A DNA stretch of 64,000 nt from an uncultured beta proteobacterium (lineage in GTDB: Bacteria > Pseudomonadota > Gammaproteobacteria > Burkholderiales > Burkholderiaceae_C), in contig CAIVHU010000128.1 of assembly GCA_903905735.1 (NCBI GenBank), positions 62,001-126,000 of the forward strand, given 5' to 3'. Position numbers and translations under genes: made by a program. Shown in pieces: positions 1 to 64,000 of the stretch. The number at the start of each line of letters is the position of its first letter. The stretch's first letter is position 1. Under the pieces are notes generated by a model, which was given only the letters and a program-made list of their open reading frames with translations, was not told the DNA's origin and made no database searches.

Positions 1-2
1 GG

Positions 3-155
3 TGGTTTAGCCTGTCGGGAGGTGAAACGACGGTAATCACCATCGGTTGGGTGGCTATCTGGGCGTTGCTGAGCCGCTTTCACCCGAAACGGCAGTTCTG
101 GCATGACGCCCTGGCCGGCACCCAACTGGTGAATGCTGAGCCTGGCAAAAAATAA
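3..155 (+). CDS. RDD family membrane protein, C-terminal fragment (truncated by window start)
   Basis: Open frame 3 reads ...WVAIWALLSRFHPKRQFWHDALAGTQLVNAEPGKK*, typical RDD C-terminus (RQxxHDxLAGTxV). Confidence 0.6.
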   Translation, partial: WFSLSGGETTVITIGWVAIWALLSRFHPKRQFWHDALAGTQLVNAEPGKK

Positions 156-193
156 ATTGATGCCCGGCGGTCACGGCGCGCGGCACAACCTCT

Positions 194-571
<378 letters not shown>

Positions 572-639
572 TCAAGCGGGCGTGATTAGCGACTTGCATG
601 CACCGTGATTGTGCATGAAGGCAGCAGCTTCAGCACCCG

Positions 640-2316
640 TCAGGCACGAAACCGGTTGGTGATGGGGTAGCGCCAGTCCTTGCCAAAGCTGCGGTGGGTC
701 ACGCGGATGCCCACTGGGGACTGTCGTCGCTTGTACTCGTTGATCTTGATGAGCCGCGTGACACGCTCCACATCGGTGCGTTCGAACCCGGCGGCGATGA
801 TGGCTTCGATGCTCTGGTCGTTTTCCATATAGCGCTCCAGAATCGCGTCCAGCACCTCGTAAGGCGGCAGGCTGTCCTGGTCGGTCTGGTCGGGGCGCAA
901 TTCGGCACTCGGCGGGCGGGTGATGATGCGCTCAGGGATCGGCTGCTGACCGGTGCCGTACGGGTCATGCAAATTGCGCCAGCGCGCCAACCGGAACACC
1001 GTGGTTTTGGCTAGGTCCTTGATCACCGCAAAGCCACCCGCCATGTCGCCATACAACGTGCAATAGCCAGTGGCCATCTCACTCTTGTTGCCAGTGGTCA
1101 ACACAATGCTGCCGAGCTTGTTGGAGAGCGCCATCAGCAGCGTGCCGCGAATGCGGGCCTGGATGTTTTCTTCGGTGGTGTCCTCAGCCATGCCCTTGAA
1201 CTCACCGGCCAGCGTCGCTTTGAAGGCTTCAAACTCGGGCACGATGGACAGCTCGTCATACCGCACGCCCAGGCGCGCCGCCATGTCACGCGCGTCAATC
1301 CAGCTGATGTCGGCCGTGTAGGGCGACGGCATCATCACCGCGCGCACCCGCTCCTTGCCCAGCGCATCGACCGCAATTGCCAGCACCAAAGCCGAATCGA
1401 TGCCGCCCGACAGCCCGAGCAGCACCGACGGGAAGCCGTTTTTGTTGATGTAGTCACGCACACCGAGCACCAGCGCGTCCCACAGGTCTTCATCGGGCGT
1501 TCTGTTTGGTGCGATCAGTGCTTTTATATTGATAGCTTCTTGCGCTTTATCTATAAGGGCTAGAAGGCAATTTTCCTTAAAACTCGGAGCGCGCCCAACC
1601 AGCGTGCCATCGACACTCAGAATGAAGGAATGACCCTCGAACACCACTTCGTCCTGCCCACCCACCAAGTGCGCGTAAACCAGTGGCAGGCCGCAGTCGA
1701 GCACGCGCGCGCGCATCATCTGCTCGCGCTCCAGACCCTTGCCCACATGAAACGGCGAGGCGTTGATGACCGCCAACAGCTCGGCACCGGCCTCACGCGT
1801 CTGGCGCGCCGGGGCCTCAAACCAGGCATCTTCACAAATCAGGAGGCCGACTTTGACCGTATTGCCCGGTTCACCGGCCTCAAAAACGCAAACATCCTGC
1901 CCGGGCGTGAAGTAGCGGCGTTCATCAAACACCTGGTAATTGGGCAACTCGCGCTTGGCATAGGTGGCCACCACCTGCCCTTCACGCAGCACGCTGGCAG
2001 CATTGAAGCGCTGCTGCACCGCCACCGAGCGGGTGCGGCTGTCGCCGCCTGTCGGGTGGCCCACGACCACCGCGAGGTCTTTCAACGGAGCCAACGCCGC
2101 CGCCACGGCTTTCACGGCATCATCACATGCAGAAATGAACGCGTGGCGTAAAAAAAGGTCTTCTGCGGCGTAGCCACAAATCGACAGCTCGGGTGTCAGC
2201 ACCAGACGTGCACCCTGCTGGTAAGCGTCTTGCGCCGCCTGAATGATTTTTTGCGAGTTACCCGCCAGATCGCCCACCACCAGGTTAAGTTGGGCAATAC
2301 AGAGTTTGAGCGTCAT
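640..2316 (-). CDS. nadE: Glutamine-hydrolysing NAD+ synthase
   Basis: Nitrilase domain plus LGLSGGIDSALVLAIAVDALG PP-loop; carries a repeat-derived insert near residue 250. Confidence 0.93.
   Translation of the reverse strand: MTLKLCIAQLNLVVGDLAGNSQKIIQAAQDAYQQGARLVLTPELSICGYAAEDLFLRHAFISACDDAVKAVAAALAPLKDLAVVVGHPTGGDSRTRSVAVQQRFNAASVLREGQVVATYAKRELPNYQVFDERRYFTPGQDVCVFEAGEPGNTVKVGLLICEDAWFEAPARQTREAGAELLAVINASPFHVGKGLEREQMMRARVLDCGLPLVYAHLVGGQDEVVFEGHSFILSVDGTLVGRAPSFKENCLLALIDKAQEAINIKALIAPNRTPDEDLWDALVLGVRDYINKNGFPSVLLGLSGGIDSALVLAIAVDALGKERVRAVMMPSPYTADISWIDARDMAARLGVRYDELSIVPEFEAFKATLAGEFKGMAEDTTEENIQARIRGTLLMALSNKLGSIVLTTGNKSEMATGYCTLYGDMAGGFAVIKDLAKTTVFRLARWRNLHDPYGTGQQPIPERIITRPPSAELRPDQTDQDSLPPYEVLDAILERYMENDQSIEAIIAAGFERTDVERVTRLIKINEYKRRQSPVGIRVTHRSFGKDWRYPITNRFRA
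1521..1575 (+). repeat. Dispersed mini-repeat copy inside nadE
   Basis: cttttatattgatagcttcttgcgctttatctataagggctagaaggcaatttt; encodes ENCLLALIDKAQEAINIKA on the gene strand. Confidence 0.85.
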
Positions 2317-2349
2317 GAAAAGGTCAGTGCAATGAGGGGAAAAGTGCCA

Positions 2350-3618
2350 ATGTCAGCGTCAAATGATTATGTCATTCGGGTGGTGGATTCGCCCTTGCAA
2401 GTGGATGCCAGCGCCTGGGATGCCTTGCTGCTGACGCAGAGCCAGCCCACGCCCTTCATGCGCCACGCTTTTTTGAGCGCCTTGCACACCACCGGCTGCG
2501 CCACGACGGCGACGGGTTGGACGCCAAGATTCTTTCTGCTGGAGCGCCAGGGTGAGCTGCAAGCTGCCTGCGCGATCTACATCAAGTCGCACTCGCAGGG
2601 TGAATTTGTCTTTGACTGGGGTTGGGCGCGCGCCTACCACCAGCACGGGCTGTCGTATCACCCCAAAGCCGTGTGCGCAGTGCCGTTCATCCCGGTGCCG
2701 GGCAGCCGGCTGCTGGCGCACACGCCTGAGGATCGGCTGTTGCTGGTCAAAACTTTGCTGGACTGGTGCGCGGCCAACCAGCTCACCGGCTTGCACGCCC
2801 TGTTTGCCAGCGACGACGATGTGACCGCGCTCACCCAGGCGGGCATGTTGCTACGCCACACCATCCAGTTTCACTGGTCCAACAGCCCGAGCGGCTACGC
2901 CAGTTTTGACGACTTCCTGGCCAGCCTGTCACAAGAAAAGCGCAAGAAAATCCGCCAGGAGCGGCGAAAGGTGGCTGCTGCTGGAGTGACTTTTCGGGTG
3001 ATGCAGAGCACGGAAATCACCAAGGCGGACTGGGACTTTTTCTACCAGTGTTACGAGCGCACCTATCTGGAGCATGGCAACCCGCCCTACTTCAACCGCG
3101 CCTTCTACACGCGCATGGCAAGCGACATGCCTGAAGACTGGGTACTTTTCATTGCCGAACAGAATGGTCAACCGATTGCTTCAAGTTTGCTAGCTATCAA
3201 CGCAAGCAGCGTAAGGGCAGGAGGACTAAAAGGCATTGAACTCCCTGAATTGGCAGGCACTTCTGGAGACGCAGAATCAGCCACCACACCAGACGCGGGT
3301 GTGACCGGGCGAGTGGCCTACGGTCGCTATTGGGGTGCACTGAAACGGGTGGATTGTCTGCACTTTGAAGCCTGTTATTACCAGCCGCTGCAATGGTGCA
3401 TCAAGCACGGCTACCAGCGTTTTGAGGGCGGGGCGCAGGGCGAGCACAAATTGGCTCGCGCCCTGCTGCCGGTGACCACCACCAGCGCCCACTGGCTGGC
3501 ACATCCGCAGTTTTTTGCGGCGGTGGACAACTTTTTGACCCAGGAGCGTGAGGGGATCGGGCAGTATGTGGGTGAACTGGAGCGACACAGCCCGTTCAAG
3601 GCGGCTGCCGACCGATGA
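2350..3618 (+). CDS. GNAT/FemAB-like (DUF482, peptidogalycan biosynthesis-type) protein
   Basis: YGRYWGAL...LHFEACYYQPLQWCIKHGYQRFEGGAQGEHKLARALLPV motif; start chosen at MSASNDYV. Confidence 0.8.
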   Translation: MSASNDYVIRVVDSPLQVDASAWDALLLTQSQPTPFMRHAFLSALHTTGCATTATGWTPRFFLLERQGELQAACAIYIKSHSQGEFVFDWGWARAYHQHGLSYHPKAVCAVPFIPVPGSRLLAHTPEDRLLLVKTLLDWCAANQLTGLHALFASDDDVTALTQAGMLLRHTIQFHWSNSPSGYASFDDFLASLSQEKRKKIRQERRKVAAAGVTFRVMQSTEITKADWDFFYQCYERTYLEHGNPPYFNRAFYTRMASDMPEDWVLFIAEQNGQPIASSLLAINASSVRAGGLKGIELPELAGTSGDAESATTPDAGVTGRVAYGRYWGALKRVDCLHFEACYYQPLQWCIKHGYQRFEGGAQGEHKLARALLPVTTTSAHWLAHPQFFAAVDNFLTQEREGIGQYVGELERHSPFKAAADR

Positions 3619-3683
3619 AGTCTCAGGTCTTGGGTGGCAGCGGATGGGGACTTTGGCGGCAAAGGCCGTAGCACGAAGGACGG

Positions 3684-3755
3684 CGTGGCACTCAGCGCGG
3701 TGAGGTCAAGGAGGAGCCCGCAGGGCGGGGGACACGAACGGCGCTGAGTGCCACG
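3684..3755. repeat. Inverted repeat / REP-like element
   Basis: Perfect 15-bp arms CGTGGCACTCAGCGC (3684-3698) and GCGCTGAGTGCCACG (3741-3755) between convergent genes. Confidence 0.7.
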
Positions 3756-3795
3756 TCGGCCTGCGTCCCGCAGTAACCAACGCGGGCAGTGCGAC

Positions 3796-4650
3796 TTACC
3801 CCTGCACAACCCGCTGCGTCTGCGCGCCCAGCCCTTCGACGCTCAGACGCATGGTCTGTCCGGCGCGCAGAAACACCGGTGGCTTGTGGCCCATGCCCAC
3901 ACCCGGCGGCGTGCCGGTGGAGATCACGTCGCCAGGCTGCAAACTCATGAATTGGCTCAGGTAGCTGATCAGGAACGGCACCCTGTACACCATGGTCGCC
4001 GTGCTTCCATTCTGGTAGCGGTGGCCATCCACCTCCAGCCAGAGTTTGAGCGCCTGCGGGTCGGGGATTTCATCCGCCGTCACCAGCCACGGGCCGAGCG
4101 GACCGAAGGTGTCGCAGCCCTTGCCCTTGTCCCAGGTGCCGCTGCGGTTCAGCTGGAATTCGCGCTCGGACACATCGTTCATCACGCAGTAACCCGCCAC
4201 GTGGGCCATGGCATCGGCTTCTTCAATGTAGCGCCCGCCCTGCCCAATGACCACGGCAAGTTCCACTTCCCAGTCGGTTTTGAGCGAGCCGCGCGGGATT
4301 TCAACCTGATCATCCGGACCGACGATCGCGCTGGTCCACTTGTTGAACACCACCGGCTCAGGTGGCACCGGCATGCCGGACTCGGCCGCATGGTCGGCGT
4401 AGTTCAGGCCGATGCAGATGCATTTACCCACCTTCGCCACACACGGCCCCAGCCGCAAGTCCTGCTGCGATACGCCGGGCACCAGCGGCAAGCTGGCCAG
4501 GTCCAGTGTCTTTAGCCGAGCCAAGCTGGCGGGTAGCAGCGTGGTGCCGCCAATGTCGTCCACCAGACCGCTTAAGTCGCGCACACGACCATCGGCATCG
4601 AGTACGCCGGGCTTTTCCTGACCCGCAGGGCCATAACGCAATAGTTTCAT
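3796..4650 (-). CDS. Fumarylacetoacetate hydrolase family protein
   Basis: CIGLNYADHAAESGMPVPPEPVVFNKWTSAIVGPDD and GDVISTGTPPGVGMG motifs. Confidence 0.88.
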   Translation of the reverse strand: MKLLRYGPAGQEKPGVLDADGRVRDLSGLVDDIGGTTLLPASLARLKTLDLASLPLVPGVSQQDLRLGPCVAKVGKCICIGLNYADHAAESGMPVPPEPVVFNKWTSAIVGPDDQVEIPRGSLKTDWEVELAVVIGQGGRYIEEADAMAHVAGYCVMNDVSEREFQLNRSGTWDKGKGCDTFGPLGPWLVTADEIPDPQALKLWLEVDGHRYQNGSTATMVYRVPFLISYLSQFMSLQPGDVISTGTPPGVGMGHKPPVFLRAGQTMRLSVEGLGAQTQRVVQG

Positions 4651-4775
4651 GCCAACCGCCTTTCTTTCCTTACACCATATGCAGATTCACGCCACCAGTT
4701 TAGGCCACACGCACCTGCCGCCAAAAATCGCTGCCCAACGAAAAGCGCCTGCCGTGTCACCACAGGCAGGCGCTT

Positions 4776-4833
4776 AGATACTATCTATTCGCTAGCTACC
4801 AGCCCTTTTTGCGAAAGGGCTAGAGGCCAATTT
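4776..4833 (+). repeat. Dispersed mini-repeat copy, intergenic, with hairpin AGCCCTTT-TTGCG-AAAGGGCT
   Basis: tactatctattcgctagctaccagccctttttgcgaaagggctagaggccaattt, downstream of ppa. Confidence 0.85.
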
Positions 4834-4841
4834 AGCATCAA

Positions 4842-5378
4842 TTATTCGTGGGCCTTCTGGTAGTTGGCAATGCCTTCCAGAATTTCCTGCTTGGCGGCTT
4901 CCGGGCCTTCCCAACCCAAAATCTTGACCCACTTGTTGGCTTCCAGATCCTTGTAGTGCTCAAAGAAGTGGGCGATGGTTTTCAGGCGCACCGGGCTCAG
5001 GTCTTCGGGTTTTTGCCAGCGGGTGTAGAGCGACAAAATCTTGTCGACCGGCACCGCCAGCACCTTGCCGTCCATGCCGGCTTCGTCTTCCATTTTCAAA
5101 ATACCGATGGCACGGCAGGTCACCACCACGCCGGGGATCAGCGGCACCGGGGTGATCACCAGCACATCCACCGGGTCACCGTCACCGCTGATGGTCTGCG
5201 GCACATACCCATAGTTGGTGGGGTAGTGCATGGCTGTGCTCATGAAGCGGTCCACAAAAATCGCGTGTGTTTCGTGATCCACCTCGTACTTGACCGGGTC
5301 GGCGTTCATCGGGATTTCGATGATCACGTTGAAGGCTTCGGGGACGTTCTTACCAGGAGTGACGTTATCTAATGACAT
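4842..5378 (-). CDS. ppa: Inorganic pyrophosphatase (soluble, family I)
   Basis: 178 aa; [22 protein letters not shown]. Confidence 0.95.
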
Positions 5379-5530
5379 GGTGTGTGTGCGGTTTGGGTTG
5401 AATCAGGGACATTCCGGATTAACTCTGATTTTACTGACTCGCCCCTTGCTGGGGCCAAAAAACCGCAATTTTGGCGTTACAGTCTGCCCGTTGGCCAACC
5501 GCCACCAGTGGCACCTTACCGGTGCTGGGG

Positions 5531-5581
5531 GCGAGGAAGCAACGCAGCGGTGGTGCCGATTGCGTTGCACCACTTCCTCGC
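5531..5581 (+). promoter_or_regulatory. Candidate structured 5' leader of hppA (two mutually exclusive hairpins)
   Basis: GCGAGGAAGCAACGCA...TGCGTTG(CACCA)CTTCCTCGC versus GTGGTGC...GCACCAC; upstream of CAGGAG SD and ATG at 5607. Confidence 0.45.
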
Positions 5582-5606
5582 GAAGCAACTTCAGGAGATT
5601 TTTCAC

Positions 5607-7781
5607 ATGACAGGCAACTCTGCGCTCATTCTGGCGCTTATCTGCGGCTTGATCGCCGTCGGCTATGGGGCTTGGGCCCGAAGCTGGATTCTTTCCCAGG
5701 ACGCTGGCAACCAGCGAATGCAGGACATTGCAGCGGCGATCCAAACCGGCGCAGCGGCTTATCTGGCGCGCCAGTACAAGACGATTGCCATGGTGGGCGT
5801 GGTGCTAGCTGTGCTGATCGGCATCTTTCTGGACCCCTTGAGTGCAATCGGTTTTGTGGTGGGTGCGGTGCTCTCGGGCGCCTGCGGCTTCATCGGCATG
5901 AACGTGTCGGTGCGCGCCAACGTGCGTACCGCACAGGCTGCGACCAAAGGCATTGGCCCGGCGCTGGATGTGGCTTTCCGTGGTGGTGCCATCACGGGCA
6001 TGCTGGTGGTGGGTCTGGGGCTGCTGGGCGTGACCGGGTTTTACTGGTTCCTGGTGCCGGATGGCATGGCCACCGCTGCCAAACTCAACCCGCTGATCGG
6101 TTTCGCTTTTGGCTCCTCGCTGATCTCGATCTTTGCCCGTCTGGGCGGTGGCATTTTCACCAAAGGCGCTGACGTGGGCGCTGACCTGGTGGGCAAAGTC
6201 GAAGCCGGCATCCCCGAAGATGACCCGCGCAACCCGGCTGTGATTGCCGACAACGTGGGTGACAACGTGGGCGACTGCGCCGGTATGGCGGCCGATTTGT
6301 TTGAAACCTACGCGGTGACGCTGATCGCCACCATGGTGCTGGGCTCGCTGCTCATCACCGGCGCTGGCTCCGGTGCGGTGATGTATCCGCTGGCACTCGG
6401 TGCGGTGTCGATCGTCGCCTCCATCATTGGCTGCTTCTTCGTCAAGGCCTCGCCGGGTATGAAAAACGTGATGCCTGCGCTGTACAAGGGTCTGGCTGTG
6501 GCTGGCGGCTTGTCGCTGGTGGCCTTTTACTTTGTGACGCAAAGCCTGTTCCCCCAAGCACTGACGCTGACGGACGGCCGCGTGATCGGCGCTGGCAGCC
6601 TGTTTGGCGCCTGCACCGTGGGCCTGGTACTGACCGGCGTGCTGGTCTGGATCACCGAGTATTACACCGGTACCCAATACAAACCGGTGCAGCACATCGC
6701 TGAAGCCTCGACTACCGGTCACGGCACCAACATCATCGCCGGTCTGGGTGTGTCGATGCGCTCCACCGCCTGGCCAGTGCTGTTTGTCTGCCTGGCCATC
6801 TTTAGCGCTTACTCGCTGGCTGGCCTGTACGGCATTGCCATTGCGGCCACCTCCATGCTCAGCATGGCCGGTATCGTGGTGGCACTTGACGCCTACGGCC
6901 CCATCACCGACAACGCCGGTGGCATTGCCGAAATGTCCGAGATGCCCAAAAGCGTGCGTGACATCACCGACCCGCTGGACGCGGTGGGCAACACCACCAA
7001 GGCCGTGACCAAGGGCTATGCCATCGGCTCGGCCGGTCTGGCTGCGCTGGTACTGTTTGCCGACTACACCCACAAACTTGAAGGCTACGGCCACCACATC
7101 ACCTTCGACCTGAGCAACCCGATGGTCATCATCGGTCTGTTCATCGGCGGCATGATTCCTTACCTGTTTGGTGCCATGGCAATGGAAGCGGTTGGCCGCG
7201 CCGCCGGTTCGGTGGTGGTGGAAGTGCGCCGCCAGTTCCGCGAAATCAAAGGCATCATGGAAGGCACGGCCAAGCCCGAATACGGCAAAGCGGTTGACAT
7301 GCTGACCACTGCCGCCATCAAGGAAATGATGATCCCGTCGCTGCTGCCGGTGGTGGCGCCGATTCTGGTGGGTTTGCTGCTGGGGCCAGCGGCTTTGGGT
7401 GGCTTGCTGATGGGCACCATCGTGACCGGTCTGTTTGTGGCCATCTCGATGTGTACCGGCGGCGGTGCCTGGGACAACGCCAAGAAGTACATCGAAGACG
7501 GCCACTTTGGTGGCAAGGGTAGCGAGACCCACAAGGCCGCCGTAACCGGCGACACCGTGGGCGACCCCTACAAAGACACGGCTGGTCCGGCTGTGAACCC
7601 GTTGATCAAGATCATCAACATCGTGGCGCTCTTGATCGTGCCGGTGATGATGCAGTTTCACGGTGGCAAAGTCACTGCCGCGCCAGAACCGGTGGCCATG
7701 GTGGCACCGGCCGTGGCTCCTGCCGCTGCTGAAACGGCGGCTGTGGCATCGGACAGCGCCTCGGTCGTTGTGGCAAAGTGA
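5607..7781 (+). CDS. hppA: Membrane-bound proton-translocating pyrophosphatase (K+-independent type by motif)
   Basis: [67 protein letters not shown] at 5607 preceded by SD. Confidence 0.95.
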
Positions 7782-7846
7782 TATAGGTGTAAGTGCCAGA
7801 GGCAACCAACTTTGGCAGGACGGCGTCCGCGCTGGCCCTGCAGATC

Positions 7847-7872
7847 AAAAACCCGCCTTGTGCGGGTTTTTT
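7847..7872 (+). terminator. Rho-independent terminator after hppA
   Basis: AAAAACCCGCCTTGTGCGGGTTTTTT. Confidence 0.85.
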
Positions 7873-8053
7873 GTTGTGCGTTGATGACGGGCCCCCGGGC
7901 ACGGCCCCGATTGCAGCCAACTACCAGCGCGTCGTGCCAGCCTCGCCATCAGAAAAACCCTACCCGCCGAAGGCTGGCACACGTGACAAAATCCGGGCGT
8001 GACGCACCATCCTGAACTCCCGCCCCGCCCTACCCTGTTTCCAGGCCACCCTC

Positions 8054-9214
8054 ATGTCTGATCCCCACACGCACCGCGTGATCCCGCTGCAAGACCTGCG
8101 ACCCTCGGCCCTGGCGCTGCCCGAAACAGCCTTGCGGAGCGACTTGCGCATCACTGCCAGCGCCTTGCTGGCCGACCAACGTGGCCGCAACCTTCGTGAC
8201 CTGCGCATCAGCGTCACCGACAAGTGCAATTTCCGCTGCAATTACTGCATGCCCAAGGAGATTTTTGACAAGGACTACGTCTATCTGCCGCACTCAGCCC
8301 TGCTGAGCTTTGAGGAAATCACCCTTCTCACGCGCCAGTTTGTGGCCCACGGCGTGCAAAAGATCCGCCTGACCGGTGGCGAGCCGCTGTTGCGCAAGAA
8401 CCTGGAGCGCTTGATTGAACAGTTGGCCGCGCTGCGCACACCCGAGGGCCAGCCGCTGGATTTGACGCTGACCACCAACGGCTCGCTGCTGGCGCGCAAG
8501 GCGCAGGCGCTCAAGGCGGCTGGCCTGCAGCGCATCACCGTCAGCCTGGACGCGCTGGACGATGCGGTGTTTCGCAGCATGAACGACGTGGATTTTCCGG
8601 TGGCCGATGTGCTGGAAGGCATTGAAGCGGCCCGCGCCGCCGGGCTTGGGCCGATCAAGATCAACATGGTGGTCAAGCGCGGCACCAACGAACATCAAAT
8701 CCTGCCGATGGCGAAGTATTTCAAGGGCAGCGGCATGGTGCTGCGCTTCATTGAGTACATGGACGTGGGTGCCACCAATGGCTGGCGCATGGACGAGGTG
8801 CTGCCTTCGGCTGATGTGATCCGATTGATCCAATCTGAGTTACCACTGGTCCCGCTGGAACCCACCCAGCCCGGCGAAACCGCCCAGCGCTGGGGATATG
8901 CCGATGCCCATGGCTGCCATGACCCCAGTCTGGGAGAAATCGGTGTGATCAGCAGCGTGACACAGGCGTTTTGCAGTGACTGCAACCGGGCACGGCTGTC
9001 GACCGAGGGCCAGCTTTACCTGTGCCTGTTTGCCGAAAAAGGCTATGACCTGCGCAGCCTGGTGCGTGGCGAGGCCACCGATGCCGACCTGGCCAACGCC
9101 ATCGGCCACATCTGGCAGGGCCGCAGCGACAACTATTCCGAGCTGCGTCAGGCCATGGGGCCCGACACCGGCCTGCCGGTCAAGCGGGTGGAAATGAGTT
9201 ACATCGGCGGTTGA
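8054..9214 (+). CDS. moaA: GTP 3',8-cyclase MoaA
   Basis: Radical [13 protein letters not shown] and C-terminal [20 protein letters not shown]. Confidence 0.95.
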
Positions 9215-9262
9215 TATGGCCCCAAAGCTTGTCGCTTCGCGTACCGGGCCGGAAGAAACATG

Positions 9263-9895
9263 ATGAATGTTCTGGCGATCACCGGCATGGTTCTCTCAGG
9301 TGGCCGGGGCTCGCGTATGGGTGGTGTCGATAAAGGCCTCCAGCCCTTTGGTGGAAAGCCTTTGGCGCTATTTACTTTAGAGCGCTTGCGTGCTAGTGGC
9401 GGCGTGGGTGCGCTCGCCGTCAATGCCAACCGCCATCTGGACGTTTACGCCGCCTTTGGTGTGCCCGTGTGGCCCGATGCAAAAACCGACTACGCCGGAC
9501 CCTTGGCCGGATTTTTAACCGGGCTGAACCATTGCCAAACCCCTTACCTGCTCACCGTGCCGTGTGACACACCGTTGTTTCCGCTGGACCTGGCCCGGCG
9601 GCTGGCGCACGCCCTGGCGATAGAAGAGGCGGACATCGCCCTGGCCAGCGCACGAGAGCCCGATGCCAGCGGGCAGCCACAAATGCATGTGCAGCCGGTG
9701 TTTTGCCTGATGCGCACCAGCCTGCTGCCCAGTCTGGCTGCGTTCATGGCCACGGGCGGTCGCAAAGTGGGCGACTGGGCCGCGCAGCATCGCGCCGCGC
9801 TGGTTTGTTTTGACCAAGCCGGTGACCCCTCAAACGCCTTTGCCAACGCCAACACCTTGGCCGAACTGCACCAACTCGAACACCTTAGCGCATGA
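9263..9895 (+). CDS. mobA: Molybdenum cofactor guanylyltransferase
   Basis: [24 protein letters not shown]; between moaA and moeA. Confidence 0.92.
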
Positions 9896-11256
9896 AAACC
9901 CTGGACCAGATTGCCGCCGAACTCGCGGGCTACGACCCCCAAGCGCTGAGCGCTGACGCCGTGAACGCTTTTTTGGCCCGACTGGTCGAGCCGGTGACCG
10001 ATTTCGAACATGTTGGCATTTTTCAGGCGTTGGGCCGGGTGCTGGCGGTGGATGTCATCTCGCCCATCAGCGTGCCTCCACACGACAACTCAGCCATGGA
10101 TGGCTATGCTTTTGATGGCAGCCAGCTCAATATGGACAAGGGCTTGCGTCTGAAAGTGCTCGGTACAGCGCTCGCGGGCAAAGCCTGGTCGGGTAGCGTG
10201 CAAAGCGGCGAATGTGTCAAGGTCATGACCGGCGCGGTGATGCCTCCAGGCCTCAACACCGTGGTGCCGCAGGAGTTTGTCACACTGGCCGCATCCAACG
10301 CATCCAACGCAGAGACGGCGTCGTACGTCACCATCCCGGCTGGCATCGTCCGCCTCGGGGACAACCGCCGTCACCTCGGTGAAGACCTGATGCAGGGTCA
10401 GCCAGCGCTACCAAACGGGGAGCTGCTCACACCCGCAGCACTTGGGCTGGTGGCCAGTTTGGGCATAAAAACGGTGCCAGTGCTGCGCCGCCTGAAAGTG
10501 GCCTACTTTTCCACCGGCAACGAGATTCTGAGCCTGGGTGAGCCACCGCGTGAAGGCGCGGTGTATGACAGCAACCGCTACACCGTGTTTGGCCTGCTGA
10601 CCCGGCTGGGCTGCGAGGTGATCGACATGGGTGTGGTGCGCGATGAGCCTGCCGAGTTGCAGGCGGCTTTTGTGCAGGCCGCGTTGCAGGCTGACGCCAT
10701 CATCACCAGCGGCGGCGTGAGTGTGGGCGAGGCAGACTACACCAAGGCGATGATGAAACAGTTGGGTGACGTGGCCTTCTGGCGCATCGCCATGCGGCCC
10801 GGCCGACCCATGGCTGTGGGTCAGATTTTCAGAGACAAATTGGCTTCCAGCCCTTTTGCAGCAAGGGCAAGCAGCTCTGGAAATCCTATCAAACAGGAGG
10901 GCTCGGCGATTCTCTTCGGGCTGCCGGGCAACCCGGTGGCAGTGATGGTGACCTTCCTGGCCTTTGTGCGCCCCGCCCTGCTTCAGATGATGGGTTGCCG
11001 CACCAGCGCCCCGCCGCTGCTGCAAGCCAAAAGCCAGGAGCCGCTGCGCAAAAAACCGGGCCGCACCGAGTACCAGCGCGGCATTGTCAGCAACGCGCCA
11101 GACGGCTCTCTGCAGGTCAAAACCACCGGCAACCAGGGCTCGGGCGTGCTCAGCTCCATGGTGCAGGCCAACGGACTGATCGTGCTGCACCACGCGCAGG
11201 GCCAGGTGGCCATCGGCGATACGGTCGATGTGATGATGTTTGACGGGGTGATTTAA
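9892..11256 (+). CDS. moeA: Molybdopterin molybdotransferase MoeA
   Basis: [41 protein letters not shown]; repeat-derived insert at about 10835-10894. Confidence 0.94.
10835..10894 (-). repeat. Dispersed mini-repeat copy inside moeA
   Basis: acaaattggcttccagcccttttgcagcaagggcaagcagctctggaaatcctatcaaa; encodes [20 protein letters not shown]. Confidence 0.7.
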
Positions 11257-11323
11257 AGACCGTGCAGATGCAGGCCCGCGAGGTGAAAAATGTCACAGTT
11301 CGGGTTTCACCTGATTAAAATGC

Positions 11324-11370
11324 ACACTATAGGTGGTAACATTTTCATCTCTGAACGCTATAGGTAGTGT
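11324..11370 (+). promoter_or_regulatory. Tandem NrdR boxes upstream of nrdJ
   Basis: ACACTATAGGTGGTAA (11324-11339) and ACGCTATAGGTAGTGT (11355-11370), 31 bp start-to-start. Confidence 0.78.
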
Positions 11371-11464
11371 TCAGAAGCGGCTTTGCTGATTTGGTGAGAT
11401 GATCTGTCCACCCTTGCATATCAGTCCAGCTCTAACTTCGGCGCTCACTTTTTAGGACCTATTT

Positions 11465-14371
11465 ATGGCACTGCACACCCCCGAGCAAGCTCACACCATG
11501 TTGTCACTCCCGCCCCAGCCCATCAGCGAAGAAGTGCTGATCGAAAAATACAGCAAGGGTGCCGAGCGCAGCATTGCGGATGTCAACCAGCGTGTGGCGC
11601 GCGCCCTGGCCAGCGTCGAGTTGCCCGAAGTGCAAAAAACCTGGGAAGCCAAATTCCTGCAAGCCCTGCAAGATGGTTTTCTGCCCGCCGGTCGCATTCA
11701 GTCGGCCGCCGGCACCAATTTGTCGGCCACGTTGATCAACTGCTTTGTGCAGCCTGTGGGCGACTCGATTGCCCATGTGGAAGATGGCCATCCCGGCATT
11801 TACACGGCGCTGACCGAAGCCGCAGAGACCATGCGCCGCGGCGGTGGTGTGGGTTATGACTTTTCACGCATCCGCCCGCGTGGTGCCTGGGTCGGCAGCA
11901 CACAAAGCTCCGCCAGCGGCCCGGTGAGCTACATGCGGGTGTTTGACCGCTCGTGCGAGACGGTGGAGTCTGCCGGTGCGCGCCGCGGTGCCCAGATGGG
12001 TGTGCTGCGTTGCGACCACCCCGACATTGAGGAATTCATCCACGCCAAGGACAAGGGCGACCTGAAAAATTTCAACATTTCGGTGGGCGTGACCGACGAG
12101 TTCATGCAAGCCGTGCAGGCCGATGCTGACTTCACGCTGGTGCACCGTGCGGAGCCGGGCGTGCCGCAAAAAGACGACGGCGCTTATCAGAACAAGGGCA
12201 CCGGCATCTGGATTTATCGCAAGCTCAAGGCGAGAGCCTTGTGGGACCAGATCATGCGTTCCACCTACGACCATGCCGAACCTGGCGTGCTGTTTCTGGA
12301 CCAGATCAACCGCGACAACAACCTGTCTTACTGCGAAACCATCGCCAGCACCAACCCCTGCGCCGAGCAACCGCTGCCGCCCTACGGCTGCTGCTGCCTG
12401 GGTTCTATCGACCTGACCCGCTTCATCAAGAACCCGTTTGCGGACGATGCCAGCTTTGACGAAAAAGCGTTTGCTGACGTGGCTCGCGTGGCCGTGCGCA
12501 TGCTGGACAACGTGCTGGAAGCCACCGTCTGGCCGCTGCCCCAGCAACAACATGAAGCCGCCAGCAAGCGCCGTGTGGGGTTGGGCTTCACCGGTCTCGG
12601 TGATGCGCTGGTGATGCTTAACCTGCGCTACGACACCAAAGCGGCGCGTGACATGGCGCAGCGCATCTCCGTCCTGATGCGCGACACCTCTTATGAAGCC
12701 TCTGCCGATCTGGCGCAGGAGCGTGGCGCGTTCCCGCTGTTCAACGCTGACTTGTACCTGAGTGGCCAGACCTTTGCCTCGCGCCTGCCCGCCAGCCTGA
12801 AAGACCGCATCCGCAAAACCGGCCTGCGCAACTCGCACCTGCTGTCGATTGCGCCCACCGGCACCATCAGCCTGGCCTTTGCCGACAACGCCAGCAATGG
12901 CATTGAGCCCGCCTTCAGCTGGACCTACACCCGCAAGAAGCGCATGCCCGATGGCAGCTTCAAGGAATACGCGGTGGAAGACCACGCCTGGCGCCTGTAC
13001 CGTCACCTCAAAGGTGAACACACACCTCTCACCCCTGCGTTTGTCACCGCGCTGGAAATGAGCGCCCAGGCGCATGAAGAAATGGTCGCCGCTGTCGCGC
13101 CCTATGTCGATACCGCGATTTCCAAAACCGTCAACGTGCCGGCCGACTACCCCTACGAAGACTTCCAGGACCTATACACCGCCGCCTGGAAATCCGGCCT
13201 CAAGGGCCTGGCCACCTACCGGCCCAACAGCGTGTTGGGTTCGGTTCTGAGCGTCACGCCTAGCGCCCCCACCGTGGCCAAGCCGCTGCAAATTGATAGC
13301 GCCAACCACCGCTTGGCACTCGATCGCCTGCCCGCACCGGTTCTCTCCAGCCTGCGCTGGCCGGGTCGTCCGCAGTTGCCAGGTGGCAACTCGGCCTGGA
13401 CCTTCATGGTGCACCACCCGTTTGGTGACTTTGCCCTGTTCATTGGCGAACTCTCGCCCGAAGAAGGCGGCGCGCCGCAGCCGTTTGAAGTCTGGGTGAA
13501 CGGTTCCGACCAGCCCCGCGGCCTGGGTGCCATGGCCAAAACCCTGTCAATGGACTTGCGCGCCAACGACCCGGCTTGGTTGCAACTCAAGCTGGACGCG
13601 CTGGCCACGGTGAGCGAAGAGCACGCCTTTGACATGCCATTCCCGCCCCACGGTGAAAAGCGCATGTTCCCTGGCGTGGTGGCTGCCACGGCTGCCGTGA
13701 TTCGCTGGCGCTGTGAACAAATGGCGGCCAACGCCAAGATGCGTGCACCGGAAGCCAAACCGGCTTACACCCCGGTGATTGATGCCATGTTCAGTCGCGG
13801 TGAACCGCAAACCGGTACCTCAGGCACACTGGCCTGGGCGGTGGACGTGGAGAACCCGGCCACCAGTGAAGCCTTCACGGTCACGTTGAAAGAAGTGAAC
13901 CTGCCCAGCCCGGATGGTGGTGTGGTGACCCGCCCCTGCGCGGTGGGCTTCAGCGGCAACTACCCCAAAGCCATGGACGGTCTGGCGCGCCTGCTGTCTC
14001 TGGACATGCGGGTGATCGACCCGGCCTGGATCGGCATGAAGCTGCGCAAGCTGCTGAACTACGCCGAGCCGCTGGGGCACTTCATGGCCTTTGTGCCTGG
14101 CCTGCCCAATGAAGAGCGTCGCCAGCAGGTGTGGCCTTCTACTGTGGCCTACATTGCCCGCCTGATCATTCACCGCTACGCGATGCTGGGCATCCTGAGC
14201 GAAGAAGGCTACCCGCTGCGCGACATGGGTGTGCTCGACTCCCCCGATGCGAAGGAAGTTAGCCACACCATGGCCGGCAAACCCTGCCCGGAATGTGGCA
14301 ACCCCACCGTCATCCACAAAGACGGCTGCGATTTCTGCACCGCTTGCGGCTACGTCGGCCAGTGCGGTTAA
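11465..14371 (+). CDS. nrdJ: Adenosylcobalamin-dependent (class II) ribonucleoside-diphosphate reductase
   Basis: 968 aa; [22 protein letters not shown]-terminal [28 protein letters not shown]. Confidence 0.93.
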
Positions 14372-14416
14372 GCTGAAAAAAACGAGGGCCCGTTTGGGCC
14401 CCCAGCGTTGACTTTC

Positions 14417-14438
14417 ACAGCCCCTTCGGGGCTGTTTT
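14417..14438. terminator. Bidirectional terminator between convergent nrdJ and uspA
   Basis: ACAGCCCCTTCGGGGCTGTTTT. Confidence 0.75.
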
Positions 14439-14440
14439 CA

Positions 14441-14878
14441 TCAGTCGCGCATCACCAGCACAGGCAACTTGGTGTGCGACAAAACGGCCTGAGCCACGCT
14501 GCCCAGCACCAGTTTTTCCAGGCCACTGCGCCCGTGTGACCCGATCACGATCAGATCGGCCTTCAACGATTCGCCCGCTTCCACGATGCCACGCCAGGCA
14601 GTGTGCGCCTCAATCACTGAGGTATTCACCTTCACGCCCGCGGCGAGGAAGCTGTCTTTGGCGGCATGCACGGCGGCATTCGCCTCAGCCGTGGCAGCAC
14701 TCAGATACTCTTCCTGTCCGTAGGCAAAGTCTGTTCCCACACCCGTAAAAGGATAGGGGTCAATGACGTATATCACCGTCACGGTGCTGTCAAAGACTTT
14801 GGCCAGTTCCGTCGCCTTGGTGACAGCCGTCTGGGAGGTAGTTGATCCGTCCACAGGAACCAGAATATGTTTGAACAT
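14441..14878 (-). CDS. Universal stress protein (UspA family)
   Basis: MFKHILVPVDGSTTSQTAV...VIGSHGRSGLEKLVLGSVAQAVL. Confidence 0.93.
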   Translation of the reverse strand: MFKHILVPVDGSTTSQTAVTKATELAKVFDSTVTVIYVIDPYPFTGVGTDFAYGQEEYLSAATAEANAAVHAAKDSFLAAGVKVNTSVIEAHTAWRGIVEAGESLKADLIVIGSHGRSGLEKLVLGSVAQAVLSHTKLPVLVMRD

Positions 14879-14923
14879 GATTTACTCCTTATCAAAGCCA
14901 TACAGGATGAGATTCTGCGCCTG

Positions 14924-16555
14924 TCAGATGTCTTCTGGCACCATTTTGATGGCACCACACGGGCACTCTGACACACAAATACCGCAGCCTTTGCAGTAGT
15001 CGTAGTTGAACTCAAAGCCCTTGCCAGGCCCGAGTTTGATCACTGCGTTATCCGGGCAGACACCATAACAGTTGTCGCACTCAAAACAGTTGCCGCACGA
15101 CAGGCAGCGCCGCGCTTCAAACAACGCGTTGCTCTCGTCCAGACCGCCCTGCACTTCTTCAAACGTCGATTGGCGGCGGATGATGTCGAGCATCGGGCGC
15201 ACAGTTTTGGGCGCGTCGCTGTAATACCAGGTGTTGAGCTTGTCGTAAGTGGCCACGCTGTGTTTGGGCGGCGGCACATAGGCCTGGCCGTTGAGCCAGG
15301 CATCGATGTTGCGCGCGGCCTTTTTGCCATGACCAATCGCCACGGTGACATTGCGGTCAGCAGGCACCATGTCGCCACCAGCAAAAATACCGGCATGGCC
15401 GGTCATCATCTGGGCATTCACCTGCACTACGCCGTCTTGCACCACCAGATCGGGCACGTTTTCGATCAGCGACAAATCCACATCCTGGCCCAGCGCCAGC
15501 ACCACCGAGTCGGCTTCCAGGGTCTCAAATTCGCCGGTGGGCTGCGGAAAGCCTTTCTCGTCAAGCGCCATTTTTTCCACAGTGATGGACGACTCGCCTG
15601 CCTGCTTGATGGTGGATAACCATTTGATCAGCACACCTTCCTGTAGCGCTTCTTCCACCTCAAAGTCATGGGCAGGCATTTTTTCGCGGTTGCGGCGATA
15701 GACGATGATGGATTCTGTGGCCCCCAGCCGCTTGGCCGTGCGAGCCACGTCAATGGCGGTATTGCCACCGCCGTAAATGACCACCTTGCGACCAAGCAGG
15801 GGTTTGTCTTCACCTTCCATGGAGCGCAAGACGGATACCGCGTCCAGCACATGCGCCGAGTCGCCCGCTGGAATGTAAGCACGCTTGGCAATATGTGCAC
15901 CCACCGCCAGAAACACCGCATCAAAACCATAGTCCTGCTTGACCTGCAGCACATCCGTAACCTTGGTGTTGTACTGGATGTCCACCCCCAGATCGACAAT
16001 GCGCTGCACTTCATCGTCGAGCACCTGGCGCGGCAGGCGGTATTGCGGAATGCCAAAGCGCATCATTCCGCCGGGCAACGGGCCGGCTTCAAACACCGTC
16101 ACTGCATGGCCCATGCGCGCCAATTGGTAAGCGGCTGACAAGCCCGACGGCCCGGCACCGACCACCAGCACCTTTTTACCGGTTTTCGCTGCAGGTGCCG
16201 CAAACTTCCAGCCCTGGGCAATCGCCTGGTCACCCAGAAAATGCTCGACAGAGTTGATGCCCACAGCCGCGTCGAGTTGACCGCGATTGCACGCGCCCTC
16301 GCAGGTGTGGTAACAGACCCGGCCCATGATGGCGGGAAATGGGTTGTCTTCCACCAGCGTGCGCCAGGCGGCCTCGTAATTGCCCGACTCGGCATGAAAT
16401 AACCAGGCCTGGATGTTTTCCCCGGCTGGGCACTGGTGGTTGCAGGGCGGAATACGGCTCAGATAGACTGGGCGCGAGGTGCGCCAGGAGCCGGTGTGAT
16501 TGGCCAGCGAGCTGCCGACATCGAGTGTGATGGCAAATGGTTTTTGCATGGTCAT
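14924..16555 (-). CDS. GltD-like NAD(P)H:acceptor oxidoreductase with C-terminal 2[4Fe-4S] ferredoxin domain
   Basis: GAGPSGLSAAYQLARMGH, GGGNTAIDVARTAKRLGA; CLSCGNCFECDNCYGVCPDNAV...CKGCGICVSECPCGAIKM. Confidence 0.88.
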   Translation of the reverse strand: MTMQKPFAITLDVGSSLANHTGSWRTSRPVYLSRIPPCNHQCPAGENIQAWLFHAESGNYEAAWRTLVEDNPFPAIMGRVCYHTCEGACNRGQLDAAVGINSVEHFLGDQAIAQGWKFAAPAAKTGKKVLVVGAGPSGLSAAYQLARMGHAVTVFEAGPLPGGMMRFGIPQYRLPRQVLDDEVQRIVDLGVDIQYNTKVTDVLQVKQDYGFDAVFLAVGAHIAKRAYIPAGDSAHVLDAVSVLRSMEGEDKPLLGRKVVIYGGGNTAIDVARTAKRLGATESIIVYRRNREKMPAHDFEVEEALQEGVLIKWLSTIKQAGESSITVEKMALDEKGFPQPTGEFETLEADSVVLALGQDVDLSLIENVPDLVVQDGVVQVNAQMMTGHAGIFAGGDMVPADRNVTVAIGHGKKAARNIDAWLNGQAYVPPPKHSVATYDKLNTWYYSDAPKTVRPMLDIIRRQSTFEEVQGGLDESNALFEARRCLSCGNCFECDNCYGVCPDNAVIKLGPGKGFEFNYDYCKGCGICVSECPCGAIKMVPEDI

Positions 16556-17544
16556 TCCTCCAGCAGGGCATAACGGCGAATATTGCGGTCAGCCCGCGCT
16601 TGCAGCCGTGCGATGGTGGCTACGTCCGGCGTTTTGCCGAACAGGTGTGCAAAGCGCTTTTGTGGCCGTAGATAGTCTTCAATCGGTACCTGGCGGCGAA
16701 TTTTCAGCACACCGGTGACTTCGCCGCGCTCGGCCTCAAACACCGGGAACACGCCACTTTCCACCGCCAGGCGTGATAGCTTGATGGTGTCGTGCGAAGC
16801 GGCACCCCAGCCCAGTGGGCACGGGACAAAAATGTGGATGTAACGTGCGCCGCGCATCGTCATGGCCTTGGTCACCTTGTATTCCAGGTCACGCAGATCG
16901 GCCACGGTGGCAGTGGCCACGTAGGGAATCTCATGCGCCATGGCGATCTGCGGCACGTTTTTGCCTTGCCCAAATTCATTGCCCGGATGCGGCCCGACCG
17001 ACATGGTGGTCGCCGTGCGGGCTGCCGGTGGTGTGGCGCTGCTGCGCTGGACGCCGGTATTCATGTAGGCCTCGTTGTCGTAACAGATGTAGAGCACATC
17101 GTCATTGCGCTCAAACATGCCTGAGAGGCAGCCAAAACCGATGTCGGTGGTGCCACCGTCGCCGCCCTGCGCCACCACGCGCACGTCGGTGCGGCCCTTG
17201 GCTTTCATGGCGGCGGCAATACCGGTCGCCACAGCAGCAGCATTACCGAACAGCGAGTGAATCCACGGCATTTGCCAGGAGGTTTCGGGGTACGGCGTGG
17301 AAAACACTTCCAGGCAGCCGGTGGCATTGGCGGCGATCAGCTGGCCGTTGGTGGCGGCCATGGCGGCATCAATGGCGTAACGGGCACCCAATGCCTCGCC
17401 GCAGCCCTGGCAGGCGCGGTGACCGGAGTTGAGCGAATTGCGGCGCTCGGCACCGGCTTGCACGCTGCGTTGCTCCGGAGCCAGCAGGCGGTTGCCCACC
17501 GTGAAGGTACCGGTCTGGTAAAACTTGACAGTTGACTGTTCCAT
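16552..17544 (-). CDS. porB: 2-oxoacid (pyruvate):ferredoxin oxidoreductase beta subunit
   Basis: HRACQGCGEALGARYAIDAA, GGDGGTTDIGFGCLSGMFERND, PCPLGWG. Confidence 0.88.
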   Translation of the reverse strand: MEQSTVKFYQTGTFTVGNRLLAPEQRSVQAGAERRNSLNSGHRACQGCGEALGARYAIDAAMAATNGQLIAANATGCLEVFSTPYPETSWQMPWIHSLFGNAAAVATGIAAAMKAKGRTDVRVVAQGGDGGTTDIGFGCLSGMFERNDDVLYICYDNEAYMNTGVQRSSATPPAARTATTMSVGPHPGNEFGQGKNVPQIAMAHEIPYVATATVADLRDLEYKVTKAMTMRGARYIHIFVPCPLGWGAASHDTIKLSRLAVESGVFPVFEAERGEVTGVLKIRRQVPIEDYLRPQKRFAHLFGKTPDVATIARLQARADRNIRRYALLEE

Positions 17545-17556
17545 CTGGGTCTCCTT

Positions 17557-18810
17557 TTACACAGCACCCGAGGCCACGGTGCCCAGGTCGCGCAGCACGC
17601 CTTCGGCCACGGGGCCAGAGCGGCGGCTGGCCTTCTCACGTTCCAGCACACGGTTGACCACCGTCCAGTCCAGATCCAGAAATGTGAGCAGCTCAAGCTT
17701 GTCGGACATGGCCTGGAGCAATAATTTGTTCACAGAATCCTTGGTGATGGCGCGCCCGCCCAAACCCGCTACCACGGTGTACACCGGCTGCGGCCGGTTG
17801 CGAACGGCGCTGCGCACATCCCGCGACACAATGCCGCCGATGCCCACCGCAAAACATTTTTCAATGACCACAATGCGCTCGGCCCGCACCGTGGCATCGC
17901 GGATGGCGGAAATCGGGAACGGCCGGTAAGACGTGATGCCCAGCACACCCACCTTGTGCCCCTGGGCGCGCAGATCGTCCACCGTGTCCTTGATGGTGCC
18001 CAGGACTGAACCCAGGGCGATGACGATGGTGTCGGCATCTTCAGTCTGGAAGGTCTTGATCAACCCGCCCGAGTCACGATTGAAAATTGCTTTGAATTCT
18101 GTAGCAACCTGCGGAATCAGATCAAGAGCTTGCATCTGTTTTGCATGTGCAAGGTAGCGCACCTCCGTAAACGCCTCGGGGCCGACCATGGCACCAATCG
18201 TCACCGGGTCATTCGGGTCCAGCACCTGGCGCGGCTCGTAAGGCGGCAGGAACTGGTCCACCTGCGCCTGATCAGGCATGTCCACACGCTCGTAGGCGTG
18301 CGTCAGGATGAAACCGTCCATACACACCATCACCGGCAGCGACAGTTCTTCGGCAATGCGGAACGCCTGGATATGCAGGTCCAGCGCTTCCTGGTTGGTC
18401 TCGGCAAACAGTTGCAGCCAGCCGGCATCGCGCATGCTCATGCTGTCGGTGTGGTCGTTCCAGATGTTGATGGGCGCGCCAATGGCGCGATTGGCCACCG
18501 TCATCACAATTGGCAGGCCCAGGCCAGAGGCGTTGTAGACCGCTTCGGCCATGAACAGCAAGCCCTGGCTGGCCGTCGCCGTGTATGAGCGCGCACCCGC
18601 TGCCGACGAGCCAATCGCCACGCTTAAAGCAGCAAACTCGGACTCGACATTGATGAACTCGCAATGGGTGAGTGCGCCGGACTTGACCAGCTCACCCAGG
18701 CCTTCAACGATGTGCGTCTGGGGAGAAATGGGGTAGGCGCAAATGACTTCCGGGCGGCTCAGCGCCACGGCCATAGCCACGGCATGCGAGCCTTCGCATT
18801 GTTCAAGCAT
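17557..18810 (-). CDS. porA: 2-oxoacid (pyruvate):ferredoxin oxidoreductase alpha subunit
   Basis: EGSHAVAMAVALSRPEVICAYPISPQTHIVEGL...FINVESEFAALSVAIGSSAAGARSYTATASQGL; start chosen at MLEQCEG. Confidence 0.9.
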   Translation of the reverse strand: MLEQCEGSHAVAMAVALSRPEVICAYPISPQTHIVEGLGELVKSGALTHCEFINVESEFAALSVAIGSSAAGARSYTATASQGLLFMAEAVYNASGLGLPIVMTVANRAIGAPINIWNDHTDSMSMRDAGWLQLFAETNQEALDLHIQAFRIAEELSLPVMVCMDGFILTHAYERVDMPDQAQVDQFLPPYEPRQVLDPNDPVTIGAMVGPEAFTEVRYLAHAKQMQALDLIPQVATEFKAIFNRDSGGLIKTFQTEDADTIVIALGSVLGTIKDTVDDLRAQGHKVGVLGITSYRPFPISAIRDATVRAERIVVIEKCFAVGIGGIVSRDVRSAVRNRPQPVYTVVAGLGGRAITKDSVNKLLLQAMSDKLELLTFLDLDWTVVNRVLEREKASRRSGPVAEGVLRDLGTVASGAV

Positions 18811-19393
18811 GTTCAGTCTCCTTGGCTTTTTCTTCCTGCGCCATGACGATGTCGTAAGCCTCTTTGGCAGCGGCCTTATTGCCTTTGGCCACTGCGCCCG
18901 AAAACTTCTGGTCAATCGCCTTGAGCACCGCGTCGAGCGAAATCAGCCCGCCCAAAGCGGCAAACGCGCCCAGCAAGGGCACATTGGGCACCGGGCGGCC
19001 CACATGTTTCATGGCCAACTCGCTGGCAGGCACGATCAGCAGGCGCTCCGGGCGAAAGCCTTTGACAAACTCGCCCAGACCCATTTCCTCGAAGCTTCGG
19101 GTGGTGTTGATTAGGATATAGCCGTCTTTTTTGAGGCCGCCAAACACATCCACCTGATGCAGCAGCGTGGGGTCCTGGATGATTATCGCGTCGGGCTGCA
19201 TGATGGGCTCGCGCAGGCGGATCTCACGATCGTCCATGCGGCAAAAAGCCACCACGGGGGCACCCGTGCGCTCTGAGCCAAAACTGGGGAAGGCCTGCGC
19301 ATGCTTGCCTCCGAGAAAGGCCGCGATGGACAGCATTTCAGCGCCAGTGACAACGCCTTGGCCGCCACGACCATGGATACGTACTTGAAACAT
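18803..19393 (-). CDS. porG: 2-oxoacid (pyruvate):ferredoxin oxidoreductase gamma subunit
   Basis: MFQVRIHGRGGQGVVTGAEMLSIAAF...FPSFGSERTGAPVVAFCRM. Confidence 0.9.
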   Translation of the reverse strand: MFQVRIHGRGGQGVVTGAEMLSIAAFLGGKHAQAFPSFGSERTGAPVVAFCRMDDREIRLREPIMQPDAIIIQDPTLLHQVDVFGGLKKDGYILINTTRSFEEMGLGEFVKGFRPERLLIVPASELAMKHVGRPVPNVPLLGAFAALGGLISLDAVLKAIDQKFSGAVAKGNKAAAKEAYDIVMAQEEKAKETEHA

Positions 19394-19485
19394 GTCTTGC
19401 TCCTCTATTTTTTGGAGAATGTCCAGTCTATGACAGCTGGATACTTTCACAAAGCGAAGTGTGCTTCCATCAGAGAAAATGCATG

Positions 19486-19499
19486 TTGATGAATATCAA
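19486..19499. promoter_or_regulatory. FNR/ANR-type box
   Basis: Exact TTGAT-GAAT-ATCAA in the divergent por / hemerythrin intergenic region. Confidence 0.75.
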
Positions 19500-19638
19500 G
19501 GATTGCGGGTGTGCAACGCCGCGCACCCGCCTCAAGGCAACGCTCTACCGAAAGAACGCCAGCCACTGTGATTTTGATCAAGGCTGCGCGACAGAACTTG
19601 ACAATGCTCGCGACTTTGAATTTTTGAAAAGGATCGGT

Positions 19639-20145
19639 ATGGCTGTTTTGCAATGGTCGGAGGCTTTCACGCTGGGCGTGGCGACGATGGACGACACGCA
19701 CCTCGAATTTGTCGAGTTGCTGGCGCGGGTGGTTCAGGCCAGCGATGCCGAGCTGCTACCGCTGTGGCAAGAGATGGTCCAGCACACCGACGAGCATTTC
19801 GCCCGTGAAGACCGCTGGATGACCGACACCGGCTTTTCCCCCAACAACTGCCACACCAGCCAGCATCGCACCGTGCTCAAAGTCATGATGGAGGGCAGCA
19901 AGCGCGGCCTGGCTGGTGATCTGGCTGTGGTGCGCCAAATGGCTGACGAGCTTGGGGTCTGGTTCCCGCAGCACGCCAACGCCATGGATGCCGCCCTGGC
20001 CCAACATTTGAAGGCCGTGGACTACGACGACATCACCGGCCAGGTTCGCTTGCCAGAGGCCCTGCCCAGCGAGCAGATTGAAGGCTGCCATGGCGACAGT
20101 TGCACGCCGCAGGAGGCACAGGACGCTAAACTGGAAACCGCCTGA
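19639..20145 (+). CDS. Bacteriohemerythrin-like protein
   Basis: MAVLQWSEAFTLGVATMDDTHLEFVEL...HTDEHFAREDRWM...HTSQHRTVL; His/Glu/Asp ligand pattern. Confidence 0.85.
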   Translation: MAVLQWSEAFTLGVATMDDTHLEFVELLARVVQASDAELLPLWQEMVQHTDEHFAREDRWMTDTGFSPNNCHTSQHRTVLKVMMEGSKRGLAGDLAVVRQMADELGVWFPQHANAMDAALAQHLKAVDYDDITGQVRLPEALPSEQIEGCHGDSCTPQEAQDAKLETA

Positions 20146-20185
20146 GCGCGCAGTGAGGCGCTCGTCCCGAGCCGCATTACTTCTT

Positions 20186-20232
20186 TTTCAATAGCTGCCT
20201 GCCCTTGTATTTAAAGGGATGGAGACCTTTTT
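20186..20232 (+). repeat. Dispersed mini-repeat copy (degenerate), intergenic
   Basis: aatagctgcctgcccttgtatttaaagggatggagacc. Confidence 0.6.
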
Positions 20233-20250
20233 CTTCTACAAAGGATTGTC

Positions 20251-20709
20251 ATGACCATTTACGCCAAACTCGCAGAACTCAACATCACCCTGCCCCCGAT
20301 CGCCATCCCTGCTGCGGCCTATGTGCCTTATGTGCAAACGGGCAATCTGGTTTTCCTGAGCGGCCACATCGCCAAAAAAGACGGCAAGGCCTGGGTCGGT
20401 CAACTCGGCAAAAACATGAGCACCGACGAAGGCAAACTGGCCGCGCGCAGCATCGCCATTGAATTGCTCGGCACCCTGCACGCTGCGGTGGGCGATTTGA
20501 ACCGCGTCAAGCGCATCGTCAAACTGATGTCGCTGGTCAACTCCACCGGCGATTACACCGAGCAGCATCTGGTGACCAACGGTGCCAGTGAACTGATTGG
20601 CCAAGTGTTTGGCGCTGAAAAAGGCGCCCACGCCCGCAGCGCCTTTGGTGTCGCGCAGCTTCCGATGGGAGCCTGCGTCGAGATCGAAATGATCGCTGAA
20701 CTGGCCTGA
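20251..20709 (+). CDS. RidA/YjgF/YER057c/UK114 family protein
   Basis: VQTGNLVFLSGHIAKKDGK...RSAFGVAQLPMGACVEIEMIAEL. Confidence 0.92.
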   Translation: MTIYAKLAELNITLPPIAIPAAAYVPYVQTGNLVFLSGHIAKKDGKAWVGQLGKNMSTDEGKLAARSIAIELLGTLHAAVGDLNRVKRIVKLMSLVNSTGDYTEQHLVTNGASELIGQVFGAEKGAHARSAFGVAQLPMGACVEIEMIAELA

Positions 20710-20713
20710 AGGC

Positions 20714-22549
20714 TTAAAAAGTTTCCCAGTCCGACTCAGCTGCCGGGGCCGCCACGGCTCTGGCCGGTGCGGATTTAAGTGCCACACCAGGCTTGAGCGA
20801 TACCTGCTTGGTGAGCGTAGGCGGCACCGAAGCGGGCCGCGTGGCAGCTGGCTTGACTGGCGCTGCCAGCTTTTTGGCGGACGACATGCCCGACAAGGCT
20901 GCCCTGGCCTGGGGTCTGGCCAGCGCGGTGGGCCGTTTGTAGGCTAGCGATTGGGCGCGCGGCGTGATATCACGCTGCGGGTGTTGCGCCATCGCCAGCG
21001 CGTGGCCATCGGTCTTGAACACCGCCACGGCACGCGCCAATTGATCAGCCTGGTCGCGCAGGCTCTCGGCCGCCGCCGCACTTTGCTCCACAAGTGCGGC
21101 GTTCTGCTGGGTCATCTGGTCGAGTCCGCCAATGGCCTGGTTGATGCCGGATATCTGTGAGCTTTGCTCGCCCGATGCCGCAGTAATTTCACCAATCACA
21201 TCGGCCACTTTGCGCACCGATTGCACGATGTCGTTCATGGTGGCACCGGCATCCGACACCAGTTGCGTGCCCGAGGCCACCTTGTCCACCGAGGTGTTGA
21301 TGAGCGTCTTGATCTCTTTGGCTGCTTCAGCGCTGCGCTGCGCCAGGCTGCGCACCTCGCTGGCCACCACCGCAAAACCCCGGCCCTGCTCTCCGGCGCG
21401 GGCCGCTTCCACGGCGGCGTTGAGCGCCAGGATGTTGGTCTGGAACGCGATGCCGTCGATCACGCCAATGATGTCGGCAATCTTGCGGCTGCTGACGTTG
21501 ATGTCCTCCATGGTGCTGACCACCTGTTGCACCACCTGCCCACCGCGCTGCGCCACGCTGGATGCGTTGGCCGCCAGCGTGCTGGCCTGGCGCGCGTTGT
21601 CGGCGCTGATCTGAACGGTTTGGGTGAGGTGGTCCATGCTCGACGCAGTGGACTGCAGGTTGCCCGAGGTTTGCTCGGTGCGCTGGGCCAGGTCGTTGTT
21701 GCCTTGGGCGATCTCGGCGCTGGCGGTGGCGATGCTGTCGGTGCTTTGGCGCACCTGGCTGACCATATTACCCAATGAGGTATTCATACTCGCCAGAGAC
21801 TTCATCAAATCACCAAACTCGTCACCGCGCGAGGTGTCAATGGCCATACTTAAGTCACCCTGGGCAATTTTGGCGGCCAGGTCATTGGCAGCCGCCAGCG
21901 GTTGCCGAATAGACCTGATCAACCAGGCCGCACCAGCCATGATGCCCAGCAATAAAAGGACAACAACACCTGCAATGATTTTGGCCGTTGTTGCCCGTGC
22001 ATGATCCATTTCTGTCATGAAGGTCGCTGCAGCTTTTTCTTCAAGCTGAACAAGCTCGTGCAATGCGTCTACGTAAATTTTCTGAGCTGGAACGTACTCA
22101 TCATTGATCATTTTCAGAGCATCTTCGGCGTTGCCGTCAGCCCGCATTTTTCGAGCGGCATCACGCAGGTTGATGACTTTCTTGCGGTTCGACGCAATGC
22201 TCGCCATCAGGGCCTTTTCGTCCGTCGAGAGTTGCATGGATTCGATGCTCTTTTGCAACTCACTGATGTGAGCGGTCGTATCCATGATGGCGTTTTTGAA
22301 AAACAAATCAACCGCAGGATCACTGCTGATAACGCCAGCAGTCACACGCACGGAGTTAGCCAGGGTTTCCGCAAACCACTGATTGGCCAATCTGGTGCGT
22401 GTATTCAGATCAGTCAGCGTGCTGTTCATCCGGTCTTGTTGGTCCGCTGTGCGGATGGACACGCCAATCACCAGCAGAACCTGTGCCAATATGATGATCG
22501 CTACTGCGATCCAGAGCTTGGCGGCCAGGCGCAAATTGTTGAAACTCAT
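20714..22549 (-). CDS. Methyl-accepting chemotaxis protein, transmembrane, C-terminal DWETF pentapeptide
   Basis: Two TM helices, HAMP, tip [48 protein letters not shown]; ends ESDWETF. Confidence 0.95.
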
Positions 22550-22633
22550 GGAAATGTTTCCTATTTTGTTCTCAAGCGCGAACACAGCTTGTTTCTGCTT
22601 TCAGTGTAATGCACCGTCTGTCATAGGCGGCAA

Positions 22634-23113
22634 CTAGTCAAAGCGATGAATGAGTTGGCCTTGTACGACACGCAACTGCTCGCCTGTGACACGCTCCGGG
22701 GCGATCTCTGCAAGCGGCACCAGCACAAACGCACGCTCGGTCATGCGCGGATGCGGAATTTGCAGGTCAGGACTGTTGACGCTGACATCGCCATAGAGGA
22801 GGATGTCCAGATCGAGCGTGCGCGGGGCGTTTTTGAAGGGCCTCTCGCGGCCCTGTGCGTTTTCCAGTTGGTGCAGTTTCAAGAGCAGCTCCCGCAGGTC
22901 CAGTCTGGTCTGCAGGGCAATAACGGCATTGATGAAGTCCGGCCCGCTGGCCTCGAACGGTGCGGTGCGATACAGGCTGGAGGCCTTGACGAGTCGGGTG
23001 TGTGGCAACCGGGCCAAGTCGTCGATCGCCTGCAACACCGTGGTTTGCGCATCACCCAGATTGGCCCCCAAGGCCACAAACGCCAGAACGCCGTCTGGCA
23101 AGACCTGGCTCAT
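22634..23113 (-). CDS. folK: 2-amino-4-hydroxy-6-hydroxymethyldihydropteridine diphosphokinase
   Basis: VALGANLGDAQTTV, GRERPFKNAPRTLDLDILLYG, PHPRMTERAFVLVPL. Confidence 0.95.
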   Translation of the reverse strand: MSQVLPDGVLAFVALGANLGDAQTTVLQAIDDLARLPHTRLVKASSLYRTAPFEASGPDFINAVIALQTRLDLRELLLKLHQLENAQGRERPFKNAPRTLDLDILLYGDVSVNSPDLQIPHPRMTERAFVLVPLAEIAPERVTGEQLRVVQGQLIHRFD

Positions 23114-24735
23114 GCCTGCGAATCGGGTGCCGATGCGTCAGCACCGCCGCCATCCTGACCGCCGCCACTGCGGTTAGGGCGGCGCCTGCGGCGACGTTTT
23201 TTGGGAGCATCCGTGCCATCGCCCACTGCGGCTTGTGGGGCATCGGGGGCGTTTTGATGGGTTGGATTGGACGCAGCCGCATCGGCTGACAGCGCGGCTG
23301 GCTGGCCGTCCGCGCCGCGCGCTGGCATCTTGTGTACACGCGGCACACGGGCGGGTTTGGGACGTTGCTGCTGCTCGAGTTTGACCTCCTCGACCATGTC
23401 GTTGCGCAGGTTGTCGTCAGCCACGCTGAACTCCTGCCACCAGTCGGACAACACTTCGTCAAGTTCACCGTTTTCGGCACGCAGGCGCATGAAATCAAAC
23501 GCCGCCCTGAAACGCGGCTGTTCCACCAGACCAAAGGCTGCGCTACCGGTGCGCTTCTCGAACCGTGGCTGCATGGTCCAGATGTCGCGCATGTCACCCG
23601 CGAGCTTGCCACGCCCGGACACGTCACCAATACGTGCGTTGAACACGTCGTCAATCGCATCCATCAGCGCCGGGTGCGAGTGCTGGCGCGCGGCCAGGCG
23701 CTTGGCCCAGCCGTCGCGCACATCAGCCCACAACACGCAGGCCAGCAAAAAGCTCGGCGCCACGGGTTTGCCTTCACCGACACGGCGGTCGGTGTCAATC
23801 AGCGCAGCTTTGACAAACGGCTGCTCAGAGCGCTCCACCACCACGTCAAGCAGCGGGTAGATGCCGCGCGCCATGCCCAGTTCTTTGAGTTTTTCTATCG
23901 ATGCCAGCGCATGGCCGGTTTGCAGCAGCTTGAGCATTTCGTCAAACATGCGGCTTTGCGGCACTTCCAGCAGAAGCTTCTGGCTGTGGATCAGGGGTGC
24001 CGCTGTTTTGGGCTCCAGCTTGAAGCCCAGGCCATGCAGCTTGGCACCAAACCGCACGGCTCGGATGATGCGCACCGGGTCTTCGCGGTAACGCGTGGTG
24101 GCATCGCCAATCATGCGGATGATGCGCGCCTTGGCGTCTTTCATGCCGTGGTGGTAATCAACCACGATCTGCGTCTCGGGGTCGTAATACATGGCGTTGA
24201 TGGTGAAATCGCGCCGCGCCGCGTCTTCGTCCTGCGGGCCCCAGACGTTGTCGCGCAGCACCCGGCCCGTGCTGTCCACGACGTGTTTCATGCCAGCCAG
24301 ATCGCTTTTGCTGGTTTTCTCATTACCGGCCACCTGCTCGGCGGCGGCGTTGTCCAGGTAGGCGCGGAAGGTGGAGACCTCGATCACCTCATGCTCACGC
24401 CCACGGCCATAGACCACGTGCACGATGCGAAAACGCCGCCCGATGATGAAGGCGCGGCGGAACAGGTTTTTGACCTGCTCGGGCGTGGCATTGGTGGCCA
24501 CGTCAAAGTCTTTGGGGGCCAGGCCCAGCATCAGGTCGCGCACCGCGCCACCGACGATGTAAGCCTCAAAACCGGCGTTTTTCAGGGTGCGCACGACGTT
24601 GTTGGCACGCTCGTCCACCAGCTCGGGGTTGATGCCGTGGACCTCGGAGCCGATTTCCATGCGTTTGCCAAACGGGCTTTTGGCCGTAACGGGGGCAGAT
24701 TTGCCCAGAAGTTTGTCGATGAATCGTTTGATCAT
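23110..24735 (-). CDS. pcnB: Poly(A) polymerase I
   Basis: YIVGGAVRDLMLGLAPKDFDVATNATPEQVKNLFRRAFIIGRRFRIVHV; basic C-terminal tail. Confidence 0.94.
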   Translation of the reverse strand: MIKRFIDKLLGKSAPVTAKSPFGKRMEIGSEVHGINPELVDERANNVVRTLKNAGFEAYIVGGAVRDLMLGLAPKDFDVATNATPEQVKNLFRRAFIIGRRFRIVHVVYGRGREHEVIEVSTFRAYLDNAAAEQVAGNEKTSKSDLAGMKHVVDSTGRVLRDNVWGPQDEDAARRDFTINAMYYDPETQIVVDYHHGMKDAKARIIRMIGDATTRYREDPVRIIRAVRFGAKLHGLGFKLEPKTAAPLIHSQKLLLEVPQSRMFDEMLKLLQTGHALASIEKLKELGMARGIYPLLDVVVERSEQPFVKAALIDTDRRVGEGKPVAPSFLLACVLWADVRDGWAKRLAARQHSHPALMDAIDDVFNARIGDVSGRGKLAGDMRDIWTMQPRFEKRTGSAAFGLVEQPRFRAAFDFMRLRAENGELDEVLSDWWQEFSVADDNLRNDMVEEVKLEQQQRPKPARVPRVHKMPARGADGQPAALSADAAASNPTHQNAPDAPQAAVGDGTDAPKKRRRRRRPNRSGGGQDGGGADASAPDSQA

Positions 24736-24746
24736 TGTTGTTGTTG

Positions 24747-25418
24747 TCAGTCTCTAAAAAGCTCAAGTATGCGCCAGCCGCGATCCAGTGCAATCGCTCG
24801 CAGGCGATCATCCGGGTTGGTGGCGACGGGGTGGGTGACATGCTCCAGCAGCGGCAGGTCGTTGATGGAATCGGAGTAAAACGTGCTTTCCACATCCGCC
24901 CAATCCAGCTGGCGGCTGGCCAGCCACTGCTGCACGCGGGCCACCTTGCCTTCGCGAAACGACGGTGTGCCATCAATTTCACCGGTGAACCAGCCGGTGG
25001 CGGGGTCGCGTACCAGGTTGATGGCAATCAGTTCGGACACGCCAAAGGCCGCAGCAATCGGGCGTGTGACGAATTCGTTGGTGGCGGTGACGATCACCAC
25101 TGCATCGCCTGCGGCCTGGTGGGCGCGGACCAGCTCCAGTGCCTGCGGTTGTATGGCTTTTTGCACCACAGCCCTCATGAAATCTGCGTGAGAAGCTTCT
25201 GATTTTGTAGCACCCTGCTGACGCACGGCGCGCGTGGCAAAACGCACATAGTCATGGATGTCGAGCGTGCCGGCCTTGTACTGGTGGTAATACGCGTCGT
25301 TTTTGCGGGCAAAGTCTGCCGCGTCGTTCCAGCCCAGGGCGGTGGTGAACACGCCCCATTCGTAGTCGGAGTCAACGGGGATCAGGGTGTGGTCGAGGTC
25401 AAAAAGAGCCAGCTTCAC
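24747..25418 (-). CDS. HAD family (SerB-like, HAD-IB) hydrolase
   Basis: MKLALFDLDHTLIPVDSDYEW...FYSDSINDLPLLEHVTHPVATNPDDRL. Confidence 0.9.
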   Translation of the reverse strand: MKLALFDLDHTLIPVDSDYEWGVFTTALGWNDAADFARKNDAYYHQYKAGTLDIHDYVRFATRAVRQQGATKSEASHADFMRAVVQKAIQPQALELVRAHQAAGDAVVIVTATNEFVTRPIAAAFGVSELIAINLVRDPATGWFTGEIDGTPSFREGKVARVQQWLASRQLDWADVESTFYSDSINDLPLLEHVTHPVATNPDDRLRAIALDRGWRILELFRD

Positions 25419-26104
25419 GCGTTATCCATCATGGTTTTGATCAGGGGAATGGTGATGGCGCGCTGGGTTTGCAGGGCGTAGCCATCCATCAGGTCCAGCA
25501 GTTCCATCAGGCTACCCAAGTCGCGGCTGAAGCGGGTGAGCATGAAGTCCATCACATCGTCACTCAGGGCGATGCCGCGTGCCTGGGCGCTGGCACGCAG
25601 CACTTCGCGCCGCTGCGGCTCGTCCAAAGCTTGCAGCGCAAACACATGGCCCCAGCCCAGGCGGGTGCGCAAGTCGTCGCGCAGTTTCAGGTCAGAGGGC
25701 GGCAAGGCCCCGGTGGCCAGCACGGCCACCTGCTGGGTTTGCGCATTGATAAACCAGTTGAAGGCCGCCTGCTGCTGCGCCGCATCAAACGCATGCACAT
25801 CGTCCATCAGCACCGCAGCCCAGCTTTCATCGTACTCTGCAGCTACTGAAACACTAGCATCCAGCCAGCCCACGGTCTGGCCCTGCGCGGCCAAGGCGCT
25901 GTGCACCGCTTGCAGCAGGTGCGATTTGCCGCAGCCGCTGGTGCCCCACAAATAAGTGGGCACCGGCGAGCGCCGCACTTCAGCACCCGGCTGGCCGAGC
26001 CAGAGTTTCAGGTGGCTGACTGCCGCTTCGTTGGGGCCGACGCAAAAATTATTCAAGCTCGGGCCTTTGGCCAGGCCCATGTCCAGCACCAGTTGCTTCA
26101 TCAT
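25415..26104 (-). CDS. hda: DnaA regulatory inactivator Hda
   Basis: YLWGTSGCGKSHLLQA...VLMDDVHAFDAAQQQAAFNWF; upstream of the HAD gene. Confidence 0.9.
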   Translation of the reverse strand: MMKQLVLDMGLAKGPSLNNFCVGPNEAAVSHLKLWLGQPGAEVRRSPVPTYLWGTSGCGKSHLLQAVHSALAAQGQTVGWLDASVSVAAEYDESWAAVLMDDVHAFDAAQQQAAFNWFINAQTQQVAVLATGALPPSDLKLRDDLRTRLGWGHVFALQALDEPQRREVLRASAQARGIALSDDVMDFMLTRFSRDLGSLMELLDLMDGYALQTQRAITIPLIKTMMDNA

Positions 26105-27186
26105 GATTCCTGGTACAGCGCGCTGCCCAGATAAGCACTGCGCAGGCGACGCATGGCCACCAGCAGCACCGCGCTCAATGGCAAGGCAATCAGCACACCG
26201 ACAAAGCCCAGCAGGTGGCCAAACGCCAGCAAGGCAAAAATCACTGCCAGCGGGTGCAGGCCAATGCGCTCGCCCACCAGGCGCGGGGTCAGCACAAAAC
26301 TCTCGATCAACTGGCCCAGCCCATACACCACCGCCACCATCACCAGCGCACTCACATGCCCGGCCTGGGTTGAAAACTCCAGAAACCCGGCCAGCAGCGC
26401 CATCACCAGACCCAGCCCAAACCCCACATAGGGAATGGCCACCGCCAGCCCGGTGAACACGCCAATCGGCAGCGCCAGATCCAGTCCGAACAGGGTCAGG
26501 CCGACGCTGTAATACACCGCCAACACGCCCATCACCAGCAACTGGCCGCGCAGGTACTGGCCCAAAACGTCGTCCGCCTCGTCGGTGAAACTATCCACCA
26601 CCGGTCGCAGGCGCGGCGGCACCAGGTTCAGCAGCAGGGACATGAATCGCCGCCACTCCATCAGCAGGTAAAACAGGACCACCGGGATCAGCACCGCGTT
26701 ACCTACCAACGACAGTGCCACGCTGCCGCCGAACTTGGCAGATTCCAGCAAGCGGCCCAGGCTGTCCTGCAAATTGGTGCCGAGGTTCTCCATGGCAAAG
26801 GCCTTGAGCCCGGCCACATCCAGCGTGACATGCAGGCCCAGCTGCGTCAGAAGCGGTTGCACAAAACCGTTGAGCCGGTCCAGCAACGGCGGCACCTGCT
26901 CGCGCAGCAGCGGCAACTGTTTGACCAGAATCGGCACCACCAGCAGCATCAGCGCCAGCAGCAACAGCAGGAACACCACCTCCACCAGCACCACAGCCAG
27001 CAGCCGGGGAATACGGCCGCGGCCCAGGTCATCAAGCCAGTCCACCACGGGTGTCAGTGCGTAGGCCAGAATGGCCGCGACCACAAACGGCGTCAGCACC
27101 GGTGCCAGCAACCACAGCACCAGCAGCGTGCCCAGCGTCAGGGAACCCCAGGCCAAAGCTCTTTTTTGGGTGGAAGTGAATTGCAT
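26101..27186 (-). CDS. AI-2E family transporter (PerM-like)
   Basis: Multi-TM; IPYVGFGLGLVMALLAGFLEF, LVGERIGLHPLAVIFALLAFGHLLGFVGVLIALPL; start chosen at MQFTSTQ. Confidence 0.88.
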   Translation of the reverse strand: MQFTSTQKRALAWGSLTLGTLLVLWLLAPVLTPFVVAAILAYALTPVVDWLDDLGRGRIPRLLAVVLVEVVFLLLLLALMLLVVPILVKQLPLLREQVPPLLDRLNGFVQPLLTQLGLHVTLDVAGLKAFAMENLGTNLQDSLGRLLESAKFGGSVALSLVGNAVLIPVVLFYLLMEWRRFMSLLLNLVPPRLRPVVDSFTDEADDVLGQYLRGQLLVMGVLAVYYSVGLTLFGLDLALPIGVFTGLAVAIPYVGFGLGLVMALLAGFLEFSTQAGHVSALVMVAVVYGLGQLIESFVLTPRLVGERIGLHPLAVIFALLAFGHLLGFVGVLIALPLSAVLLVAMRRLRSAYLGSALYQES

Positions 27187-27319
27187 CGGGAAGACAGTGA
27201 AGCGGCGGGGGGCCGTACCCTTAAAATCTGGCCAAATTCTATCGGGCTTGCTTTTGATGGCTGAAAGACCGCCTGAGTGACCTGACCCACACCCGCTTTT
27301 GTTCTGATTGCACCACTTC

Positions 27320-28366
27320 ATGACCACATCCAACAACCCCACCACTGCCCTGTCCTACAAAGATGCCGGCGTTGACATTGACGCTGGCGACGCGCTGGTG
27401 GAGCGCATCAAACCCATGGCCAAGAAAACCATGCGTGAAGGCGTGTTGGCCGGTATTGGCGGCTTTGGCGCGCTGTTTGAAGTGCCCAAACGCTACAAGG
27501 AGCCGGTGCTGGTCAGCGGCACCGACGGCGTGGGCACCAAACTGAAACTGGCGTTTGAGTGGCAAATGCACGACACCGTGGGCATCGATCTGGTCGCCAT
27601 GAGCGTGAACGACGTGCTGGTGCAAGGGGCGGAGCCCCTCTTCTTTCTGGACTACTTTGCCTGCGGCAAACTCGATGTGGACACCGCCGCTGCGGTGGTG
27701 GGCGGCATTGCCAAAGGCTGCGAGCTGTGCGGCTGCGCGCTGATCGGCGGCGAAACCGCTGAAATGCCCGGCATGTACCCCGCAGGTGAATACGACCTGG
27801 CCGGTTTTGCCGTGGGTGCGGTCGAAAAATCCAAAATCCTGACCGGCGCGGACGTGAAACCCGGCGACGTGGTGCTGGGCCTGGCCAGCAGCGGCGTGCA
27901 CTCCAACGGCTTCAGCCTGGTGCGCAAGTGCATCGAACGCGCGGGAGACGCCGCCCCCACCACGCTAGACGGCAAACTATTCAAGCAAGCCCTGATGGAA
28001 CCCACCCGCCTCTACGTCAAAAACGTACTGGCCGCACTGGCCGCCCACCCAATCAAGGCGCTGGCCCACATCACCGGCGGCGGCCTGCTGGAAAACATTC
28101 CCCGCGTGCTGCCCGAAGGTATGGCCGCGCACCTGACAAAAGGCAGCTGGCCGCAAACCGAGCTGTTTGCCTGGCTGCAGAAAATCGCCGGCATAAACGA
28201 CTTCGAGATGAACCGCACCTTCAACAACGGCATCGGCATGGTGGTCGTCATCGACGCTGCAAACGCCACCGCCTGCGCCGCCACGCTACGCGCTGCGGAT
28301 GAGACGGTGTACGAGATTGGCGTGATTGCGCCGATCGGGGATGGCGCTGCGGTGGTTGTTGGTTGA
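27320..28366 (+). CDS. purM: Phosphoribosylformylglycinamidine cyclo-ligase
   Basis: [51 protein letters not shown]. Confidence 0.96.
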
Positions 28367-28405
28367 GGTTGCTGGCCTGCTGATGTTCGACTTGGCCGAC
28401 TCTTG

Positions 28406-28460
28406 GTGCTATTAACTTGATATCTGCTTGCCCTTTATCTATAAGGGCTAGAGGCCAACA
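28406..28460 (+). repeat. Dispersed mini-repeat copy, intergenic
   Basis: tgctattaacttgatatctgcttgccctttatctataagggctagaggccaa, with GCCCTT/AAGGGC stem. Confidence 0.85.
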
Positions 28461-28895
28461 ATACAACTAACTTTGATTTACTGCCAGGCGGGCGGTGGGG
28501 TTACCGTTCTCCGGCTTGCTCGCGGGTGACGGAGTGGGTTATATGCCGCTCAAGTGTCGCCAATGACCTCGGTGCGCCGCCCGCAACGCCACGCAAATGA
28601 GGCCAGCGCCCGACAACCCCGCCACCCACCTCCAACGGGGTTGGAAAGTGATGTTGGGCTCAGGTTCAGGCCGAAAGCGGCTGTGATGGCAACCGAAGTG
28701 CCTACACCAAAGCGATCATCCAAATTATCTCTTTCGGGTGACTTTTCGGCCATGAGACAATCGGTGCTGCCGTCATTGACATCCAAGGTTGCTGCCGCCA
28801 CTTTTTGCGACAAGCAACACTTCGTTCTCAAGCGGTCGATTTCCAGAAAAAGTCGATGAGGCTGGTTTTCTACACGGACTTTTCTGACGGGCCCA

Positions 28896-29654
28896 TCAAA
28901 CCCAGAGCTTTTCAAGCGCCAGCACAGCTTGGACGTAATCTGCCGCAGCCCGGCTCTGCGGCGCGTGTGCACGCACCGGCTTGCCCACCGCAAATGCTTC
29001 TGCCACCTTGATGTCGGTGCGAATGCCTGGCAGCAGGCGCGCCGCGCCAAACTGGTGTGACAGACTGGAATTGACCTCACGGTGCTGGCCAATGCGCAGA
29101 TCGACCATCACCGGCAGAAAACCCAGCACCTTGAGCCGCTCATTCAGGCCCCGGCTGGCCACCCGAAACAGCAGCCGCGCGAGTTGCCGCACCCCTTCGC
29201 CAGACAGGTAATGCGGCACAAACGGCACCAGCACCCGGTCTGCTGCGCACAGGGCATTGATCAGCAAGCCATCCAGAGAAGGCGGCGTATCCAGAATGAT
29301 GGTGTCGTAGTCATCCACCAGACTCTCGGTCACCAGGGCGTCGCGCAACAGCAGCTCACTCGCGCCCACGCCGCCATGTTCAAACAAGGGGTCGGCAGGA
29401 ATCAGGTGCAACCCAGGCCAGATAGATTCAACCACCGCGCAGCGCAAGCCGTGCCGTCCAGCCAAAAAACCGTGCACCGTGGGGGTATCCCGTTGTGGCT
29501 TGAACCCCAGCCCCACAGCGCAGTGGCCCTGGGTGTCCAGGTCAACCAGCAGCACCTGCTGCCCCAAGGCGGCCAACTCGGCCGCCATATTGACCGAGGT
29601 TGATGATTTCCCCGAGCCGCCTTTGCGATTGCTGATGACCAGAGTTCGCGCCAT
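28896..29654 (-). CDS. ParA-family ATPase in chemosensory operon (ParC/PpfA-like role inferred)
   Basis: MARTLVISNRKGGSGKSSTSVNMAAELAALGQQVLLVDLDTQG; DTPPSLDGLLINAL. Confidence 0.88.
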   Translation of the reverse strand: MARTLVISNRKGGSGKSSTSVNMAAELAALGQQVLLVDLDTQGHCAVGLGFKPQRDTPTVHGFLAGRHGLRCAVVESIWPGLHLIPADPLFEHGGVGASELLLRDALVTESLVDDYDTIILDTPPSLDGLLINALCAADRVLVPFVPHYLSGEGVRQLARLLFRVASRGLNERLKVLGFLPVMVDLRIGQHREVNSSLSHQFGAARLLPGIRTDIKVAEAFAVGKPVRAHAPQSRAAADYVQAVLALEKLWV

Positions 29655-29659
29655 GGTGG

Positions 29660-30904
29660 TCAGAACAGCTCGATCTTGGGCCGATCATCGACAGGCGCGG
29701 CTGCGGCACCGACCACATCCGTGTGGGTGTCGCGCTGGCTTTGCATCACATAGCTGGAAACCTGGTCATCCAGGCGCTGGCGCAGTGTGACCATGGCTTG
29801 CGGGTCCCAGGCTTTATCCACCAATTGGTCGGCCATGTTTTGCAGGTGGGCATTGAGCTCTTCTTGCGCTTTTTGCACCTGCTCAACCCGCTGGCGGGTC
29901 ACGTCCTGAAACTGGATTTGCCCCAGCGCGTCAGTTAGGCGCATCACGATGTCCTGATGTCCGGCCTTGACACCTTCGATGATCTCCAGCAAGCTGCTCG
30001 ACGCGGCCGAGAACCGGTGCTGCATGTCGTCCACATCGGAAATCACCTGGCGCATGTTGCCTGTAGCCGAGTTTCTGTCGTCCACTTCGGTGGCGTTGCG
30101 AAGCTCTTCGTCAATGCCTTCAGTGGCAGTCTTGATCTTGAGCGAAATACTCACCGCTGCCCCGGCGGTACGGTTTGACAACTCGCGGATTTCTGCTGCC
30201 AGCACCGCAAAACCGCGCCCGGCATCACCGGCACGGGCCGCCTCCACCGCCGCATTGATGGCCAAAATGTTGGTTTGCTTGGCCACTTGCGAAATATCGG
30301 CCACCAGGGTCGTCAGGCTCTTGACCTCTTGCAGCCGTTTGATGCGTCCGAGGTTGATCTCGATATCTTGGTGCTGCTTGTCCACAAACATTTGCAGGAT
30401 CTGCCCCAGTTGCTTGTCCACCATGACCTTTTCCTTGAGCGCCGTGGCCAGTTCGTTGCCGCTCTCTTCAGACGCATTGATGCGCTGCAATTGCTGGTTG
30501 GAGACCTGGTGGATGGCACCGAGCGATTCAATCAGCGCCATCACCCCTCTCTCGGTCTCTTGCACTGCCCCATCCAATTGCTTGCTCATCACATCCAGAT
30601 AGGGCGAGACTTCACGCACTTCGGCCACCACCTGCTCGCGCGGCATGTGTTTTTCCAGCATCAGCCACTCGTCGTCAAAGGCTGTTTTATGTGCCAGGTA
30701 CTTGAAAAACAGCGCCACCAAGGACGTGCCTGCAAACGCGATGAAAAGCAGCACCGTCACTTGCCAATGAAAACTCACACCCATGGCTGGCATGACTGTC
30801 TCATGCAGCCACTCGGAGATTGCCACTAGCACAGTCGATGTCACAATGATGGCCGCCACGCCAATCAACGACGGAAAAGGTCTAGGGTGTGACTTCAACA
30901 TCAT
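29660..30904 (-). CDS. Methyl-accepting chemotaxis protein with two TM helices and almost no periplasmic domain
   Basis: Two N-terminal hydrophobic helices; tip [40 protein letters not shown]. Confidence 0.88.
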
Positions 30905-30937
30905 CGCCTCCGAAACGTGCTTTTCTCGCCGACCACC

Positions 30938-31312
30938 TCAAGCTCCCGGTACGACCTGTTTGATCACCTTGACCAGATCGGTCCCTGACACTGGTTTAAC
31001 CAGCCAGCCCGTGGCACCGAGCTTTTTGCCCTCGTCGCGCTTTTTCGAGTCGCTCTCGGTGGTCAGCGTCAGGATCGGCACAAAGCGGTAGCCTGGCAGC
31101 GCCTTGACGTTTTTGATGAGTTCGAGACCACCCATGTTGGGCATGTTGATGTCGGTGATGATCAGGTCCGGTTTCAGCCCGGCCTTGAGCTTGATCATCG
31201 CCTGCACCCCATCAGAAGCGGTTTGCACCTTAAAACCGTTCATCTCCAGGCTCGATTTGACGCTCATGGTCATGGTGGGCGAATCGTCCACGATCAAAAT
31301 GGTTTTTGCCAT
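30938..31312 (-). CDS. cheY: CheY-type response regulator
   Basis: MAKTILIVDDSPTMTMSVKSSLE...LIITDINMPNMGGLELI...GWLVKPV. Confidence 0.93.
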   Translation of the reverse strand: MAKTILIVDDSPTMTMSVKSSLEMNGFKVQTASDGVQAMIKLKAGLKPDLIITDINMPNMGGLELIKNVKALPGYRFVPILTLTTESDSKKRDEGKKLGATGWLVKPVSGTDLVKVIKQVVPGA

Positions 31313-31326
31313 ACAAGACTACTTTC

Positions 31327-31575
31327 TCAAGAATGATGGGATACCAACACGGGTTTGAGCCATTCTGCCAGCCCGGCATCCTGGGGCCAGGCACTCACTG
31401 CCACACCAGCGGCCATCAGCACCTGGATATTGGCCGGGTGAATGTGCGTGCAAGCCGCCAGATCGACCTTCGCGGCGGGTTTGTCTTGCAGCCATTCCAG
31501 CAATTTCTCAGCATCTTCCACCCCCACAGTGTCGCTGAGCACCGCCAGCTTTTTGCGAAATTCCATGGCCATCAC
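31327..31575 (-). CDS. Small STAS-like protein of chemosensory operon
   Basis: 82 aa, VDLAACTHIHPANIQVLMAAGVAVSAWPQDAGLAEWL, reminiscent of STAS; coupled to cheA. Confidence 0.6.
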   Translation of the reverse strand: MMAMEFRKKLAVLSDTVGVEDAEKLLEWLQDKPAAKVDLAACTHIHPANIQVLMAAGVAVSAWPQDAGLAEWLKPVLVSHHS

Positions 31576-34340
31576 AATATCTCCTTGAGGTTGAGCACCA
31601 TCAGCACCGATCCGTCGCCCATCAGCGCCGAGCCCGAATAGGCCCGCAAACTGCTGAGCACGCCTAGCAGCGGCTTCAGGATGATGTCGGCCGTGCCATG
31701 GAATTCGTCCACCAGCAGCCCCACGTTTTCTTCGCCCACCCGCACCACCAGCACCGCCAATTCACCCTCGTCGTTGGTCAAGGGCGGGGCGGCCAGGCTT
31801 AGCAAGGCGTTGAGCGACAGCAACGGCACAATGCGACCGCGCAGCACGGTGGCCTGGCGTTGCTTGATCAGCCGCACTGCGTTGCCGGGCACGCGCACAG
31901 TTTCCACCACCATGTCCATCGGCACACCGAACATCTGGCCGTTCGACGCAACCGTCATCACATTGGTCACTGCCATGGACAGCGGCAGGGACAGCCGCAG
32001 CGTCGTGCCCTGCCCTTTGACGCTGGCCAGCGCGATGCTGCCATTGACGCGCTCCACCGCTGTGCGCACCACGTCCATGCCAACGCCCCGGCCCGACAGG
32101 TCTGACACCACTTCGGCGGTGGAAAAACCTGCTGCAAACACCAGGTTGATGGCTTCCTGGTCGCTGATGCGATCCAGCGTGGCCTCGTCAATCAGGCCCT
32201 TCTGGTAGGCCTTTTGCTTGATGACTTCCGGGTCAATGCCTTTGCCATCGTCGCTGATTTCAATCACCACCCGGTCAGATTCCTGCTTTGCTACTATTTT
32301 CAGTGTGCCTACCGCAGGTTTACCAAGGGCTACACGCACATCTGGCATCTCAAGCCCGTGGTCCAGACTGTTGCGCACAATGTGCACCAGCGGGTCGCCC
32401 AGCGATTCGATGATGTTTTTGTCGGCAGCGGTTTCCTGGCCTTCAAGCACCAGGTTGACTTCTTTGCCCAGCTTGCGCGAGGTGTCGCGCACCAGGCGCG
32501 GAAAACGCTGAAACACAAACGACACCGGCATCATGCGCACCTGCATGATGGCATCCTGCATTTCTTCGGAAATTCGGTTGATGACGGCGTACTGCGCCTT
32601 GATCTCGCGCGACAGCTCACGCACGCCAAACACGTTTTCAGCCCGGCTGGCCAAATAGGGGATGGCATTTTTGGCCACCACCATTTCACCAATCAGGTTC
32701 ATCAGCCGGTCCACCTTGACCTGATCAACCTTGAGCGTTTTGGCGCTGTTGGCATCATCGGCACGGCGGTTCATGCGCATCTCAAATTCAGGCGGCTCAA
32801 CCGGTGTCGCTGCGTCTTTGGCTGGCTCGGTCACCTGGGCCGTTTCAGTCGCAGCGGGCTGCACCGCATCAATGGCAGATGCAACGGCACTGGGTTGGGT
32901 CAGCCCGACACCTGCCGGAAAAGCCAGCGCAAGCCACTGAGCCAGCGGCGCGGCGCTGCTGGACTGCAGCGCTTGTGCCGCAGCGGCGTTGAGTGTCACT
33001 TCTTCCGCTAAGCGGCCACAGGCGCGCAAACACCCCAGCAGCGATGCCGCCGCCGCCTTGATGCGCCCAGTCAGCCAGGCGGCATCATCGGGCAAAGCCA
33101 AAATTTCACGCTGCACCGCCAGCACATCGGCAATGGCTTGCGCTTGCACGCTAGCGGGTGCGTCTGCCACGGGTGCCATGGCCGACTCCTGCGCCGCTGT
33201 TGCTGTCACAGATCGTAGGGTTGCTACATTAATAGTAGCTTTCTGCGAAGCATCTGTAAGGGCTAGAGCCCAATTTGGCACGATAAGGGTGCGCAGCGAC
33301 TCAATCAAGGTGCGCAGTGCCACCAGGTCAACCTGTGGTGCCTCCAGCAAGGCCGAGATCCAGCGCAAGTCTGACGACAGCCACAGTGCGCTGTTGGACA
33401 GCTCCAGCATGCTGCGCACCGCACGGCGCAGGCCGGTGAGGTCATGGCGCTCCAGAAAGCCCAGCGCGTCGGCCACAAAGTCGTCATAGACCGGGCCGCC
33501 ATTCGGGTCGCCTTGCGGCAGTGCCAGGGCCAGCGGTGGCACCGCCAGAATCTGGACCTGATCGGGCACATAGCGGTAGTGTTGCTCAATGTCGGCTCGG
33601 GAGGCGGCGGACAACACGTCAAAGTCAAGCATGCAGCGGTAGGCATCCAGCTCGGCCAGCTTGGGCCAGGGCGCGCGTGCCGCCATGCCACCCCACAGCA
33701 AGCCGGGGGTCAGTTTGGCCTGATGCAGCGGGTCTTCGCCCTGAAAAAAGCACTCCTCAGACGGCTGGTAATGCACCCAGAACAAGGGCGTGCCACTTTG
33801 GGCTGCTTGCCACGCGGCCAGGCGAATGTGTTCGGGGATGCGGGCCAGTGCGGTCGGGTCGGTTTGCAGCGGCTGAACTTCAGCAGGATCACCCTCAACC
33901 TTGTCCTCTGCCAGGGGCGGCGCGGGAAGCTCACTGGCGCTGTGGCTGGTGTCATTGGCGCCAATCAAGGCGCGCAGGCTGCGGGCCAGCGCGGCGGCAT
34001 CGGTGACCATGCCTGCGGGCATGGGGCGCTCAGCCTCAATGTCATCGCAGAGCATGCCGACAAAGTCCATGGCATCGAGCAGGCGGTCGGCCAGCGCTTG
34101 CGAATAATGAACACGGCCGTTGCGCACCGCGTCCATCAGGTCTTCGCCGGCGTGCAACACCCGCGTCATCTCGGGAAATTCGAACAAGCCGCTGTTGCCC
34201 TTGAGGGTGTGCACCACGCGAAACAACTGCGTCATCAGATCCTGGTCATCGGGCGCGTCTTCAAGTTGCATCAGCTTTTCGCCAATGCCTTGCAGCGCCT
34301 CACGCGACTCGCTTAAAAACTGCTCCAGCAAGGCATTCAT
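31572..34340 (-). CDS. cheA: Chemotaxis histidine kinase CheA
   Basis: Hpt LFRVVHTLKGNSGLFEF; dimerisation VDRLMNLIGEMVVAKN; HATPase HIVRNSLDHGLE, ISDDGKGID, DLSGRGVGMDVV; C-terminal CheW-like domain. Confidence 0.95.
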   Translation of the reverse strand: MNALLEQFLSESREALQGIGEKLMQLEDAPDDQDLMTQLFRVVHTLKGNSGLFEFPEMTRVLHAGEDLMDAVRNGRVHYSQALADRLLDAMDFVGMLCDDIEAERPMPAGMVTDAAALARSLRALIGANDTSHSASELPAPPLAEDKVEGDPAEVQPLQTDPTALARIPEHIRLAAWQAAQSGTPLFWVHYQPSEECFFQGEDPLHQAKLTPGLLWGGMAARAPWPKLAELDAYRCMLDFDVLSAASRADIEQHYRYVPDQVQILAVPPLALALPQGDPNGGPVYDDFVADALGFLERHDLTGLRRAVRSMLELSNSALWLSSDLRWISALLEAPQVDLVALRTLIESLRTLIVPNWALALTDASQKATINVATLRSVTATAAQESAMAPVADAPASVQAQAIADVLAVQREILALPDDAAWLTGRIKAAAASLLGCLRACGRLAEEVTLNAAAAQALQSSSAAPLAQWLALAFPAGVGLTQPSAVASAIDAVQPAATETAQVTEPAKDAATPVEPPEFEMRMNRRADDANSAKTLKVDQVKVDRLMNLIGEMVVAKNAIPYLASRAENVFGVRELSREIKAQYAVINRISEEMQDAIMQVRMMPVSFVFQRFPRLVRDTSRKLGKEVNLVLEGQETAADKNIIESLGDPLVHIVRNSLDHGLEMPDVRVALGKPAVGTLKIVAKQESDRVVIEISDDGKGIDPEVIKQKAYQKGLIDEATLDRISDQEAINLVFAAGFSTAEVVSDLSGRGVGMDVVRTAVERVNGSIALASVKGQGTTLRLSLPLSMAVTNVMTVASNGQMFGVPMDMVVETVRVPGNAVRLIKQRQATVLRGRIVPLLSLNALLSLAAPPLTNDEGELAVLVVRVGEENVGLLVDEFHGTADIILKPLLGVLSSLRAYSGSALMGDGSVLMVLNLKEIL
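33220..33277 (+). repeat. Dispersed mini-repeat copy inside cheA
   Basis: ttgctacattaatagtagctttctgcgaagcatctgtaagggctagagcccaattt; encodes PNWALALTDASQKATINVAT on the gene strand. Confidence 0.8.
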
Positions 34341-34708
34341 GGTGTCATGTCTCCCAGCAGCAGGGCAATGGGGGCCAGCAGTTGCTCTGGCTGCATCGGC
34401 TTGACCATGTACAAATTGGCTCCGGCGGCATAGGCGCGCTGGCGGTCAGCCTTGGAGGCCTCGGTGGAAATCATGATGGCAGGGGCCTGTGCCACGTCCT
34501 GGCTGCGGAGCTCGCGCAAAAAGCCATAACCGTCCAGCTTGGGCATGTTGACATCCACAAGATAGAGGTCATACGGGGTTTGCAGGGCTTTCTCTAGTGC
34601 TTCCAGGCCGTTGATAGCCTCATCGACCGCATAGCCTGCCGCCTGCAAGATATTGCGGTGGTACATCCGCACCGTGGCCGCGTCGTCAATGATCAATATC
34701 CGTTTCAT
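34337..34708 (-). CDS. cheY: CheY-type response regulator
   Basis: MKRILIIDDAATVRMYHRNILQ...LVDVNMPKLDGYGFL...YMVKPMQPEQL. Confidence 0.92.
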   Translation of the reverse strand: MKRILIIDDAATVRMYHRNILQAAGYAVDEAINGLEALEKALQTPYDLYLVDVNMPKLDGYGFLRELRSQDVAQAPAIMISTEASKADRQRAYAAGANLYMVKPMQPEQLLAPIALLLGDMTP

Positions 34709-34713
34709 TGTTA

Positions 34714-35550
34714 TCACTCCGTAGGCTTTTGATAGACGATGGCTTCGGGAAACTTGACCACCTTGTAAAGCGACGAGATGCGGCTCATGGATTCGGAGTG
34801 CCCCAGGCAAATAAAGCCACCGGGCTTGAGTGCATCGTAAAAGGTCTCGGCAGCAGTCTTGCGCGACAGGTCGTCAAAGTAAATCAGCAGGTTGCGGCAA
34901 AACACCACGTCAAAGTTGCGGTAAGGCCGGGTGTCGGCGGGCTCTGACAGGTTGACACGGGTGAACTCGACGGCGCTGCGCAGATCGTCGCTGATCTGAT
35001 GCCCGTCATGTGTTTTGCGAAAGTATTTTTGCAGATAGGCCAGCGGCAACTGCGCCACCGAGCGGTCTGAGTACAGGCCGCGTTTGGCCTGCGCCAGAAT
35101 CGTGGTGTCAATGTCGGAGGCGATGATTTCAACGTCGTAGTGATGGATGTCGGCCCAGCGCTCCAGCAGGTAGATGGCGATCGAATACGGTTCTTCGCCA
35201 GAGGACGAGGGCAACACCCAGATGCGCAATGTGGTCTGGTCGCGCTTGCGCGCCACCAGGTGCGGCAAGATGGAGTTGACCAGGCACTTGAACTGGTACT
35301 CTTCCCGGAAGAAATAGGTCTCGTTGACCGTCATCAGATTCGTTAATAACTGCAGCTCTTCCCCGGAGGCCTGAAACCGCAGCATGGTGAAGTAGCTTCT
35401 GAACGCCGCGTTGTCGGTGGCTTCCATGCGTTCCAGCAGGCGCTTGTCAACAAAATACCGCTTGGACGGCTCAAACTGAATGCCCGTCTTGCGATAGAAA
35501 TACTCCCGGAACTTGTGGAAGTCTTCTTCCGAGATGCTGGGGGCGGGCAT
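34714..35550 (-). CDS. cheR: CheR-type chemoreceptor methyltransferase
   Basis: LMTVNETYFFREEYQF; LPSSSGEEPYSIAIYL; NFDVVFCRNLLIYFD; GHSESM. Confidence 0.94.
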   Translation of the reverse strand: MPAPSISEEDFHKFREYFYRKTGIQFEPSKRYFVDKRLLERMEATDNAAFRSYFTMLRFQASGEELQLLTNLMTVNETYFFREEYQFKCLVNSILPHLVARKRDQTTLRIWVLPSSSGEEPYSIAIYLLERWADIHHYDVEIIASDIDTTILAQAKRGLYSDRSVAQLPLAYLQKYFRKTHDGHQISDDLRSAVEFTRVNLSEPADTRPYRNFDVVFCRNLLIYFDDLSRKTAAETFYDALKPGGFICLGHSESMSRISSLYKVVKFPEAIVYQKPTE

Positions 35551-35558
35551 AAAAAGGG

Positions 35559-36182
35559 TCAGTCTTCCTGAATGCGTTTGATCGCCAGATCAGCAGCAAA
35601 CGCAATGTAGGCCTGGTCGGCAAAGCGGGCTTTGAGTTGCTGCAATGAGGTCAGCGCCGCGCTTGAGCCCACCTCGCCGAGCAAGTCAACTGCCGTCGCG
35701 CAGACGTTGATGTGCGGATCGCGCTCAATCACCTCACGCAGCCAGAGTTCCACATCCGGGTGTTTGAGCGATTCCAGAATGTTGACCGCAAAAATGCGCA
35801 TGTCGCTGTCAGGGTCAGCCAGCAGTTCACGCATGATGGGCGCCACCGCATCGGGCAAGAGCTTCATGGCCTCAATGGCCTCGTTGCGCAAGGCCGCATC
35901 TTCACTGCGCATGCACTGCACCAAGCCGGTCACAGCGGTGCTGTCGCCCAGCCGTGTCAGCGTGGTCAAAATCACCTCGCGCACAGCCGCATCAGATTCC
36001 CGTGCAAGGCGTGCCACCAGCACGGCTGAGCTGCCCGGGCAGTCGGCCAGGTCGCGCGCGGCCCAGCGCCGCACCTCGGCACTGGCATCGTCCAGACTCC
36101 GTGCCAGGTTGTCGCAATCCCGCTCTTGCTTGCGCGAAACACGCTCAGTGCGCTCGCTGGGGGTGCTTCTGATCAACGCCAT
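35559..36182 (-). CDS. HEAT-repeat protein of chemosensory operon
   Basis: Repeating helical units such as AVREVILTTLTRLGDSTAVTGLVQCMRSEDAALRNEAIEAMKLLPDAVAPIMRELLADPDSDMRIFAVNILESL. Confidence 0.82.
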   Translation of the reverse strand: MALIRSTPSERTERVSRKQERDCDNLARSLDDASAEVRRWAARDLADCPGSSAVLVARLARESDAAVREVILTTLTRLGDSTAVTGLVQCMRSEDAALRNEAIEAMKLLPDAVAPIMRELLADPDSDMRIFAVNILESLKHPDVELWLREVIERDPHINVCATAVDLLGEVGSSAALTSLQQLKARFADQAYIAFAADLAIKRIQED

Positions 36183-36195
36183 GTCGAGTCCTTCT

Positions 36196-37299
36196 TTAGC
36201 GGCTGGCCCAGGCCTTGACCTGGTTGGCCACCTTGTCCAGCGGCAACACCATCGAGGCACCACCGCGTTCAATCAATTCGGCTGGCATGCCAAATACAAC
36301 GGCAGTCTCCTCGGCCTCTGCAATCGTGCGGCCACCGGCTTTTTTTATGGCGGTAAAACCATCGGCACCATCGTAGCCCATGCCGGTCAGCATCACGGCC
36401 ACGATCTGGCTGGGTTTGACGTGTTCCTGCGCACTGCGCGCCAGCAGCTCAACCGACGGGTGCCACAGATGCTCGGCCGATTCGGGCTTGGGCAGCACCG
36501 TCAGCACACCCGCACGGCGCGTCAGCACCATGTCGGCACCACCTTTTCCGATGTAGATAGTTCCAGTCTGGACCGACATGGGGTGCGCTGCCTCCACCAC
36601 GTTCAGCTCGCACAAGCCGTTAAGCCGGGCTGAAAACGGTCCGGTAAAACTGCCCGGCATATGCTGCGCCACCACCACCGGCCACGGGAAATTGGCTGGC
36701 AAGGCCGGTAGCACCTGTTCGAGTGCGCGCGGGCCGCCGGTCGATACGCCAATGATCAACAGCCCCTCGGCGCTCGACATCGGGGTCGATGCCGTGCTGC
36801 GCTGTGCGGTCTCACGCTCATCAATCAGCCGCTGGCGCAAACCCTGGGTCGACGCTGCGGGCTTGTTCGCTGGGTTAACTGGCGGTGCCGCGCGCCGCTT
36901 GCCGAGTTTGGCACGGGCGGCGGCGCGCACCTTGGCCAGCAAATCGGGTTTCACCTGATCAAGCGTGAGCGAAATGGTGCCGCCGGGCTTGGCCACGTAG
37001 TCCACTGCACCCAGATTGAGCGCCTCAAAGGTGGCCAGGGCGCCTTTTTCCGTCAGCGACGACACCATCACCACCGGAACCGGCCGCTCGGCCATGATCA
37101 GTGACAGGGCCGTGATGCCATCCATCTCCGGCATGTTGATGTCAAGCGTCACCACATCCGGGCAAAAAAGGCGGTTTTCATCGACCGCCTCCTGGCCGTT
37201 TCTGGCCTGACGAATCTCGAAATCGCCCTCGGCCTGGAACAACAGCGTGAGCTGGCGGCGCATCAGCGCCGAGTCGTCAACAATCAGCAGTTTGATCAT
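36196..37299 (-). CDS. cheB: CheB chemoreceptor methylesterase
   Basis: Receiver VDDSALMRRQLTLLF...DINMPEMDGITAL; IGVSTGGPRALEQVLPALP; AQHMPGSFTGPFSARLN; LTGMGYDGADGF. Confidence 0.95.
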   Translation of the reverse strand: MIKLLIVDDSALMRRQLTLLFQAEGDFEIRQARNGQEAVDENRLFCPDVVTLDINMPEMDGITALSLIMAERPVPVVMVSSLTEKGALATFEALNLGAVDYVAKPGGTISLTLDQVKPDLLAKVRAAARAKLGKRRAAPPVNPANKPAASTQGLRQRLIDERETAQRSTASTPMSSAEGLLIIGVSTGGPRALEQVLPALPANFPWPVVVAQHMPGSFTGPFSARLNGLCELNVVEAAHPMSVQTGTIYIGKGGADMVLTRRAGVLTVLPKPESAEHLWHPSVELLARSAQEHVKPSQIVAVMLTGMGYDGADGFTAIKKAGGRTIAEAEETAVVFGMPAELIERGGASMVLPLDKVANQVKAWASR

Positions 37300-37320
37300 G
37301 ATGCGTCCAGAGGCGGCCTC

Positions 37321-38877
37321 TCAAGCCGTCAGTGCAGCCATGCCCGATAACTCACCTTCACCGAGTAAATGGCTTGGGTCAATCAACTGCAGCATGCGTT
37401 TTTGTTTCTCCAGGTTGGCCATGCGCGCCAGCAAAGTCGATTGTTCGGCGGACAGGCAAGGTGCAGGCTCAATGGCCTGCCGTGGCACTTTCAGCACCTC
37501 GGCGACCGCATCAACAATAAAGCCGGTTCGCACCCCACGAATCAAAAACACCACAATGCGCTGCCCGTCGTTGCGCTCAATCGTTGGCAGCCCGAGGCGC
37601 CGGCGCAGGTCCACCACCGGCAGCACACTGCCTCGCAGGTTGATGACACCTTCCACTGAAGCAGGGGCTTTGGGCACATGGGTGAGTTTTTCGGGCACCC
37701 TCACGATCTCCTGCACGCTGTCAATCGGTACACCAAACTCTTCAGCGCCCAATCGGAAAACCACCACCTGTTCATCGTCGCCAGTGCTGTCATGGCTGGT
37801 TCTGACATCGTCTGATGTGTCGGTATTTGCACTCACTTTGGTCAATGCCTCTTTGATCGCCGAGTGGCGGAACAGGTTGTTGGTAGAAATGATCGACACC
37901 AGGCGTTGCCCCTTGTCCAGGCGGCAAATGTCGGTGATGTCGGTCATATCGCCGTCGCGCGCCAGCATCGCGGGCATCACTTCAACGTCGCGGCGAGCCA
38001 CACGCAACACCTCGTTGACGTTGTCCACGACGATGCCGACCGAGGCACCACCAATGGCCACCACCACGATGCGGCTTTGGTCGCTGGCATCCTGCTCGGT
38101 CAGGCCAAACATGCGCCGCAGCGCCACCAGCGGCAACAGCCGGTTGCGCAGCGTCATCACGCCCAGCACGTGCGATTGCGCGTGTGGCACCTGCACAATC
38201 TGTTCCGGGATTTGCACAATTTCTTGAACGTCTTCAATGGCAATGGCGTACTCTTGGCCAGCCACGTCAAAGCTGACCAAGTGCAGCTCGGCATCAACAG
38301 CGCGGCCGCCGTCATCGGTAGCGGCCTGGGCCATGCCTTTGGCAGCCACCGTGCCCTGAGCGCGACTGATGGCGGCAATGTGAGCAAACTCCTGGGCAAT
38401 CAGTTTCTCAAAATTGAGAACCATCACCATGGCATGGCCACCAATATCCTTGATCAGGCCCGACAGCAGTTCGGTATTGACGGTGCCGCTGATGCCCTCC
38501 ACGCCCTCAATCTTGCTGCCTTCCACGCCAACCACACTGGCGACCCGGTCCACCACGAAGCCTAGCGGCTGGCCCAGGTCGATCACTACCGCGCGAGAGG
38601 CATCGTCGGACTCGCGTTCGGCATAACCCAGCGCACGGCGCAGCGACACAATCGGCAGCACCTTGCCACGCAGGTTGGCCAGGCCTTCCAGGGTGGGTGG
38701 TGAGAGTGGCACCCGCACCACACTGGGCACGCGGATGATCTCTTGCACGGGAGTCATCTCCACCGCAAAGACTTCGTCGCCCGCCACGAATGTCACATAC
38801 TGGCGCGTGTCTGACGACTGCGCGATGACTTTGCCATCAGCCGCAGCAGACACCTCAGTTGAAGTTTCGCTTGTCAT
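37321..38877 (-). CDS. Chemotaxis scaffold with three tandem CheW domains
   Basis: Three CheW units: QYVTFVAGDEVFAVEMTPVQEIIRVP; HLVSFDVAGQEYAIAIEDVQEIVQIP; QVVVFRLGAEEFGVPIDSVQEIVRVP. Confidence 0.93.
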   Translation of the reverse strand: MTSETSTEVSAAADGKVIAQSSDTRQYVTFVAGDEVFAVEMTPVQEIIRVPSVVRVPLSPPTLEGLANLRGKVLPIVSLRRALGYAERESDDASRAVVIDLGQPLGFVVDRVASVVGVEGSKIEGVEGISGTVNTELLSGLIKDIGGHAMVMVLNFEKLIAQEFAHIAAISRAQGTVAAKGMAQAATDDGGRAVDAELHLVSFDVAGQEYAIAIEDVQEIVQIPEQIVQVPHAQSHVLGVMTLRNRLLPLVALRRMFGLTEQDASDQSRIVVVAIGGASVGIVVDNVNEVLRVARRDVEVMPAMLARDGDMTDITDICRLDKGQRLVSIISTNNLFRHSAIKEALTKVSANTDTSDDVRTSHDSTGDDEQVVVFRLGAEEFGVPIDSVQEIVRVPEKLTHVPKAPASVEGVINLRGSVLPVVDLRRRLGLPTIERNDGQRIVVFLIRGVRTGFIVDAVAEVLKVPRQAIEPAPCLSAEQSTLLARMANLEKQKRMLQLIDPSHLLGEGELSGMAALTA

Positions 38878-38893
38878 TTTGATTAGCCCTCAG

Positions 38894-40828
38894 TCAGGCG
38901 CTTTGCAGCTCGTCGGCTAAAGAAGAAATTTCCTCGATCGCGCTGGCCAGCTCTTCTGCGCCTTGCGATTGCTGTTTGGCTGCCGCAGCGGCCTCGTCAG
39001 ACGCTTTGGCCGCCTCTTGTGCTGCAGCAGAAATTTGCTCGATGCCGCGCTTGACCTGCGCCACCGCCGCGCCAATCTCATTGGCTGCGGCCAAAATTTC
39101 GCTTGAGCCTTTTTCAACGTCGGCAATATTGGCCTCAATGGTCAACAAATTGAGGGTTGTGGCCTTGGCTTTTCCGACCTCGGCCAGTGCGGAGGCAACA
39201 ATTTCGTCCAGATCACGTCCCACCACAGCAATCTGGTCTTGCACGGCTTTGACCAGGTCTTTGATGCGGTCGGCGTTTTCAGCAGAGTCTTGCGCCAGGT
39301 TGCGGATGTCGGTGGCGACCACCACAAAACCTTTGCCGAACTCGCCAGCGCGCGCGGCTTCGATTGAGCCGTTCACCGCCAGCATGTTGGTCTGAATCGA
39401 CACGGTTGTGATGGCGTCCACAATCTTGTCGATACGGCGCGACACCAGCGCCAGCTCCTTGATCTGTTTGATGCTGACCTTGCTTGCATCGGCTGACGAC
39501 AGCACGTTGGCAATCAGCGAATCGACCGAGGTCTTGTTGGTGGCCAGCAGGGCGCGAATGGCAGCCACTTTTTCAGCGCCGGCTTGGCCGCGCTGCATGG
39601 CCACCTGGGCACCGCGCTCGATTTGCGTGACCGCCGCCGAAGATTCTTCGCTGCCAGCCGACTGCACGTTGGCACCACTGCGAATCTGGTCAATGGCGGT
39701 CATGATTTGAGAGCCAGAGCGGCTGATTTCCTGCACAGCCGAGGACAACTCTTCAGCGGCTGAAGCCACTTCTTCGGCACTCTTGGCTACATCGGTAGAG
39801 TTCTTCAGGTCTTCAGACAACTCGGACAAGTGCTGCGCCGTTTGCTCGCTGGTGGCCAGCGCCTGGGATTGCTCGGCCACGGTTTTGGCGGCTTCTTCAG
39901 CGGCGGCGGATTGTTCTTGCGCAGCAGCGGCAATGTCTTCCGAGCCCTTCAAGGCCTGGCGCGCTGCGGTTTGCGACTGTTGGGCACCTACGGCAATTTC
40001 ACCCACACCTTTGACGATTTCAACCGTGTCGAGTCGAATCTGCTCCAACTGCTGGGTGATGACCTTGCCATTCTCCACCTCCATTTCAACGGTTTTGGCG
40101 GATTGGCCAATGCCTTCGGCAATCACTTTGACTTCTTGCTGAATCTGCCCCACCAAATCCTGAATTTGCTTGGCGCTTTTCTCGGACGTTTCAGCCAGCG
40201 TGCGCACCTCATCAGCCACCACGGCAAAACCCTTGCCATGCTGACCAGCCCGGGCGGCTTCAATGGCAGCGTTGAGCGCCAGCAGGTTGGTTTGGTCGGC
40301 AATACGCGCGACAGCCTTGACGATGTCACCAATGTTGGCCGCCTGTTTTTCCAGCTCGGCCACCATGCCGACAGACGCCGCTTGGCGCTGTGCCGAAATG
40401 CCCACATTGGTGATGGTGTTGGCTACATCGGCACTGGTGCTGACCACCAGCACCTGCGTTGCTTCAGCACGGGTGCGCGCCAAGTCAGCGTTTTGCAATT
40501 GGCGGTTGATGGAACCTTCAACCTGTTTGAAAGCTGCCAGCGACTCTTGGGCAGCACCAGAAGCTTCCTCTGCACCGGTGGCAATCTGGTCGGCAGCACG
40601 CTTGAGTTCTTCAGCTGCAGAAGCCGCTTGAGCAATACCCGAGGCCATTTGTCCCGTGGCAGCGGCGATTCGCTCTGCCGCTTGCTGCTGTTTGGCCAGG
40701 GTTCGGGCACGCTTGCGCTGAACTTCGGCGTCACGGGCGGCGCTGGCCGACGTGCGGCCGCTGCCCCCACCCGCGTCGGCCATGCCGGAACTGATATTGC
40801 TGGTAACAGGTTTTTTGATTAAGGCCAT
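38894..40828 (-). CDS. Soluble methyl-accepting chemotaxis protein with two signalling tips (DosM-like layout)
   Basis: No hydrophobic segment; two tips: [38 protein letters not shown] and [38 protein letters not shown]. Confidence 0.9.
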
Positions 40829-41329
40829 GAACGACTCCTGAATTAAGTGGCGGGTGGGTAACCGAAACAGAAACGCGTCGCTGCAAGTTCAGTGTGTGAG
40901 CGTCGGCGAGGCAGACGGCGGCACCCAGGCATGCGTGATTGCGGTAGTGAAAGGTTGGGATATAGGACTGAACACGGCCTGTACTTTAGGTACACCAATG
41001 GTTCAGTGGTATCGGGCGATTACCCTAGTTTGTTGGGGTAAACACCTGAACAAAGAAGGTCACAGCAAAGAGATGGCTATCTATTCGCACATGTGCCATA
41101 ACAGGATCAATCCAATTGATCGCAAGTGGATGCCCTGAAAGCGGGTATTCGTCCGTGGCGGCTTGCGTTTAGATGCAAGTCAGACAGCCAGCCCGCGCGC
41201 CAACCATTTCACACAATGCAAGGGTGCGGGCATTGCCGGTTCATGCGTTGCACCCGCAGGCCAGACAGGTTGACGACCACTGCGGATTACAACCCTCCCC
41301 CATCAACCCGCTGACCTTGATGCTGCGGA

Positions 41330-42067
41330 TCAGTGTGCAACCTTGGGCGGCGGCAGTAGCCGCTCACACTCCTCTTTCACGGCGGCATAACACTCGCAGG
41401 CCTGGGCTTCCAGTTTGGCGCGATCGACCACGGTGATGCTGCCGCGCGCCTTGGTGATGGAGCCGTCTTTTTGCAGCTTGCCCGCCGTTTGCGTGACGCT
41501 CTCGCGGCGCACGCCCAGCAGGTGCGAGATCTGCTCCTGGGTGATGGTCATCTTGTCGCTGTGCAGGCGGTCAAAACTCATCAACAGCCATCGGCTGAAT
41601 TGCTGCTCCACCGAATGGTGCTGGTTGCACACGGCGGTTTGTGAGGTCTGGCAAATCAGGGCCTGGGTGTAGAGCAACGCGAGGTGTTGCAGTTGGCCGC
41701 CCTGCTCGAACTCGTGTTTCATGACTCTTCGGCTGAGCCGGTAGGCCTGGCCGGCGCTTTGCACTTCGGTGCTGCTGGGCAGGCTCTCGCCGCCCATGTA
41801 GATCGAAATACCGACGAGTCCTTCGCTGCCAACCAAGGCGATTTCGCTGGACGAGCCATCTTCCAGCGCATAAATCAGTGACACGATGCCCGACACCGGA
41901 AAGTGCAGGTACTTCACGTGGTCGCCAGACTCCGACATGGTCCAGCCCAGCGGCATGGCCACCAGTTCCAGGTCGGGCAACAGGCGCTCGTACTCCGCTT
42001 TCGGCAACGCCGCCAGAATCTGGATTTGCTTGGGGTCGGGCGCGGCTGGCTTCAATAATTTGGACAT
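41330..42067 (-). CDS. Crp/Fnr family transcriptional regulator (no FNR cysteine cluster)
   Basis: cNMP-like N-domain; HTH ITQEQISHLLGVRRESVTQTAGKLQKDGSI; start at MSKLLKP. Confidence 0.88.
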   Translation of the reverse strand: MSKLLKPAAPDPKQIQILAALPKAEYERLLPDLELVAMPLGWTMSESGDHVKYLHFPVSGIVSLIYALEDGSSSEIALVGSEGLVGISIYMGGESLPSSTEVQSAGQAYRLSRRVMKHEFEQGGQLQHLALLYTQALICQTSQTAVCNQHHSVEQQFSRWLLMSFDRLHSDKMTITQEQISHLLGVRRESVTQTAGKLQKDGSITKARGSITVVDRAKLEAQACECYAAVKEECERLLPPPKVAH

Positions 42068-42263
42068 GTAGGTTTTGGGAGTCAGTGGAAGCGGCCAAAT
42101 GTACGCGCGCCTGACTGATGCGGTTTTATTGGGGGTCTTGTCCGCTGGGGAGTCGCACGGCTGTCCGGCGGGTACTTGCTGACCTGCGCCCACAGGCTTT
42201 GCCAGGGACGGCATTGACCAAGTCGTGCAGAATCCAGGAGAAAGCCAAGCCTTGATCATTACA

Positions 42264-42314
42264 AAAAGCATAGCTACTTATTCATATATAAAAAGGGCTA
42301 GAGGCCAATTTAGC
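42264..42314 (+). repeat. Dispersed mini-repeat copy, intergenic
   Basis: aaaagcatagctacttattcatatataaaaagggctagaggccaattt. Confidence 0.8.
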
Positions 42315-42381
42315 TTGCAAGATGCACCATCACCAGCCTCACGAATTGGCCGGTACGACCCACTTCCACCCAGGTATTGAC

Positions 42382-43077
42382 ATGACCAACGCCTTCATTC
42401 AGAAAAACGCACCCCTGTTGGCGCTGTGCCTGAGCAGCGCTGCCCACGCGGCCAGCCCCGGTTTTGATTGCGCCAAGGTGCGCCAACCAAGTACCGAGGC
42501 CATCGTCTGCGTCGACGTTGAGTTGTCCAAGCTGGACCGCCAGATGGCCCAGGTGTACGCCGCCGCGCTCAAAAAGGCGCACAACCAGCGCCCGCCCCTG
42601 CTCAAAGTCGAGCAGCGCGGCTGGATCAAGGGCCGCAACGACTGCTGGAAAAGCGCCGACCGGCACCAGTGCATCGCCGAGTCTTACCGCCTGCGCATCG
42701 CCGAGCTGCAGGCACGCTACCGGCTGATACCACCCATGGCCACGGTGCGTTATGCCTGCGACGGCAACCCGGCCAACGAGGTGGTGGCCACGTTTTTCAA
42801 CACCAACCCGGCCACGCTGATCGCCGAGTGGGGTGACTCGGTGTCATTCATGGTGCAGCAACGCAGCGCCAGCGGTGCGCGCTATCAGGGGCGCAATGAG
42901 TCTCTCTGGGAGCACCAGGGTGAAGCGAAGGTGGTCTGGGGCTACCAGACGCCGGAAATGCGCTGCCGCCCCCTGTGCGCTAAGCCAAATCCCGATCAGT
43001 GCGTGGCGCGGCGCAACTCTGCCGCGCGGGCAGCAATGGCCGGGCGGTCAAAGGTGGCACCGGCGTTGGCCAGGTAG
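42382..43077 (+). CDS. Secreted DUF1311 (LprI-like) plus MliC-like lysozyme-inhibitor protein
   Basis: Signal peptide; CxxxxxxxEAIVCVDVELSKLDRQM; VRYACDGNPANEVVATFFNTNPATLIAEWGD. Confidence 0.75.
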   Translation: MTNAFIQKNAPLLALCLSSAAHAASPGFDCAKVRQPSTEAIVCVDVELSKLDRQMAQVYAAALKKAHNQRPPLLKVEQRGWIKGRNDCWKSADRHQCIAESYRLRIAELQARYRLIPPMATVRYACDGNPANEVVATFFNTNPATLIAEWGDSVSFMVQQRSASGARYQGRNESLWEHQGEAKVVWGYQTPEMRCRPLCAKPNPDQCVARRNSAARAAMAGRSKVAPALAR

Positions 43078-43856
43078 GTTTCCAGGTCTTCCAGCGCGTG
43101 ACCGGGGTGGCGGGCTTCCGCGTGGGCCAGGCCACGGTCGCGGTACTCTTGCCAGGCTTGGGGCAGCAGCACAATCAACCGGTCTTGCACCGCAATCAGC
43201 CGCTGCCAGTCTTCCTGCGCAGCGTGGATTTCTTTCAGGTTGTGCAGCATGCGGGTGATGATCTCGCGCGGCTTGGCGGCCTGCAAGTACAGGCCCAGCG
43301 GCACTTCTTGATCGTCCACCAGCCCGCCCAGGCCCCGATAGGGTTCCAGCCGCTCGGCCAGTTCTTCGCGGCTGAGCGACTGGCCGGTGAGCGGGTCGAT
43401 CACCACCTGGCCTTCGCTGAGGTTGACCTTGACCATGAAATGCCCCGGAAAAGCTACGCCGCGCGCCTTCAGGCCGATGCCTTGCGCCAGCTCCAGCCAA
43501 ATGACGGCCATTGAGATCGGTATGGCGAGGCGGGTACGCAACACCACATGCACGTAGCTGTTGTCGGGGTCGCTGTAATTGTTGAAGTTGCCCGCGAAGT
43601 TCAGGTCGCGATAGACAAACTGGTTGAGCGCGCGCAGCTTTTGCAGCGGGCCGGCATCTGCGGGCAGGCGGCGCTGCAGGCGCGCCAGCAGCTGGTCAAT
43701 CTCACCGAGCACCTGCTGCACGCTGATGTCAGGATACTCGTCCTGCGCCAGACTCACGGCGGCTTCGAGCAGCGCGAAGTCAGCATCGGTGTGCACCAGC
43801 GAGGCGAAATACTCCAGCGGCGTGGGGACGTTCAGGGAAAGATTCATGTCAGACAT
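42996..43856 (-). CDS. SirB1 family (transglutaminase-like/TPR) protein
   Basis: LNQFVYRDLNFAGNFNNYSDPDNSYVHVVLRTRLAIPISMAVIWLELAQGIGLKARGVAFPGHFMVKV. Confidence 0.92.
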   Translation of the reverse strand: MSDMNLSLNVPTPLEYFASLVHTDADFALLEAAVSLAQDEYPDISVQQVLGEIDQLLARLQRRLPADAGPLQKLRALNQFVYRDLNFAGNFNNYSDPDNSYVHVVLRTRLAIPISMAVIWLELAQGIGLKARGVAFPGHFMVKVNLSEGQVVIDPLTGQSLSREELAERLEPYRGLGGLVDDQEVPLGLYLQAAKPREIITRMLHNLKEIHAAQEDWQRLIAVQDRLIVLLPQAWQEYRDRGLAHAEARHPGHALEDLETYLANAGATFDRPAIAARAAELRRATH

Positions 43857-43859
43857 TGT

Positions 43860-45425
43860 CTATCGGCGCAGCAATTGGCGCAATTGCAATCCCGCCACGG
43901 TAATCGCTCCCAAATAAATAGCTGCTGACGCAGACAGAATAAGGGCTATGAGCCAAACTCTCTTTAACTTCTCGGCGCGCAAGGCGGTCCAGTCCCAGTG
44001 GCCATTGGCCCACATCAAGAAAACTGCCAGCAAAACACAGCCCGCCAGCACTTGTAAAAGAAAGATGCCCCAGCCGGGTTCGGGCTTGTAACTGCCGCGC
44101 CGCACCAGCCCCACCAACAGCCAGGCTGCGTTGACCATCGCACCAATGCCGATCGACAGCGTCAGCGCAGCATGGGCAAAAATGGGCACCAGAAACAGGT
44201 TAAGCAACTGGGTGAACACCAGCACGCCGACGGCGACACGTACCGGAGTTTTGGTGTCCTGGCTGGCGTAGTAGCCCGGTGCCAGAACCTTGATGGCCAC
44301 AATGCCGATCAACCCGGTGCCCCAGCCCATCAGCGCATAGGTGACTTGCTGCACGTCAAAGGCGCTCATCGCCCCGTAGTGGTACAGCACGGCCACCAGC
44401 GGTGTCGGAAACACCAGCAAGGCCACCGCGCAAGGCACGGACGTCACCGCCACCAGCCGCAAACCCCAGTCCAGCATGCCGGAATATCTGGCGCTGTCGC
44501 CACTGGCACGCGCGCTGGCCAGCTGCGGCATCAGTACCACGCCCATGGCCACGCCCAGCAATGCGGTGGGAAACTCCATGAGCCGGTCAGCGTAAGTGAT
44601 CCAGCTCACGCTGCCCGGACGCAAATGCGAGGCAATCTGCGTGTTGATCAGCATCGAGATATGCGCCACGCTCACCCCCAGCAGCGCCGGACCCATCAGG
44701 CGCAGAATGTTTTGAGTCTCCGTGCAGGCCCAGGCCACGCGCAGCGCCGACCAGCGCCAGCTCATGCGCGGATGCAGATTCAGTCGCCTCAGGGCCCACC
44801 ACTGCACCCCCAACTGCGCTGCACCACCCAGCAGCACGCCGCCCGCCAGGGCGTAAATCGGCTCGATGCCTATGGCTTTGAACCATGGCGCGACCAGCCA
44901 AGCGGCCGCAATCATGCACACATTGAGCAACACCGGCGTGACTGCGGGCACAGCAAAACGCCGCCAGGTGTTGAGTACCCCGGCACCCAGGGCCACCAGC
45001 GACATGAAGGCAATGTAGGGAAACATCCAGCGCGTCATGACGACCGCAACATCAAAACCATGCGGGTCTTGTTTCAGGCCGCTGGCCATGACCCACACCA
45101 AGCCCGGCGCGCCCAGCACACCCAGCACGCTCAAGCCCAACAAAGCCCAGACCAGCACCGTGGCCACCCGGTCAATCAGCACCCGTGTGGCAGCCTCACC
45201 TTGCTGCGCCTTGGTTGCAGCCAAGACCGGCACAAAAGCCTGACTGAAGGCACCTTCAGCAAAAAAGCGCCGAAACAGATTGGGAATGCGAAACGCGACG
45301 TTGAACGCGTCGGTGAGCGCCGAGGCACCAAAGGTCGACGCAATCAGCAGCTCGCGCACCAGTCCGGCAATACGCGACAACAGGGTCAACAGGGAGACGA
45401 CGGAGGCAGATTTGAAGAGGCTCAC
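43860..45425 (-). CDS. murJ: Lipid II flippase MurJ
   Basis: SLFKSASVVSLLTLLSRIAGLVRELLIASTFGASALTDAFNVAFRIPNLFRRFFAEGAFSQAFVPVLA; GTG start inferred. Confidence 0.94.
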   Translation of the reverse strand: MSLFKSASVVSLLTLLSRIAGLVRELLIASTFGASALTDAFNVAFRIPNLFRRFFAEGAFSQAFVPVLAATKAQQGEAATRVLIDRVATVLVWALLGLSVLGVLGAPGLVWVMASGLKQDPHGFDVAVVMTRWMFPYIAFMSLVALGAGVLNTWRRFAVPAVTPVLLNVCMIAAAWLVAPWFKAIGIEPIYALAGGVLLGGAAQLGVQWWALRRLNLHPRMSWRWSALRVAWACTETQNILRLMGPALLGVSVAHISMLINTQIASHLRPGSVSWITYADRLMEFPTALLGVAMGVVLMPQLASARASGDSARYSGMLDWGLRLVAVTSVPCAVALLVFPTPLVAVLYHYGAMSAFDVQQVTYALMGWGTGLIGIVAIKVLAPGYYASQDTKTPVRVAVGVLVFTQLLNLFLVPIFAHAALTLSIGIGAMVNAAWLLVGLVRRGSYKPEPGWGIFLLQVLAGCVLLAVFLMWANGHWDWTALRAEKLKRVWLIALILSASAAIYLGAITVAGLQLRQLLRR

Positions 45426-45530
45426 ACGCCAAAGTGTAGCTGCGCTGCGCAGCTCACGTCCAAGCCAGCGGAGAACTGCTAGAATCGCAGGCTTTGCTGA
45501 CAACATCCACAGACTCAAGGAACATTCATC

Positions 45531-45830
45531 ATGGCATCTGGAAAACCCAAAAAGAAGAACCCACGCCTGGCGTCGGGCCGTAAACGCGTCCGTCAGGACA
45601 TCAAAATCAACGCGGCGAACACCTCGCTGCGTTCTCAATACCGCACTGCGGTGAAAAACGTGGAAAAAGCCGTGGTGACTGGCGACAAGGCCAAGGCAAC
45701 CGAGCTGTTTGCCAAGATGCAAGCCGTGGTCGATACCGTGGCTGACAAGGGCATCTTCCACAAAAACAAGGCCGCACGCGACAAGAGCCGCCTGTCTTCC
45801 AAGGTGAAAGCCTTGGCCGTCGCTGCCTGA
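45531..45830 (+). CDS. rpsT: 30S ribosomal protein S20
   Basis: [47 protein letters not shown]; divergent from murJ. Confidence 0.97.
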
Positions 45831-45865
45831 TTTTCAGGCAAACCGCACGTTAACCTGATCAGTTG

Positions 45866-45903
45866 GGGACAGAGCTGGCGGCTTCGCCGCTGCGGTCTGT
45901 CCC
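45866..45903. repeat. REP-like palindrome
   Basis: GGGACAGA-gctg-GCGGC-TTC-GCCGC-tgcgg-TCTGTCCC nested inverted repeat. Confidence 0.65.
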
Positions 45904-45952
45904 ACAAAGTTTCAGTACAACGCCGTTTGTAACGGGTGCGCTGTCAGCAAAA

Positions 45953-45984
45953 GCAAAAAAGCCGTTTCACGACGGCTTTTTTGC
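45953..45984. terminator. Bidirectional rho-independent terminator after rpsT
   Basis: GCAAAAAAGCCGTTTCACGACGGCTTTTTTGC. Confidence 0.88.
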
Positions 45985-46004
45985 GTCTGGGTCGACAGTA
46001 GCGT

Positions 46005-46340
46005 TCAGGCGTGCGATTTTTTGGCCGGGGCACCGTGCCCGACTGGCGGCACGCCTTCGAAGGTTTGCAACTCGTTGTCCTTGGCAAAGTTCATGCAAAA
46101 GTCCCAGGCCATCACGTTGTGGGCACGCAGGGCTTCATCGACAATCACGCAGCGAGTACCGTTGACCGCAGTGGGCACACACCAAGGCGAATAGGTGAAA
46201 TGGCGGCCGGGCAACATCATGCCGGGACGAAACTGGCTCATCACACCGGCCAGCCGTTCAGACCAATCGCTGGGGCGAAAGGCGCGGCCACTGTGGGTCA
46301 AACCCAGGATATAGACTTTTTTTGGAGTTTGTGAAACCAT
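46005..46340 (-). CDS. DUF3579 domain-containing protein
   Basis: MVSQTPKKVYILGLTHSGRAFRPSDWSERLAGVMSQFRPGMMLPGRHFTYSPWCVPTAVNGTRCVIVDEAL. Confidence 0.75.
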   Translation of the reverse strand: MVSQTPKKVYILGLTHSGRAFRPSDWSERLAGVMSQFRPGMMLPGRHFTYSPWCVPTAVNGTRCVIVDEALRAHNVMAWDFCMNFAKDNELQTFEGVPPVGHGAPAKKSHA

Positions 46341-46424
46341 CTTGTAGCGGCCAATCGTTGGGTTTTGACGAGATGTTGCGATGCAGCAAGTATTGTAGTG
46401 CTGATTCCCAGTCTTATACAAGAC

Positions 46425-46438
46425 TTGATCCCTATCAA
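46425..46438. promoter_or_regulatory. FNR/ANR-type box
   Basis: Exact TTGAT-CCCT-ATCAA, extended to CTTGATCCCTATCAAG. Confidence 0.7.
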
Positions 46439-46541
46439 GTTGCACGCACTTTGTATGCACTTTGCATGCCAGTCATCTTTGACAACGTCGACCAGTATGA
46501 CACTTGGCGGCTCATTTGATCGGTCTAAAATCATCTCTCAA

Positions 46542-46573
46542 CGGCCCAACTGACGTTGGGCCGCTTTGTTTTC
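46542..46573 (+). terminator. Terminator/attenuator-like hairpin in leader of argD
   Basis: CGGCCCAAC-TGAC-GTTGGGCCG followed by CTTTGTTTTC, about 17 nt before ATG 46590. Confidence 0.55.
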
Positions 46574-46589
46574 TCATGGAGATCACCGC

Positions 46590-47810
46590 ATGACCGCAAG
46601 CAGCCCTTTCATCGAAGCCGCCTCCCCGCACGTGATGAACACCTATGGGCGACTGCCCATCGCCCTCTCTCACGGCCAGGGTTGCCGGGTGTGGGATGTG
46701 AATGGCAAGGAATATCTGGACGCGCTGGGCGGCATTGCGGTCAACACGCTGGGTCACAACCACCCGCAGCTGGTGCCCGCGCTCCAAGACCAGATCAGCA
46801 AAATCATCCACAGCTGCAATTACTACCACGTGCCCAACCAGGAGGTGCTGGCGAAAAAGCTGGTGGAGCTCTCAGGCATGACCAATGTATTTTTCTGTTC
46901 CACCGGCTTGGAGGCCAACGAAGCAGCACTGAAGCTGGCGCGAAAGTTTGGCCATGACAAGGGCATTGACCGGCCGGAGATCGTGGTTTACGAAAAAGCC
47001 TTCCATGGCCGCAGCATCGCCACCCTGAGCGCCACGGGCAACCCCAAGATCCAGGCCGGATTTGGCCCGCTGGTGGAAGGCTTCATCCGCGTCCCCATCA
47101 ACAACATGGCGGCCCTGCGCGCGGCCACCCTGGGCAACCGCAACGTGGTCGCGGTGTTTTTTGAGGCCATTCAGGGTGAAGGCGGCATCAACACGATGGA
47201 TCTCGACTACCTGCGCGACCTGCGCCAACTTTGCAATGAGCGGGACTGGCTGATGATGATTGACGAAGTGCAATGCGGCATGGGCCGCACCGGCAAGTGG
47301 TTTGCGCACCAGTGGGCGGGCATCGTGCCCGACGTGATGCCGCTGGCCAAGGGCTTGGGCTCGGGCGTGCCGGTAGGTGCGGTAGTAGCCGGCCCCAAAG
47401 CCGCCAATATCTTCAAGCCCGGCAACCACGGCACCACTTTTGGCGGCAACCCCCTGGCCATGCGTGCCGGTGTTGAAACCATCCGCATCATGGAAGAAGA
47501 CGGCCTGCTGGCCAATGCCGCCACGGTGGGCGCGCACCTGAAAGCCGGTCTGGAAGCCGCCCTGTCAGCTGAGCTGGCAGACGGCAGCGTCAAGGAAATC
47601 CGCGGCCAGGGTTTGATGCTGGGCATTGACCTGGCCAAACCTTGCGGTGCCCTCACCCAGCGTGCGGCCGATGCCGGTTTGCTCATCAGCGTGACAGCCG
47701 ACAGCGTGGTGCGGTTGGTACCGCCGCTGATCTTGAGCTGCGCCGAGGCGGACGAGATCGTCGCCAAACTGTGCCCCCTGATTTCTGCCCTGTTGAAGGA
47801 AACCCCATGA
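46590..47810 (+). CDS. argD: Acetylornithine/succinyldiaminopimelate transaminase family
   Basis: NTYGRLPIALSHGQGCRVWDVNGKEYLDALGGIAVNTLGHNHP; MMIDEVQCGMGRTGKWFAHQ; GNHGTTFGGNPLAMRAG. Confidence 0.94.
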   Translation: MTASSPFIEAASPHVMNTYGRLPIALSHGQGCRVWDVNGKEYLDALGGIAVNTLGHNHPQLVPALQDQISKIIHSCNYYHVPNQEVLAKKLVELSGMTNVFFCSTGLEANEAALKLARKFGHDKGIDRPEIVVYEKAFHGRSIATLSATGNPKIQAGFGPLVEGFIRVPINNMAALRAATLGNRNVVAVFFEAIQGEGGINTMDLDYLRDLRQLCNERDWLMMIDEVQCGMGRTGKWFAHQWAGIVPDVMPLAKGLGSGVPVGAVVAGPKAANIFKPGNHGTTFGGNPLAMRAGVETIRIMEEDGLLANAATVGAHLKAGLEAALSAELADGSVKEIRGQGLMLGIDLAKPCGALTQRAADAGLLISVTADSVVRLVPPLILSCAEADEIVAKLCPLISALLKETP

Positions 47811-48784
47811 ACCCGGTCAGTTTTGGCATCCCCAGCACTATCCCAAAAGGCGCGCCTCCCGTGCGGCACTATCTGCAGTTCTCGGACTTGACCGCTGACG
47901 AATACGCCTACCTGCTGCAACGCGCCGCCTTCATCAAGGCCAAGTTCAAAACCTTCACCCGCCACCAGCCGCTGGTGGACCGCACGTTGGCCATGATTTT
48001 CGAGAAAGCCTCCACCCGCACCCGCGTGAGTTTTGAGGCCGGCATGTACCAGTTGGGCGGCAGCGTGGTGCACCTGACCACCGGCGACAGCCAGTTGGGC
48101 CGCGCCGAGCCGATTGAAGACAGCGCCCGCGTCATCAGCCGCATGGCTGACCTGGTGATGATCCGCACCTACGAGCAAACCAAGATCGAGCGTTTTGCCG
48201 ACTATTCCCGCGTGCCGGTCATCAACGGCCTGACCAACGAGTTCCACCCGTGCCAGATTCTGGCTGACATCTTCACCTTCATTGAGCATCGCGGCCCGAT
48301 CCAGGGCAAAACCGTTGCTTGGGTGGGTGACGGCAACAACATGGCCAACACCTGGCTGCAAGCCGCCACACTGCTGGATTTCAAGGTGAATGTCAGCACG
48401 CCCAGCGGCTACGAAGTGAATGAAAAAATAGCCTCTGGCCCAAATGGCATAAGCGCTGGTAGCTATGAAACTTATAGTAATCCGCTGGATGCCTGTCGGG
48501 GTGCCGATCTGGTCACCACCGATGTCTGGACCAGCATGGGATATGAAGCGGAGAACGAAGTGCGCAAGCAGGCCTTTGCCGCCTGGCGCGTCAGCGCGGA
48601 CATGATGGCGGTGGCCAAACCGGACGCACTGTTCATGCATTGCCTGCCCGCTCATCGGGGTGAAGAGGTGGATGCCGATGTGATGGACGGCCCCCAAAGC
48701 GTGGTCTGGGACGAAGCCGAAAACCGCATGCATGTGCAAAAAGCGCTGATGGAATTCCTGTTGCTGGGCCGCCAGCCTGACTGA
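47807..48784 (+). CDS. argF: Ornithine carbamoyltransferase
   Basis: FEKASTRTRVSFEAGMYQLGG; TNEFHPCQILADIFT; MHCLPAHRGEEVDADVMDG; start overlaps argD stop. Confidence 0.95.
   Translation: MNPVSFGIPSTIPKGAPPVRHYLQFSDLTADEYAYLLQRAAFIKAKFKTFTRHQPLVDRTLAMIFEKASTRTRVSFEAGMYQLGGSVVHLTTGDSQLGRAEPIEDSARVISRMADLVMIRTYEQTKIERFADYSRVPVINGLTNEFHPCQILADIFTFIEHRGPIQGKTVAWVGDGNNMANTWLQAATLLDFKVNVSTPSGYEVNEKIASGPNGISAGSYETYSNPLDACRGADLVTTDVWTSMGYEAENEVRKQAFAAWRVSADMMAVAKPDALFMHCLPAHRGEEVDADVMDGPQSVVWDEAENRMHVQKALMEFLLLGRQPD
48421..48480 (-). repeat. Dispersed mini-repeat copy (degenerate) inside argF
   Basis: aaaaaatagcctctggcccaaatggcataagcgctggtagctatgaaacttatagtaa; encodes IASGPNGISAGSYETYSN. Confidence 0.6.
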
Positions 48785-48803
48785 CCTGAGCGCAGGAGCT
48801 GCC

Positions 48804-48995
48804 GTGCCTGACGACAAAGACAAAGAATTCTGGAAAACGGTGCTGAAGCTGGCGCTGGGCGCAATCGCCTTGATCACCTTCTTCGGTGTGGGCATTTATT
48901 TCACGGCGAAATACAACACCTACGCACCGCCTGACACGCCACCCGCACCAGACTGGGGCATTGCCAAAGACTCGCCGATCCACCAAAGACGCTGA
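48804..48995 (+). CDS. Small single-TM hypothetical protein
   Basis: MPDDKDKEFWKTVLKLALGAIALITFFGVGIYFTAKYNTYAPPDTPPAPDWG. Confidence 0.6.
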   Translation: MPDDKDKEFWKTVLKLALGAIALITFFGVGIYFTAKYNTYAPPDTPPAPDWGIAKDSPIHQRR

Positions 48996-49027
48996 GCCAC
49001 GCTGCGCTGCCACCCCCAACGGCAGAT

Positions 49028-49267
49028 TCAGGGCTTGCGGTGAAAGGTGATCGGTTGCGCCTGACCCGGTTCGACTTGGGCAGTTGCGCCCGTGGTGGAA
49101 CCAGGGCATTTGCCGCAGCTGCCACACGACGACGTGCAAGTAGGTGCGCGCCCCAGCGCGCTGTGCAGCCGCCCCAGGCGCTGGCGCATGCTGGCTGGCA
49201 GCACGTACCAGACGGCATACAGCGCTGCCACACCGACCAGCACACCCACAATCCAGTTTTGCGTCAT
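49028..49267 (-). CDS. Small Cys-rich membrane protein downstream of feoB (FeoC-like position)
   Basis: N-terminal TM then TCTSSCGSCGKCPG; 2 bp from feoB. Confidence 0.7.
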   Translation of the reverse strand: MTQNWIVGVLVGVAALYAVWYVLPASMRQRLGRLHSALGRAPTCTSSCGSCGKCPGSTTGATAQVEPGQAQPITFHRKP

Positions 49268-49268
49268 A

Positions 49269-51158
49269 TCAGGCCCCAGTGGACGTGAGGGTCAGGCGGT
49301 AGGTGACCCAACTTGCCGCATACGCCAGCGCAAAAAGATAAGCCGTCATCAGCAGCGGGTAACGCCATGAATTGGTTTCGCGGCGCACCGCCACCAGGGT
49401 CGAGATGCACTGCGGCGCAAAGATAAACCACACCAGCAGCGACAAGGCCGTGCCCAGCGACCAGCTTTGCGCGATCAAGGGCGACAACTGCGCCGCCACG
49501 TCGGAACCCGTTGCTGACAAGGCATACACCGTGCCCAACGCACCCACCGCCACCTCGCGCGCAGCCATGCCAGGCACCAGCGCCACCGCAATCTGCCAGT
49601 TGAAGCCAATCGGGGCCACCACCACCTCCAGCCAATGCCCCAGCATGCCGGCAAAACTGTGGTTGATGGCCGCATCGGTGGCACCGTCGGGCGGTGCCGG
49701 GTAACTGGCCAGGAACCACAGCAAAATGGTCAACGACAGAATGATGCCGCCCACCCGTTTGACAAAAATCGAGGCCCGCTCATACAAACCGTGCCCCAGG
49801 CTGCGCACGTTGGGCAGTCGGTAAGACGGCAGCTCCATCACCAGCGGCGTCGGCCGCGACCCGGAGCGCCACAACATGGCCACGGCTGCCACCGCCATGG
49901 CCGAGAGAATGCCGCCGACATACAGACCAAACATCACCAGCCCCTGCAGATTGAACACGCCCCACACCGCGCGGCTGGGGGTGAAGGCACCAATCAGCAG
50001 CGCATACACCGGTAACCGTGCCGAGCAGGTCATCAGCGGCGCGATCATGATCGTCACCAGCCGGTCACGCCAATGCGTGATGGTGCGGGTGGCCATGATG
50101 CCCGGCACGGCGCAGGCAAAGCTGGAGAGCAGCGGGATGAACGAGCGCCCCGACAGCCCCACCGTGCCCATCACCCGGTCGAGCAAGAACGCCGCGCGTG
50201 GCAGGTAGCCGGAGTCTTCCAGCACCAATATGAAGAAAAACAGGATCAGAATTTGCGGCAAAAACACCAGCACCCCCCCGGCCCCGGCCAGCACGCCATC
50301 CACCAGCAGGCTGCTCAGCGGCCCTTCTGACAAATGGCCGCGCACAAAGTTGGACAGCACGTCCATGACCGACTTGATGCCATTCATCGGCCACACGGCC
50401 CAGCTGAACACTGCCTGGAACATCAAAAACAACGTCACCGCCAGCACCAGCATGCCCCACAGCGGATGTAACACGATCTCGTCGATGGCATCGTCCCGGT
50501 GCAGACTCTCTGTCGGCTCGGTGACCGTCAGATTGACGATACGTCGAACCTCCTGCTGGGTGGCCATGACCTCCTCCACACTCGGCGCGTGCCAGGTCAG
50601 CGTATGGTTGAGTCGCCTGGGTAATTGGGCCAGATGGACATTGGCCAGGTAAGTCAGCAGTTCCTGGGCACCATCGTGACGGATGCCTACGGTTTCGATC
50701 ACCGGCATGGCCAGTTCACGCGACAGCATGTCATGGTCCACGGATATTCCGCTGGACCGCGCGGCATCGCACATGTTCAGGGCCAGCACCATGGGCAGCT
50801 TGAGGGCACGCGCCTCCAGCACCAGCCGCAGGTTGAGACGCAAGTTGGTGGAATCCACCACACAAACGATCAGGTCGGGCAAGGGCTCGCCAGCGCGGTG
50901 CCCGGTGACGATGTCGCAGGTGATTTGTTCGTCGGCACTCAGGGCGTTGAGGCTGTAGGCACCGGGCAGGTCCAGCACCACCACTTTACGGCCTGAAGCG
51001 GTTTCAAGGTGGCCCTCTTTGCGCTCCACGGTGACACCGGCGTAATTGGCCACCTTCTGGCGGCTACCGGTCAGCAAGTTAAACAGCGCGGTCTTGCCGC
51101 AGTTGGGATTACCCAGCAGCGCGACACGCAGCGGCGGCAGTTGTGAATGATCAACCAT
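49269..51158 (-). CDS. feoB: Ferrous iron transport protein B
   Basis: G-domain LLGNPNCGKTALFNLLTGSRQKVANYAGVTVE, DLPGAYSLNA; Gate motifs and C-terminal TM. Confidence 0.96.
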   Translation of the reverse strand: MVDHSQLPPLRVALLGNPNCGKTALFNLLTGSRQKVANYAGVTVERKEGHLETASGRKVVVLDLPGAYSLNALSADEQITCDIVTGHRAGEPLPDLIVCVVDSTNLRLNLRLVLEARALKLPMVLALNMCDAARSSGISVDHDMLSRELAMPVIETVGIRHDGAQELLTYLANVHLAQLPRRLNHTLTWHAPSVEEVMATQQEVRRIVNLTVTEPTESLHRDDAIDEIVLHPLWGMLVLAVTLFLMFQAVFSWAVWPMNGIKSVMDVLSNFVRGHLSEGPLSSLLVDGVLAGAGGVLVFLPQILILFFFILVLEDSGYLPRAAFLLDRVMGTVGLSGRSFIPLLSSFACAVPGIMATRTITHWRDRLVTIMIAPLMTCSARLPVYALLIGAFTPSRAVWGVFNLQGLVMFGLYVGGILSAMAVAAVAMLWRSGSRPTPLVMELPSYRLPNVRSLGHGLYERASIFVKRVGGIILSLTILLWFLASYPAPPDGATDAAINHSFAGMLGHWLEVVVAPIGFNWQIAVALVPGMAAREVAVGALGTVYALSATGSDVAAQLSPLIAQSWSLGTALSLLVWFIFAPQCISTLVAVRRETNSWRYPLLMTAYLFALAYAASWVTYRLTLTSTGA

Positions 51159-51173
51159 GTGCGTGGTCCCGCC

Positions 51174-51461
51174 TTAAACCAGGCGCACCTGCACCAGCGC
51201 CGCCTCGTGGCTGCGCAGGGCAAAGGTGGTGTGCCCGACCCGCACCGCCAGCGGGTCATGGCTGGGGTAGCCGTGGGCAATGACACGCACCACTTCGCCG
51301 GGCAGAAAACCAATTTCAAGCAGGCGCAGAGCAATGCCGCGCTCTTCGTCGTCCAGCGTCGGGTTCATGCCAACCACCACAGCACGGGCTTGCCGCGCCA
51401 ACTGGTGCAGGCCGATCAATGGGCCAAAAGCTGCCTTGGATTGAATGTGTTCTGCGGTCAT
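51174..51461 (-). CDS. feoA: Ferrous iron transport protein A
   Basis: RLLEIGFLPGEVVRVIAHGYPSHDPLAVRVGHTTFALRSHEAALVQV; ATG at 51461. Confidence 0.92.
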   Translation of the reverse strand: MTAEHIQSKAAFGPLIGLHQLARQARAVVVGMNPTLDDEERGIALRLLEIGFLPGEVVRVIAHGYPSHDPLAVRVGHTTFALRSHEAALVQVRLV

Positions 51462-51472
51462 AAAGCTCGCCA

Positions 51473-51491
51473 AATGAGAATTGTTCTTATT
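51473..51491. promoter_or_regulatory. Fur box upstream of feoA
   Basis: AATGAGAATTGTTCTTATT (AATnAGAA-nnn-TTCTnATT dyad). Confidence 0.78.
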
Positions 51492-51602
51492 ATAAGCGGT
51501 TTTGACGCGTGACTTTCTTCAAAGACAAGCTTTTGCCTTATGAGGCCAAGGCTGTGATCGCTCGCTCAGTGCCCGAGCAGCAATGGGGCTGAGATACAAG
51601 AA

Positions 51603-51655
51603 CAAATTGGCCTCCAGCCCTTATAGATCAAAGCTAGCAGCTATTTTTTATCTAG
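51603..51655 (-). repeat. Dispersed mini-repeat copy, intergenic
   Basis: caaattggcctccagcccttatagatcaaagctagcagctattttttatct. Confidence 0.85.
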
Positions 51656-51662
51656 CATAATG

Positions 51663-52886
51663 TCAAGCGGCCCTGATCGGGCCACCACCATACAGCCAGG
51701 GCTGATCGAGCAGACGTCTTCCCAGAGCCCGCATCGCCAAATCCCGCCCCAGGCGCAGGGGCCCGGTCAGGTGGTAAATCTCGCCATTTTTGATGGCACG
51801 CGCCTGCACCTGTGCGTTGCGCTGCCAGCGCTGGTTGGCGTAATCCTTGATCAAGGCCGGCACCTGCGAACGCGATGCGTCGCCTGGGGCACCGTCAGCA
51901 AACACACCACCCGCCGCCAACACCCGCGCCAGGGTGGCGGCGTCTTCAATGGCCATGGCAGCGCCTTGGGCCAGATACGGCACCATCGGGTGGGCGGCAT
52001 CGCCCAGCAGGGCCACGCGGCCCAGCGCGTGCTCATGCGCGCCACGCATGGGCGGGCGAATGCTCAGCGGCCACAGACGCCATGACTCAATGGCGTGAAT
52101 CAGGTCATGCAGCGGCGCGCAGGTGTCACGCGTGACGCGCTGCAGATCGGCCGCATTGGCGCTGTGGTCCCAACTGGACATGTCACCCTGCACCTGACCA
52201 TGCACGATGGCCACCACGTTCATCCACAAGCCACCACGCACCGGGTACTGCACCACATGCATGCGCGGACCAAACCAGGCGGTGATCTGAAGGGTTTGCA
52301 AAGCCTTGGGCAAATCGCTCTGGCGGACCATGGTGCGGTAAGCCAGGTGCCCGGTAGGCTGCGGCTTGCCGTCATGCAACAGCCGTTGACGCAGGCTGCT
52401 CCAGGCACCATCAGCCGCCACCAGCAGATCCGTCTGCACTTTCTGACCATCTGACAGGTGGGCGCTGACGCTGGCGTCGGTTTGCGCCACATCGACCACC
52501 GCGTTGTTGAGATTCAGCGCCACGTTGGTCTGCCCACGCAGTTCCTGCACCAGCAAAGCATGCAAATCGGCCCGGTGGACGGTGGCATAGGGCGCACCAT
52601 ATTGCTTGGTGATACCTGGCCCCAAAGGCAGTTCGCCCAGTACAGCGCCCGTTAACGCGCTACGAAATTGCAAGCGATCGGGAAACGCCGCCACCGCCGC
52701 CAGCGCTTCCTTCAAATCCCAGCTGTGCAGCACCCGCACTACATTGGGCCCCATTTGAATGCCAGCACCCACCTCTGAAAACTCGGCGGCACGCTCATAC
52801 AGGCTCACTTTGGCTCCGGAGCGTGCGCAAGCCAGCGCCGCAGACAAGCCCCCAATACCACCACCCGCAACGACAACATCAGCCAT
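51663..52886 (-). CDS. FAD-dependent monooxygenase (salicylate/3-hydroxybenzoate hydroxylase-like)
   Basis: VVAGGGIGGLSAALACARSGAKVSLYERA; GRVALLGDAAHPMVPYLAQGAAMAIEDAATLARVL. Confidence 0.9.
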   Translation of the reverse strand: MADVVVAGGGIGGLSAALACARSGAKVSLYERAAEFSEVGAGIQMGPNVVRVLHSWDLKEALAAVAAFPDRLQFRSALTGAVLGELPLGPGITKQYGAPYATVHRADLHALLVQELRGQTNVALNLNNAVVDVAQTDASVSAHLSDGQKVQTDLLVAADGAWSSLRQRLLHDGKPQPTGHLAYRTMVRQSDLPKALQTLQITAWFGPRMHVVQYPVRGGLWMNVVAIVHGQVQGDMSSWDHSANAADLQRVTRDTCAPLHDLIHAIESWRLWPLSIRPPMRGAHEHALGRVALLGDAAHPMVPYLAQGAAMAIEDAATLARVLAAGGVFADGAPGDASRSQVPALIKDYANQRWQRNAQVQARAIKNGEIYHLTGPLRLGRDLAMRALGRRLLDQPWLYGGGPIRAA

Positions 52887-52997
52887 AGCAAACCTTCAAC
52901 GACTCGATATACAGCGGGCGATTGTCGGCAAACTTGCATGCTATTGGCTGACAAGTGGTCAAAAATATTGCCTAACGGGCTGATTTACACTCCTGCC

Positions 52998-53444
52998 ATG
53001 GATGAAACAAGAAAACAAATGTTGCTGATCCGACTCCTGTATGTGAGCCGGGCAGTGGGGCCGCAAACGACGGCGGTAACTGACTCGATCCTGTCGGTCG
53101 CATTGGGGGCCAACCGGGCGCGCGGCATCACTGGCGCGCTGTGCCAGGGACAAGGGCTGTACCTGCAGGTGCTCGAGGGCGAGCGCAGTGTGATCAACCG
53201 CCTGTACAACCGCATCACGCAAGACCGCCACCACCAGGATGTGCAACTGCTGGTGCTCGAAGAAATCACCCAGCGCCGCTACGCCGATTGGGCCATGGCG
53301 CATGTGCAGCTGTCGGAAGACGACCCGATGATCCAGCTCAAACACCCGGAGTTTGACCCGTATTCGGCACCCGGCCAGCAGATGATGAAGATGGTCGATG
53401 AACTGTTTTCCACCGGCAACCGCATCCGCAAGACCTCGGTGTAA
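52998..53444 (+). CDS. BLUF-domain blue-light sensor
   Basis: LIRLLYVSRA; GANRARGITGALCQGQGLYLQVLEGERSVINRLYNRITQDRHH; RRYADWAMAHV. Confidence 0.92.
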   Translation: MDETRKQMLLIRLLYVSRAVGPQTTAVTDSILSVALGANRARGITGALCQGQGLYLQVLEGERSVINRLYNRITQDRHHQDVQLLVLEEITQRRYADWAMAHVQLSEDDPMIQLKHPEFDPYSAPGQQMMKMVDELFSTGNRIRKTSV

Positions 53445-53473
53445 GCTGGCTCCGGTCGCCGGTTATTCCTGAA

Positions 53474-53520
53474 AAGATAGCACTTAGCCCATATATTCAT
53501 AGGGCTAGACGGGTTTTTCA
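53474..53520 (+). repeat. Dispersed mini-repeat copy (degenerate), intergenic
   Basis: aagatagcacttagcccatatattcatagggctagacgggttttt. Confidence 0.65.
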
Positions 53521-53555
53521 TCATTGGCTGGCGTGCCTGGCCAGCGTGCCTTGCC

Positions 53556-56500
53556 TCACACCAGCTGCGCCCAGGCTTTCTCCAGCCGTTTCACACTCAC
53601 CGGTTGCGGCGTGCGCAACTCTTGTGCAAAGAAGCTCACGCGTAGTTCTTCCAGCAGCCAGCGAAATTCTTGCAGTCGGTCATCCACCACGCCTTTGCGC
53701 TCGGCCACCAGCCGCCAGTAGCGCTGCTCCAGCGGTTGCAGCTCTTTCAGGCGGGCGCTGTCGCGGGCAGGGTCGGCACGGTATTTGTCCAGCCGGGCGG
53801 TGATGGCTTTCTGGTAGCGGGCAAAGTGCTGCAGGCTGGGCCACGGGGTGACGCTAAAAAACATCTTCGGCATCAATCGTGATAGCTGCTGGGCTGCGTC
53901 CGCCGTGGCTTCCAGGGCATTTTTGGTGTCCTTGATTTTGCGGGCGGCGACTGCATATTCGCTCAAAATGACTGCGGCCAAGCGGGCGACTTCGGTGCAA
54001 ATCAGGGTTAGCCGCCCTCGCCCTTCGTCCACGCGCCGCTTGAAGGCAAATTCATCGGTAGGCAGCGGGTCGAGCAAAAAAGCCCGGTCCAGCGCCACCG
54101 AGATGATCTGCTCGCGCAACTCTTCCAGCGTGCCGCCCGTCCCTGAGCCATCCGGCGCTTTGCCGACCTGCATGTAAGCCACGGCCATTTTTTGCAGGTC
54201 GGGCACGTTTTTTTCAAGGTATTTGAGCGCGTCCTTGATCTGCAGCGCAAACAGGCGGCGCAGACCGGCGCGGTGTTTGGCGGCGGCCACCTCGGGCTCG
54301 TCAAACACCTCGATGGTGACGGCATCACCCGCGTCCAGCAGCGCCGGGTAACCGATCAGCGTCTGGCCACCCTTTTGAATCTCAAGCAGCTCGGGCAGCT
54401 CGCCAAAGGTCCAGGCGGTGTGGCGCTGGCTGGTGTTGGGCTGAACAGTGTTTGCTACTTTATTCGACGCTGCTTGCGTTTGATTGACGAGGGCTAAAGC
54501 CTGTTTTGATGGAAAACCTGCGGCAGAATGTCTGGCGGATGCACCTGCTTGACTATTGATAGCTACCCGCCATTGATCCGTGAGGGCTGGAGCCTGATTT
54601 TCCTTATAAAAACCGGTTGACGCGGTTCCCGCGCCCTGCCCCATCTTCAGAGAAGCCAGCGCCTGAAACGCACCGCGCGCCTGCGCACCCAACTCGGCTT
54701 TGAGGGCACCCAGATTGCGCCCGTGGCCCAACTGGCGGCCATGTTCGTCCACCACCCGGAAGTTCATGAAAAAGTGCGGCTGCAACATGTCGACCTTGAT
54801 GTCGGCACGCGCCACATCCACAGTCGTGGCCAGACGCACCAGTTTCAACACCGCCTCGATCAATGAGCCGTGGCCGAACAAAGCTGGCTCATTCAACTGC
54901 TCAGCCATCTTGTGCGCCGACTCGGGCAGCGGCACCAACCGCGAACGCGGGCGCTGGTGCAGGGTCTTGATCAGCGCCTGAATCTTGTCTTTCAACATGC
55001 CGGGCACCAGCCATTCACAACGCTCCTCATTGACCTGATTCAGCACAAAAATCGGCACCGTCACGGTCAGGCCGTCCTTGGGGTCACCCGGCTCATGCAG
55101 GTAAGTGGCAGCGCAGTCGACCCCGCCCAGACGCACGGTTTTGGGGAACGAATGGGTGGTGATGCCCGCCGCCTCGTGGCGCATCAACTCCTCTTTGGTC
55201 AGCAGCAACAGCGTGGGATTGATCTTGGTCGCGTCGCGGTACCAGGCCTCAAAGGTAAAGCCACTGCACACCTCTGCAGGCAACTGCTGGTCGTAAAAGG
55301 CGTAGATCAGCTCGTCGTCCACCAGCACGTCTTGCCGACGTGCCTTATGTTCCAGGTCTTCCACCTGCTTGATCAGCTTCTGGTTCGCGGCCAAGAACGG
55401 CAGCTTGGTCTCCCACTGGCCGCCCACCAGCGCCTCGCGGATGAAGATTTCACGCGCGCCAGGCAAATCGACGCGGCTGTAGTTCACGCGTCGGCCACTG
55501 TAGATCACTATGCCATACAGCGTGGCACGCTCCAGCGCGTTCACCTCGGCGACCTTTTTTTCCCAATGCGGGTCGAGCAACTGCTTCTTTAACAAATGCG
55601 CGCCGACCTGCTCCAGCCACTGCGGCTCAATCGCCGCGATGCCGCGGCCAAATAGCCGGGTGGTTTCCACCAGCTCGGCCGCCACGATCCATCGGCCCGG
55701 CTTTTTGGTCAAGTGTGCGCCAGTGTGCGGGTAAAACTTGATAGCGCGCGCCCCAAGGTATTCGACGCTCGGACCCTTGTCGCCGTCCGCTTCGAGCTTG
55801 AAACCGATGTTGCCCAGCAGCCCGGCCAGCATCGCCAGATGCAATTGTTCGTAGCTGGCGGGCGCCGTGTTGATGCGCCATTTGTGCTCGGCCACCACGG
55901 TGTGGAGCTGGCTGTAAATGTCGCGCCACTCGCGCACCCGGCGCATGCTGACGAAGTTTTGCCGCAACAGTTGCTCGTATTGGCGGTTTGACAGCTTGTG
56001 CTGCGGCGGTGCGACTGGTGCACCCTGCCCTTTTTGCAAGGCAGCCGCCACGGCGCTGGGGGCTTGCCCGCCACGCGCGGTTTCCAGCCACTTCCACAGC
56101 TTGAGGTAGCCCGAAAACTCACTCTTTTCGTCATCAAACTTGGCGTGCGCCTGATCCGCCTGCTGCTGCGCTTCCATGGGCCGGTCACGCACATCCTGCA
56201 CGCTCAGCGCCGAGGCGATCACCAGCACCTCGTCCAGCGCTTCCCTGGAGCGAGCTTCCAGAATCATGCGGCCCACGCGCGGGTCAAGCGGCAATTTGGC
56301 CAGCTCGCTGCCCATCCCGGTCAGCTCGTTGGCATCATCGACCGCACCGAGTTCGTTCAACAACTGGTAACCATCGGCAATGGCCCGACCAGAGGGTTTT
56401 TCGAGGAATGGGAAATCTTCCACCATGCCCAGGCGCAGCGACTTCATGCGCAAAATCACCCCGGCCAGCGAGCTTCGCAAGATTTCGGGGTCGGTGAACT

Positions 56501-57719
56501 TGGGCCGACCCACAAAGTCTTTCTCGTCATAGAGCCGGATGCAGATGCCATTGGCGACCCGGCCACAGCGCCCGGCGCGCTGGTTGGCCGAACTCTGGCT
56601 GATCGGCTCCACCAGCAGCTGCTCCACCTTGCTTCTGAAACTGTAGCGCTTCATGCGCGCGGTGCCTGCGTCGATGACGTATCGGATGCCTGGCACGGTG
56701 AGCGAGGTTTCGGCCACATTGGTGGCCAGAATGATGCACCGCCCGTTGTGGCTGTCAAAAATCCGGTCCTGTTCGGCCTGGCTCAGCCGCGCAAACAGCG
56801 GCAATACCTCGGCACCGCGGAACATCGGCTGGTGGCTCAGGTGGCCGCGCAGGTGGTCAGCGGCCTCGCGGATTTCGCGCTCGCCGGGCAAAAAAACCAG
56901 AATGTCGCCGCTGTTGTGCACGTCGCGCCAGAGTTCATCCACCGCGTCGGCAATCGCGTTGTTCAGATCGTAGTCACGCGCTTCTTCAAACGGGCGATAA
57001 CGCTGCTCCACCGGGAACATGCGGCCAGAGACCATGATGATGGGGGCCGGGCACAGCACCCGCCCCGCCGCATCTTTCACGACCTCGCCCGCAGCGGCTT
57101 GCGATTGCCCAGGCTGGTGTGAGGCGGGTTGGAACGACGCAAAGTGCTCGGCAAAGCGCTGGGCGTCGATCGTGGCCGAGGTCACCACCACCTTCAAGTC
57201 CGGCCGACGCGGCAGGATCTGCTTCAAATACCCTAGCAAGAAGTCGATGTTCAGACTGCGCTCGTGGGCCTCATCGATGATGATGGTGTCGTAGGCTTTG
57301 AGCAGCGGATCGGTCTGCGTTTCGGCCAGCAAAATGCCATCGGTCATCAGTTTGACTGACGCGTCGCGCCCCAGTCGGTCCTGAAAACGCACCTTGAAAC
57401 CGACCACATCACCCGGCGTGGTGTGGAGTTCTTCGGCAATGCGCTTGGCCACACTGCTGGCGGCAATGCGGCGCGGCTGGGTGTGGCCGATGAGTTTGCC
57501 GCGCGGCGCGGGGCGGCCATCGGGAAAGGTTTTCGGGTAATTGCACAGCCCACGCCCCATGGCCAACGCAATCTTGGGCAACTGGGTGGTTTTGCCCGAA
57601 CCGGTTTCACCGCAAACGATGATGACCTGATGCTCCGCCATGGCCTCCATGATTTCTTCACGGCGGGCCGAGACCGGCAGGGATTCGGGGAACTCGATTT
57701 TCAAGGGCAGAGTCGTCAA
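53556..57719 (-). CDS. hrpA: ATP-dependent RNA helicase HrpA
   Basis: [63 protein letters not shown]; 1387 aa. Confidence 0.95.
54450..54515 (+). repeat. Dispersed mini-repeat copy inside hrpA
   Basis: tttgctactttattcgacgctgcttgcgtttgattgacgagggctaaagcctgtttt; encodes [20 protein letters not shown]. Confidence 0.75.
54553..54605 (+). repeat. Second dispersed mini-repeat copy inside hrpA
   Basis: ctattgatagctacccgccattgatccgtgagggctggagcctgattttcctta; encodes [20 protein letters not shown]. Confidence 0.75.
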
Positions 57720-57781
57720 GGCGATAACTTCGTAGAGAATTGGTAATTATCCCAGTCAACGCTGCTCAACCGCCTTTGCCC

Positions 57782-59131
57782 ATGTCCCTGCCCTTCAACT
57801 TCACCTTTGTCCCCTGGTTCCGATCGGTGGCACCCTACATCCACAAATTCCGCAACCAGACCTTCGTACTGGGTGTGTGCGGCGAAGCGATTGCGGCGGG
57901 CAAGTTGCCCAATCTGGCGCAAGACCTGGCGCTGATCCAGAGCATGGGCGTCAAGATTGTGCTGGTGCATGGCTTTCGGCCCCAGGTGAATGAGCAGCTC
58001 AAGGCCAAAAACCACGCACCCAAATACTTCAAAGGCATGCGCATCACCGACGAGGTGGCGCTGGACTGCGCACAAGAGGCCGCCGGCCAGTTGCGCTACG
58101 AAATTGAAGCGGCGTTCAGCCAGGGCCTGCCCAACACGCCGATGGCCGGGGCCACGGTGCGGGTGATTTCCGGCAACTTTTTGACCGCGCGCCCGGTCGG
58201 CATTGTGGATGGCGTGGATTTCCAGCACTCGGGCGTGGTGCGCAAGATCGACACGGCGGGCATCACCCGCTCGCTTGACATGGGTGCGCTGGTGCTGATG
58301 TCGCCATTTGGTTTTTCACCCACGGGCGAAGCCTTCAACCTGACGATGGAAGAAGTCGCCACCTCGGTCGCCACCGCATTGCAGGCCGACAAGCTGATAT
58401 TTGTCACCGAAGTACCCGGCATCGCCACCGACATCACCCAACCCGTCAGTGAAGACAACCCGATTGACACCGAACTGCCGCTGGACGCCGCCGAAAAACT
58501 GCTACGTGACCTGCCCGAAGCCAACCAGCCCAGCGACACCGCGTTTTACCTGCAGCATTGCGTGAAAGCCTGCAAAAGCGGCGTGGAACGTAGCCACATC
58601 ATTCCCTACGCGGTGGACGGATCGATTTTGCTGGAGGTGTATGTGCACGATGGCATCGGCACCATGGTGGTCGATGAAAAGCTGGAAAGCCTGCGCGAAG
58701 CCACGGTGGATGACGTGGGCGGCATCCTGCAACTGATTGAACCGTTTGAAAAAGACGGCACGCTGGTCAAGCGCAGCCGCACCGAAATCGAGCGCGATGT
58801 GGGTCTGTACACCGTGATCGAGCACGACGGCGTGATTTTTGCCTGCGCCGCGCTGTACGCCTACCCCGAGGCTCGCACCGCCGAGATGGCGGCGCTGACT
58901 GTCTCCAATGAATCGCAAGGCCAGGGCGACGGCGAGCGGGTCTTGAAACGCATTGAGCAGCGCGCCAAGCTGGCCGGGCTGGACAGCATTTTTGTGCTCA
59001 CCACGCGCACCATGCACTGGTTCATAAAACGCGGTTTCGTGCAGATGGACCCCGACTGGCTGCCCGAGGCGCGCAAACGCAAATACAACTGGGACCGCAA
59101 GAGCCAGGTGCTGGTCAAAAAAGTGTCCTGA
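57782..59131 (+). CDS. argA: N-acetylglutamate synthase
   Basis: AAK-like N-domain (KIVLVHGFRPQVNEQL) plus GNAT C-domain (VSNESQGQGDGERVLKRIEQRA...LTTRTMHWFIKRGF). Confidence 0.94.
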   Translation: MSLPFNFTFVPWFRSVAPYIHKFRNQTFVLGVCGEAIAAGKLPNLAQDLALIQSMGVKIVLVHGFRPQVNEQLKAKNHAPKYFKGMRITDEVALDCAQEAAGQLRYEIEAAFSQGLPNTPMAGATVRVISGNFLTARPVGIVDGVDFQHSGVVRKIDTAGITRSLDMGALVLMSPFGFSPTGEAFNLTMEEVATSVATALQADKLIFVTEVPGIATDITQPVSEDNPIDTELPLDAAEKLLRDLPEANQPSDTAFYLQHCVKACKSGVERSHIIPYAVDGSILLEVYVHDGIGTMVVDEKLESLREATVDDVGGILQLIEPFEKDGTLVKRSRTEIERDVGLYTVIEHDGVIFACAALYAYPEARTAEMAALTVSNESQGQGDGERVLKRIEQRAKLAGLDSIFVLTTRTMHWFIKRGFVQMDPDWLPEARKRKYNWDRKSQVLVKKVS

Positions 59132-59231
59132 CAGGCCAGCCTTGGGCACCTGCTGTGCATGAGTCTTGCTTGGCTCACCATGTGGCTGTCAGATCGATGC
59201 CTCTCTCTTTTCAATACAACAGGAAGTTTTC

Positions 59232-59936
59232 ATGAGTTCACTCAATTTCATCGGCGGCGAAAAAGGTGGCGTCGGCAAATCCGTGGTGTCACGTCTGCTG
59301 GCGCAGTATTTCATCGACAAGGAACAGCCCTTTGTCGGCTTTGACACTGACCGCTCACACACCTCCTTCACGCGTTTTTATGCTGACTACGCCAGCCCGG
59401 TGGTGGTGGACAGCTACGAAGGCCTGGATTCGATTGCCAGCGCGTTCGAGACTGCTGACCCCACTTCCCAACCGCCGCGCGTGATTGTGGATTTGGCCGC
59501 ACAAACCGCAGCCCCGCTGGCACGCTGGATCAAGGACTCTGACGTGTTCGCCGTTTTGGCTGACATGGGCATCGCCGTCAACTTCTGGCATGTGGCCGAT
59601 GCGGGCAAAGATTCGGTCGATCTGCTGGGCCGCCTGCTAAACACCTTTGAAAACGGGCCCAACTACGTCATCGTGAAAAATCATGGGCGTGGCACCGATT
59701 TTTCGCAGTTGGACAACTCGCCTGCGCTGGAAAAAGCCCTGTCACTGGGCGCCAAAGTCATCAACCTGCCCGCGCTGCATGAAGCCAGCATGCGCAAGAT
59801 CGACCGGCAAAACGCCAGTTTCTGGGCCGCCATTCACAGCCGTCCCGATGACGACTGCCTGGGCATGCTCGAGCGCCAGCGCGTCAAAACCTGGCTGAAA
59901 AAGACTTACGAGGGCTTTGACAGTTTGCCTTTGTGA
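59232..59936 (+). CDS. ParA/MinD-like P-loop NTPase
   Basis: MSSLNFIGGEKGGVGKSVVSRLLAQYFIDKEQPFVGFDTDRSH. Confidence 0.8.
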   Translation: MSSLNFIGGEKGGVGKSVVSRLLAQYFIDKEQPFVGFDTDRSHTSFTRFYADYASPVVVDSYEGLDSIASAFETADPTSQPPRVIVDLAAQTAAPLARWIKDSDVFAVLADMGIAVNFWHVADAGKDSVDLLGRLLNTFENGPNYVIVKNHGRGTDFSQLDNSPALEKALSLGAKVINLPALHEASMRKIDRQNASFWAAIHSRPDDDCLGMLERQRVKTWLKKTYEGFDSLPL

Positions 59937-60050
59937 GTGATTTTTTGATTTTGGTGGGTGACTGGCTGGAGGTGTCATTGACACCCGCATGATTTTGCGG
60001 CAAGGTTCGTTGCGCGTTGAATTCTTCCCAACCCAGAGCGAAAACACCCC

Positions 60051-61244
60051 ATGGCAGAACCCGAAAAAATCCAGCTCCCTTCAGACAAACCTGTAGCCGC
60101 CACAGCGCTGATACCTGCCAAACCTGCCGGTTCGCGCACCCCGAAAAAGCGTGCGGTACCTGAGGTGCGCCGCACGTCATTGGGCGACACCACGGGTGCC
60201 AAAACCACTGCCGGTGTCAGTCGGCGCGCCGTGCGTGCCAGCGTGGATGCCGCGCGGGGCAGCCAGCAAAACGCGCTGCAAGACATCCTGACCAACGCCA
60301 CCGACAAGGCTGACGCCCTGCGCACCCTGCTGGCAGGCAGTTCGCAGGACGACATTGATGCCGTGCGCCAGATGCTGCTGGGCAACCAGATCAACCCGAA
60401 TGGCCCGGCCACCAAGCCGGACGACGAACTGGCCAGCGATTGGCGCAGCGGCGGTTACCCCTATAAAAACCTGATGTCGCGCAAGCGCTATGAGGCCGAA
60501 AAGTACAAGCTGCAGGTGGAGTTGCTCAAGCTGCAAAGCTGGGCCAAAGAATCTGGCCAGCGCGTCGTGATCCTGTTTGAAGGGCGCGATGCAGCGGGCA
60601 AAGGTGGCACCATCCGCCGCTTCATGGAGCACTTGAACCCCCGCGGCGCACGCGTGGTGGCGCTGGAAAAACCCTCGGATGCCGAGCGCGGGCAATGGTA
60701 CTTTCAGCGTTATGTGCAGCATTTGCCCACGGCTGGCGAGATCGTGCTGTTCGACCGCTCCTGGTACAACCGCGCCGGTGTCGAGCGCGTCATGGGCTTT
60801 TGCTCAGAACCCGAATACCAGCAGTTTATCCACCAGGCACCGCTGTTTGAGCGGCAGCTGGTGCAAAGCGGTGTACACCTGATCAAGTTCTGGTTTTCGG
60901 TGAGCCGCAAGGAACAGCTCCGCCGCTTCAAGGAACGCGAGTTGCATCCGCTCAAGCAGTGGAAACTCAGCCCGATCGACTTGGCATCGCTGGACAAGTG
61001 GGACGACTACACCAAGGCCAAGGAAGCGATGTTTTTCGAGACCGACACGGCCGATGCACCCTGGACGGTGATCAAGTCAGACTGCAAAAAGCGCGCACGC
61101 CTGAACGCCATGCGTTACGTTCTGCACAAACTGCCCTATACCAACAAGGAGGTGTCCAACATCGGCACGCTTGACACCCTGCTGGTAGGCCGTGCGCATG
61201 TGGTGTATGAACGTGGTGAGCACCCGAGCAGCTTTGTGTTGTGA
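60051..61244 (+). CDS. ppk2: Polyphosphate kinase 2
   Basis: LFEGRDAAGKGGTIRRFMEHLNPRGARVVALEKPSDAERGQWYFQRYVQHLP...DRSWYNRAGVERVMGFC. Confidence 0.94.
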   Translation: MAEPEKIQLPSDKPVAATALIPAKPAGSRTPKKRAVPEVRRTSLGDTTGAKTTAGVSRRAVRASVDAARGSQQNALQDILTNATDKADALRTLLAGSSQDDIDAVRQMLLGNQINPNGPATKPDDELASDWRSGGYPYKNLMSRKRYEAEKYKLQVELLKLQSWAKESGQRVVILFEGRDAAGKGGTIRRFMEHLNPRGARVVALEKPSDAERGQWYFQRYVQHLPTAGEIVLFDRSWYNRAGVERVMGFCSEPEYQQFIHQAPLFERQLVQSGVHLIKFWFSVSRKEQLRRFKERELHPLKQWKLSPIDLASLDKWDDYTKAKEAMFFETDTADAPWTVIKSDCKKRARLNAMRYVLHKLPYTNKEVSNIGTLDTLLVGRAHVVYERGEHPSSFVL

Positions 61245-61261
61245 GGCGCTGCAGCCGCCGG

Positions 61262-61777
61262 TCAACTGCGGCTGCTTTTTCGCCAGAGGATCAGCACACT
61301 CAGTGCGGCAAACAGACTGAAGCAGACAAATGACCAATTGGCGATGGATCCGCCAAGAAAGGTCCAATCCACCACTGCACAGTCACCGGTTCCACGAAAG
61401 ATCATCGGTATGGCGCGACTGAGAGGGAAATTTTCGATCATCCCATAAAAGTCCCGACCGCACGTGGCCGTTTCTGGCGGATACCACTGCAGCCAGCTTT
61501 GGCGCGCGGCCACAAATGCGCCAAAGACAGAGCCCAGCAAGAGAAGGATCGAGCCAAAAATATGCATAGACTTTTTGCCGCTAGTCGCCGTCAGCAGGGC
61601 CAGTACAGCTATGACTATCAGAGCATCACGCTGCACGATACACATCGGGCAGGGCTCAATATGGTTGTGCAGTTGCAAATACACGCCAAAGCCCAGCATG
61701 GCCAGACAAACCGCACTCAGAGCCCAAAAAACGCGCCGGGTGGCGCGGTCAATCACCGAAAGCACCGCAGCAAACAT
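61262..61777 (-). CDS. dsbB: Disulfide bond formation protein B
   Basis: LQLHNHIEPCPMCIVQRDALI; four-TM layout. Confidence 0.9.
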   Translation of the reverse strand: MFAAVLSVIDRATRRVFWALSAVCLAMLGFGVYLQLHNHIEPCPMCIVQRDALIVIAVLALLTATSGKKSMHIFGSILLLLGSVFGAFVAARQSWLQWYPPETATCGRDFYGMIENFPLSRAIPMIFRGTGDCAVVDWTFLGGSIANWSFVCFSLFAALSVLILWRKSSRS

Positions 61778-62034
61778 CAGTCTGCTGATGGCTTCTTGTT
61801 GGCTTCTTCCAGCATCAGGTCAAGTGCCTTGCAGGAAGGAGAGCACACCGCCTGCGACTTGCCCAGAATTTTCTTGGAAATCATCTGGGAGCGGGCCCGG
61901 TGCTTGCCGCACAAGAAGCACGACATGGTGGCAGCGCCAAAGGAAGTCGCCGCCGTGAAGGGAGAACCCGACACTTTGGATTTGTAACGCAGGCCATCGG
62001 CCACGATTTTGGTTTTGGTATCTGCTTTTGCCAT
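61777..62034 (-). CDS. Small hypothetical protein with putative zinc ribbon
   Basis: [38 protein letters not shown] (CxxC...CxxxC). Confidence 0.65.
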
Positions 62035-62119
62035 AGGGCTGGATTTTACTTCAGAGCGCAAGCGTTGCCAAAACCTTGCTAAAGTTCAGCCTTTTAGCAG
62101 CACAAACACAAGGAAAACC

Positions 62120-62392
62120 ATGGCGCGCACGGTGAAATGCATCAAATTGGGCATCGAAGCTGAAGGGCTTGACTTTGCACCCTACCCCGGTGAACTGGGC
62201 AAACGCCTCTGGGAAAACGTCAGCAAGCAGGCTTGGGCCGAGTGGCTGAAGCACCAAACCATGCTGGTCAACGAAAACCGCCTGAATCTGGCGGATGCTC
62301 GGGCACGCCAGTACCTCGCGCGGCAGATGGAAAACCACTTTTTTGGTGAAGGTGCAGACGCAGCGCAAGGTTACGTGCCACCCAAGGCGTGA
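62120..62392 (+). CDS. yggX: Fe(2+)-trafficking / oxidative damage protection protein
   Basis: [57 protein letters not shown]. Confidence 0.96.
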
Positions 62393-64000
62393 TCCTGGCC
62401 AGCGCACAGCCGCCTGACCCGGGCGTTGTGCCTGTTCTGCCACTGGCCGCCCGATGGCGGGGTTTGCCAGGCTGGCAAATCCTGGACACCTGTTTTGGCG
62501 GTGGACAACACTTTTTAGAGACTTGGCACGCCTGGCAACAGGACACCCATCGTCCCCAGGTGCTGCATTACGTGGCCCTGTGCCAACGCCCCCCAACGCC
62601 TGATGAGCTTTTACTGACCTGCACTGCTGAAAACAGCCTGTTGTCGCTGGCGCGCACGCTCAGTGCGCAATGGTTTGGGCTGCTGCCAGGCTTTCACCGC
62701 TTTTTGCTGGCTGACGGCCAGGTCATCCTGACGCTTTGCGTGGGTGATGCCATCGAGTCTTTGCGCCAGCAAGCCTTTCACGCAGATGAAGTGATGTTTT
62801 CGTTAGGCATCACTTCGCTCCCCGGTGCGTTTGATCCGCAGTCGGTGTGGGCCATCAAGGCGTTGGCGCGCTGTTGTCAACGGGGAACCCTGTTGCATGG
62901 TCGCTGGCCTGTCGGCACCGAACCAGCCGACCTGCTGCAAACAGTCGGTTTTGTCATCGGCGCTGAAGCCACGACCGCTTCCGATGCGAACCCTGGCCAG
63001 CTTCAAGCCAGATTTGATCCTCCTTGGACCCTCAAAGCCAGTCGGCACGCGCAACCAAAGGCTTTACCGGTGCAACGCTGCGCCGTGATTGGTGCGGGCC
63101 TGGCCGGAGCCAGTGTAGCCGCCGCGCTGGCCCGGCGCGGCTGGCAGGTGACGGTGGTCGATGGTGCCGATGCACCTGCAGCCGGGGCTTCCAGCCTGCC
63201 GGTGGGGCTGGTGGTGCCACACACCTCCAGCGACGACTGTCCACTGTCGCGCCTGTCACGCGCTGGTGCTCGCCTGACGCTGCAGCTAGCCCGGCAATAT
63301 CTGCAAGAAGGCACCCAATGGGCCGCCAGTGGCGTGCTGGAGCGCCAGGTGGGCGGCACACCGCAACTGCCTGCCCACTGGCCGCCGGAGGGTCAGGACT
63401 GGTCAACGCAACGCCGGGCCACGCGCGTCACGGATGATCAGCAAGACGGTGGCCCAGGTCTGTGGCACCCCAGCGGAGCCTGGCTCAAACCGGCTGAACT
63501 GGTGCGCGCCTGGCTCAGCCAGCCCGGCGTGGTTTTTCAGGGCAACGCAGAAGTCACCACCTTGCAGCATGACGGTGCGGTCTGGCACTTGCGCAGCGCC
63601 AGTGGCCAATTGCTGTGCAGTGCCGAGCGTGTGGTGTTTGCCAACGCCTGCGGCATGCGTCCGCTGCTGGATGCCCTGGGCAGCTACAACGCGGAATTGA
63701 CTGCGCAGGTACAGCGCCTGCCCGCCACACATGGCATGCGCGGCCTGCTGAGTTGGGCGCTACATATGACCTCTGACGCGGCAGACAAGGATTTCCCGCG
63801 CTTTCCGGTCAATGGCTACAGCAGCTTGGTGCCTCGCATTCCCACAGATCAGGGCCGCGCCTGGTTTATTGGCTCGTCGTACCAGCCAGACCACCATTTT
63901 GAGCGCAGCGACGCTGAAAACCACCTCCACAACTTTGAACACCTGCAACAACTGCTGCCTGCCTTGTCCGTGCAACTGGCAGCCACTTTTGCGTCGGATG
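62389..64000 (+). CDS. mnmC: Bifunctional tRNA 5-methylaminomethyl-2-thiouridine protein MnmC, truncated at window end
   Basis: GTG start overlapping yggX stop; methyltransferase [25 protein letters not shown] domain [31 protein letters not shown]. Missing from the ORF track because it runs off the window. Confidence 0.9.

What the first reader, a model, noticed from the sequence alone, without database searches (positions are those of the whole stretch)
1521..54605. Dispersed ~50-60 bp element invades both intergenic regions and coding sequences in frame
Seen directly: a recurring sequence with approximate consensus (TTTGCTAYTAAATT)GATAGCTGCTTGCGCTTTATCTATAAGGGCTAGAGGCCAATTT. Copies at about 1521, 4776, 10835(rev), 20186, 28406, 33220, 42264, 48421(rev), 51603(rev), 53474, 54450 and 54553; weaker ones at 3183, 25164(rev) and 43913. 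About half lie within genes and none breaks the reading frame. Several copies keep a short stem in the core (GCCCTT/AAGGGC at 28429; AGCCCTTT/AAAGGGCT at 4800) with differing sequence, suggesting a palindromic core. The closest established parallel is the Rickettsia palindromic elements that insert in frame in proteins. I cannot say whether this family is already catalogued for Comamonadaceae.
Basis: partly seen in the sequence, partly recalled or inferred. Interest (0 to 1): 0.85.

Follow-up and report, generated by a model that had tools for sequence, protein, structure and literature searches.

The report
Dispersed repeat that overwrites coding sequence
Rhodoferax-type bacteria carry roughly a thousand copies of a 70-letter DNA repeat that also sits inside essential genes, and comparison with relatives shows that it often arrives by overwriting the resident DNA without changing its length, so genes stay in frame, which is not how repeats of this kind are thought to move.

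Summary
A ~66-70 nt AT-rich element with sharp ends and no fixed target occurs about once per 5.5 kb of the host genome (158 copies in 864 kb, roughly 960 per genome), with 0 hits in reversed sequence and one weak hit in 420 kb of a copy-free congener. It is chromosomal and patchy: 0 to 235 strict copies within one genus, 61 of 201 genomes of the family. 59 of 158 sampled copies lie wholly inside genes (NadE, MoeA, OTC, UvrA, RecG, RecC, HrpA), mostly in the two reading frames that the consensus leaves open. "In-frame insertion" is only partly right. At 17 in-gene sites with an outgroup, 2 are full insertions (22-24 codons), 5 partial, and 10 changed protein length by 0-3 residues: the element replaced resident codons. 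The NadE tract matches the consensus at 73% in the host, 27-41% in zero/low-copy congeners. The best candidate mobiliser is a near-universal single-copy HUH/Y1 (TIRYT/RAYT-class) transposase with an element abutting its stop codon in 13 of 16 element-rich and 0 of 13 poor genomes; suggestive, not proven. No held paper was found to name the repeat. A new variant of the REP/RPE kind with unexpected overwriting behaviour.

The parts
1513..1583 (+). element copy inside NadE (gene on - strand), length-preserving replacement
   Evidence: E 9e-16; same protein length in 30 congeners and near-same in PDB outgroups (47; 50; 52)
3174..3224 (+). weak copy inside FemAB-like gene 2230-3618, in a region whose length varies between species in steps of 3 nt
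   Evidence: E 1e-3; in frame (98); length series
4774..4842 (+). copy immediately 3' of the inorganic pyrophosphatase gene (4842-5378, -)
   Evidence: 29
   Evidence: 27
10827..10895 (-). copy inside MoeA; clean in-frame insertion of 72 nt against five empty sites
   Evidence: 53
20173..20241 (+). intergenic copy
25170..25215 (-). diverged copy inside HAD hydrolase gene, sense frame
   Evidence: 28
28402..28467 (+). intergenic copy, near-consensus core
   Evidence: 27
33218..33281 (+). copy inside CheA gene (- strand)
   Evidence: 28
42250..42319 (+). copy between a Crp-type regulator gene and the ORF at 42310-42666
   Evidence: 29
43899..43949 (+). diverged copy near the C-terminus of MurJ (- strand)
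   Evidence: 28
48418..48484 (-). copy inside ornithine carbamoyltransferase (47807-48784, +); only 3 residues longer there than the closest solved OTC
   Evidence: 83
51600..51658 (-). intergenic copy
53461..53509 (+). weak copy 3' of the HrpA-like gene
   Evidence: E 0.029
54447..54518 (+). copy inside HrpA-like helicase (53556-57719, -)
   Evidence: 28
54546..54611 (+). second copy inside the same HrpA-like helicase, 27 nt from the first
   Evidence: 28

Best explanation
It is a selfish, non-coding, REP-like repeat family of Comamonadaceae, ~70 nt, with two or three potential small stem-loops, kept alive by copying from other copies. SHOWN: high copy number, sharp ends, no target-site duplication, patchy species distribution, homogeneous copies within a genome but different diagnostic bases between genomes, in-frame persistence in genes, and arrival at many sites with loss of resident DNA rather than simple addition. 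INFERRED: the copy moves as folded single-stranded DNA released or processed by the resident HUH/Y1 transposase of the TIRYT (RAYT-like) class, whose 3' flank carries the element, and is pasted in by annealing at a gap or replication fork so that a variable stretch of resident DNA, from none to the full element length, is lost. Selection then keeps only frame-preserving and length-tolerable outcomes.
For: Copy number and controls (26; 27; 57). Patchy distribution with essentially no control matches (30). Replacement: the NadE tract has identical length in every congener including zero-copy ones, and differs by 3 and 1 residues in two outgroup structures (47; 50; 52); PWM score +79 bits in host versus -30 to -73 in zero/low-copy orthologues, consensus identity 73% versus 27-41%; permease site 67% versus 27% with no length change; other sites (58) and outgroup structures for OTC (+3 residues), carboxyltransferase (0), PGI (-1), shikimate dehydrogenase (+5), DapF (+11) (87; 88; 89; 90). 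Full insertions at MoeA (72 nt, five empty sites) and RlmJ (58). No TSD signal. Transposase: single weak-PF01797 Y1 gene in nearly all congeners; element abuts its stop codon in 13 of 16 rich and 0 of 13 poor genomes, p=1e-5 uncorrected for kinship (94); same position enriched in the named set drawn from several genera, 4 hits versus 0.29 expected (94), and seen in G121, G139, G100; the G/C type next to the transposase agrees with the commoner genome-wide type wherever both could be typed (42; 43; G211 is mixed 5:4); second copies upstream of the gene in G246, G255, G243, G011 (74).
Against: The transposase is just as present in copy-free genomes, 66 of 66 near-complete genomes of the family sample, so presence does not predict copies. 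About 15% of host genes carry or touch an element and sites are inherited between species (NadE, MoeA), so the transposase-linked copy could be an ordinary inherited site, and its matching base type could reflect ordinary within-genome homogenisation. G137 has 127 strict copies although the first histidine of its HUH motif reads Q (37; 39). No movement was observed; the near-sister pair G204/G254 (93% identity) shared nearly all comparable sites (63). No pairing constraint within the genome (81). Insertion followed by compensating deletion would also leave unchanged length.
Confidence: 0.55

Rival explanations
1. Ordinary MITE/REP-type insertion: every copy adds ~70 bp, as assumed for Rickettsia palindromic elements, and proteins later lose neighbouring residues so that length returns to normal.
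For: MoeA and RlmJ are clean insertions with empty sites in relatives (58); in-gene length differences are multiples of three (58).
Against: Ten of 17 testable sites show a net change of 0-3 residues, and several are exactly 0 (NadE, carboxyltransferase, permease), including positions inside folded domains (52; 58; 75; 86; 89). Repeated deletions restoring the exact length would be needed.
Confidence: 0.25
2. In-place molecular drive or selection like DNA uptake sequences: point mutations are biased towards the motif at sites that already resemble it, without a copied DNA segment.
For: Length-preserving sites; a continuum of scores; mutase site where mostly synonymous changes move towards the element; CCA-enzyme site where the conserved RRDxTINxIA motif coincides with the element start; mild excess similarity of NadE orthologues to the motif.
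Against: The model holds about 0.75 bits at each of 75 positions, far more than known uptake sequences need (own knowledge); the permease orthologue starts at chance identity and NadE orthologues near it; full insertions occur.
Confidence: 0.12
3. Ectopic gene conversion by general recombination between dispersed copies and look-alike sites, with no dedicated transposase; the copy next to the transposase is just another site.
For: Length-preserving tracts; genome-wide homogenisation of the diagnostic base, also at the shared MoeA site (43; 53); transposase presence is uninformative.
Against: Targets such as the permease show no starting similarity; does not explain clean insertions or the cross-genus excess at the transposase.
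Confidence: 0.2
4. A conserved regulatory RNA or terminator family.
For: Stem-loops in the consensus and enrichment at gene 3' ends.
Against: No Rfam match, no covariation (81), both orientations, 59 copies inside genes, absent from close relatives.
Confidence: 0.03

Closest known systems
TIR families of TIRYT transposases (Di Nocera et al. 2013, PMC3733652; subclass 2.1 in PMC6006769)
   Same: Same kind of transposase: Y1/HUH protein flanked by GGGGTCAGA-type repeats fitting the published GGGGWSAS consensus; moderately abundant dispersed repeats are reported near some TIRYT genes.
   Different: The dispersed element is not the GGGGTCAGA repeat itself but a separate ~70-nt sequence abutting the stop codon. 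PMC6006769 reports that no REP-like sequence was found near subclass 2.1 genes. Subclass membership was not tested by phylogeny here.
REP elements and REPINs with RAYTs (PMC2817692, PMC3116915)
   Same: Hundreds of palindrome-bearing short copies, denser outside genes and at gene 3' ends, patchy distribution, sequence co-varying with the copy at a resident single-copy Y1 transposase.
   Different: No GTAG or CGTC tag, longer, no inverted doublet unit, direct rather than inverted copies where two flank the gene, over a third of sampled copies inside genes, and replacement of resident DNA.
Rickettsia palindromic elements (RPE; summarised in PMC3733652)
   Same: Short palindrome-bearing repeats persisting in frame in many unrelated, often essential proteins including DNA repair genes.
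   Different: RPEs are described as inserted peptides; here most testable sites show little or no added length. No sequence comparison with RPEs was made.
DNA uptake sequences of Haemophilus/Neisseria (own knowledge)
   Same: Many copies inside genes in preferred frames without inserted length.
   Different: Those are 10-30 bp motifs with lower information; this one also inserts.

Membership tests
REP element (RAYT-associated) | 20-40 bp palindrome with GTAG or CGTC tag at one end | tested here: not met
   Element is ~66-70 nt; consensus has no such tag at its ends (81)
REP element (RAYT-associated) | Resident Y1 transposase gene flanked by copies of the repeat in inverted orientation | tested here: not met
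   Copy at 3' side in 13 of 16 rich genomes; where an upstream copy exists (G246, G255, G243) it has the same orientation as the downstream one (94)
REP element (RAYT-associated) | Repeat sequence co-varies with the copy at the transposase | tested here: met
   G-type/C-type agreement in typeable genomes (42; 43); confounded by within-genome homogenisation
REP element (RAYT-associated) | Hundreds of copies, predominantly outside genes | tested here: met
   0.86 per kb non-coding versus 0.08 per kb coding
REP element (RAYT-associated) | Stem maintained by compensatory changes | tested here: not met
   No excess pairing over column expectation within the host genome (81)
REP element (RAYT-associated) | Single-stranded repeat bound and cleaved by the transposase | not testable with these tools
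   Needs biochemistry
TIRYT transposase | Y1/HUH domain with catalytic tyrosine | tested here: met
   PF01797 E ~1e-11 to 1e-12, NCBIfam REP_Tyr_transpos 79-86 bits around its cut-off of 80 (73); H-x-H motif in all aligned rows but G137
TIRYT transposase | Flanking inverted GGGGWSAS repeats | tested here: met
   AATTGGGGTCAGATTCCAATT-type upstream in many genomes and TAATTGGAATCTGACCCC downstream (37; 41)
TIRYT transposase (subclass 2.1) | C-terminal helix-turn-helix domain | tested here: inconclusive
   No second Pfam domain up to E 1
Rickettsia palindromic element | In-frame addition of a repeat-encoded peptide | tested here: inconclusive
   Met at MoeA and RlmJ; not met at 10 of 17 sites (58; 86; 89; 90)
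Rickettsia palindromic element | Sequence relationship to RPE families | not tested
   No RPE sequences were compared
Classical MITE | Terminal inverted repeats and target-site duplication | tested here: not met
   No TSD signal; flanks unconserved and no terminal inverted repeats evident

The most novel reading that the evidence does not exclude
A dispersed bacterial element that spreads by overwriting: a ~70-nt single-stranded copy, made by a resident HUH transposase, is annealed into chromosomal DNA like a natural recombineering oligonucleotide and replaces a stretch of resident sequence of similar length, so that it can colonise essential genes without frameshift or added length.
Probability: 0.3. 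Interest if true: 0.85.

Novelty: new variant of a known kind. Interest (0 to 1): 0.62.

Why it matters
[quoted passage not shown] Here is a family with about a thousand copies, a candidate enzyme, copy-free congeners, and sites where the outcome (full insertion, partial or no length change) can be read against relatives. If overwriting is right, it explains how a repeat can sit in frame in essential proteins, and it is a source of multi-residue protein change that needs no insertion.

Tried and rejected
Regulatory RNA: no Rfam match and no covariation (15; 18; 81). Phage or plasmid element: no match in 50,697 phage records, two in 72,556 plasmids, one exact core in the viral contigs (92; 93). 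Target-site duplication: none beyond scan noise. Transposase presence as predictor of copies: uninformative because nearly universal. Classical IS200-type genes (strong PF01797 hits): not concentrated near elements, one neighbouring copy only (L074; 32). Near-sister pair G204/G254 for fresh copies: synteny broke off and the comparable sites were shared (63). The idea that targets must resemble the element beforehand is weak: some do (75), the permease site does not.

Full report
OBSERVATION. The repeat is real. Fifteen copies in the window are found by a profile built from a gapless 75-column alignment of 34 copies (21; 27). The strict 3' core AAGGGCTAGAGGCCAATTT with up to two mismatches occurs 138 times in the host assembly, with no match to the reversed pattern. 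In 864 kb of that assembly the full profile finds 161 hits at E<=0.01 and none in reversed sequence, 158 after merging; extrapolated to 5.26 Mb this is about 960. The sampled contigs are large ones, many chosen because they held hits, so the figure is approximate. A zero-copy congener gives no hit below 1e-3 in 420 kb.

ANATOMY. Conservation starts near column 6 and ends near column 73, and flanks carry no information, so the element is ~66-70 nt with no evident target. The consensus can fold into stem-loops GCTAT-N7-ATAGC and TAGCGCTT-N7-AAGCGCTA and, weakly, a third. Within the host genome paired columns pair no more than their composition predicts (81). Individual copies therefore look like decaying copies of a palindromic source rather than maintained structures. 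No target-site duplication stands out.

WHERE COPIES LIE. By a simple codon-usage gene caller: 59 inside genes, 44 across gene 3' ends, 46 intergenic, 9 across 5' ends; per kb the non-coding density is about ten times the coding density (82). The caller misses some genes (for example the FemAB-like gene at 2230-3618; 98), so the in-gene count is if anything low. In-gene copies favour the two frames open in the consensus, reading ...PLALIDKAQAAI... antisense and ...IAACALSIRARGQF... sense: 41 of 59, p=1.6e-8 (82). This is what survival of frame-open copies predicts. Hosts include NadE, MoeA, CheA, OTC, HrpA, UvrA, RecG, a UvrD-like helicase-nuclease, RecC, DapF, UbiA, PGI, FtsJ (83; 84; 85).

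DISTRIBUTION. In 201 genomes of the family 61 match a strict pattern; within the host's genus 45 of 61 match, with counts from 0 to 235 (30). On a NadE tree element-rich and element-poor genomes need at least 7 changes of state by parsimony, though well supported branches force only 2. The genus is a Rhodoferax-type one by the named relatives. The element is nearly absent from plasmids, phages and viral contigs (92; 93).

INSERTION OR REPLACEMENT. At MoeA five zero/low-copy genomes show the empty site: the host carries 72 nt more, in frame (53). At NadE the copy is just as strong (E 9e-16), yet all aligned congeners, including zero-copy ones, have the same protein length there, and two outgroup structures (4f4h, 5kha) differ by only 3 and 1 residues (47; 50; 52). 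The same tract matches the element consensus at 73% in the host and 27-41% in zero/low-copy congeners. A systematic comparison with two such genomes (G203, G236, 420 kb each) and a few smaller pieces gave 14 in-gene sites: net difference 0 at seven, 9 nt at two, 30-42 nt at three, 66-72 nt at two (58). Distant solved structures add three further sites and support others: OTC +3 residues, shikimate dehydrogenase +5, DapF +11; carboxyltransferase 0, PGI -1 (87; 88; 89; 90). Taken together, of 17 sites 10 changed by 0-3 residues, 5 by 5-14 and 2 by 22-24. Caveats: the three weakest zero-change sites (GpsA, mutase, MobA) could partly be native look-alikes, and at the HAD and GpsA sites the relative compared itself looks partly element-like. 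NadE, OTC, PGI, permease and carboxyltransferase are not so easily dismissed. The direct reading is that arrival of the element is usually accompanied by loss of resident DNA. Insertion followed by compensating deletion is the main alternative.

WHAT MOVES IT. Nearly every genome of the genus has one ~234-residue Y1/HUH gene in recurring gene neighbourhoods, flanked by GGGGTCAGA-type repeats (36; 37; 39), a near-threshold match to NCBIfam REP_Tyr_transpos. It fits the TIRYT description of PMC3733652. The ~50 nt between its stop codon and a conserved TGTCCC motif are the element, antisense, in 13 of 16 element-rich genomes and in none of 13 poor ones, where the spacer is mostly of similar length but different sequence (94). 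In other genera the same position is enriched (4 versus 0.29 expected; 74; 94). The base that separates two element types (AAGGGC and AAGCGC) has the same state next to the transposase as in the commoner genome-wide type wherever both could be read (42; 43). Against this, the gene is as common in copy-free genomes, other sites such as MoeA are also shared and homogenised, and G137 has many copies with a damaged HUH motif (39). I give the enzyme link about even odds.

KNOWN OR NEW. Searches of the held papers for core sequences found no description of the repeat (76); the single hit was an unrelated paper on a human enzyme. REPs inside genes, RPEs and TIR repeats are known (PMC3733652; 77), so the kind is known. 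The size, the absence of REP tags, the association with a TIRYT-class gene and above all the replacement behaviour set this family apart. Most subscription papers are not held, so an earlier description cannot be excluded.

Noticed in passing
L036:5165-11545: A 2126-residue UvrA-type protein carries three in-frame element copies; RecG, RecC, a UvrD-like nuclease-helicase and HrpA carry one or two each, echoing the published excess of intragenic REPs in DNA repair genes.
   Followed up: partly
L119 (G137:C47): The TIRYT-class transposase of a genome with 127 strict element copies reads SQFH where others read NHFH, so its HUH motif looks broken.
   Followed up: no
window 3174-3224 and orthologues L231-L250 near 3.5 kb: In a FemAB-like gene the element region differs between species by multiples of three over a range of about 100 nt, a hypervariable segment.
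   Followed up: partly
L055:5903-7219: In a tRNA nucleotidyltransferase the element begins inside the conserved RRDxTINxIA motif, so native and element sequence coincide.
   Followed up: partly
L176, L188, L189, L195, L199 near locus start: Several Polaromonas-type genomes share an element copy ~4.6 kb upstream of the transposase stop codon, apparently an inherited site.
   Followed up: no
L121-L200, 3' of the Y1 gene: The distance between TGTCCC and CTGACCC downstream of the transposase is 47 nt in almost all genera, an unusually fixed spacing.
   Followed up: no
L342:3001-3057: A Diaphorobacter 242-kb plasmid has an element between a TonB receptor gene and cobN, overlapping the cobN 3' end.
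   Followed up: no
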